From Bacteroidales bacterium (GTDB lineage Bacteria; Bacteroidota; Bacteroidia; Bacteroidales; WCHB1-69): DNA of 37,762 nt. The stretch covers positions 1-37,762 of the forward strand of contig JAGCXN010000034.1 in NCBI GenBank assembly GCA_017961265.1. Direction: 5' to 3'. The position numbers and the translations under genes are program-made. Of the stretch, positions 1 to 37,762 are shown in pieces; position 1 is the stretch's first letter; each line of letters starts with the position of its first letter. The notes beneath the pieces were generated by a model, which saw only the letters and a program-made list of their open reading frames with translations, had not been told where the DNA came from and did not search any database.

Positions 1-1
1 C

Positions 2-589
2 GAGGAGAGCTGCAACAAGCGCAACATGAACATCGCCACCCGCCGGTACATCCTGCTCGGTACGAACCAGTATCCGAACATCAACGAGCAGATGGCCGAC
101 AAGGTGGAGAAGAAGGTGGAGGAGACGAATCCCGGACTCCGCCGCTACCGCGGGGCCATGGCTTTCGAAGAGTTGCGTCTGGCAACCGAGCGCTATGCTG
201 CCCAGAACGGCCGTCCGAAGGTGTTCCTGCTCAAGATTGGCAACCTCGCCATGCGTCAGGCCCGTGCCGGCTTCGTGACCAATTTCTTCGGCTGCGCCGG
301 TTATGAGATTCTGGACAACACCGGTTTTGCCACCGTCGCCGAAGGTATCGAAGCCGCCAAGGCCGCCAAAGCCAACATCGTGGTCATCTGCAGCTCCGAT
401 GAGGAGTACGTCACCTACGGCGTGGAAGCCGCTAAAGCCGCCAAGGCCGAAGGATTCATCTACATCGTGGCCGGCAATCCCGCCGAAGGTGTGGAAGAGC
501 TCAAGGCCGCCGGCACCGACGACTTCATCCACGTGCGCACCAACGTGCTGGAATGCCTCCAAAAATATAACCAAATTCTTTTGAAATAA
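2..589 (+). CDS. mutA: Methylmalonyl-CoA mutase small subunit, C-terminal part (5' end outside window)
   Basis: The frame is open from the left edge, so the first in-window ATG at 26 is internal; 195 residues are visible. The sequence matches the C-terminal cobalamin-fold domain of the small (beta) chain of methylmalonyl-CoA mutase. That enzyme interconverts succinyl-CoA and methylmalonyl-CoA in the propionate/succinate pathway of Bacteroidales. The first part resembles the end of the barrel domain (LLGTNQYPN), followed by a Rossmann-like domain from KVFLLKIGN onward. The DxHxxG cobalamin-binding motif of the catalytic large chain is absent, as expected for the non-catalytic small chain. Alanine/lysine-rich helices (EAAKAAKA) repeat in this domain. 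The large subunit gene is not in the window; the neighbour downstream is unrelated. Assignment is from recalled family features. Confidence 0.88.
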   Translation, partial: EESCNKRNMNIATRRYILLGTNQYPNINEQMADKVEKKVEETNPGLRRYRGAMAFEELRLATERYAAQNGRPKVFLLKIGNLAMRQARAGFVTNFFGCAGYEILDNTGFATVAEGIEAAKAAKANIVVICSSDEEYVTYGVEAAKAAKAEGFIYIVAGNPAEGVEELKAAGTDDFIHVRTNVLECLQKYNQILLK

Positions 590-597
590 TTAAATGT

Positions 598-625
598 AAA
601 GACGTGCCATGGCACGTCTTTTAAA
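598..625 (+). terminator. Perfect palindrome after mutA, probable terminator
   Basis: A fully self-complementary GACGTGCCATGGCACGTC flanked by AAA and TTTT lies 8 bases after the mutA stop. It can fold into a 7-8 bp stem with a four-base loop followed by T4, and A-rich sequence follows. It ends only about 15 bases before the GTG start of the next gene, so it may also act as an attenuator or operator. Its core resembles the palindrome at 13144-13171. Confidence 0.7.
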
Positions 626-639
626 AAATTGACAATATT

Positions 640-2712
640 GTGAAACGTTTTACCCTGTTTGTCACCCTGTTTCTCATTGCATTCACCTTGTCGGCAAAGA
701 ACCTCTTCATACAGAAAGCAACCATCCAACGCACCGTTGGCGACCTCCAGAAAAGCAGCAAGTTAGCGGCTTCACTCCTTACCAAAGGAGTGAATCAGGC
801 TGCGGCTTTCTGGACGGAAGCGGACGGCACACAGGAGGATTTTATTGCATTCTGCAACGAAAACTGCTGTAAGAACAGTACAGAGAAAGAGGTCTTGTTC
901 CATCGGCTGTGCGACAATTTCGAGTCCATCCTCGGTCACAATAACCGCGTGACAGTTGAGCTGAGCCTACCCATCCATGTAAGCGGCTACACGTCGCTGC
1001 CTGTGGACGAGCGCTTCGCCGCCTACAACTCGCTGGCACACCTCAATAGTGACATGTTCGACAACAAGATTGCTTTTGTGGTCATCCTCAATTTTCCACA
1101 TTTCACCCTAAAAGAAAAGACGGAGAATGCGGAAAAGTGGAGCAGCCTCGAATGGGGCTATGCACGCTTGGGTGACTTGTTCACCAACCGCGTGCCAGCG
1201 GAGAAGTTACAGGCTGTCAGTGCCGCCACCGCCGCTGCCGACAACTACATCTCCAATTACAACATTTACATGGGACGGGTGAAGACGAACGACGGACAAC
1301 AGTTCTGGGGGAAAGACCTGAAGCTCATCACCCACTGGGGGCTCCGCGACGAACTGAAGGCTGCCTACGCCGACAAGGAGACCGGAAAGGCCAAGCAGGA
1401 GGTGATCTACAGCATCATGAAGACCATCATCGACCAGACGATTCCGATTGATGTCATCAACAAGAACAAGTACATCTGGTATCCCACTGCCAACAAACTT
1501 TACAAAGAGGGCGGAACTATCGGAATTTACGGCGAGCCGGAAGGCGAAGTGCGCTACCAGTACCTGCTGAACAACTTCAAGGCGGAGCAGGCCACTGACG
1601 CCTACTACACCGACAACTCCACCTTCATCGACCGCACCTTCAATGACGACTTGGAGATTTCGCAAAGCGACATTGAAAAACTGTTCACCGCTTTCATGAA
1701 GACAGCAGAAGTCGAAAAAGTCGCCAAATTGATTTCCAAGAAGTTGGGAAGAAGACTTCGTCCATACGACATCTGGTACAACGGTTTCAAGAACCGCAGC
1801 TCGGTGGATGAGCGCACGCTCGACCGCCTCACGCAGCAGCGTTATCCGAACAAGGAGGCGTTTGTGAACGACCTGCCGAACATCCTGCAAACCTTAGGAT
1901 TCACCAAAGAGAAGGCTGACTTCATCTGCCGCCACGTCACGGTCGATGCCTCCGTGGGCGCCGGGCACGCATGGGAGTCGCTGATGCGCAGTGACAACGC
2001 CCGCCTCCGCACCCGCATTGGAGAGAAAGGCATGGATTACAAAGGATTCAACATCGGCATCCACGAATTTGGGCATAATGTGGAACAGACCTTCTCGCTA
2101 CACAACGTGCCGAACTACTTCCTCGTGGGGGTGCCCAACACCGCCTTCACAGAAGCCCTCGCCTTCACCTTCCAGCAGCACGACCTGCAGCTGCTCGGCT
2201 TCAACAGCGAAGATACCGTCAGTCGCTACTACGACCTTCTGGACAATTTCTGGAGTTGCTACGAGATTATGGGAGTCTCTTTGCTTGACATCCGCACATG
2301 GCAGTGGATGTACGCCCATCCCAATGCAGACGCGGCACAGCTACGCGATGCCGTCATTGAACTCTCCAAGTCGATTTGGAACGAGTTCTACGCGCCCGTC
2401 TTCAAAGTGAAGGACCAAACCATCCTCGCCATCTATTCCCACATGATTGATTATCCGCTTTACCTTTCGGCGTACCCCATCGGCTACCTCATCAGCTTCC
2501 AGCTTCAAAACTATCTGGAAGGTAAAAATTTGGGAACGGAAGTCGAACGCATCTTCTCCCAAGGCAAGCTGATTCCGCAGTACTGGATGCAGAAGGCCGT
2601 CGGCTCGAAACTGACCGTGACGCCCTTCGTACGCGCCGCCGGTGAGGCCGTGGATAAAGTCACCGCCTACGAAAAAGAGCAAGCTGCTGCCGCCAAGAAA
2701 AGCAAAAAATAA
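640..2712 (+). CDS. Secreted zinc-metallopeptidase-like protein (HEXXH + Glu), 690 aa
   Basis: The start is GTG at 640; no in-frame ATG gives a signal peptide. Residues 1-19 form a Sec signal peptide (basic MKR, hydrophobic core, cleavage near LSA|KN) with no lipobox cysteine, so a periplasmic or exported soluble protein is expected. A gluzincin-like zinc site is visible: H475-E-F-G-H479, with a likely third ligand, E505, in AFTEALAF, 26 residues downstream. The protein is rich in Trp and Tyr and ends in a lysine-rich tail. I do not recognise the family with confidence. Dipeptidyl peptidase III (M49) is comparable in size but carries an HEXXXH motif, which this lacks. The stop is 6 bases before gldF, suggesting co-transcription. 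The substrate is unknown. Confidence 0.8.
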   Translation: MKRFTLFVTLFLIAFTLSAKNLFIQKATIQRTVGDLQKSSKLAASLLTKGVNQAAAFWTEADGTQEDFIAFCNENCCKNSTEKEVLFHRLCDNFESILGHNNRVTVELSLPIHVSGYTSLPVDERFAAYNSLAHLNSDMFDNKIAFVVILNFPHFTLKEKTENAEKWSSLEWGYARLGDLFTNRVPAEKLQAVSAATAAADNYISNYNIYMGRVKTNDGQQFWGKDLKLITHWGLRDELKAAYADKETGKAKQEVIYSIMKTIIDQTIPIDVINKNKYIWYPTANKLYKEGGTIGIYGEPEGEVRYQYLLNNFKAEQATDAYYTDNSTFIDRTFNDDLEISQSDIEKLFTAFMKTAEVEKVAKLISKKLGRRLRPYDIWYNGFKNRSSVDERTLDRLTQQRYPNKEAFVNDLPNILQTLGFTKEKADFICRHVTVDASVGAGHAWESLMRSDNARLRTRIGEKGMDYKGFNIGIHEFGHNVEQTFSLHNVPNYFLVGVPNTAFTEALAFTFQQHDLQLLGFNSEDTVSRYYDLLDNFWSCYEIMGVSLLDIRTWQWMYAHPNADAAQLRDAVIELSKSIWNEFYAPVFKVKDQTILAIYSHMIDYPLYLSAYPIGYLISFQLQNYLEGKNLGTEVERIFSQGKLIPQYWMQKAVGSKLTVTPFVRAAGEAVDKVTAYEKEQAAAAKKSKK

Positions 2713-2718
2713 TTACGT

Positions 2719-3450
2719 ATGTTCACCCTTTACGTTAAAGAAATCAAGTCCTTTTTCAGCTCCGTCATCGGGTACGTCATCATTGCTACGTTCCTGATCA
2801 TCACAGGGCTTTTCATCTGGGTCTTCCCGAACTACTACAATGTTTTTGAATTAAAAACAGCTGATTTACAGGGACTTTTCAACCTCTCGTGCTACCTTTT
2901 CCTGTTCCTCATTCCCGCCATCACCATGCGGTCGTTTTCCGAAGAGAAGAAAACCGGCACGATGGAACTGCTGTTCACCAAACCGCTGTCCGACAACCAG
3001 ATTATCGGGGCGAAGTTCCTCGCTTGTGCCACCTTACTGCTGATTTCGCTGCTGCCCACCCTCATTTACGTCTATTCGGTGTGGCGGCTGGGCGATCCTG
3101 TCGGAAACATTGACCTCGGCAGTACCTTCGGCTCCTACCTCGGACTGTTCCTGCTCGGCCTTGTCTTCGTCTCCATCGGCATTTTCGCCTCTTCCATCAC
3201 CAACAGCCAGATTATCGCCTTCCTTCTCGGAGCTGTCTTCTGCTTTTTCATGCACTTCGGTTTCGAGTTCATCTACTCTTTTGAAATCTTCGGAAACGCC
3301 GGCGGTATCATCAAGTCTCTCGGGCTCGAACATCACTACCTTGCTATCAGCAAGGGCGTTATTGACTCCCGTGACCTCATCTACTTCATTACTGTCACCT
3401 TCCTCTTCCTTTTCGGGACAAAAATTGTGTTACTCAGCCGAAAATGGTAG
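2719..3450 (+). CDS. gldF: Gliding motility-associated ABC transporter permease GldF
   Basis: A 243-residue integral membrane protein with about six hydrophobic segments and the ABC-2 permease signature region (MRSFSEEKKTGTMELLFTKP) between the second and third segments. This matches GldF, the permease of the GldA-GldF-GldG ABC transporter defined in Flavobacterium johnsoniae gliding and widespread in non-gliding Bacteroidota, where its substrate is unknown. It starts 6 bases after the peptidase-like gene, and its stop lies inside the longest possible reading frame of gldG, so the genes are translationally close. The ATPase gldA is not in this window and must be encoded elsewhere, as is usual. 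Length is typical for the family. Confidence 0.93.
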   Translation: MFTLYVKEIKSFFSSVIGYVIIATFLIITGLFIWVFPNYYNVFELKTADLQGLFNLSCYLFLFLIPAITMRSFSEEKKTGTMELLFTKPLSDNQIIGAKFLACATLLLISLLPTLIYVYSVWRLGDPVGNIDLGSTFGSYLGLFLLGLVFVSIGIFASSITNSQIIAFLLGAVFCFFMHFGFEFIYSFEIFGNAGGIIKSLGLEHHYLAISKGVIDSRDLIYFITVTFLFLFGTKIVLLSRKW

Positions 3451-3479
3451 TCCGAAAATCTAATCGTAAATCAGAAACA

Positions 3480-5237
3480 ATGAAAACCAAGGAGATATCA
3501 CACAGCAAGTCGTTCAAGCAGGGTGCCATCCTGTCCATCATTGTCACTGTCATCGCCGTGATTGTCCTCAACGTGGTCGCCTCCTACTTTTTCTTCCGTG
3601 TGGATTTGACGAAAGACAAGAGGCACTCGCTTTCCGAGTCCACCATCGAACTGCTGAAGGGGCTGGACGAGACGGTGTTCATCAAGGTTTATATGGAGGG
3701 CGAAGGGATGCCCGTTTCCTACCAACCCGTAGTGACGAAGACGCGCGAAATGCTGGAAGAGTTCAGCAGCTACTCCTCCAACGTGAAGTTCGAATTCATC
3801 AACCCAACCGCCGACAAGACAAAAGAGGAGATCAACGGCATCTATGCCGAATTTGCACAGAAGGGGCTTACCCCCTACCCTATCCGTGAACAGTATGCGG
3901 CAGGACAATCCACCAAGTATATCATTCCGGGCGCAATGGTGACCTACCGCAACCACGAATGTGCCGCTATACTCATCGAGCAGGACTTCAGCAACAAATT
4001 CCCGACAGAAGAGTACGCATACATGCGCATCGAATACAACCTGATGATGGCCATCAAGAGTTTGGTGAAACCTCACAAGTCGGACGTGGCGTTCATCGAC
4101 GGGCACGGTGAGCTGAACATGTACAATACGGCGTGGTTCGGATCGCAGTTAGGGGCCACAATGAAATACTTCTATAACGTCACTCGCGACTCCATCAACG
4201 GGAAAATCAACTGCTTACGTAAAATTTCCATCGCTGATTCCACGGCACAGACGGTGAAGGACAACGGTAACAAATATGACCTTTTAGTGATTGCGCAACC
4301 TACGCAGCCGTTCAGCGATATGGACAAGTACGCCATTGACCAGCACCTGATGCGTGGCGGCCGTATCCTCTGGCTCATCGACGGCACCGACGCGGCCCTC
4401 GACAGTCTTCAGGAACGTCCGGAATTTATGGCCGTCCCGAACCGTACCCGCCTCGGTGACATGTTCTTCCGCTATGGCGTGCGCGTCAACAGCAACCTTA
4501 TCCAAGACATCGGAAGCTGTCAGGCACTGCCGGTCAACACGAGCGGTGATTTGATGATTTTCCCATACGCTCTCAACATCACCCACTTTGAGGAACATCC
4601 TATCACGCAGAAAATCACGGCGGTACGCTCCAACTTCGCCGGTTCCATCGACTTTGTCGGACACTCCGAGGGGTTGACGAAGACCGTGCTCGCCACCTCC
4701 TCCGACAGCAGTAAGCTCGTGCCGACACCGGCCATCGTGTCGTTGAAAGTAGGACTGGCCAAACCCAATCCCGAAGAGTTCGGTCTGCGCCGGATTCCCA
4801 TCGCTGTGTTGGTGGAAGGCAAGTTCCGTTCCGCCTTCGACGGCCTCCTGCCCATCGAATTCGACACCATCAAGCAATTCAACTACCTGCGCAGCAGTTC
4901 CGAGACCAAACAGATCTTCATTGCTGACGGTGACATCATCCGCAACTACTTTGACCCGCGGACCGGTTTTTACCCTACCGGCTACGACGTCTATACCAAA
5001 CGTTTCTACGACAATACCGAATTTCTCACCAACTGCGTGGACTACCTATGTGACAACAACGACCTGATTGAACTCCGCTCGAAGGTGTTCCACATCGGTC
5101 TCCTCAACCAGTCGAAGGTGGCGGACAAGAAGGTGCGCCAACGCCATCAGGCCCTCACCATCGGACTCCCGCTCGCACTGCTGGCATTGCTGGGCATCGT
5201 CGTCACAATGGTACGGCGAAAAATCTATGCGGTGTAA
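3480..5237 (+). CDS. gldG: GldG, ABC transporter auxiliary/substrate-binding protein
   Basis: 585 residues from the ATG at 3480. An in-frame ATG at 3444 would add 12 residues and overlap the gldF stop. I prefer 3480 because it gives a normal MKTKE start just before the first membrane helix and sits behind the A-rich sequence typical of Bacteroidota starts. The protein has an N-terminal helix at about residues 16-36, a large extracytoplasmic part with the DLTKDKRHSLS motif and the IDGHGE segment of the GldG/ABC_transp_aux family, and a C-terminal helix followed by VRRKIYAV. This is the usual GldG topology. It pairs with GldF in the same operon. Confidence 0.93.
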   Translation: MKTKEISHSKSFKQGAILSIIVTVIAVIVLNVVASYFFFRVDLTKDKRHSLSESTIELLKGLDETVFIKVYMEGEGMPVSYQPVVTKTREMLEEFSSYSSNVKFEFINPTADKTKEEINGIYAEFAQKGLTPYPIREQYAAGQSTKYIIPGAMVTYRNHECAAILIEQDFSNKFPTEEYAYMRIEYNLMMAIKSLVKPHKSDVAFIDGHGELNMYNTAWFGSQLGATMKYFYNVTRDSINGKINCLRKISIADSTAQTVKDNGNKYDLLVIAQPTQPFSDMDKYAIDQHLMRGGRILWLIDGTDAALDSLQERPEFMAVPNRTRLGDMFFRYGVRVNSNLIQDIGSCQALPVNTSGDLMIFPYALNITHFEEHPITQKITAVRSNFAGSIDFVGHSEGLTKTVLATSSDSSKLVPTPAIVSLKVGLAKPNPEEFGLRRIPIAVLVEGKFRSAFDGLLPIEFDTIKQFNYLRSSSETKQIFIADGDIIRNYFDPRTGFYPTGYDVYTKRFYDNTEFLTNCVDYLCDNNDLIELRSKVFHIGLLNQSKVADKKVRQRHQALTIGLPLALLALLGIVVTMVRRKIYAV

Positions 5238-5392
5238 CCATAAAATAAACCTAATGACCTACCTCATACAATTAATACGAACTCTTACTTACGGGGATTT
5301 TATCCCCGCCTGGTATCTTTCGCCCATACAGGGCTCTAATTAGGAATTATATTTTTAACCTTTAACTTGCTTGATAAACTTGTAACTGACGA
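5238..5392. other. Intergenic spacer with two short GC-rich hairpins
   Basis: There is no gene here. Two adjacent inverted repeats are visible: GGGGA-TTTTA-TCCCC at 5293-5307 and GCCC-ATACA-GGGC at about 5322-5334, each with a five-base loop. The rest is AT-rich. No convincing promoter or T-run follows, so a role as terminator or repeat relic is open. Confidence 0.4.
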
Positions 5393-6505
5393 ATGAACAA
5401 ACGAAATATCATATTGCTAATTTGTGCGGCGGTGCTGGTAATCGGCTGTCTGCTGCTGGTACTTTGGAAAAACAAGATTCTCTTCAATAAATCGGATTTG
5501 CAGGTCGATATGTTCGCAGTGAAGGACACAGCGACAGTGACCCGCGTGTTTATGGCTGACATGCACGAAAATACGGTCCTGCTGACCAAGACAGCGAACG
5601 GTTGGATGCTTTCTGACACCATTCCCGTGATTGCTGGCAAGATAGAGTCGCTGTTGTCCACCATGCAGAACCTGCGGGTGCAGCAACCCGCCTCCAAGAA
5701 CAGCATCGAGAACATTAACCGCATGATGGCGGCGGGTGCCATCAAAGTGGAAATTTACGAAAATGCACCGCTGTTTACCCTGTTCAAAAAAGGCTTTTTT
5801 GTAAAAGAACGCCGCACACTCACTTACTATATGGGGCCAGCCACACAATCGAACATGAGCAACTATGCCATCCTCGAAGGACGTGAGGACATGCCCTGCA
5901 TCGTCTATATTCCGGGCTTCCGCGGCTTCGTCACCCCACGCTACTCACCTTTTGCCGAAGATTGGGTCAGCCACAAACTGTTCGACACAAAACTCACAAG
6001 GATACAGGAAGTGGTCGTCACCGACTACGACAATCCGGCAGAGTCGTTCCGTATCGAAAAAGCCGGCGCCCGCTTCTTTAACCTTTATAACGGTCAGAAC
6101 CAACAAATTGCGCAATACGACACCAGCAAGGTCATCAACTACTTGTCCGACTTCCGTAACCGCAACTACGAGTCCGTCGCCACGGAAATAGAACCCGACA
6201 AACGCGACAGCATCATCCGCAGCAGCCTGTTCAAGACCATCAAGTTGACAGACGTGAACGGCAAGACCAACATTTTGGCCCTCTACCGTATGGACAGCGA
6301 ATATGATTACTACGATGAACAAGGCAACCACATGGATGACATCGAAATGCTCTACAACCGCGACCGCTGCTATGCCACCCTCAATGGTGACAAACGAAAA
6401 CTATATCGCGTGCAGTATTACCATTTCGACCGGCTTTTACAGCCCTTCTCCTATTTTGTCACTCCCACAGCCATCCCCTCTTACACATTGGAAGAAATCA
6501 AATAA
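5393..6505 (+). CDS. DUF4340-like membrane-anchored protein downstream of gldFG
   Basis: A 370-residue protein with one N-terminal membrane helix (about residues 5-25, IILLICAAVLVIGCLLLVLW) and a soluble beta-rich remainder, so a membrane-anchored periplasmic protein. Repeated short segments such as the opening VKDTATVTRVFM..VLLTK..GWMLSD match the pattern of DUF4340 proteins, which are commonly encoded beside GldG-type ABC transporter genes. The role is unknown; context suggests an accessory to the GldF/GldG transporter. The gap from gldG is 155 bases and holds two hairpins, so it may have partly separate expression. It is followed after 14 bases by the TraB/GumN gene. No catalytic motif is visible. 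Confidence 0.75.
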   Translation: MNKRNIILLICAAVLVIGCLLLVLWKNKILFNKSDLQVDMFAVKDTATVTRVFMADMHENTVLLTKTANGWMLSDTIPVIAGKIESLLSTMQNLRVQQPASKNSIENINRMMAAGAIKVEIYENAPLFTLFKKGFFVKERRTLTYYMGPATQSNMSNYAILEGREDMPCIVYIPGFRGFVTPRYSPFAEDWVSHKLFDTKLTRIQEVVVTDYDNPAESFRIEKAGARFFNLYNGQNQQIAQYDTSKVINYLSDFRNRNYESVATEIEPDKRDSIIRSSLFKTIKLTDVNGKTNILALYRMDSEYDYYDEQGNHMDDIEMLYNRDRCYATLNGDKRKLYRVQYYHFDRLLQPFSYFVTPTAIPSYTLEEIK

Positions 6506-6519
6506 TTTTTTATAAAAAC

Positions 6520-7392
6520 ATGAAAAGACTCTCTCTCTTCCTTCTTCTTGTTTTTTTTGCAACCCTTTCATTTTCACAATCTTTACTATGGAAAGTAACA
6601 GGCGGTGACTTGAAGCAGCCTTCCTATCTCTACGGCTCCATCCATATTCAGGATGCCCGTGTCTTCGCTTTCGACAGCACCGTAGTTCTCGGCACTTTAC
6701 AGTCGTGCGACGCCTTCGCAATGGAGGTTCTTTTAGACGAAATTGATCCCGTCGCTATCCGAAAAAGCCAGTATATGAAAAAAGGAAAGTTGCTATCTGA
6801 AATGATGAAGCCTGCAGATTTCGCCAAATTGGACAGTGTTTGCAAAGCAAAACTCGGAGTTACTGCCTACTTCGTCAATACGATGAAACCGTTCTTTCTT
6901 AGCAGCGGCTTACAACAGGCGGACATGGCGAAAGATAAGGACGATGCACTTGATGTCTATTTTCTGAAAAAAGCCCGCGCTGCCGGCAAAAAGTGCTACG
7001 GTGTGGAGCAATATCAGGACCAGATTGCCGCTATTGATGCCATTAGTCTGAAGGAGCAGGTCAAGATGCTGGTGGAAAGTCTCGATGAAACCAACAGCGA
7101 TACAGCCCAAAGCCAGTTCGACGAGCTGCTGGATGCGTACCTCACCTATAATTTTGACAAGATGCTAGAACTCAGCTCGGATGAGTCGTTACCGAAAAAA
7201 TTCAACAAGGTGTTCCTCATCGACCGCAATGTCGGAATGGCGGATCATTTTGTTGAAATCGCACGTAATGAGAGCCTTTTCTGTGTGGTTGGTGCGGCAC
7301 ACCTGGCAGGCGACAAAGGCGTTCCGGCACTGCTCCGCAAAAAAGGCTATACGGTAGAACCTGTGCTGTTCCAATTCCATGCTGTTGAATGA
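6520..7392 (+). CDS. TraB/GumN family protein, exported
   Basis: 290 residues with a signal peptide ([20 protein letters not shown], cleavage near residue 20). The two GxxH motifs of the TraB/GumN superfamily are present: YGSIH near the start (G39, H42) and VGAAHLAG near the end (G258, H261). An acidic AMEVLLDE segment lies between them. The family has a Tiki/EreA-like fold and is proposed to be a metal-dependent hydrolase, but the bacterial members have no agreed substrate. Length is normal for single-domain bacterial members. It lies 14 bases after the DUF4340-like gene, and the rubrerythrin gene starts 68 bases further on. Fold assignment is confident; function is not. Confidence 0.88.
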
Positions 7393-7460
7393 ACAATCCC
7401 ATTGCTGAAATTGTTATAATATTGTCACTTACAAAAACAACCTTTAAAAATCAAAACATT

Positions 7461-8012
7461 ATGAAGAAAAAATTTATCTGCACCGTTTGCGGTTATGTTC
7501 ACGAAGGTGACGAAGCTCCCGAATTCTGCCCCCAGTGCAAAGTTCCGAAGAGCAAGTTCAAAGAACTGAAAGAAGACACTGCGCTCAATTTTGTAACTGA
7601 GCATGTCATCGGTGTTGCCAAGGGTACTGGCGAAGAGATGATTAACGACCTGCGTTCACATTTCAATGGCGAATGCAGCGAAGTTGGCATGTACTTGGCA
7701 ATGAGCCGCCAGGCCGACCGTGAGGGCTATCCGGAAATCGCCGAAGCCTTCAAGCGCTACGCTTGGGAAGAGGCCGAACACGCCGCCAAGTTTGCCGAAT
7801 TGCTCGGTGACGTGGTGTGGGACACCAAGACCAACCTTGAGAAACGTATGAACGCCGAAGCCGGTGCTTGCGAGGACAAGATGCGTATCGCCCGCAACGC
7901 CAAAGAGCAGAACCTTGACGCCATCCACGACACCGTCCACGAAATGGCCAAGGACGAAGCCCGTCACGGCCAAGGTTTCGAAGGTCTCTTCAACCGCTAC
8001 TTCAAGAAATAG
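7461..8012 (+). CDS. Rubrerythrin with N-terminal rubredoxin domain ('reverse' rubrerythrin)
   Basis: 183 residues from the ATG at 7461. The upstream in-frame ATG at 7389 overlaps the TraB stop and adds a non-homologous, AT-rich leader, so I reject it. Residues 1-35 form a rubredoxin-like Fe(Cys)4 site (C7xxC10, C23xxC26). The remainder is a ferritin-like four-helix di-iron domain with EEAEH and DEARH motifs. Classical rubrerythrin has the opposite domain order. Proteins of this class act as NADH-linked peroxidases that remove hydrogen peroxide in anaerobes. It is likely cytoplasmic, as there is no signal peptide. A strong terminator follows at 8046, so it ends its transcription unit. It fits an oxygen-sensitive gut or rumen-type anaerobe. 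Confidence 0.93.
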
Positions 8013-8045
8013 GCTGTTTTACAGAAATTTGCAGATTTCAAACCT

Positions 8046-8086
8046 CTGCCGGATACCTCAGTTGTGGTATCCGGCAGTTTTGTTTT
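8046..8086 (+). terminator. Rho-independent terminator after rubrerythrin
   Basis: A perfect 12-bp stem, CTGCCGGATACC at 8046-8057 paired with GGTATCCGGCAG at 8066-8077, with an eight-base loop and a T-rich tail (TTTTGTTTT). Confidence 0.93.
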
Positions 8087-8117
8087 ACAAGCCGCCCGAA
8101 CAATCCCAATTTTTACG

Positions 8118-8125
8118 TACTTTTG
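8118..8125 (+). promoter_or_regulatory. Bacteroidota -7 box upstream of the thioesterase-mnmE pair
   Basis: TACTTTTG fits the TAnnTTTG -7 consensus. It sits 24 bases before the ATG at 8149 and just after the preceding terminator. I see no clear -33 TTG at the usual spacing. Confidence 0.6.
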
Positions 8126-8148
8126 CCGCTTCATCAAACAGCAATACT

Positions 8149-8544
8149 ATGCAACCTTACGAACATATCGTAAAATACTATGAGTGTGACAGAATGGGCA
8201 TCGTCCACCACTCCAATTATGTCCGTTTTATGGAAGAGGCACGGGTGGATTGGATGGACCAACTCGGTTACGGCTTCGACAAAATGGAAGCGGAGGGCGT
8301 GGTCTCGCCCGTCACCGCCATCAGTTGCAACTATAAGAGTCCCAGCACTTTCAAGGATGTGATTTCCATTGACGTAAAAGTGGCGGGAATGACTGCTGTG
8401 AGAATCAGCTTCGACTACACAATGAAGGTGAAGGACAAAGTGGTCTGCCTTGCCTCCAGTACCCACTGTTTTTTGGAAAACGGCAGGCTCGTGATGATGG
8501 AGGAACGTTTTCCAGAGTTGTACAAAAAAATTAAAGAGCTGTAA
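8149..8544 (+). CDS. Acyl-CoA thioesterase, YbgC/4HBT hotdog family
   Basis: 131 residues from the ATG at 8149, chosen because the longer frame runs back through the rubrerythrin gene and the terminator. The opening YYECDRMGIVHHSNYVRFMEEAR is the signature of 4-hydroxybenzoyl-CoA thioesterase-like hotdog proteins, with D14 in the position of the catalytic aspartate and the following HxxNY. The single-domain length is normal. It probably hydrolyses short or aromatic acyl-CoA in the cytoplasm; the true substrate cannot be read from sequence. It is 12 bases upstream of mnmE and shares the promoter at 8118, so the two are probably co-transcribed. Confidence 0.9.
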   Translation: MQPYEHIVKYYECDRMGIVHHSNYVRFMEEARVDWMDQLGYGFDKMEAEGVVSPVTAISCNYKSPSTFKDVISIDVKVAGMTAVRISFDYTMKVKDKVVCLASSTHCFLENGRLVMMEERFPELYKKIKEL

Positions 8545-8556
8545 TCGTTCCGGCCT

Positions 8557-9936
8557 ATGACTGCAACTTCTGAAACCATCTGCTCTGTTTCTACCGCCCC
8601 CGGCATAGGCGCCATCGCGGTAATCCGCGTATCCGGATCAAAGGCATTTCCCATTGTGGAACAACTGTTCAAAAAAAAATCAGCATTTACCGACACTGCC
8701 CCGCACGTTGCCAAGTTCGGTGAAATCTTTGACGGTGAATCGCTCATCGACCAGGTGGTTTTCGTGAAATTTGCGGCCCCGCACTCCTACGACGGGGAAG
8801 ATATGGTGGAAATTTCGTGCCATGGTTCCCGCTTCATCCAGCAGAAGATCTTGGAAATGCTTCTGCAACGCGGCTGCCGGATGGCCGAACCCGGCGAGTT
8901 CACCCTGCGGGCTTTTATGAACGGCAAAATGGATCTTCCTCAAGCCGAAGCCGTCGGTGATCTGATAGACTCACAATCGGAAAGTGCCCACCGGCTGGCC
9001 GTCAACCAGCTGAAAGGCGGCTTCTCCCGCAAGATTGCCGACCTCCGTGACCGTTTCATCCAACTGGCCGCACTGCTCGAACTTGAATTGGACTTCAGCG
9101 AAGAAGAGGTAGAATTCGCTGATAGAAAACAATTTATAGACTTACTTGCGGAACTTCGCACGGAAGTGAAAAGCCTTGTACGCTCCTTCCACACGGGCAA
9201 CGCACTAAAAAATGGGATTCCCGTCGCCATTGCCGGAAAGCCCAACGTAGGGAAATCCACCCTGCTGAATGCCCTACTGAACGACGACCGCGCCATCGTG
9301 TCAGACATTCCCGGCACCACCCGCGACACCATCGAGGACACGCTCACCCTGGGCGGCACGCTCTACCGCTTCATCGACACCGCAGGTATCCGCCACTCCG
9401 ACGACACCATCGAAAATTCCGGCATCCAGCGAAGCTTCCGTGCGATGGAGAATGCCGACATCATCCTCTATATGGTCGATGCAGTTACGGCAACCTCCGA
9501 AAACCTTGCGTCAGAAATACAGGAGATTCGTGACAAAATCGGTGTTTTCGACAAAAAGATCATCCTGATTCTTAACAAAATAGACAAAACCGATTCCATC
9601 ATTGAACTTCCCGACGAGCTTTCGTGCAAAGTTATCGGCATATCGGCGAAAGAACGGAAGAATCTTGAAGCCGTCACCGAGGCGCTCACGCAGTACGTCG
9701 CCGAATGTTCCGTATCGGACGACACCTTGCTGACCAATGCCCGCCATTACGACCTAATGGTGAAAATCGCCGATGACATCGTCCGTATCGAGCAAGGGCT
9801 CACGGACGGTCTCCCCACAGACCTCGTCGCCATCGACGTGCATAGCGTCCTCGACAAGCTGGGGCTGCTCACCGGCACCATCACCGACAACGACGTACTC
9901 AACACAATATTTGGGAAATTTTGCATCGGAAAATAG
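8557..9936 (+). CDS. mnmE: tRNA uridine-5-carboxymethylaminomethyl modification GTPase MnmE
   Basis: 459 residues, full length. It has an N-terminal tetrahydrofolate-binding domain (ATSETICSVSTAPGIGAIAVIR style opening), a helical domain, and an inserted G domain with G1 GKPNVGKST at about residue 227, DTAGI at D274 and NKID at N340. The C-terminal FCIGK with C456 is diagnostic of MnmE. With MnmG it installs the cmnm5 modification at wobble uridine 34 of certain tRNAs, using methylene-THF and GTP. It follows the thioesterase gene by 12 bases. No clear terminator directly follows; hairpins lie in the 317-base gap downstream. Confidence 0.98.
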   Translation: MTATSETICSVSTAPGIGAIAVIRVSGSKAFPIVEQLFKKKSAFTDTAPHVAKFGEIFDGESLIDQVVFVKFAAPHSYDGEDMVEISCHGSRFIQQKILEMLLQRGCRMAEPGEFTLRAFMNGKMDLPQAEAVGDLIDSQSESAHRLAVNQLKGGFSRKIADLRDRFIQLAALLELELDFSEEEVEFADRKQFIDLLAELRTEVKSLVRSFHTGNALKNGIPVAIAGKPNVGKSTLLNALLNDDRAIVSDIPGTTRDTIEDTLTLGGTLYRFIDTAGIRHSDDTIENSGIQRSFRAMENADIILYMVDAVTATSENLASEIQEIRDKIGVFDKKIILILNKIDKTDSIIELPDELSCKVIGISAKERKNLEAVTEALTQYVAECSVSDDTLLTNARHYDLMVKIADDIVRIEQGLTDGLPTDLVAIDVHSVLDKLGLLTGTITDNDVLNTIFGKFCIGK

Positions 9937-10217
9937 AGAATTTCGGTCTATACGACCTGAAGCACTATCCCTGACTGCCAATTCGGTTTCCCGATGAAAT
10001 AATACTATGAATTTGATGTTAGCTCGTATTGATGGATACGAGAAGTGCTGATAATATATGTTTTTTTCGCATCACCGTTCGCTCGTCCGCAGTCGGGATT
10101 GCAGATCCCTCCGCTGCTGTGGGCGGCCTTGCAAGCGAAACGGCCTTGCTCCGCAATGCTGCTTTTTTGTTCGTCTCCATCCTTTTGAACGCAAGCGTTC
10201 ATCGGATTGCGACTCGC
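9937..10217. other. Intergenic region with several hairpins, no gene seen
   Basis: I see no credible coding region. Three inverted repeats are visible: CTCGTAT-TGATGG-ATACGAG at 10023-10042, GGGAT-TGCAG-ATCCC at 10095-10109, and GAACG-CAAG-CGTTC at 10187-10200. The octamer GGCCTTGC occurs twice (near 10127 and 10142). The GC-rich part from 10068 differs in texture from the AT-rich part before it. Confidence 0.5.
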
Positions 10218-10242
10218 AAAAAAAGCGATGCTTGTGCATCGC
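10218..10242 (-). terminator. Terminator of the tRNA-Ser transcript
   Basis: A perfect 7-bp stem GCGATGC/GCATCGC (10225-10231 with 10236-10242) and TTGT loop. On the - strand it is followed by seven T residues, 12 bases after the tRNA 3' end. Confidence 0.85.
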
Positions 10243-10253
10243 CTTTTTGCTTG

Positions 10254-10341
10254 CGGAGAGATAGGGATTCGAACCCTAGAAGCGCTTTCGGCGCTTACAC
10301 ACTTTCCAGGCGTGCGCCTTCGACCACTCGGCCATCTCTCC
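10254..10341 (-). tRNA. tRNA-Ser (anticodon GGA)
   Basis: An 88-base class II tRNA. The acceptor stem GGAGAGA pairs with TCTCTCC and the discriminator is G. The anticodon arm CACGC-CTGGAAA-GTGTG places the anticodon GGA at 10307-10305. A long variable arm (AAGCGC..GCGCTT) and the T loop GGTTCGAATCC complete the fold. The long variable arm and GGA anticodon identify serine (UCC/UCU codons). CCA is not encoded. Its own promoter-like box lies at 10358-10365 and its terminator at 10218-10242, so it is a single-gene unit opposite to the flanking genes. Confidence 0.97.
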
Positions 10342-10357
10342 TGATTTTTTCGGGCGG

Positions 10358-10365
10358 CAAAAGTA
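10358..10365 (-). promoter_or_regulatory. Promoter -7 box for tRNA-Ser
   Basis: On the - strand the sequence TACTTTTG fits TAnnTTTG, 16 bases before the tRNA 5' end. No -33 TTG at standard spacing was found. Confidence 0.6.
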
Positions 10366-10468
10366 CGAAAAATTGCGACACAGAGCGGCTTCCCAAAACA
10401 TTTTTTCGCTTTTTTATTTTTTTAGAAAAAAATAGGAGAAAGTTTTCCGAACCATTGAAAAAATATTG

Positions 10469-10476
10469 TACTTTTG
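10469..10476 (+). promoter_or_regulatory. Promoter -7 box for the infC-rpmI-rplT operon
   Basis: TACTTTTG fits TAnnTTTG. It would give a leader of roughly 50 bases before the proposed ATC start of infC at 10535. Confidence 0.65.
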
Positions 10477-10522
10477 CCCGCTTAAATTTTAAGGCACTAA
10501 AATAGTATAAATCAGTAAGAAA

Positions 10523-10537
10523 AAGGAGGTTACAATC
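10523..10537 (+). promoter_or_regulatory. Strong Shine-Dalgarno and non-canonical ATC start of infC
   Basis: AAGGAGGT at 10523-10530 is a full match to the anti-Shine-Dalgarno sequence, followed after TACA by ATC at 10535. From ATC the frame gives a normal IF3 N terminus (ATQPNRGGIRRGG). Shine-Dalgarno sequences are rare in Bacteroidota, so this one stands out and decides the start. Confidence 0.8.
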
Positions 10538-11092
10538 GCAACACAACCCAACAGAGGCGGCATCCGTCGCGGAGGTCCCCAGAAAAAAGAGAACCCTCAT
10601 AAGATCAATGAGTTCATTACAGCACCGACCGTGAGGGTCGTCGGTGAGAATTTTGAGCCGAAAATCGTCTCCCTGCGAGAGGCATTGGCGCTCGCCGACC
10701 AGTTCGGGCTTGACTTGGTGGAAATTTCCCCCCAAGCGACTCCGCCTGTGTGTAAAGTGATGGACTACCAGAAGTTCCTCTACGAACAGAAGAAGAAGCA
10801 GAAGGACATCAAGGCCAAATCCGCGAAAGTCGTCATCAAGGAAATCCGCCTCGGACCCCAGACCGACGAGCATGACTTCGAGTTCAAAACCAACCACGCC
10901 ATCCGCTTCCTCAAGGAAGGCAACAAGGTGAAGGTCGAGGTCTTCTTCAAGGGACGTTCCATCGTCTATAAGGACCAGGGAGAGCTGATGCTGCTGAAAT
11001 TCGCCCAAGCGTGCGAAGAGGCCGGCAAGCTCGAACAACTGCCCAAACTCGAAGGCAAGCGCATGATGATTGTAATCAGCCCCAAAAAATAG
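10535..11092 (+). CDS. infC: Translation initiation factor IF-3
   Basis: 185 residues if translation starts at ATC 10535. Starting at the first in-frame ATG (10631) would lose 32 residues, including the conserved HKINEFITAPTVRVV strand of the IF3 N domain, so the ATG start is wrong. The N domain, lysine-rich linker (YEQKKKQKDIKAK) and C domain (KEIRLGPQTDEHDFEFK, VEVFFKGR) are all present. IF3 binds the 30S subunit, monitors start-codon choice and prevents subunit joining. Rare start codons on infC let IF3 repress its own translation in other bacteria, and the ATC codon here suggests the same. It is the first gene of infC-rpmI-rplT; rpmI follows after 45 bases. Confidence 0.95.
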   Translation: MATQPNRGGIRRGGPQKKENPHKINEFITAPTVRVVGENFEPKIVSLREALALADQFGLDLVEISPQATPPVCKVMDYQKFLYEQKKKQKDIKAKSAKVVIKEIRLGPQTDEHDFEFKTNHAIRFLKEGNKVKVEVFFKGRSIVYKDQGELMLLKFAQACEEAGKLEQLPKLEGKRMMIVISPKK

Positions 11093-11137
11093 AAATTGCA
11101 AACAACTCACATATATTAATCTTAAAAACACTTAGAA

Positions 11138-11332
11138 ATGCCAAAAATGAAAACCAAAGCCGCAGCGAAGAAGAGATTCACGCTCACCGGCACCGGCAAG
11201 GTGAAAAGACACCACGCCTATCACAGCCACATTCTCACCAAAAAAACCAAGAAGAGAAAACGTAATCTCGCCTACAGCGCCCTCGTGGACAAAACCCTCG
11301 AGCACACCGTAAAGCAGATGATCGGCTGCTAA
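11138..11332 (+). CDS. rpmI: 50S ribosomal protein L35
   Basis: 64 residues, very basic, opening [21 protein letters not shown], with [11 protein letters not shown] typical of L35. Length is normal. No Shine-Dalgarno sequence precedes the ATG, unlike infC and rplT in the same operon. It is a component of the large ribosomal subunit. It lies between infC and rplT, the conserved gene order. Confidence 0.98.
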
Positions 11333-11358
11333 CCAAATTTTATTTATTAACTTTACCA

Positions 11359-11395
11359 TCAGCCAATTAAGAGTTTTAATAGTTAAAACCGCTGA
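11359..11395 (+). promoter_or_regulatory. Hairpin in the rpmI-rplT spacer, candidate L20 autoregulatory site
   Basis: There is an inner stem GTTTTAA-TAG-TTAAAAC at 11373-11389 and a possible outer stem TCAGC (11359-11363) with GCTGA (11391-11395). It lies just upstream of the rplT Shine-Dalgarno sequence AAGGAG (11406-11411). L20 represses its own operon through mRNA structures in other bacteria; the role here is inferred. Confidence 0.4.
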
Positions 11396-11416
11396 CGTAA
11401 AAAGAAAGGAGAAAAA

Positions 11417-11761
11417 ATGTCAAGATCAGTTAACCATGTTGCTTCCAAAGCAAGAAGAAAAAAGATTTTGAACCGTACCAAAGGTTACTTTGGAAAACGG
11501 AAAAACGTCTGGACAGTAGCGAAAAACACCTGGGAAAAAGGCCAGCAGTATGCTTATCGCGACAGAAAGGCGAAAAAAAGAGCATTCAGAAGTTTGTGGA
11601 TTACCCGTATCAACGCGGGCGTTCGCGAATATGGCATGTCCTACTCTGTCTTCATGGGCAGTTTAGCTAAGAAGGGCGTCGAACTCAACCGCAAAGCCCT
11701 CGCCGACCTCGCAATGAACAATCCTGAGGCATTCAAGGCCATCGTTGACCTCGTAAAATAA
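11417..11761 (+). CDS. rplT: 50S ribosomal protein L20
   Basis: 114 residues, full length, with the basic extended N-terminal tail ([20 protein letters not shown]) and globular C domain ([20 protein letters not shown]) of L20. L20 is an early assembly protein of the 50S subunit and binds 23S rRNA. An AAGGAG Shine-Dalgarno sequence sits 5 bases before the ATG, which is unusual in this phylum. It is the last gene of the infC operon; a strong terminator follows at 11799. Confidence 0.98.
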
Positions 11762-11798
11762 ACGAAGTCAGAACAATAGTAATGAGTTTTTGCAATAG

Positions 11799-11828
11799 GG
11801 CCGCTTTTCGGAGCGGCCTTCTTTTTTC
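11799..11828 (+). terminator. Terminator of the infC-rpmI-rplT operon
   Basis: A 7-bp GC-rich stem GGCCGCT/AGCGGCC (11799-11805 with 11812-11818) with loop TTTCGG, then TTCTTTTTT. Confidence 0.92.
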
Positions 11829-11845
11829 ACTTCGGAGAAAAATCG

Positions 11846-11853
11846 TACCTTTG
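11846..11853 (+). promoter_or_regulatory. Promoter -7 box for sufS
   Basis: TACCTTTG fits TAnnTTTG, 38 bases before the sufS ATG and directly after the operon terminator. The upstream -33 position is T-rich rather than a clear TTG. Confidence 0.65.
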
Positions 11854-11890
11854 CACCCCCGAAAACTTCGGGGCAAAACACAGACAATCT

Positions 11891-13096
11891 ATGGACTACC
11901 GTAAGGATTTCCCGATACTGGAGCAGACGGTCAACGGCCGCCCGCTCGTCTATTTCGACAACGCCGCCACTACGCAGAAGCCGCTGGCGGTCATCGAAGC
12001 GCTCACCCGCTACTACCTCACCATCAACAGCAACATCCACCGTGGCGTGCACCATCTGAGCCAGCTTGCCACCGAGGAGTTCGAGGCCGCCCGCCGCACC
12101 GTCCAGCGCTTCATCCATGCCCCGAAACCGCAGGAGGTCATCTTCACCCGCGGCACCCCCGAGTCGGTGAACCTCATCGCCTCCTCCTTCAGCCAGCGCT
12201 TCCTCCACGCCGGTGACGAAGTGCTCATCACCGAGATGGAACACCACGCCGACCTCGTGCCGTGGCAGCTGGCCTGCGAACGCCACAACGCCACCCTCCG
12301 CATCCTCCCGTTCCACGACGACGGCACCCTCGCGATGGAACAGCTCGATACTCTCCTCACCGACCGCACCCGCATCGTGGCCGTCTGCCACGTCTCCAAC
12401 TCGCTCGGGACGGTCAACCCCGTGGAGGAGATCATCCGTGCGTCACACGCCCGCAACATCCCCGTGCTGGTGGACGGTGCGCAGGCCGTTTCCCACATTC
12501 CCGTGGATGTCCAGCGACTTGACTGCGACTTCTACTGTTTCTCCGGCCACAAGATGTACGCCCCGATGGGCATCGGTGTCCTTTACGGCAAGGAGAAGTG
12601 GCTCAACGAGATGCCTCCGTATCAGGGCGGCGGCGAGATGATCAAGAACGTGACGTTCGAGAAGACGACTTACAACGAGCTGCCGTTCAAATTTGAGGCG
12701 GGCACCCCCTCCGTCGGTGACGTCATCGGGCTGAAGACCGCCATCGAGTACATCGAGGGGCTGGGTTGTGACGCGATTGCGGCACGGGAACAAGATCTGC
12801 TGCAGTACGGTACGGAACAACTCGACACGATTGAAGGGCTCCGCATTTACGGCACCGCGCCGCACAAGTCCGCCATCATCTCCTTCAACATCAACGGGCT
12901 GCATCCGTTCGATGTAGGCACGCTGATTGACCAGATGGGCATTGCCGTCCGCACGGGGCACCACTGCACGCAGCCGGTGATGACGCACTACGGCATCCCC
13001 GGCACCATCCGCGCCTCCTTCGCGTTCTACAACACCAAGGAGGAAATCGACCGTATGGTGGAGGCGGTGAAGAAAGCGGTGGGGATGTTGGGGTAA
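11891..13096 (+). CDS. sufS: Cysteine desulfurase, SufS/CsdA type
   Basis: 401 residues, a complete fold-type I PLP enzyme. The N terminus has the group II signature (YFDNAATTQKP, SNIHRGVHHLS), with EMEHHADLVPW and DGAQAVSHIPVD for cofactor contacts. The PLP lysine is K221 in FSGHKMYAP and the catalytic cysteine is C359 in RTGHHCTQP. It takes sulfur from L-cysteine as a persulfide for Fe-S cluster assembly by the SUF system. No other suf gene is next to it, so in this window it is detached from sufBCD. The gene is GC-rich with many GCC/ACC/CTC codons compared with its neighbours downstream. It has its own promoter-like box at 11846. Confidence 0.95.
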   Translation: MDYRKDFPILEQTVNGRPLVYFDNAATTQKPLAVIEALTRYYLTINSNIHRGVHHLSQLATEEFEAARRTVQRFIHAPKPQEVIFTRGTPESVNLIASSFSQRFLHAGDEVLITEMEHHADLVPWQLACERHNATLRILPFHDDGTLAMEQLDTLLTDRTRIVAVCHVSNSLGTVNPVEEIIRASHARNIPVLVDGAQAVSHIPVDVQRLDCDFYCFSGHKMYAPMGIGVLYGKEKWLNEMPPYQGGGEMIKNVTFEKTTYNELPFKFEAGTPSVGDVIGLKTAIEYIEGLGCDAIAAREQDLLQYGTEQLDTIEGLRIYGTAPHKSAIISFNINGLHPFDVGTLIDQMGIAVRTGHHCTQPVMTHYGIPGTIRASFAFYNTKEEIDRMVEAVKKAVGMLG

Positions 13097-13120
13097 AGGG
13101 GGTATTTTGTGCTACGGTAT

Positions 13121-13171
13121 GTAGAGACGCACCATGCCCCATTGTAGAGACGCAAAATTTTGCGTCTCTAC
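13121..13171. repeat. GTAGAGACG-type palindromic repeat, one full and one partial copy
   Basis: The full copy at 13144-13171 is a perfect 28-base palindrome with arms GTAGAGACGC and GCGTCTCTAC around AAAATTTT. A partial copy of the left arm (GTAGAGACGC) lies at 13121-13130. No T-run follows, so it is a poor terminator for sufS. Similar palindromes, as I recall, are dispersed in Bacteroidota and cyanobacterial genomes. Confidence 0.75.
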
Positions 13172-13420
13172 GGGCCGTGTAATAACGATGGGGTAGAGGT
13201 TCGCTACATATTTTACACATCAGAGATGCATCACCATTCTGACAGCCGAAAGGATAGCTGAATTCCATTTGTCGCAGATTCACGCAAAGGGATGCGAATC
13301 CCATCTCATAATCTTTTCCTAAATCCACATAAAAAGAATTGCTTGTGCTATCATACTGGGCAAGACTTTTTATTAGGCGACCTACTGCATCTTACGTCTC
13401 AAGGGTGTGGGTTGGTGTTT
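13172..13420. other. Convergent intergenic region between sufS and the FISUMP gene
   Basis: I see no gene. A small hairpin GGGAT-GCGA-ATCCC lies at 13289-13302, comparable in form to the one at 10095-10109. No clear terminator is seen for either flanking gene. Confidence 0.4.
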
Positions 13421-14842
13421 TTAATCGCGGAGACAACGTACCGAATAGCCGGCGGATTCATTGTAGTAGTAGAGATGGGCTATAGCGTAACCGCTGCTCA
13501 GGGAAATGTAATCGGGCGAAGTTGCACTCCAAAAGAAGGCGCAGCTGCCAAATGCCTCGTAACCGCCAAAACTGCTGTAGCTGCCGTTGTAGTTGCCGGC
13601 AGGCAGTGCACTGAAACCTGTTGCATTGTTGCTGGAGGGTGTGTTGCCAACAGCACAAGTACTTGTACTGTTGTCCCAGCCCGTGGGACTGGCTAACGCT
13701 TTGGCAATATTATCGGTGTTACAATCACACAAATACCACGGGATGCTTTTTACATATTGGGTAAGCTGCCACCACTCGGCATAGCTTGGTACATGCCATC
13801 CTGTAGGACAAACACCCTGCACACCGCTCGGATTGGTGTTGCTGCTCTCTGCCCCATTCATTACTGCTGGCCAGTTGTACAAGAAGCCGTAATAGAGAAC
13901 GTTACTCTCATCACCATTCGGAGCGTAACGGTAGGGTTCGGTATAACTGTCGGTGCTACCAACGGGTATGATTGTATTGTCGGCGTATCTTGTGGTACGC
14001 AGATTTTCCTTCATCCAACACTGCTGTCCTATTTGGATCGTATTATACACATGTCCATCTATATCGGTGACAGTGGGCGCATCAGGACAAGAAATTGCGA
14101 AGGAGGAGAAATCAATACCAGCCATGTCGTTTGTAAAAGAAAGTTGATGGGTTTGTGAAGGTCCCTGTGCTCCACCAATGTGCTCGCTTTCCAATTTCAC
14201 ACCGCCGAAAGTGTGATATCCGACATAATCCATCCAATCGCCATAGTTGAATGGCTGGGTTATATTGCCACGAGTACCAGATTTGGGCGTGGGCGTTGTA
14301 GGGGCTTCATAATATGGTGTTTTCACAATATCCATAGATTCAATGCCGTTACCATTATTCCCGCCGTGGTTCACCATCTTGATGGAAGATTTTTCCCCGT
14401 TTTGGTGTGCGGTCATTATGTAGGTGCCGGCTGCGGAAAGTGAAATGCGGAATTGGTGGGTACCTATCGGTAGAGATGTTTCATGAAATGTCTCTACAAC
14501 CATTTGTCCGTTTACATCCACGATTTCCAACGTCACCGTACCTGTGTTCGTCAGTGTTAGGTATACATCGGTTGTCCCGTTGAACGGGTTGGGATTGTTT
14601 TGTGACAGTCCGAATTCGCCATTGCCGCTGTAATTGTCAATTCCAGTCCCATTTGTGATGGTCAGCACGGTATCAGGCCAGTAAATGGTTTCTGTCCAGT
14701 TACGTGTGAAGTTTGTGATCACTACACTGTCAAGTTGAACACGTTCTCCACATCTGTTTCCTGTAAAAGTGAGAGTGACAGTTTGGGCAAATACGTTGAT
14801 ACAAAGTATCAACAAAATGAAAATAAAGGATATTTTTTTCAT
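13421..14842 (-). CDS. FISUMP-domain surface protein with internal T9SS-sorting-like domain
   Basis: 473 residues. Residues 1-19 form a signal peptide (KKISFIFILLILCINVFA). Residues 77-160 closely resemble a T9SS type A C-terminal sorting domain (SQNNPNPFNGTT, VDVNGQMV, LPIGTHQF, AAGTYIM, SSIKMV), but here it sits near the N terminus. Residues about 256-473 form a Fibrobacter-type major paralogous (FISUMP) domain (TDIDGHVYNTIQIGQQCWMKENLRTT, CPTGWHVPSYAEW, ALPAG, SVRCLRD). FISUMP proteins are exported, C-type-lectin-like proteins of unknown ligand. A structured leader and terminator precede the gene at 14909-15186. Part of the sorting-like domain is encoded by an imperfect palindrome (14470-14497). 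Confidence 0.88.
   Translation of the reverse strand: MKKISFIFILLILCINVFAQTVTLTFTGNRCGERVQLDSVVITNFTRNWTETIYWPDTVLTITNGTGIDNYSGNGEFGLSQNNPNPFNGTTDVYLTLTNTGTVTLEIVDVNGQMVVETFHETSLPIGTHQFRISLSAAGTYIMTAHQNGEKSSIKMVNHGGNNGNGIESMDIVKTPYYEAPTTPTPKSGTRGNITQPFNYGDWMDYVGYHTFGGVKLESEHIGGAQGPSQTHQLSFTNDMAGIDFSSFAISCPDAPTVTDIDGHVYNTIQIGQQCWMKENLRTTRYADNTIIPVGSTDSYTEPYRYAPNGDESNVLYYGFLYNWPAVMNGAESSNTNPSGVQGVCPTGWHVPSYAEWWQLTQYVKSIPWYLCDCNTDNIAKALASPTGWDNSTSTCAVGNTPSSNNATGFSALPAGNYNGSYSSFGGYEAFGSCAFFWSATSPDYISLSSGYAIAHLYYYNESAGYSVRCLRD
14470..14497. repeat. 28-base imperfect palindrome inside the FISUMP coding sequence
   Basis: It begins GTAGAGA and ends TCTCTAC, like the palindrome at 13144-13171, and has the same 28-base length. 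All base pairs form if two G-U pairs are allowed (central TTTCATGAAA). It encodes VETFHETSL on the - strand. Confidence 0.5.
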
Positions 14843-14908
14843 CTTTGAAAAGATTTATCTCCGGCGACCCCAAACCAGACATTACAACATTATTACAGAA
14901 AACCATAT

Positions 14909-14949
14909 AAAAAAAGCGCGGGATCCAGAATCTCACTGCTCATCCCGCG
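14909..14949 (-). terminator. Rho-independent terminator on the - strand
   Basis: An 8-bp stem CGCGGGAT/ATCCCGCG (14942-14949 with 14917-14924), a 17-base loop, and a run of seven T residues on the - strand (A run at 14909-14915). It lies between the structured region and the FISUMP start. Confidence 0.85.
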
Positions 14950-15172
14950 TACAAGGCCTTCGCATGCCTTCCAACCGAGGATAAGCAATGCCGAAGCCCA
15001 CGCTGTGTATATAACATATAAATACACAACCAATGGACATTGACTATTGCCTTATCGTGCGGTTGGATTAGAAGTTGCGAAGTTCTGTACGCCGCAGACA
15101 AGACGTTGACTCAACGCCTTTATTATATGTCTGTTGTCCGCCTTCCGTTCGTTCGGACTTCGGAACGAACAA
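14909..15172 (-). ncRNA. Candidate structured RNA or leader upstream of the FISUMP gene
   Basis: Between a promoter-like box (15179-15186) and a terminator (14909-14949) on the - strand lie about 260 non-coding bases with a series of strong hairpins. The first has 8-bp arms GTTCGTTC/GAACGAAC with outer CCGCC/GGCGG. The second is CAGAC..GTCTG enclosing AAGGCGTTG-AGT-CAACGTCTT (one G-U pair). The third is CAATG-TC-CATTG, the fourth TGTGTAT..ATACACA and the fifth AAGGC..GCCTT. No open frame of note is present. It could be a free-standing small RNA (about 6S RNA length or longer) or an attenuator leader for the FISUMP gene, whose ATG is 66 bases past the terminator. I cannot assign an Rfam family; it does not look like tmRNA, RNase P RNA or SRP RNA. 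Confidence 0.55.
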
Positions 15173-15178
15173 CGGCGG

Positions 15179-15186
15179 CAAAAGTA
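15179..15186 (-). promoter_or_regulatory. Promoter -7 box for the structured RNA
   Basis: On the - strand TACTTTTG fits TAnnTTTG. It is 51 bases downstream of the M20 stop codon and just upstream of the hairpin-rich stretch. Confidence 0.6.
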
Positions 15187-15237
15187 CAAATAAATTGAAA
15201 ATGGTAAACGGAAAGGTGAAAAGTTTTGAAGTAGCTT

Positions 15238-16371
15238 TTACCCTCTCCTTGCAATCTCGTAAAACAGTTTCACCCCGATGGGCACCAGCTCGTCGGGAAA
15301 GTCGAAGTGCTGGTGGTGCAGCGACGGCTGGTGCTCGCCGGAACCGAGTCCGAAAAGTGCGCCGTTGTAATGCTGGGTGAGCAGGCCGAAATCCTCGCCC
15401 CATGAGAAGGGCTGTGGTTTCTCCTTGTAGGCCAGTCCGCAGGCTTGGGCGGCTTCTCGTATCTGCGTCACCGCATCCGCCGCGTTGGACGAAGCCGCGA
15501 AGTACTCCTTCCAACTCACAGAAGTTTGCAAACCGTCGGTCGCTGTTGCCCGTCGCACGATCTCCTCTAACTGTAACTTCGTCTTTTGCAGAAGATTATC
15601 GTCCTTTGCCCGCAGGGTGAAGCGGAGTACGCCGTGGCCAGCGGTCACCCCGTAGGCCGGTTCGCCGACACGGAATTCCACCAATGTGAGCAGACGGAAA
15701 TCGTCCCGCGCCATGTCGTACTGGTTGAGAGCTAACAGCTCGTCAGTGATGGCTTTAGCGGCGGGATACGGGCTGAGGGCCTTCAACGGTTCCGCCGCGT
15801 GTGACGTGCGTCCGTGCAGCTCAATGTCGCAACTGATGACGGAGCAAGTGAAACTGCCGGTTTTGCACAGCACCGTGCCGAGCGGCTCGCCAGGGATGTT
15901 GTGGAGAGCATAGACCCGGTCTGGACGATAGGTGTCAAGGATGCCAGTTTGCAGCAGCTGTCCGGCACCTTCGCCCGTCTCCTCGGCGGCTTGGAAAAAC
16001 AGGAGGATACGTCCCTTTTCCAACGGGTGTAAGTGCAGTTGCTCGGCCAGTCCCAGCAGGATGGTGGAATGGCCGTCATGACCACACTTGTGGGCCACGC
16101 CGGCGGTGTCGGAAGCGTAAGGGATGTTGATGGTTTCATCCACGCGCACGGCATCGAAGTCGGCGCGGAAAAGGGTGGTGGGGCCGTCGTGGCCGCTGTC
16201 GAAGACGGCAAGAAAGTTGCGGCTGTTGCCGAAGGTGCGGATTTCGGTCGGCTGGAGGGTGCGGAGAGTGTCTAATAGAAACTGCTGGGTGCGTACCTCG
16301 CAGCCCGACGGCTCTGCCAGCCGGTGAAGCGTATGGCGTATTTCTGTGAGATTGAGCGTGTTAATATCCAT
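15238..16371 (-). CDS. M20 family amidohydrolase/peptidase (M20D-like)
   Basis: 377 residues from the ATG at 16371. A longer frame from 16425 would begin at the -33 element of the promoter, so I reject it. Metal-site motifs of M20D amidohydrolases are present: RADFDAV, AHKCGHDGH, QAAEETGEGA, HNIPG, the lid-domain GRTSHAAEP, and a late LHHQHFDFPDE. These enzymes remove N-acyl groups from amino acids or split amide bonds (for example N-acetyl-diaminopimelate, IAA-amino acid or aminobenzoyl-glutamate). The substrate cannot be read here. No signal peptide is present, so it is cytoplasmic. It is divergent from pepE, with both promoters in a 106-base spacer. Confidence 0.92.
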   Translation of the reverse strand: MDINTLNLTEIRHTLHRLAEPSGCEVRTQQFLLDTLRTLQPTEIRTFGNSRNFLAVFDSGHDGPTTLFRADFDAVRVDETINIPYASDTAGVAHKCGHDGHSTILLGLAEQLHLHPLEKGRILLFFQAAEETGEGAGQLLQTGILDTYRPDRVYALHNIPGEPLGTVLCKTGSFTCSVISCDIELHGRTSHAAEPLKALSPYPAAKAITDELLALNQYDMARDDFRLLTLVEFRVGEPAYGVTAGHGVLRFTLRAKDDNLLQKTKLQLEEIVRRATATDGLQTSVSWKEYFAASSNAADAVTQIREAAQACGLAYKEKPQPFSWGEDFGLLTQHYNGALFGLGSGEHQPSLHHQHFDFPDELVPIGVKLFYEIARRG

Positions 16372-16395
16372 AGTTTTGCTTTTGCAAACGGAAAG

Positions 16396-16425
16396 CAAAA
16401 GTACAAAAATGTAAGCAGTCGGCAA
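16396..16425 (-). promoter_or_regulatory. Complete Bacteroidota promoter for the M20 gene
   Basis: On the - strand there is a -33 TTG (16425-16423), a 19-base spacer and a -7 box TACTTTTG (16403-16396). Both elements and the spacing match the Bacteroidota consensus, and the gene's ATG follows 24 bases later. Confidence 0.8.
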
Positions 16426-16437
16426 CCCGAAAATGTT

Positions 16438-16445
16438 TATCTTTG
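16438..16445 (+). promoter_or_regulatory. Promoter -7 box for pepE
   Basis: TATCTTTG fits TAnnTTTG, 32 bases before the pepE ATG. It overlaps the region upstream of the divergent M20 promoter. Confidence 0.6.
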
Positions 16446-16477
16446 CGACTTGGAAAATTAATTAACAAAGATAGATT

Positions 16478-17260
16478 ATGAAACTTTTATTAATCAGTAA
16501 TTCAACCAATTACAAAGAAAGTTATTTAGGATGGTGTATGCCCCTCATTCAGGAATTTTTGGGCACGGCCGACAAAAAGAAGATTGCATTTATTCCCTAC
16601 GCAGTGGTGCGCAATGGCGAAACCATAGAAAAGAGTTATACAGCTGCCACAGAAAAGGTGAAAGGTTGCTTCAAGAATTTCGGTTTGGAAGCGGACATCG
16701 TTTCCACTCATTCTGTTGCCGACCCCGTGAAGTTGGTGAACGAGTGCGATGCTGTGATGGTGAGCGGCGGCAACACCTTCCATCTGGTTTACGAGCTGCA
16801 CCGAAACAAACTCATTGAGCCTGTGCGCCGCAAAGTTTTGGAGGGGGCACCGTACATGGGCTGGAGTGCCGGCAGCAACGTCGCGTGCCCGACCCTTCGC
16901 ACCACCAACGATATGCCCATCATTATGCCGGAGAGCTTCAACTGCTTCGACTTCGTGCCGTTCCAGATCAACCCCCACTATATCGACCCCTATCCGACGG
17001 AGGTGGAGGATGCACTGACCCACGCAGGCGAATCCCGTCAGGACCGTATTGAGGAGTTCCTTTGCGTCAATCCTGAAATCACGGTGGTGGGATTACGCGA
17101 GGCCACGGCACTTTGGGTGGAGAATGACCGCATTACCCTCCGTGAGTACGAGAAGAACCCCTACAACAAGCGCCGCGAGATGATTGTGCTGAAACATGGC
17201 TGCCCTGTCCGCGAAATCCAGCCCGGCAGCACGTTTGATTTCGCCATCAATCTGGTGTAA
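16478..17260 (+). CDS. pepE: Peptidase E, alpha-aspartyl dipeptidase (S51)
   Basis: 260 residues with the class I glutamine amidotransferase-like fold of family S51. The nucleophile is S130 in MGWSAGSNVA, preceded by the VSGGNTFHLV motif; H167 in INPHYIDPY is the likely catalytic histidine. Peptidase E cleaves dipeptides with an N-terminal aspartate (Asp-X). It is slightly longer than the Salmonella enzyme. No signal peptide is present, so it is cytoplasmic. The gene is convergent with yitT, with only 48 bases between the stops and no strong terminator visible there. Confidence 0.95.
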   Translation: MKLLLISNSTNYKESYLGWCMPLIQEFLGTADKKKIAFIPYAVVRNGETIEKSYTAATEKVKGCFKNFGLEADIVSTHSVADPVKLVNECDAVMVSGGNTFHLVYELHRNKLIEPVRRKVLEGAPYMGWSAGSNVACPTLRTTNDMPIIMPESFNCFDFVPFQINPHYIDPYPTEVEDALTHAGESRQDRIEEFLCVNPEITVVGLREATALWVENDRITLREYEKNPYNKRREMIVLKHGCPVREIQPGSTFDFAINLV

Positions 17261-17308
17261 GCGATTTTCAGGCCATATAGAGATAGTCCACTGACACTGG
17301 ACACATTC

Positions 17309-18172
17309 CTACAACTTGATCTTGTCAAAGTTCTTGCCGAATACACTCTGCACTTTTGTAATAGAGATGAAGGCGGAACTATCGACTTCTTTGATGATGC
17401 GGATGATGTGTACACGGTCGGTGCGGTGTGCCACAATCATCAGCACTTCAGTTGGCTGGCGGTTGTAGCTTCCCTCCCCTTTCAGGAAGGTGGCACCCCT
17501 ATGCAACTCATTGTTGATCCTCTCCGCAATTTCGTGATTTTTCGATGAAAAAACCATAAATTGGAAGGTTTGCTTATAACCGTCAATCACAAGGTCAGAA
17601 ATGAGGATATAGGCAAAGAGAACCACAAAACTATAGACAAGCTTAACGGGATCGTGGACAGTGAGATACGATGACAGCACAATGAAAAAGTTCATGTATA
17701 GACTGCCGCGGCCATAAGAGATATTGCGGTACTTGGCCATCATCAGGACGATGATATCGGTACCGCCGGTATTGCCCCCGTAGTTGAGGGTGAGACCCAC
17801 ACCAATGCCCGCCAATGCCGCACCAATCACCGCACACATAAACGGATCATCGGGCACAATCGGCTGCGTGAAGATCATCTGTCCTATCGCCATAAAGCTG
17901 GACATGATGAAGGTACAAATCAGCGTGTCAATGCAGAAGCGGCGCCCCAGAATCTTCCATGCGATGGCAACCAGAATGATATTGAGGACGAAAGTAGTGA
18001 TGCCCACCGGCAGTCCCGTGGCAAAATAGATGACGGCGGCGATACCGCTGATGCCGCCGCCCGTCACCTTGTTGGGAAGCAGAAAGGCCGTCCACCCGAA
18101 GGTGAAGATGGCCAATCCAAGCGTAATGAAAAAGTAGTTCCGAATTACTTCAAAGACTTTCTTCGTATCCAT
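17309..18172 (-). CDS. YitT family (DUF161/DUF2179) membrane protein
   Basis: 287 residues from the ATG at 18172; an ATG at 18190 would add six residues but overlap the stop of the small lipoprotein gene upstream. There are about five or six membrane helices in the first 200 residues (opening NYFFITLGLAIFTFGWTAF), with the glycine-rich NYGGNTGGTDII motif. A cytoplasmic DUF2179 domain follows (HRGATFLKGEGSY, LMIVAHRTDRVHII, ISITKVQSVFGKNF). Transport function is unproven for this family. It lies 11 bases downstream of the 55-residue lipoprotein gene and is therefore probably co-transcribed with it. Confidence 0.93.
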   Translation of the reverse strand: MDTKKVFEVIRNYFFITLGLAIFTFGWTAFLLPNKVTGGGISGIAAVIYFATGLPVGITTFVLNIILVAIAWKILGRRFCIDTLICTFIMSSFMAIGQMIFTQPIVPDDPFMCAVIGAALAGIGVGLTLNYGGNTGGTDIIVLMMAKYRNISYGRGSLYMNFFIVLSSYLTVHDPVKLVYSFVVLFAYILISDLVIDGYKQTFQFMVFSSKNHEIAERINNELHRGATFLKGEGSYNRQPTEVLMIVAHRTDRVHIIRIIKEVDSSAFISITKVQSVFGKNFDKIKL

Positions 18173-18183
18173 TTTTAGTCGTT

Positions 18184-18351
18184 TTAGCAAGATGTAAGAA
18201 CATTGTCACACGGTTGACTGCCGGTCGGTTGGGGGACCTCGCAACCGCAGTTACGATCGCGGCGGTGAGGCTTTGCCCCATAAATTCGGGGAGAACACGA
18301 AGTGACGACCAACGCCAACAGCAAAGCAAGCAACAGGATTGTTCGTTTCAT
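18184..18351 (-). CDS. Small lipoprotein, 55 aa, cysteine-rich
   Basis: A short gene starting at ATG 18351 and ending TAA at 18184. The first 18 residues are a lipoprotein signal peptide (MKRTILLLALLLALVVTS) with the lipid-attachment cysteine C19 in VTSC. The mature peptide is only 37 residues, basic, and has four more cysteines (C35, C37, C48, C55), including an RNCGC segment that might bind metal or form disulfides. It sits 12 bases after the 150-residue lipoprotein gene and 11 bases before yitT on the same strand, which supports a real translated gene. Similar tiny lipoproteins exist in Bacteroidales as far as I recall; the function is unknown. Confidence 0.75.
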   Translation of the reverse strand: MKRTILLLALLLALVVTSCSPRIYGAKPHRRDRNCGCEVPQPTGSQPCDNVLTSC

Positions 18352-18363
18352 ATCAGATAATCA

Positions 18364-18816
18364 TTAGTAAAGGTTGGAGCGGGTGAAGAACTCAAAACGC
18401 CACTTGTCACCATAGTCATCATAGAATTCGTAAATAAGATTCTTCTTTGAGAGTTTCTTGATAACTGCCGTGTATGTATAGCGTTTGTTGCGGAGCACAA
18501 AATTGACATACAACTCTTTTTCATGGTTCTGTAATGCCCACTCCCCATACATCGACTCATAATAGGTGGTACCCTGCAGAGCCGATACCGATACCATCCT
18601 TTCTGTAAAGAAGGCATAGTAACAGCCTGGATTGTTGGGAAGAACCTCTGTGGAATCAATCTTGTTCCCATTAAGATACACAGCATCCAGTTTCCAATAA
18701 CCCACAATACGTTCCTCAGGGTTGACGAAGCTCAAATAGGGGCCTTCCGCATAACGGCAGGAAGCAAAAGTAACAGCTATGAGAAACAAGAGACTATAAA
18801 ATGCGATTTTTTTCAT
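18364..18816 (-). CDS. Lipoprotein, lipocalin-like, 150 aa
   Basis: 150 residues. The signal peptide ends in the lipobox FASC with lipidated C20, so the mature protein is a membrane lipoprotein. The mature part begins with a VGYWKLDAVYLNG segment and then beta-strand-rich sequence (YYAFFTERMVSV, GEWALQNHEKELYVNF, YTAVIKKLSKKNLIYEF) ending DKWRFEFFTR. This is the pattern of Bacteroidota lipocalin-like lipoproteins, which are poorly characterised. It starts 18 bases after the stop of the giant adhesin gene and is probably expressed with it, so a role in handling or anchoring the giant protein is possible but unproven. Confidence 0.8.
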   Translation of the reverse strand: MKKIAFYSLLFLIAVTFASCRYAEGPYLSFVNPEERIVGYWKLDAVYLNGNKIDSTEVLPNNPGCYYAFFTERMVSVSALQGTTYYESMYGEWALQNHEKELYVNFVLRNKRYTYTAVIKKLSKKNLIYEFYDDYGDKWRFEFFTRSNLY

Positions 18817-18834
18817 TATAAAAAGAATAAAATA

Positions 18835-19113
18835 TTATCTGACAACTGTTACCGTACCTGTCTTTTGGTATTTCTTATTGAAGTAATCCCCATACGTAAT
18901 CTTATAGGTGAAGACTCCAGCCTCGACCAATTTTCCGTTATGCTTGCCATTCCAGCCCACATTCGGATCGTTGGAACGGAAAATCAACTCGCCCCAACGG
19001 GAGTAAACAAGAACTTCATAGAAAGCATCGCCATTATTACTGATGATCGGCAACCAAATATCATTAATACCGTCATCGTTCGGGGTAAAGGCATTGGGCA
19101 CATATATGATTAC
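18835..19113 (-). other. T9SS type B (gliding motility-associated) C-terminal sorting domain
   Basis: The last 92 codons of the giant gene carry all hallmarks: VPNAFTPNDDGINDIW, YEVLVYSRWGELIFRS, VGWNGKHNGKLVEAGVFTYKI and a terminal TGTVTVVR. This domain directs export through the type IX secretion system. It places the giant protein at the cell surface or in the medium. Confidence 0.97.
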
Positions 19114-22100
19114 GTCAGGAATGACGGTAATGAGCACGGAAGCCGTGTCCACACAATTATGCTGGTCTGTAACTGTGAGGACCGTCCAATAGGTACCCGG
19201 ATCCATATACTCATGGATAGCTGACTGCTGGCTGGCGTAGCCTCCATCACCGAAATCATACTCCCATGTTGCGATAGAACCGTATGAATGGTCGTTGAAA
19301 TGCACCGAATAGCCCAAGATGAACTCAGTCGGATCGGCAGTGAAGTTTGCCGTAGGACCGGGGACCGCATCAATTGTGAAGGGGAGTACAAGAGTGCAGA
19401 CACCATCATCCACGACAAGGGTATAATCACCGGACGTAAGCTCGTCATTCATCGGAGCATCAGGATTAGGCGTCGTATTCCAGTTGTAGCTGTATGCGTT
19501 GAGATTATCGCCCACCACAGTAGCCGTACCGTCAGCGCGTCCGCAATAGGCAGGTGTCACCGATACGGTGAAATCAGGCATCGGATGGAACGGCACCACA
19601 ACTGTCATCGTATCGAAGCAGTTGTGTTGGTCAGTCAACGTCACAGTATAGGGGCCTACGGCAAGATTGTCGAGATGTTCGCCTTCCATGCCATTGCTCC
19701 AGATGAAGGAGTACTCGGGTGTACCGCCGTGTGCTTCCACCTCGATGATGGCGGTTTCTTCACCGTTGCAGCTCTCGGTCAGGGTTATCAGGTTGACCGT
19801 CAGTTCGTCCGGTTCGGAAATATCTGTAGAATCCGTGGCACTACAACCGTTGGCATCCGTCACAGTTACAAAATAGGATCCTGCGGCAAGGCTGTCAACT
19901 GTCTGTTCGTGCTTGTCACCTGTCCATGTGTAGGTATAGGGCGGAGTACCACCTTCGGGAAGCACTGTGGCCGCACCAGTCAGCGTACCAAAGCAATCGA
20001 CATTGTTGAGGACACTGGCAATGGCCGACAGCGAATCAGGCTGTTGGATGGTTACTTCCATCTGTGCCGTACAACCGTGATCATCCACAATGGAGATCGT
20101 ATAGACTCCTTCGTCCAAACCTGTAATCATGTATGGATCTTCCGTATTCAACGTAATTTCAGGGATGTCATCCGCCACTGTCAGTATATACGGAACGGTA
20201 CCGCCACTGATCGTGACTGTAGCCGTACCATTACTCTGACCATAGCAGAGAACATTGGATAATGAATCAACCACTGTGGACATAGGATCAGGCTCCCGGA
20301 AGTTCAGGGTCAAAGTGGTCTGGCAGTTGTGGGCGTCCGTAGCCGTAAACACATGGTCACCGCCGTTAATACCTGTAAAGGTAACCTGTTCCGTAGCGTC
20401 AGTAATGGTCTGTGTTTGCAGGTTATCATCCATCCAGATAGTATAACCGGCTGTGCCGCCCGCAACGGACACAGTGGCCGTACCGTCATCTCCGCCGAAA
20501 CAGGTGATAGGTGTAGTGTCTGCCTCCGTAAGGGTCAGTTGCGCTGGCTCTTCCAGAACAGATGTAACCGTTGCCGTACAGCCGTTGGCATCGGTAACCA
20601 CAATCGTGTAGGTTCCAGCCGCGCGATTTGCGACCGTATAGTCTCCAGCGCTGAGGTTGGTCGCTTCAGCAGCGCCGTTCACTGTAAGGCTGTAGGGGGC
20701 TGTTCCCTCCGCAAGATTCACCACAATGCTTCCATTGGCATCCTGATAGCAGAGCGGGTCTGTAGTGGAAACCTCAGTCATTTCAAGTGCGGTAGGTGTT
20801 CCTATCGTAAAGTCAACGGTAGCTTCGCAGCCATTGGCATCGCGTACAGCAGCCGTGTAATCACCTGCAGTCAGATTGGCGAAGGTGCCCGTAGCACCGG
20901 CCGCTACCGTCTGGGTGGTGGTGAAATCATCCACCGAAATGGTGTACGGAGCCGTACCGCCCGTCGGAGTGACGACAGCAGAGCCGTTGGCATCACCGAA
21001 GCAAAGCACGTCCACAATATTACCGGCAGTCATAGCCAGTACTGCAGGTTCGGTGATTGACACCGGCAGGGTCGTCACGCAGCCGTTGGCATCACGGATA
21101 CCCACCGTATGTGTCCCGGCAGCAAGATCAGTGAAGGTGACATTCTGCACAGCAGCCGCAGTTGTCTCCTGCTGGTTACCGTCAATATACAGGGTGAAGG
21201 GAGCCGTGCCGCCCGCGAAGGTCACCGTGGCGGTGGCATCACTGAGGCCATTGCAACTCACATTCACGACAGAAACCTGAGCCAGTGTCAGAAGATCCGG
21301 CTCATTCACAGTAAATGAAACCTGCGTCACGCAGCCATTGGCGTCCGTAGCCGTCACCGTATAGGTACCCGCTGACAAGTTGTCAATCTGCTGGTCACCT
21401 GCAGCATCCATCGTGATTTCCGTCTCATTCAAGACGAGTACATAGGGCAATGTGCCGCCCGTCACATTCACGATGGCATTACCGTCATCGCCCTGGTGGC
21501 ACAACGGCATTGTAATCGTACCAGCCGTCATCTGAAGCTGTTCGGGCGAAGTGACCGTAAGCGTATCCGTCATCTGGCAACCATTGGCATCCGTTACAAG
21601 AACAATATAGGTACCTGCCGTAAGTTGTGTAAAGGTGTAGCCAGCACCGGCAGCCACATCATAGGTGGTCACATTATTGTCAATACTGACAGTATAAGGA
21701 GCGGTGCCGCCATCTGGAGTGACCATACCACTTCCGTTTGCATCGCCAAAGCAAAGGACCGCCGTTTCGTCACTGACTGTAGCCGTCAACTCTTCGGGAT
21801 GGGTGAACTCAACTTCAGCCGTGGCAGTACAGCCGTATGCATCCGTCACGGTCACCGAATAGGTGCCTTCTGCGAGGCCATTATTCTGGGCATCCGTCGC
21901 ACCATTATTCCATTCATAAGTATAAGATTCAGCCCCACCAGAACCCGCAGCCAACGCCACGCCATCACTGCCTTCAAAACAACTGATACCACTTTGGACT
22001 ACCGCAGTTGCCGTAAGGTGGCTCGGCTCAGGCAGTGTGTAAGTGACCGTGGCCGTACAGCCATTACCATCAGTCACTATCACACTATATTCATAGTGCT

Positions 22101-25100
22101 GATTTTCAGTAACGACTTGAACAATTGAATCCGTAGTGGAGATCAAACCAGTGGCAGGTGTCCACTCATAAGAGTATTCACCATCACCACCTACGGGGAT
22201 AGCAGACAACGCCACCGTATCCCATTCACAATACTCGGTAGTGGAAGGCTCAACCGACAAGGTGATTGTTTCGGGCAGACGGAGTTGGATATTCATCACA
22301 GCGCTATTTTCACAAGCGTCGCTCACCGTAACAGCCACTATCATATCAGCCGTAACGGATGTGCCGGCAGCGGGATTCTGGGCAATGACGAGATCAGCAG
22401 CATCGGTCGTGCAGTTATCGGAGCTCACCTCACGCACCTCTTCCGTCAGGTCGGGAACCACAAACTGACAGTTGTCAGAGACAAGGAGGTGTTCGGCCAG
22501 CTGTTCTGCAAAGACGGGTGAAACCGTATCTTGAATGAGGATCGTTTCCGTCACTTCGTTGCTCTCGTTTCCGCAAAGGTCGGTGACCGTATAGGTTCTC
22601 ACTACCGTAATCGGACATCCAACAGTAACTGTCTGACTCGACTGCAGCGTCATATTTTCTCCAGAGCAAGCTTCTTCAATGGTGATTCCACCCAAAGCGA
22701 GGAGCTGTTCAACAGTTGTAGCAGCGGGACGCTGGGTCAGAACTGTCGTATCGCAACCATTCAAAACTGCATCGGCAATGATACCACTAATAACGGGAGC
22801 AATGCTGTCGAAAATAGTGATGGTGTGTGTCATCGTATCACTGACATTGCCGCACGCATCCGTCACCACATATTTTCTGATGATGGTGGTCGGGCAGGTG
22901 CCGTCCACCGATTCGGTATGGGCAACGGTCAGGCTGGCAAGAGCAGTACAAACGTCATTGAAGTCGAAGCCAAGTGACTGCAGTGCCTGCGAGGTAGTAG
23001 CAGCGGCATCAGCGGCAGTGGCATCGCAACCGCTCAGATGGGTTTCAACGGCATTGATCGTTACGGACGGAGCCACGCTGTCAAACACCTGCAAGGTCTG
23101 CATAAATTCGGCACTCACATTGCCACAAAGGTCAGTCACTTTGTAGTAACGGCTGATGACCATCGGACAGGAGCCATCCACCACATCACGGTGGGTGACA
23201 GCCAGTTCAGAAGCGGGCGTACAGTTATCGTCCAAAGTCAGACCAAGAGCGATGAGTCCGTCAGCAGTAGTGACAGCGGCGGGTGCGTCGTCAGCCGTAC
23301 AACCGTTATAAGTCACTGTCTCAATCGTACCAGCGATAGTCGGCACCACATCGTCGCTGACGCGGATAGTGTCGGTAGCCGATACGTAGCAGTTGCCGGC
23401 ATCTGTCAACTCAAAAGTGATTACATACATCCGGTCGCATTGTGCGGCATCCACATTCACCACGGTAGTGGCTGTAGCGGATGTCTGCACACCCTCACCG
23501 CTCCAAGAGATATTGAACGGTTCGGTGCCACCCGTAATTTCAGCCGTAATCTCCTGCGTTCCGATATTCGGGCAAAGGAGGGTATCTGGAGCCACCAACG
23601 TTACCGTAGGCATGTTGTAGGTGTTATCAAGAGAAATTTCAGCTGCTTCGGACGTACATCCAGCGGCAGTCTGCACCATAACGGTGTAGGTACCTGCGCC
23701 AAGACCTGTGAACGACGGTTGCGTCTGGTATTCGCCACCGTTCAATGAGTAGGTATAGCCTTCGCCAAGCGGTGCGGTAACCGTAACCACCCCCGTCGGA
23801 TCGCCGTTACAAGCGCTGTTGTCTGTACCGGCAAGCTGCGGAGTAGCAGGTATCGAATCCACAATCACGGTAACACTATCAGAAGCTGTGCTGCCGTTCG
23901 CATCCACTACCGTCACCACATAATGGTAGGTGCCAGGAGCTGGAGCTGCGGTCACATCCTGCACATCAGTAGCACTAAGTCCATCGGCAGGAGTCCACGT
24001 GAAAATGAAATCAGGAGTACCGCCATAGACCATCGGGGTTAATGAGATACTGTCTCCAAAACAGAAACGGCTGTCGGGCTGTATAATGTCAATCATAAGC
24101 ATATCCGGCACGACCACTTCAATATCCATGCTGCTGGAGTTATCGCAGCCATCAGAAATGGTCACCGTCACCGTCTGGTTCTGGTTCACCTGTGTATTTG
24201 CTGCAGGTGTCTGCTCAATGTTAATCTGATCAACTGGAGTGCAGTTATCGTCAATAATGAACGAAATCATCGTAGAAAAGTCCGGAATGAAGAAGTTGCC
24301 GCCCGAACCTGCCAAGTACTGAGTATCCACGGCAGACGTGAAGTACGGGCTGGTGGTATCCTGGATGTTGATAACCTGTGTCACTTCATTACTGACATTT
24401 CCGCAAGCATCCTCCACCATATAGGTTCTGGTTACAACTATCGGACATTCACCCGTCACTGTTTGTGTATAGGTGACGGTTACATCGGAGCAATCCTCAT
24501 CAACAGTAACGCCCAACGCGAGGAGAGCTTCCTCCGTAAGTGCCACTGGATAGTTCTGCAACACTGTTGTATCGCAGCCATCTATCGTTATTTCAGCTAT
24601 CGTTCCGTTGAGTTGAGGAGCAACGCTGTCGAAGACGGTGATGGTATGGGTCATGGTATCACTGACATTGCCACAAGCATCTGTCACCCTATATTTTCTT
24701 GTGATGACAATCGGGCAACTCCCATCCACCTGTTCTTCATATAACACTTGCAAATTAGCGAATTCCGTACATTCATCATGGAAAGCGAAGCCAATTTCCT
24801 GCAAAGAGTTAGGAGTGGTGGCCACCGCATCAGCCACGGACACATCGCAACCATTGAGCGCAGTTTCAATAATGGGAACAGTCACATCAGGAGCGACGCT
24901 GTCGAACACCTGCAACGTCTGCATAAATTCAGCACTCATATTCCCACAACCGTCAGTCACAGTGTAGTAGCGGTGAACCACGATGGGACAAGTACCGTCA
25001 GACACATCGCGATGAGCCACCACAAGATTATTAAGCGGTGTGCAGTTGTCTGTAACCGTCAGGCCCAGTGCGGTCAATTCTGCTGCGGTTCGTGCCGCAG

Positions 25101-28100
25101 CCGGAAGCACTTCAACCCCACAACCATTATACGTCACCACCGCCAATTCACCTTCAATAGTTGGAAGCTCAAGGTCACGAACGACAATCGTATCTGTGAC
25201 ACTATTGGTACAGTGGTTAACATCCTCAATCTCTACAGAGAAAATATACAATGTGTCGCAAGCATTGACAACAGGTGATATCACAGCCGTTTGGGCGATA
25301 CCTGGTGTAGGTTCGGTACCAGTCCAAGTGTACACGAAGGGTTCGGTACCGCCTGTAATCACAGCGGTAACAGTCTGGACGCCAGCATTCGGACAGATTA
25401 TACTGTCAGGTCCAAGGATAGTGACAGCAGGCACATCCTGATAAACGCCGACCTCCACAGTAGAGGCCTCAGAAACGCAACCATCGGGAGACATCACAAA
25501 AACGGTGTACGTGCCTTCTTGCAGTTCCGAGAACACTGTACTCGTCTGATACTCTTCACCATCAAGAGAATACTGATAGCCGCTACCTATCGGGGAGAGG
25601 ACTGCTATTGAGCCATTATATCCACCTGCGCAAAGGGTATTATCTGAAGTGAGCGTTTCCGGTGTTTCAGGAAGGGCATGTACTATGACCTGCACCTGCG
25701 CCGTCGTTTCGCATCCATTGGCATCATGGACAGTCACCTCATAGGTGTAGTTCCCCGCCGCAGGTGATGCCACCACCGTATTGACATCCGTCGCCGACAA
25801 TCCGTCTGCCGGTGACCACAAATAGGTATAATCCGGCACGCCATTTTCTACAACAGCTCCCAAAACGACGCTGCCACCCTGACAGAAGGAAGTGTCATTT
25901 TGTGTAATGGTTACAGAGGGAGTGCTCGGAATCGATACAGTGACTGTCTGTACGCTCGAATTGCCACATTCATCCTCGGCTGTAATCGTCACCGTCGTAT
26001 TTTCTGAAATCGGAGTACCTGCAAGTGGCGATTGTGTCACCGTAAGGCTTTCTAAATCCGTACAGTTGTCAGACAAGGTGGCAAGAGACAACGTCACATA
26101 ATCGGGTACGACAAATTCACAATCCGTACTTGTAACCGTACTGTCCGCAAACGTCACATGGAAGTCCGGACGCATGGTATCTTGGATTCTGAAAACCTGC
26201 GTAATCTCATTACTGACATTGCCGCAAGCATCCTCCACCGTATAAGTTCTCGTCACTATCATCGGACACGAGCCAGACTCTTCCTGAATTGCCGAAGACA
26301 ATACGACCGCATCGGACGAACAGTTCTCCGTGATGGAGAAGTTACCCAATGCCATAAATTCGTCAATATCTTCTGCCATAGGATATTGTCCCATTGCAGT
26401 AAGTCCGCAACCATCAAGAGTTACCGTATCAATTGTACCCGAAACAACAGGGGCGATACGGTCCACGATACGAATGGTATGCACCATCTCTTCACTCGTA
26501 TTACCACAGTGGTCTGCGACCGTGTAATGGCGGGTGATGACTAACGGGCAATGCGTATTGGAGGTATCTGCACTGACCGATACGGTCATCTCTGTACCAC
26601 ATTCATCGCTGAAGACAAAGCCGATGGCGGCCAACTCATCCACATTCCCGGCTACAGCAGGAGCATCCTCTGCCGTACAGCCATTGATGGTATCCTCCAC
26701 CGAAGCAACTTGCACAGAAGGTGGTGTATTATCCGTAATAATAATCGTTTCCCTAATAGAATCGCTCACATTTCCACACAGATCAGACAAAAGATAGGTG
26801 CGGTTGATCCGGACAGGACAACCCTCTGTGACTTGCGTAGATGTGAGGGTCAATATCAGATCGCCAATGTCTTCCACACAGTTGTCAGACACTTCGCAAC
26901 CATATTCTGCCAAATCATATGCCGACGTCAGGACATCGGGCAATGTCGTCTCTGAGGAGCAACCAAACAACCATACCGTATCCAAGTTACTATGAATCTC
27001 AGGAGCCGTATTGTCAAGAACAGTAATCACGGCCCGAGCCGTATCTACACACTGGTTGGCATCCGTTATACTTACGTAGAATGAATAGACGCTGTCGCAT
27101 GCGGTTTCATCAATTGCAACAGTGGCGGTTTCTTCGTCGTCAGTACCCGTAGCATCACCATGCCATTGATACTCAAATGGGCCTTCCCCTCCTTCAATCG
27201 TCGCTGACACGGTCTGGTCGCCTGCGATGGGACAAAGGACCTGAGTCTCAGCGGTGATACTGACGGACGGAAGTTCCTGCGAAGCACTTACGTGCACTGT
27301 AACCGTTTCCGACGAGCATCCATCCTCAGTCATCACTGTCAGCGTGTAGTCGCCTGAAGCAAGGTTTTCGAAAAGAGGCTCAAATTGATAGTTACCGCCA
27401 TTCAAAGAATAGAGGTAATGGTCTTCATCATTCGCCGGAGAAGTAACCGTAATTGTACCATTAGGTGTCCCTGTGCACACTGTGTTGGGGGTCGTTTCCG
27501 TCTCAGCGGCGGACGGGGTCTCATACACAGATATTCTGATATTTTCCACAGAAGCAGAACATCCGTTGGCATCCGTTACAGAAACCGTATAGACGTATGT
27601 AGTCTCATCTTCGGGGGTCACAGTAACCGTAGCACCGTCGGGATCAGCTATCTCAGATGTCGGTGTCACCGTCCATTCATAACCATAGGGAGCTGTGCCG
27701 TTGGTCACGGTTGAAATAAGTGTCACACTATTCCCTTGACAGATAGCAGTGTCTGTCAGATTTGTGGAAAGTTCAGGTATCGTCGGCATCAGGATTGCCA
27801 CCGAAATCGTGTTCGTATTACCACATCCATCGATTGCGGTGATTGTCACCACCGTATCGTTCGTCACCGCCTCTCCAGCCAAAGGCGTCTGATGTACCGT
27901 CAGTTCATCCGTCGGCGTACAATTGTCGTACAATGTATTCATGACGATTTCCACATAATCTGGAACCTCGAACGTACAGTTATCGCTTACCAACGTACTA
28001 TCAACAAGAGTGATACGGAAATCGGGGCGGGTCGTATCCTGAATATTAATCACCTGTTGAACCTCATTACTGATATTTTCACAGGCATCCTCAACAGAGT

Positions 28101-31100
28101 AGGTACGCGTTACCACGATGGGGCAGCTGCCCGCCACAATCTCTGTATAATGGACGGTAACATCCGAGCACTGCTCGACAATTTCCACCCCAAGTGCCTC
28201 CAATGCGACTGCATCCGTTGCCATCGGGTACGACCGAAGCACCGTCGTATCACAACCGTCCACCGTCACTTCAGCAATTGTGCCGTTGATGACCGGTGCT
28301 ATACTATCGAAGATGGTGATGATGTGCGTCATCGTGTCGCTCGTATTGCCACAAGAATCCTTCACCACATACTTACGGGTGAGCACAATGGGACAAGAAC
28401 TGGCCGTATCAGCAGAGGATTCGACCAGAAGTTCATCCGTTGCAGTACAGTTGTCACTGAAAGTGAATCCAATCTGCTGCAATGCAGCGGAAGTAACAGC
28501 CACTGCTGGAGCTGAAGACTCATCGCAAGCATTGAGGTGGGTCGTGATTTCATCCATCGTGACATCAGGAGCCACGCTGTCGAACACATACAGGACATGC
28601 AGATATTCATCACTTACAAGGTGACAAGCATCCGTAATAGTATAATAACGACGAACTTCCTTAGGACAATTACCCACGACTTCCTGACGGGAACTCACTT
28701 CATCGGAAAGTTCCGTACAGTTATCCGAATACGTAAGACCTAAGCCAGACAATCCGTCAAGCGTGGTAACAGCTACAGGAGCATCATCCACCGAACAACC
28801 ATTGTAAGTGATAGGCTCATACGTACCGCTGATGGTCGGGCGAACCGTATCCCTGACATAAAGGGTATCCATATCGGTGGATGTACAATTGTTGGCATCC
28901 ACCACCTGTATGGTGATCAAATAGGCGCTGTCGCAGACGGTAGGATCAATATTCACCGTAGTAATGGAGTCATTGACCTCTTCGGCACCTGTCCATGTAT
29001 AGGTGAACGGAGCTTCACCGCCAGTCACCACAGCTTCCATGGCTTGTGTACCAGCATTCGGGCAAATCACCGCAGCAATATGCGTGATGTTCACCGTGGG
29101 CAGTTCCTGTGAATTGTCCACATGAATAGTGGCGGGCTGGGAGACACATCCTTCTTCCGTCTTCACAGTCACAGTATAGTCACCCGTTTCCAGATTATTA
29201 TAAACCGAAGCGGTATCTTGATAACCAGCATTATTCAAAGAATAATAATAACCATCACCCACTGGATTTTCAACTGTAATACTACCATTCTGCTGGCCCA
29301 CACAAATAGTGTTGGGGGACATCGAGAGTGTCGGCACTGCCGGAATCGTATCCACCTGCAACGTCATTCCGTCTGTGTCGGTACATCCATTCGCATCCGT
29401 GACCGTCACCATATACGAATAGGTACCGGCTGCCGGTGTGGCCGTCACCGTGTCTGCACTTGCATCGGAAAGTCCTTCGGTCGGCTCCCATGCGTAGGTA
29501 TAGGGGGCCACGCCTCCACTGATGGTAGTAGGAATCACCACACTGGCACCTTCGCACACCGACGTGTCACCCAGCATAACCGATAAAGAAAGCGGTTGCG
29601 GAACAGCCACCGTAAGGGTCGTATCATAGCTGTTTCCACACGCATCGGTAATAGTAATCGTTACCGTCTGTGTCTCAGTAAGGACCTGATCCACATCAAT
29701 GTTTTGTGCTATAATAATATTCTCAACAGATGTACAGTTATCAGCAATGTACCGGCGAATCGTATCCGTCAAGTCCGGCATTGTAAAGACACAATTTCCT
29801 GAAACAAGCACCTGATCTGCAATTTCCTGTGTAAAATAGGGCGCGGTATTGTCATCGAACTTCAGGAGATGAACAAGGGTGTCACTGATGTTATGACAAA
29901 GGTCTTCCAGCACATACTTGCGAGTTACAGTAGTCGGGCAGTCGCCATCGCGGGTTTCCTCACAACGGAGTTGGAGGTCTTCCGAATCCGTACAGGCTTC
30001 CGTCAGAGTGACACCTGTAGCGTAAGAAGCTGCCGAGAGATCCTGCCAAGATTGCGCGATAGGATATTCTGACAGCGCCGTGTAGTCGCACCCTTCCACT
30101 TCCACCACAGCCAACGTCCCGCTGACCACGGGTGCCGTAGTATCTTTGATACGGATAATATGACGCATTGTGTCACTCACATTGTTGCACAGATCCGCCA
30201 CCACATAGCGGCGGGTGATGACGGTCGGACATGTTCCATTCGTGTCAGCGGCGACACTGACCGTCATATCGGCATTTTCAGTGCAAGCATCTTCGATTGT
30301 GAAACCTATGGCCTCCAAGCCAGCGGCGGTCGTTACTTCGGGAACTGCCGCTGAAACATCGCAGCCCTCAATCAGGGTATCTATCGTGATGGCGGAGACG
30401 ACCGGAGCAGTCTCGTCATTGATCTCTATCACCATCGTTGCAGCATTACTGCGGTTACCGCAGGCATCACTCACATAGTAATTCCTTGTTATCACAACCG
30501 GACAACTACCTGTTGTATCCGCTTCACAGCTCACGAGGAAGTTGCCGGGTGCTGTACACGCATCACTGAAGCTCATTTCAGCAGCCAGAAGTTCTGCTTC
30601 AGAGGCCAGCTCCGCAGGTGCAGCTGCGGCGGAACAGCCTTCAATACGAAGGGTATCACTGAATTCTGCCATCACAGGAGCTGTTGTATCCACCACATAG
30701 AACGTATAGGTGTCTTCTGTCGTACAGTTATTGGCATCTCTGATATAAACCGTTACCGTATAGGACGTGTCGCACGCACCTGCCACTATTGAAATAATCC
30801 CTTGTAAGCTGTCATTGACGTCTTGCTCCACATTCTCGCTCCACGTCACATTGATCGGGGCAAGGCCGCCCATGATCTGGGCGCTCAGCTCTTGAACACC
30901 CTGTCCAGGACACAGCAACGTCTCTATTGTGTCAACGGCCACATCCGGAATTTCCGGAGAGCGTTCTACTGTCACCGTACCTGTACTTGTACAGCCCGCT
31001 GCCGCACTTGTCTGCACCGTCACTGTGTAAGTGCCGTCCGACAGACCTGTATAGACATTACTCGTATCTTGGAAGTCGGCACCATCTAACGCATAGCTGT

Positions 31101-34100
31101 AGCCTGTTCCAACTGGAGCCGTTATCGTAAAGCTTCCGTTATGACCGCCCTGACAAGCGACATCGGGAAGGCTTGTCATCGTCGGCACTGCCGGAAGGGT
31201 ATCCACTTCCACAACAACCGTGTCGGTCGCCGTGCAGCCGTTGCCATCGGTCAATGTCACCACATAATGGTGAATGCCGGCTGCAGGAGTTGCTACCGGT
31301 GCACTGGCAGAAGCATCGTCCAAGCCGGCTTCGGGAGTCCATTGGTATGTATAGGTTTCAACCCCACCCTCGTAGATGGTTGGCAAATTCACACTCTGTC
31401 CTTCACACACTGCCGTATCGTTCAGGGTAATTTCCACGGTAAGTGTATCTGGAATCCGCACTTGGATCGTATAACTATTGCTATTATCACATACATCCGT
31501 CAAGGTGACCGTCACCTCCATGGCAGAAGTGACAGGAGTACCCGCATCCACAGACTGAACTATCCGGATATCATCAGGATGAGTACAGTTGTCTCCTGCA
31601 GATTCTGCAGCAATCGCCACAAAGTCGGGCACCACGAACTCGCAAGTCTGGGAAACCAACAGCGTATCGGTCACCGCCTCATTCCATGTAGGACGGCTAG
31701 TGTCACCAATCGTGATTGTATGGGTGACGGTATTGCTGACATTTTCGCAACCGTCAGTCACCCAGTAGCTACGGGTAATGACGATGGGACAGCTTCCTAC
31801 GGAATCTACCGTATGGTGTACCACCATCTCATCGTAAGTGCATGCTTCCTCTATGGTGAAGTTCAGATCCAGCAGTTGTGCCACCGTGGTAGCTGCCGGG
31901 TGGAACGACAGGATACTGCTATCACAAGAATAAAGGACCAGCGTTTCGGCTGTACCACTGATGACGGGCGCCACGCTATCGAAGATACTGATTGTATGGA
32001 TCATTTCAGCGCTCGTATTGTCACATTCGTCAGTCACAGTATAATGACGGGTTATCACCTTCGGACACGAAGTAGCTGTCGTGTCGGCGGTCACATTCAC
32101 GGTTAGGTCATCATCAGACGTGCATAGATCGGCAAAATCGAAACCGAGTGTTCGGAGAGCCGCCGCAGTCGTCGCTTCCGCAGGTGCGGATATCTCGCCG
32201 CAGGCATTCAGCTCCGTCGTCACTGTCGAAACCGTCACCGCAGGTGCTGTCTCATCATTAATGAGGATTGTACTATAAGCTGCATTACTTCGATTGCCAC
32301 AAGCATCGGTCACATAGTACCTTCTCGTGATCGTAATCGGGCAGCTTCCTGTCGTATCTGCCTCACAGCTCACGGTGAAGTCTCCGTTATTTGTACATGC
32401 ATCGCTATAACTTATTCCCGCATCCGTAAGTTGCTGCTCCGATGACCACTCCGCAGGCGCGACTTCCGCCGTACATCCCTCAATGCGGATGGTGTCACTA
32501 AAGTCTGCCATCACGGGAGCCGTAGTATCCACCACATAGAATGTATAGGTGTTGTCGGTTGAGCAGTTATTGGCATCCATGATATAGACGGTCACAGTAT
32601 AAGACGTATCGCACGCACCCGCAGTGATCCCTATCGTTCCGTGGAGGCTGTCGTTCACATCCTGTGTCACGTTATCACTCCATGTCACCGTTATTGGAGC
32701 GAGACCTCCTGTGATATGCGCACTGAGTTCCTGTTCGCCTTGGGACGGGCACAGCAAGGTTTCAATCGTATCAACCAGTACAGCGGGTATTTCGGGGGAA
32801 CGTTCCACTACCACAGTACCTGTACTTGTACAGCCAGCAGCGGCACTTATTTGAACCGTCACAGTATAAGTGGCTTCGCCAAGACCTGTATAAACAACAG
32901 CTGTATCTTGGAAGTCAGCCCCATTCAATGCATAACTATAACCTTCGCCAAGCGGACTCTCAATGGTGATACTACCGTTATGTCCTCCTGTGCAGGCCAC
33001 ATCAGGCAAACTGGACAATACCGGATCAGCGGGGAGTGTATCCACCTCTACGTTCACCGTGTCGGTGGCAGTACATCCATTACCGTCCGTCAGCGTCACC
33101 ACATACCGATAAGTTCCGTCCTCTGGTGTCGCGACCGGCTCAGCGGCTAAGGCATCGTCCAAGCCGGATGTAGGCATCCATGAATAGGTATATGGTTCCA
33201 CGCCACCTTCATAGGCCGTAGTGAGCGTCACGCTCTGGCCTTCGCATATTGCTGTGTCGTTCAGGGTAATTTCAACCGTAAGAGGTTCAGGCAGCGTTAC
33301 ATGAACTGTTATCGTATTGGTATTTCCACACAAATCAGATATGGTCACCACCACATCCTGTTCAGAATCTGTAGGTGTTCCTGCGGCGGGGATTTGTTGT
33401 GTTACAACAATTTGTGCAGTGTCAGTACAATTATCCGCCACATGTCGCAAGACCGTATCGGACAGATCGGGAATCACGAATTCACAGCTGGTTGAAACCA
33501 GAAGCTGCTCTGGAATTTCCGCAGTGAAATAGGGACGGATGCTATCGGTAATGTTGATGGTCTGCTCTGTCGTGGTTGAATTTCCACAAAGATCAAAAAT
33601 CTCATACGTGCGGACAATATGACCAGCACAGTTATCATCTGCCATATAATCGGAATGGGAAACCCCTACCCTATCCGTATTCAGGTTACAATCGGAAATT
33701 TCCAGACCTGCATTCACCAGTCCTTCAACATCCAATGTATCAGGCAACTGATAAGTACAATTATCCAAGCGATAGATAGTCACCGCCTCCAATGTATGGG
33801 ATACTATAGGACTTGTCGTATCACGCACAACGATAGTTTGGAAGAGCGTGACAGGCGCATTCCCGCAATCATCGGTAAATGTATAAACCTGCACATAACT
33901 CCATTCACAGCCTTCCCCATTATTGGTGGTATCACGGTGTGAAACTTCAAAATTGATTTGAGGACTGCAATCTGTAACGTCAAAATCAGTGAGTTGCAGA
34001 GGCTCTGGAGCTGTGTATGCACATTCGGCATCCGTATAATATACCACGAGTGTATCAGCAAGATTGTCCACAACCACGGGACGTGCTGTATCTTGAACAA

Positions 34101-37100
34101 TAATATTTTGTACCAGCGTATTAGAATTACCGCATTGGTCAAACACTTCGTAGGTACGTATCAGAGTTCCTTGACAATTATTTGTCGTCTCGAAACTGGA
34201 ATGAGTCACCGCGATGGTATCCAGCCGTAAATTACAGTCAGTAAAGACAATGCCCGCAGCTACAAGTCCGTTCACATCCAGTGTATCCGGCAACAGATAA
34301 CTGCAATCAGGCTGTTTGTATATAGTAATGTCGTCCAGCGAGTTTGCGATGGCAGGACGCGTAGTATCCCTTACTGTAATAGTCTGAAGCACTTCAACAG
34401 GGCCATTACCGCACGCATCCACAAAGGAATAGACACGGACATAGCTCCACTCGCAGCCAGTACCGTTGTTCGAAGTGTCACGGTGCGAAACCGTCATTTC
34501 CACCTCATTACAATCCTCTACCGTGAAAGACGATTGTGGGAGAACAGGAATGTCCGCCAATGAACAGTCATTCCCACTATAATATAATATTGTATCATTG
34601 AGATGACCCGCTACGACAGGACGAGTAGTATCCATTACCGTAATAGTCTGCAAAACTTCGACAGGGCCATTGCCGCACGCATCCACGAAGGAGTAAACAC
34701 GTACATAACTCCATTCGCAGCCAGTGCCATTGTTCGAAGTATCCCTGTGCGAAACCGTCATTTCCACTTCATTGCAGTCATTAATCTGAAAATCAGATTT
34801 GTCCAATATCTGGATTTCATCATGTCCACAATTATTATTATAGTATGTAGTGTCTGACGGAAGTATTGTAGTGATTTGCGGAGCAACGGTATCTATGACG
34901 ACAATTGTCTGAGGCACATTGGTCGAATTTCCACAACTATCAGAAACAGTGTATGTACGGATAATTTCAGTAGCACAAGCACTCACAGGGGCATTGCTAT
35001 TATCTACATAGGAGACCTCCCCTACCAAATTGCAGTCTGAAATTGCCACTCCTGCTGCGACTAACTGAGCAACAGTTGTGAAAGCGGTAGGCAATACATA
35101 CCCGCAATCGGAAGCCGCATAAACCGTATCATTAGCAAGAGTGCCGGTAATTTCAGGATCCTCCTCATCGTTGAAAATGATGTTCTGGATGATATTCACC
35201 GTATTGCCACACGAATCAGCGACGGTATAGGTACGATGATAGGTAACGTGACAAGTGGCGGAGATGTCATCCGTAACCGAAGTGAGTGAGAAACCATTGG
35301 AACAATTGTCGGTGATGGCAGCCCCCTCACCCATCAAAGCGAGAAGTTCAGCAACATTGGATACCGCAGCTGGAAGTTCGGACAGACAAGTAATGGTGGT
35401 ATCTGGAATCGTTCCTGTCAATATAGGATTATGGACATCGGTAATAATAAAGGAGGTCGTGTCCTGCGCATTACAACCATTAGCATCGGTGACGGACAAA
35501 TAGACCGTATCCACACCATAGCAGGCATGGTTGCCGACAGGAAGTGTCGCTGTATGTTCATGGCCGGATACTCCCGTGTAAGGATATTCCACTCCCCCAT
35601 AAGTGTACACTATCGTAAAGGGTGTTGCGCCTTGGTCGATACCAACAGAGATGTCCACCTCTGTGGCATTGGGGCAGACAGTATCAATATTCTGAATGGC
35701 CAATGTCTGGGATTCGAGCAATACAACGGTAAACGGGAACGTGGTGCTACATTCGTTAATGTCATCTACAATCACCGAATAGTTGTAGCCGACTTCCAAT
35801 CCCGTCCATTCGTCCCCCACTCCCATCACAGAATCATTCACAAGCCAATAGGCTGTATAGGGTGCTTCGCCGCCTGAAATTTCCAAAACGGCATCCACTG
35901 GTTCTCCGAAACAAGAGGTCGGATCCGTCACAAAACCCACTCTGATGGAATCTTTCACATTGATCACGACAGTATCTCGAATCGTTGCCGGACATGGATC
36001 ATACATTTCCAGCACCCATTCGAAGGTATATTCGCCCTCCTGATCAACTGTCACATCGGTCAGATAGTTGGTCGGATCATCCATAATCGCCGCGGCATCA
36101 GCAGGATTCACGGAGACTATTGACCAATGACCCGTACTCCCTGTATTTGGAGAGACTGCTTCCAATGTGAACTGATTTGCACAATAGGTGCGGTCGGCAC
36201 CAGCGGAGGTCACCTCATCCCCATTCGCCAGGATGATGGGAATCTGATACACGTCCGTATTCACACAACCGTTATCCCCTGACTGTGCTGAAATAATGGT
36301 CAGGACACCATTTTGCGGAGCCGTAAGATACTCATTCTCATCATATAAATCCTCCCAGTAGTTCTCACCTTCATGCAACAGCCATGAATAGGTCTCCCCA
36401 TATAAAGTGAAAGTGACTGTCACATTATCCATGTTGGAATAAAAAATAAGGGGAATAGACCAACCCGTACAGATGACCGCATCATCTTCCAAAGAAACCG
36501 TTACGACTGGTGAAGGATTCAACGAAACATTAAAAGATACCGTCTCCACGTTACAAGCACCAGAGACTATCACAGTATAGGTTCCCGCATCCAACTCACC
36601 AACATTACCGAGTGTAAGATTGGAAGTCATATCTCCTTCCGCCATCGGATCGCCTGGCACCGGGTTCCCATTCAACAGCCATTCATATTGTGCATCAGGG
36701 TACGGCATGGATGACTCCACAAACAGACGTATGTCATCCCCTTCACACAACAACATATCCCTGCTGGAGCGAATAATTCTGACATTGGGAAGAACCGTTA
36801 CTTCAATTTCTTCAAATTTGTAAGAAGGACAACAAGGCGGACTCACATCAACGTGAAGAATCACTGTCTGTGGTTCATCAGTGGTGTTGGTAAATTCCAC
36901 TGATATGCAATGGAAGGTAGGATCGGATACAATCGATGCATACCGATCTCCCTCAACAATAGACCAGTTATAGAAATATCCCTGAAAATAGTCAATGCAA
37001 TAGTCTTCCTCACCGGGGCACACTTCACCCTCTCCAGTAATGGGTGAAATTTCTTCAGGCTCATTCAACAGGAGATTGAAACCCGCATAGGAGTTGGAAC

Positions 37101-37762
37101 CGACTTCTGGAGTTTTACGACCGATGCCTGTGGCCTGGAAGTCGAGGTCAGAATCTGTATTCTCGTACTGGATACGGGTACAAGACGAACCACTGGACGG
37201 ATTCGAACCCGTGCCGAATTCCGTGTAGTTGATGTTGTTGCCGCACATATCCATATCCACATTGATACAGTTGGTATAGGGCTTTTCCGAAGAACCGGCA
37301 ATGATGATAGGCTGCTGGGTAAGGTTGGCGAAGTTCGTATATTCGCTGCTGGAGATAGGGGTAGCATTACCGTATTCATCAACATCAAGGGTACGATAAT
37401 GGACCTCATTCTGGGGTGCATCTGCGCCACGGCCGCCACGACCGCCATTGCCACCGGCACCACCGTTATCACCTAAGCCGCCCCATGCTGTGGCGCGGAA
37501 ATTAGTATTGTTCAGGGCAGTTGGATCGTCGGCATGAGTGTTAGCATGGGCTGTGGAGGCCAACCCACCCTGACCACCTTGGCCGCCATTGCCACCAAGT
37601 GCACCCAATCCACCGACACCGCCACTTCCTACTTGTGAATAACAGTCCACGAAGCTGCGGTTGCCCAAATCCTTATAGCAATAGATGGCGAAAGAGCCGC
37701 CGCCGCCGTAACCGCCGCCACCGCCTTGGCCGCCACCGCCGCCGCCACCGCCGCCTCCGCCG
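18835..37762 (-). CDS. Giant SprB-like T9SS-secreted adhesin, at least ~6,300 aa (5' end outside window)
   Basis: An uninterrupted frame runs from the right edge to TAA at 18835. No true start is visible: the first in-frame start-like codon (TTG, 37668) is preceded by open glycine-rich coding sequence up to the edge, so the N terminus lies outside. Order from N terminus: glycine-rich segment (37400-37762), PKD/Ig-like segments, HYR-like modules (33289-35436), six composite repeats (22273-33288), a partial seventh, about eleven SprB repeats (19363-22023), a PKD domain (19117-19362) and a T9SS type B sorting domain (18835-19113). The body is Thr/Asp/Val-rich with regularly placed cysteines (CGN, NCT, CP motifs). 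SprB of Flavobacterium is a mobile gliding adhesin of comparable plan. Expected location is the cell surface after T9SS export. Ligand unknown. Confidence 0.97.
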   Translation of the reverse strand, partial: GGGGGGGGGGGQGGGGGYGGGGSFAIYCYKDLGNRSFVDCYSQVGSGGVGGLGALGGNGGQGGQGGLASTAHANTHADDPTALNNTNFRATAWGGLGDNGGAGGNGGRGGRGADAPQNEVHYRTLDVDEYGNATPISSSEYTNFANLTQQPIIIAGSSEKPYTNCINVDMDMCGNNINYTEFGTGSNPSSGSSCTRIQYENTDSDLDFQATGIGRKTPEVGSNSYAGFNLLLNEPEEISPITGEGEVCPGEEDYCIDYFQGYFYNWSIVEGDRYASIVSDPTFHCISVEFTNTTDEPQTVILHVDVSPPCCPSYKFEEIEVTVLPNVRIIRSSRDMLLCEGDDIRLFVESSMPYPDAQYEWLLNGNPVPGDPMAEGDMTSNLTLGNVGELDAGTYTVIVSGACNVETVSFNVSLNPSPVVTVSLEDDAVICTGWSIPLIFYSNMDNVTVTFTLYGETYSWLLHEGENYWEDLYDENEYLTAPQNGVLTIISAQSGDNGCVNTDVYQIPIILANGDEVTSAGADRTYCANQFTLEAVSPNTGSTGHWSIVSVNPADAAAIMDDPTNYLTDVTVDQEGEYTFEWVLEMYDPCPATIRDTVVINVKDSIRVGFVTDPTSCFGEPVDAVLEISGGEAPYTAYWLVNDSVMGVGDEWTGLEVGYNYSVIVDDINECSTTFPFTVVLLESQTLAIQNIDTVCPNATEVDISVGIDQGATPFTIVYTYGGVEYPYTGVSGHEHTATLPVGNHACYGVDTVYLSVTDANGCNAQDTTSFIITDVHNPILTGTIPDTTITCLSELPAAVSNVAELLALMGEGAAITDNCSNGFSLTSVTDDISATCHVTYHRTYTVADSCGNTVNIIQNIIFNDEEDPEITGTLANDTVYAASDCGYVLPTAFTTVAQLVAAGVAISDCNLVGEVSYVDNSNAPVSACATEIIRTYTVSDSCGNSTNVPQTIVVIDTVAPQITTILPSDTTYYNNNCGHDEIQILDKSDFQINDCNEVEMTVSHRDTSNNGTGCEWSYVRVYSFVDACGNGPVEVLQTITVMDTTRPVVAGHLNDTILYYSGNDCSLADIPVLPQSSFTVEDCNEVEMTVSHRDTSNNGTGCEWSYVRVYSFVDACGNGPVEVLQTITVRDTTRPAIANSLDDITIYKQPDCSYLLPDTLDVNGLVAAGIVFTDCNLRLDTIAVTHSSFETTNNCQGTLIRTYEVFDQCGNSNTLVQNIIVQDTARPVVVDNLADTLVVYYTDAECAYTAPEPLQLTDFDVTDCSPQINFEVSHRDTTNNGEGCEWSYVQVYTFTDDCGNAPVTLFQTIVVRDTTSPIVSHTLEAVTIYRLDNCTYQLPDTLDVEGLVNAGLEISDCNLNTDRVGVSHSDYMADDNCAGHIVRTYEIFDLCGNSTTTEQTINITDSIRPYFTAEIPEQLLVSTSCEFVIPDLSDTVLRHVADNCTDTAQIVVTQQIPAAGTPTDSEQDVVVTISDLCGNTNTITVHVTLPEPLTVEITLNDTAICEGQSVTLTTAYEGGVEPYTYSWMPTSGLDDALAAEPVATPEDGTYRYVVTLTDGNGCTATDTVNVEVDTLPADPVLSSLPDVACTGGHNGSITIESPLGEGYSYALNGADFQDTAVVYTGLGEATYTVTVQISAAAGCTSTGTVVVERSPEIPAVLVDTIETLLCPSQGEQELSAHITGGLAPITVTWSDNVTQDVNDSLHGTIGITAGACDTSYTVTVYIMDANNCSTDNTYTFYVVDTTAPVMADFSDTIRIEGCTAEVAPAEWSSEQQLTDAGISYSDACTNNGDFTVSCEADTTGSCPITITRRYYVTDACGNRSNAAYSTILINDETAPAVTVSTVTTELNACGEISAPAEATTAAALRTLGFDFADLCTSDDDLTVNVTADTTATSCPKVITRHYTVTDECDNTSAEMIHTISIFDSVAPVISGTAETLVLYSCDSSILSFHPAATTVAQLLDLNFTIEEACTYDEMVVHHTVDSVGSCPIVITRSYWVTDGCENVSNTVTHTITIGDTSRPTWNEAVTDTLLVSQTCEFVVPDFVAIAAESAGDNCTHPDDIRIVQSVDAGTPVTSAMEVTVTLTDVCDNSNSYTIQVRIPDTLTVEITLNDTAVCEGQSVNLPTIYEGGVETYTYQWTPEAGLDDASASAPVATPAAGIHHYVVTLTDGNGCTATDTVVVEVDTLPAVPTMTSLPDVACQGGHNGSFTITAPVGTGYSYALDGADFQDTSNVYTGLSDGTYTVTVQTSAAAGCTSTGTVTVERSPEIPDVAVDTIETLLCPGQGVQELSAQIMGGLAPINVTWSENVEQDVNDSLQGIISIVAGACDTSYTVTVYIRDANNCTTEDTYTFYVVDTTAPVMAEFSDTLRIEGCSAAAAPAELASEAELLAAEMSFSDACTAPGNFLVSCEADTTGSCPVVITRNYYVSDACGNRSNAATMVIEINDETAPVVSAITIDTLIEGCDVSAAVPEVTTAAGLEAIGFTIEDACTENADMTVSVAADTNGTCPTVITRRYVVADLCNNVSDTMRHIIRIKDTTAPVVSGTLAVVEVEGCDYTALSEYPIAQSWQDLSAASYATGVTLTEACTDSEDLQLRCEETRDGDCPTTVTRKYVLEDLCHNISDTLVHLLKFDDNTAPYFTQEIADQVLVSGNCVFTMPDLTDTIRRYIADNCTSVENIIIAQNIDVDQVLTETQTVTITITDACGNSYDTTLTVAVPQPLSLSVMLGDTSVCEGASVVIPTTISGGVAPYTYAWEPTEGLSDASADTVTATPAAGTYSYMVTVTDANGCTDTDGMTLQVDTIPAVPTLSMSPNTICVGQQNGSITVENPVGDGYYYSLNNAGYQDTASVYNNLETGDYTVTVKTEEGCVSQPATIHVDNSQELPTVNITHIAAVICPNAGTQAMEAVVTGGEAPFTYTWTGAEEVNDSITTVNIDPTVCDSAYLITIQVVDANNCTSTDMDTLYVRDTVRPTISGTYEPITYNGCSVDDAPVAVTTLDGLSGLGLTYSDNCTELSDEVSSRQEVVGNCPKEVRRYYTITDACHLVSDEYLHVLYVFDSVAPDVTMDEITTHLNACDESSAPAVAVTSAALQQIGFTFSDNCTATDELLVESSADTASSCPIVLTRKYVVKDSCGNTSDTMTHIITIFDSIAPVINGTIAEVTVDGCDTTVLRSYPMATDAVALEALGVEIVEQCSDVTVHYTEIVAGSCPIVVTRTYSVEDACENISNEVQQVINIQDTTRPDFRITLVDSTLVSDNCTFEVPDYVEIVMNTLYDNCTPTDELTVHQTPLAGEAVTNDTVVTITAIDGCGNTNTISVAILMPTIPELSTNLTDTAICQGNSVTLISTVTNGTAPYGYEWTVTPTSEIADPDGATVTVTPEDETTYVYTVSVTDANGCSASVENIRISVYETPSAAETETTPNTVCTGTPNGTITVTSPANDEDHYLYSLNGGNYQFEPLFENLASGDYTLTVMTEDGCSSETVTVHVSASQELPSVSITAETQVLCPIAGDQTVSATIEGGEGPFEYQWHGDATGTDDEETATVAIDETACDSVYSFYVSITDANQCVDTARAVITVLDNTAPEIHSNLDTVWLFGCSSETTLPDVLTSAYDLAEYGCEVSDNCVEDIGDLILTLTSTQVTEGCPVRINRTYLLSDLCGNVSDSIRETIIITDNTPPSVQVASVEDTINGCTAEDAPAVAGNVDELAAIGFVFSDECGTEMTVSVSADTSNTHCPLVITRHYTVADHCGNTSEEMVHTIRIVDRIAPVVSGTIDTVTLDGCGLTAMGQYPMAEDIDEFMALGNFSITENCSSDAVVLSSAIQEESGSCPMIVTRTYTVEDACGNVSNEITQVFRIQDTMRPDFHVTFADSTVTSTDCEFVVPDYVTLSLATLSDNCTDLESLTVTQSPLAGTPISENTTVTITAEDECGNSSVQTVTVSIPSTPSVTITQNDTSFCQGGSVVLGAVVENGVPDYTYLWSPADGLSATDVNTVVASPAAGNYTYEVTVHDANGCETTAQVQVIVHALPETPETLTSDNTLCAGGYNGSIAVLSPIGSGYQYSLDGEEYQTSTVFSELQEGTYTVFVMSPDGCVSEASTVEVGVYQDVPAVTILGPDSIICPNAGVQTVTAVITGGTEPFVYTWTGTEPTPGIAQTAVISPVVNACDTLYIFSVEIEDVNHCTNSVTDTIVVRDLELPTIEGELAVVTYNGCGVEVLPAAARTAAELTALGLTVTDNCTPLNNLVVAHRDVSDGTCPIVVHRYYTVTDGCGNMSAEFMQTLQVFDSVAPDVTVPIIETALNGCDVSVADAVATTPNSLQEIGFAFHDECTEFANLQVLYEEQVDGSCPIVITRKYRVTDACGNVSDTMTHTITVFDSVAPQLNGTIAEITIDGCDTTVLQNYPVALTEEALLALGVTVDEDCSDVTVTYTQTVTGECPIVVTRTYMVEDACGNVSNEVTQVINIQDTTSPYFTSAVDTQYLAGSGGNFFIPDFSTMISFIIDDNCTPVDQINIEQTPAANTQVNQNQTVTVTISDGCDNSSSMDIEVVVPDMLMIDIIQPDSRFCFGDSISLTPMVYGGTPDFIFTWTPADGLSATDVQDVTAAPAPGTYHYVVTVVDANGSTASDSVTVIVDSIPATPQLAGTDNSACNGDPTGVVTVTAPLGEGYTYSLNGGEYQTQPSFTGLGAGTYTVMVQTAAGCTSEAAEISLDNTYNMPTVTLVAPDTLLCPNIGTQEITAEITGGTEPFNISWSGEGVQTSATATTVVNVDAAQCDRMYVITFELTDAGNCYVSATDTIRVSDDVVPTIAGTIETVTYNGCTADDAPAAVTTADGLIALGLTLDDNCTPASELAVTHRDVVDGSCPMVISRYYKVTDLCGNVSAEFMQTLQVFDSVAPSVTINAVETHLSGCDATAADAAATTSQALQSLGFDFNDVCTALASLTVAHTESVDGTCPTTIIRKYVVTDACGNVSDTMTHTITIFDSIAPVISGIIADAVLNGCDTTVLTQRPAATTVEQLLALGGITIEEACSGENMTLQSSQTVTVGCPITVVRTYTVTDLCGNESNEVTETILIQDTVSPVFAEQLAEHLLVSDNCQFVVPDLTEEVREVSSDNCTTDAADLVIAQNPAAGTSVTADMIVAVTVSDACENSAVMNIQLRLPETITLSVEPSTTEYCEWDTVALSAIPVGGDGEYSYEWTPATGLISTTDSIVQVVTENQHYEYSVIVTDGNGCTATVTYTLPEPSHLTATAVVQSGISCFEGSDGVALAAGSGGAESYTYEWNNGATDAQNNGLAEGTYSVTVTDAYGCTATAEVEFTHPEELTATVSDETAVLCFGDANGSGMVTPDGGTAPYTVSIDNNVTTYDVAAGAGYTFTQLTAGTYIVLVTDANGCQMTDTLTVTSPEQLQMTAGTITMPLCHQGDDGNAIVNVTGGTLPYVLVLNETEITMDAAGDQQIDNLSAGTYTVTATDANGCVTQVSFTVNEPDLLTLAQVSVVNVSCNGLSDATATVTFAGGTAPFTLYIDGNQQETTAAAVQNVTFTDLAAGTHTVGIRDANGCVTTLPVSITEPAVLAMTAGNIVDVLCFGDANGSAVVTPTGGTAPYTISVDDFTTTQTVAAGATGTFANLTAGDYTAAVRDANGCEATVDFTIGTPTALEMTEVSTTDPLCYQDANGSIVVNLAEGTAPYSLTVNGAAEATNLSAGDYTVANRAAGTYTIVVTDANGCTATVTSVLEEPAQLTLTEADTTPITCFGGDDGTATVSVAGGTAGYTIWMDDNLQTQTITDATEQVTFTGINGGDHVFTATDAHNCQTTLTLNFREPDPMSTVVDSLSNVLCYGQSNGTATVTISGGTVPYILTVADDIPEITLNTEDPYMITGLDEGVYTISIVDDHGCTAQMEVTIQQPDSLSAIASVLNNVDCFGTLTGAATVLPEGGTPPYTYTWTGDKHEQTVDSLAAGSYFVTVTDANGCSATDSTDISEPDELTVNLITLTESCNGEETAIIEVEAHGGTPEYSFIWSNGMEGEHLDNLAVGPYTVTLTDQHNCFDTMTVVVPFHPMPDFTVSVTPAYCGRADGTATVVGDNLNAYSYNWNTTPNPDAPMNDELTSGDYTLVVDDGVCTLVLPFTIDAVPGPTANFTADPTEFILGYSVHFNDHSYGSIATWEYDFGDGGYASQQSAIHEYMDPGTYWTVLTVTDQHNCVDTASVLITVIPDVIIYVPNAFTPNDDGINDIWLPIISNNGDAFYEVLVYSRWGELIFRSNDPNVGWNGKHNGKLVEAGVFTYKITYGDYFNKKYQKTGTVTVVR
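19117..19362 (-). other. PKD domain of the giant protein
   Basis: About 82 codons: ANFTADPTEF, the core WEYDFGDGGYAS and DPGTYWTVLTVTD motifs of PKD domains, then VDTASVLITVIPD. It connects the SprB array to the sorting domain. Confidence 0.92.
19363..22023 (-). repeat. Array of about eleven SprB repeats
   Basis: About 887 codons in units of about 75-85 residues. Each has a C-(F/Y/N)-G-x-x-(N/D)-G opening, a GGTAPY strand, an L-x-A-G-x-Y-T turn and DANGC before the next proline-containing linker (EPA, SPE, EPD). This matches the SprB repeat family (PF13573). The last one or two units are degenerate. Confidence 0.9.
22024..22272 (-). repeat. Partial seventh composite unit
   Basis: About 83 codons that begin like the opening module of the composite units (CEWDTVALSA, YEWTPATGL, IVTDGNGCTATV) and then pass straight into the SprB array. 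It marks the end of the composite-repeat block. Confidence 0.8.
22273..24105 (-). repeat. Composite repeat unit 6 (611 codons)
   Basis: Module order as in unit 1. It opens DMLMIDIIQPDSRFC and ends ..VMNIQLRLP before the partial unit. Its HYR-like part closely resembles that of unit 5. Confidence 0.85.
24106..25926 (-). repeat. Composite repeat unit 5 (607 codons)
   Basis: It opens STPSVTITQNDTSFCQGGS. It contains the TYNGC, LNGCD and IDGCDTTVL HYR-like modules shared with units 3 and 6. Its final module has lost the usual LVS-x-x-C cysteine (it reads LAGSGGNFFIPD). Confidence 0.85.
25927..27783 (-). repeat. Composite repeat unit 4 (619 codons)
   Basis: It opens TIPELSTNLTDTAICQGNS. It is the longest unit, with a slightly expanded first module (VTPTSEIADPDGATVTVTP). 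It includes four HYR-like modules and the terminal SIP linker. Confidence 0.85.
27784..29598 (-). repeat. Composite repeat unit 3 (605 codons)
   Basis: It opens QPLSLSVMLGDTSVCEGAS. It has the same module order as the others. It is the shortest unit and ends AILMP. Confidence 0.85.
29599..31449 (-). repeat. Composite repeat unit 2 (617 codons)
   Basis: It opens DTLTVEITLNDTAVCEGQS. Its first half is very close to unit 1, with shared runs such as AAAGCTSTGTV, VERSPEIP and VDTIETLLCP. Its fourth HYR-like module diverges (SWQDLSAASYATG insertion). Confidence 0.87.
31450..33288 (-). repeat. Composite repeat unit 1 (613 codons)
   Basis: It opens EPLTVEITLNDTAICEGQS. Module order: a SprB/PKD-like module (CEGQS..GGV..YTYSW..DGNGC), a second module (C-x-GGHNGS..GYSYALNG), a third (LCPSQG..GGLAP..CDTSY..DANNC), then three HYR-like modules (GC or AC..SCP-x-x-ITR-x-Y-x-VTD) and a final one (LVSQTCEFVVPD..DNCT). 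This plan repeats in all six units. Confidence 0.87.
33289..35436 (-). repeat. HYR-like module block before the composite repeats
   Basis: About 716 codons holding eight or so HYR-like modules of about 85-90 residues. Each ends with a (S/A/F)-x-(C)GN motif followed by a strand and D(T/S)-x-(A/R)P opening the next module. Two of them share an identical 48-residue block (34372-34515 and 34636-34779). Confidence 0.85.
37400..37762 (-). repeat. Glycine-rich low-complexity coding segment at the right edge
   Basis: Coding on the - strand with runs of GGC/GGT glycine codons (GGQGG, GGNGG and GGRGG motifs), broken by SFAIYCYKDLGNRSFVDCYSQ and a short Ala/His-rich stretch. The window ends within this segment. 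It is part of the giant protein's N-terminal region, not intergenic, because the frame stays open. Confidence 0.85.

Follow-up and report, generated by a model that had tools for sequence, protein, structure and literature searches.

A predicted giant T9SS type B surface protein of Bacteroidales with a conserved six-by-seven super-repeat

Introduction

Half of one Bacteroidales contig is taken up by a single reading frame whose start is not reached. What protein does such a frame encode, where is the rest of it, and what about it deserves attention? The DNA analysed here, called the window, is 37,762 bases long and is the entire contig C17 of its own assembly, G000 (1.89 Mb, 47 contigs, 76.8% complete). 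A sequence-only reading of the window had proposed a giant T9SS type B surface protein with composite repeats that starts outside the window, and had considered it rare for its length. The first proposal is supported by domain matches and by an N-terminal piece on a second contig. The second is not supported. The interest lies in a conserved six-by-seven stalk and in a head without a match; the length alone is ordinary.

The giant reading frame

The visible part of the gene lies at 18835..37761 on the minus strand and is open at the right contig edge. As had been claimed, it is one uninterrupted frame over half of the window, with 6,308 codons plus a stop. If 3 of 64 codons are assumed to be stops, the probability of such a stop-free run is about 10^-131. 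The translated part is an acidic protein of 666 kDa with a calculated pI of 4.05, containing 13.9% Thr, 3.3% Cys, 0.4% Lys and 13.5% Asp plus Glu. Lysine makes up merely 0.2-0.4% of residues in all parts of the window protein and in the orthologues of three other genomes (G001, G003 and G005). An assembly chimera is ruled out by the domain order, which is identical in orthologues.

SprB of Flavobacterium johnsoniae is given as 6,497 aa (PMC9870892). Other genomes of the family or order contain frames of 14,117, 8,359 and 7,914 codons, and the same assembly has another very long frame, of 8,480 aa or more. Record length was therefore dropped as a point of interest. The second frame of the assembly (G000:C32:1-25440) has a start and a hydrophobic leader, is open at the first base of its contig, and carries scattered HYR/SprB-like modules from residue 5649 onward. 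The 14,117-codon frame (G046:C131) belongs to the same family of bacteria. As far as part of the frame was compared, its end resembles a type A tail by eye, which points to a different design.

The missing N-terminal end

The right end of the contig is a glycine-coding GCC/GGC run (37696-37762). It belongs to a Gly-rich segment of about residues 1-130 (37372..37761, minus strand), recognized from the repeat run and the aligned orthologues, and this segment is where the assembly breaks. The orthologue on contig C32 of G003 breaks at the same spot. A profile of the first 210 residues of the orthologues detected another contig of the own assembly, C43, with an E value of 8.8e-109. C43 (8,033 bases) carries a minus-strand frame at 14-3703 that encodes 1,225 residues from Met. 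In this frame and in the orthologues, the Met is followed by a hydrophobic, signal-like leader, as judged by eye. Alignment to five orthologues leaves 10-16 residues between the end of the C43 frame and residue 1 of the window protein. Adding the 1,225, 10-16 and 6,308 residues therefore gives a predicted whole of about 7,545 aa. The complete orthologues, counted from the first Met, have 7,701 aa in G001 and 7,689 aa in G005.

The surrounding genes agree between species on both sides. The next genes on C43 are efflux genes of the Pfam OEP and HlyD types; their counterparts beside the giant gene are 91 and 93% identical in G010 and 73 and 79% identical in G009. On the other side, the lipoprotein and YitT genes downstream in the window have counterparts of 91 and 96% identity behind the giant gene in G010. 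Judged by these alignments, the window holds the last five sixths of a single gene whose N-terminal piece lies on C43.

The C43 frame meets a stop codon at bases 14-16, so continuity in the own genome is not proven. This stop is located beside the broken contig end, and from these data a real stop is indistinguishable from an assembly error. Freedom from a splitting stop or frameshift, on which the sequence-only reading depended, thus holds for the 6,308 intact codons of the window and is qualified by the stop on C43, a place where G001 and G005 are stop-free. In G007, the giant gene is also found in two overlapping frames of 3,692 and 4,008 codons (G007:C158:13881-13960), by a real split or by an assembly error. 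The stop and the split in G007 both favor a gene that is truly interrupted in the own genome, leaving a secreted head and a remnant. Against this stand the two whole orthologues, the position of both contig ends within one glycine-rich region that also interrupts the G003 assembly, and the 6,308 downstream codons, which are intact and under purifying selection. We consider an interrupted gene improbable.

Domain organization

The window protein was scanned with Pfam in six pieces at E <= 0.01. Pfam and NCBIfam confirmed all of the SprB, PKD, HYR-like and type B sorting domains that had been read from the sequence. SprB (PF13573) matched in nine stretches with an E value of 1.6e-74, PKD_4 with 1.1e-11, and Ig_7 with 3.6e-8 at best. 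Among the profiles proposed for the search, SprB, PKD and TIGR04131 matched. PF02494, the HYR domain proper, did not match at E <= 0.01, and HYR_4C (PF23237) was found instead (best E 2.3e-17). The sorting-domain profile expected at the C-terminus is present: TIGR04131 scores 53.1 bits against a cut-off of 35, which classes the protein as a T9SS type B substrate, and CHU_C scores 48.7 bits against a cut-off of 27 (E 8.7e-13).

All parts of the protein are encoded on the minus strand. Behind the Gly-rich segment lies a conserved region with Ig/PKD-like modules (residues 131-608, 35938..37371), defined by an Ig_3 match and the orthologue alignment. Searched together, these two parts retrieved strong orthologues in the same genus only. 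A lead-in follows (residues 609-1494, 33280..35937), which holds Ig-like and SprB-like modules and a run of eight HYR modules; the length of the run differs between species. The six super-repeats come next. They are followed by a terminal Ig7-like module and a classical SprB array (residues 5167-6124, 19390..22263), recognized by the nine SprB stretches and the domain models. A PKD domain at about residues 6138-6213 (19123..19350) is matched by PKD and PKD_4 and also matches the PKD domains of collagenases. The T9SS type B sorting domain (CHU_C in Pfam, TIGR04131 in NCBIfam) occupies 18847..19104.

The six-by-seven stalk

Self-comparison of the protein in tiles revealed a repeat about every 610 residues. 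Six units, each 605-619 aa long, follow one another over residues 1495-5166 and share 37-60% mutual identity. Unit comparison and domain models place super-repeat 1 (613 aa) at 31441..33279, super-repeat 2 (617 aa) at 29590..31440, and super-repeat 3 (605 aa) at 27775..29589. Super-repeats 4 (619 aa, 25918..27774), 5 (607 aa, 24097..25917) and 6 (611 aa, 22264..24096) are delimited in the same way and are also supported by a tree of the copies. In five genomes, every unit reads Ig7, SprBa, SprBb, HYR1, HYR2, HYR3 and HYRt in this order, which makes 42 domains in the six blocks counted. These module labels are our own and follow the nearest Pfam domains. The domain models were built from the same units that they then read, excluding the 883-aa copy 2 of G001 and G005. 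The composite repeats that had been noticed are thus present; their ordered, conserved six-by-seven arrangement had not been resolved.

The number of copies is constant. Six units are found in all five genomes with an assembled array, in one frame each in G000, G001, G003 and G005 and in two overlapping frames on one contig in G007; the count omits G009 and G010, whose arrays are not assembled through. The part after unit 6 is also near-constant in all six proteins compared, with 1142 residues in G000 and G005, 1143 in G001, G003 and G007, and 1139 in G010. In contrast, the HYR run of the lead-in varies between 628 and 898 residues in six proteins. Copy 2 of G001, G005 and G007 contains three extra HYR modules, which share 64-65% identity with the lead-in of their own protein. 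The large ordered array has therefore kept its copy number, despite near-saturated synonymous sites, while smaller HYR modules were gained or lost in the same protein.

How old is this array? A tree was built from 29 units, omitting copy 2 of G007, which is split over two frames, and including the 883-aa copy 2 of G001 and G005. Across the five species, the units cluster by position for copy 4 (support 100/99), copy 5 (95/92) and copy 6 (100/100). Copies 1, 2 and 3 are not grouped by copy, which suggests exchange or rearrangement among them. On the evidence of the tree, the array predates these species, and some internal exchange probably took place with no change in the count of six. In 18 pairs, the synonymous differences amount to 0.62-0.78 and the non-synonymous ones to 0.21-0.39. 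In every pair, pN is well below pS, and synonymous sites are near saturation. By these measures the array is old and under purifying selection. A recent tandem expansion is ruled out, since TRF finds only the GCC run and synonymous sites between copies are near saturation.

The retention of six copies in related species suggests that fibre length is important. The constancy may also be passive: the copies of the window are now just 54-61% alike in DNA (three pairs compared), and copies this diverged may no longer recombine. A stronger proposal is that the stalk serves as a molecular ruler, in which selection would keep the six blocks and the near-constant base so that the head stays at a set distance. 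It would then be an independent bacterial case of the plan seen in titin, with a new conserved lipoprotein partner. We offer this proposal tentatively and regard it as doubtful at present. In the A-band D-zone of titin, as described, a super-repeat of seven domains occurs six times (PMC10665226). The likeness is one of formal plan only, six-by-seven beta-sandwich domains, and no homology is claimed; the titin domains are Ig and FnIII domains of an intracellular muscle protein.

Giant repeat adhesins are usually thought to be variable in length, and BAP is one case. BAP is described as highly polymorphic between strains, repeats included (PMC4647330), and MpAFP as having about 120 identical copies of one domain (PMC4083281). 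Both resemble the window protein in their very long stalks of Ig-like domains. The copies of the window protein differ from theirs in being old, diverged and constant in number. Among the listed titles and abstract beginnings of open-licence papers, we found no description of this protein or of a conserved super-repeat in a bacterial adhesin. With this array, it can be examined first computationally and later by experiment whether the length of a surface fibre is under selection in bacteria.

The head and its distribution

When the window's species is compared with three others, the N-terminal head, which comprises about the first 210 residues, shows 68-71% identity, against 52-63% for the remainder of the N-terminal piece. 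Identity to G001 and G005 is 45-48% in the core behind the Gly-rich part and 60-62% in the C-terminal part, where the closer G010 has 75%. No match to the head was found in Pfam, NCBIfam or the PDB (PDB search at E <= 1). An Ig_2 domain lies behind it. Among 198 genomes of the phylum, the head is matched in four besides the own genome, with a best E value of 1.1e-20. A conserved head that lacks a solved or curated relative, together with an adjoining lipoprotein, provides testable handles on anchoring and binding in giant T9SS type B proteins.

The first 733 residues of the window protein match the own genome at one place, which is the gene itself. Strong orthologues are present in six of the 12 remaining genus genomes and are 46-55% identical over almost the full query length; elsewhere among the 99 genomes searched nothing comes close, the next best match having an E value of 8.2e-17. 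With the own genome included, seven of the 13 genus genomes contain a strong match to this N-terminal part, which the other 86 all lack. The genus genomes that lack a strong orthologue include G004, G006 and G012, which are 91-94% complete, and thus the gene is not universal in the genus. A pattern scan of an 84,980-species collection with the alignment behind the Gly-rich part yielded six loci, all from Bacteroidales, in a collection where very near records may be absent. The contigs of three orthologues come from sheep rumen, water buffalo rumen and horse faeces. The same kind of scan with the window protein alone gave nine pattern matches and no relative.

Two other origins were considered and rejected. 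A viral origin was rejected because no relative was present among 314 pattern matches. The TANFOR polymorphic toxins of Bacteroidota are described as carrying an N-terminal TANFOR domain, TIGR02542 (PMC7073777). A toxin-tipped protein of this type was rejected, as neither the 1,225 aa of C43 nor the N-terminus of the G001 orthologue has an NCBIfam match at E <= 0.1.

Neighbouring genes, secretion and gliding

The genes downstream of the giant in the window encode a lipocalin-like lipoprotein and YitT. The lipoprotein gene (18364..18816, minus strand) begins 18 bases behind the giant's stop and matches Lipocalin_4 with an E value of 3.3e-4 and 21.9 bits, just under the cut-off of 22.4. Its designation as a lipoprotein is based on a lipobox-like leader read by eye. 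A lipocalin-like lipoprotein gene is located downstream of the giant in all six genomes with that side assembled, the window and five others; G009 is omitted, as its contig ends inside the giant gene. The proteins are 91% (G010), 64% (G005), 57% (G003 and G001) and 51% (G007) identical to that of the window. In G001, G003 and G007, a further lipoprotein-like frame, judged by eye, is found between the giant and the lipocalin-like gene. One or two lipocalin-like lipoproteins adjoin the giant at the position where SprB has sprF.

Type B substrates are described as exported by the T9SS in dependence on PorP/SprF, by which they are thought to be anchored, and their genes are usually clustered with that of the barrel (PMC10202324). 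According to the title of a reference, sprF, sprC and sprD share the operon of sprB. No PorP/SprF-family gene is present on the giant's contig in any of the seven orthologue loci. The family is represented elsewhere in the genomes, by 34 matches at E <= 1e-10 in the 13 genus genomes (33 over the cut-off). There are two or three per genome, and every genome has one over the cut-off.

Other components of secretion and gliding are widespread. SprA scores 2,543.6 bits on G000:C9; all 13 genus genomes have it over the cut-off, and it is missing from all 14 controls. GldB is likewise over the cut-off in 13 of 13. The window itself carries gldF and gldG, which encode a gliding-associated ABC transporter (2719..5237, plus strand; TIGR03518 and TIGR03521 over the cut-off). 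A full-length GldJ-like match occurs in 12 of the 13 genus genomes with 416-431 bits, always under the cut-off of 458; the exception is G001, though it is 97% complete. In the own genome, the GldJ-like protein adjoins a PorP/SprF gene. Across the 99 genomes of the order, the own included, a GldJ-like protein is found in 87 at E <= 1e-60 and passes the cut-off in 35, so gliding-type genes may be common in the order, in cultured and uncultured members alike. A survey of oral bacteria lists GldJ in 21 species of three genera (PMC11705866), which indicates that GldJ is not universal. Control searches in 14 named genomes each gave no match for SprA, PorP/SprF or TIGR04131, one for GldB and two for GldJ, both of the latter families under the cut-off.

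Proposed function

We propose, with a probability of roughly 0.72, that the gene encodes an adhesive fibre of about 7,545 aa and near-constant length, which would be exported by the T9SS, tethered to the outer membrane and equipped with a head that binds a target. The leader would send the chain into the Sec pathway, after which the T9SS would carry it across the outer membrane. By comparison with the type B families, the type B domain and the SprB/PKD base may then stay attached to the cell surface through a PorP/SprF-like barrel whose gene lies elsewhere. The lipocalin-like lipoprotein is a likely accessory. The Ig/HYR modules contain conserved cysteines, seen as invariant alignment columns, and these cysteine-rich modules could form a stiff stalk. 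Such a stalk would keep the N-terminal head, the presumed target-binding end, at a near-constant distance from the cell. If the modules are rigid and stacked end to end, the 64 or so in the window part, at about 4 nm apiece, would give an estimated fibre length of roughly 250 nm. Movement of the fibre by the gliding machinery is possible, but it is not implied, because the GldJ-like gene extends far beyond the range of the giant.

SprB itself carries SprB repeats. A true motility adhesin, that is, a functional SprB carried by a GldLM motor along a GldJ track in cells that glide, is one alternative; the window protein combines these repeats with a type B domain, as SprB does. GldF and GldG over the cut-off in the window, GldB and SprA in all genus genomes and the full-length GldJ-like match in nearly all of them are also consistent with gliding. 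The ranges do not agree, however. GldJ-like proteins occur in 87 of the 99 genomes and the 733-residue part of the giant in 7 of 13 genus genomes and none of the 86 others, so that the distribution of the gliding set does not follow that of the giant. The GldJ proteins of the genus all score below a cut-off that 35 of the 99 genomes pass, and the contigs of the giant carry no PorP/SprF gene. We regard gliding as a rather unlikely purpose. A static adhesin or biofilm fibre, which would attach to plant fibre, mucus or microbes in the rumen or hindgut and need no motor, has about an even chance of being correct. The rumen and faecal sources of three orthologue contigs, the patchy presence within the genus and the Ig-rich architecture, as described for BAP (PMC4647330) and MpAFP (PMC4083281), argue for it; against it, neither Pfam nor NCBIfam detects a carbohydrate-binding domain in the protein pieces scanned.

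The third alternative is a grappling hook that catches prey or partner cells, as GhpA does in Aureispira. No solved chain scores better than GhpA of Aureispira sp. CCB-QB1 (PDB 9flp, 5,898 aa). Its matches fall in the Ig modules that follow the head, where the best stretch has 62.8 bits, and in the stalk, where its best stretch is the Ig7/SprBa part (294.6 bits in total). The hooks of Aureispira are described as T9SS-secreted and heptameric (PMC11205867), and GhpA shares with the window protein its giant size, an extracellular location (predicted for the latter) and Ig and Ig7/SprB-like modules. The likeness is nevertheless limited to Ig-type modules, beyond which no homology was found. The first 176 profile positions are left uncovered, the head alone is without a PDB match, and the C-terminal 1,142 aa, searched as a single sequence, do not retrieve GhpA at E <= 0.001. 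A hook is very unlikely in our estimate.

For the tethered adhesive fibre that we prefer, SprB and GhpA can serve as models, in that the protein may work like either of them; identity with SprB goes no further than analogy. The SprB-type plan that had been proposed stands in this sense: the window protein resembles SprB as a giant surface protein with a type B sorting domain (PMC10202324), encoded in a genome with T9SS and gld genes. The SprB repeats are a further shared feature. The window protein departs from SprB in having a lipocalin-like lipoprotein as its neighbour in place of an sprF-family gene. The six-by-seven super-repeat of the window protein may be a further difference; the comparison with SprB is based on published descriptions.

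A further protein with a T9SS sorting domain is encoded in the window. At 13421-14842 (minus strand) lies a gene for a FISUMP (Fib_succ_major) protein, in which a type A sorting domain is internal (residues 83-156) and the FISUMP domain is C-terminal, an order that looks unusual.
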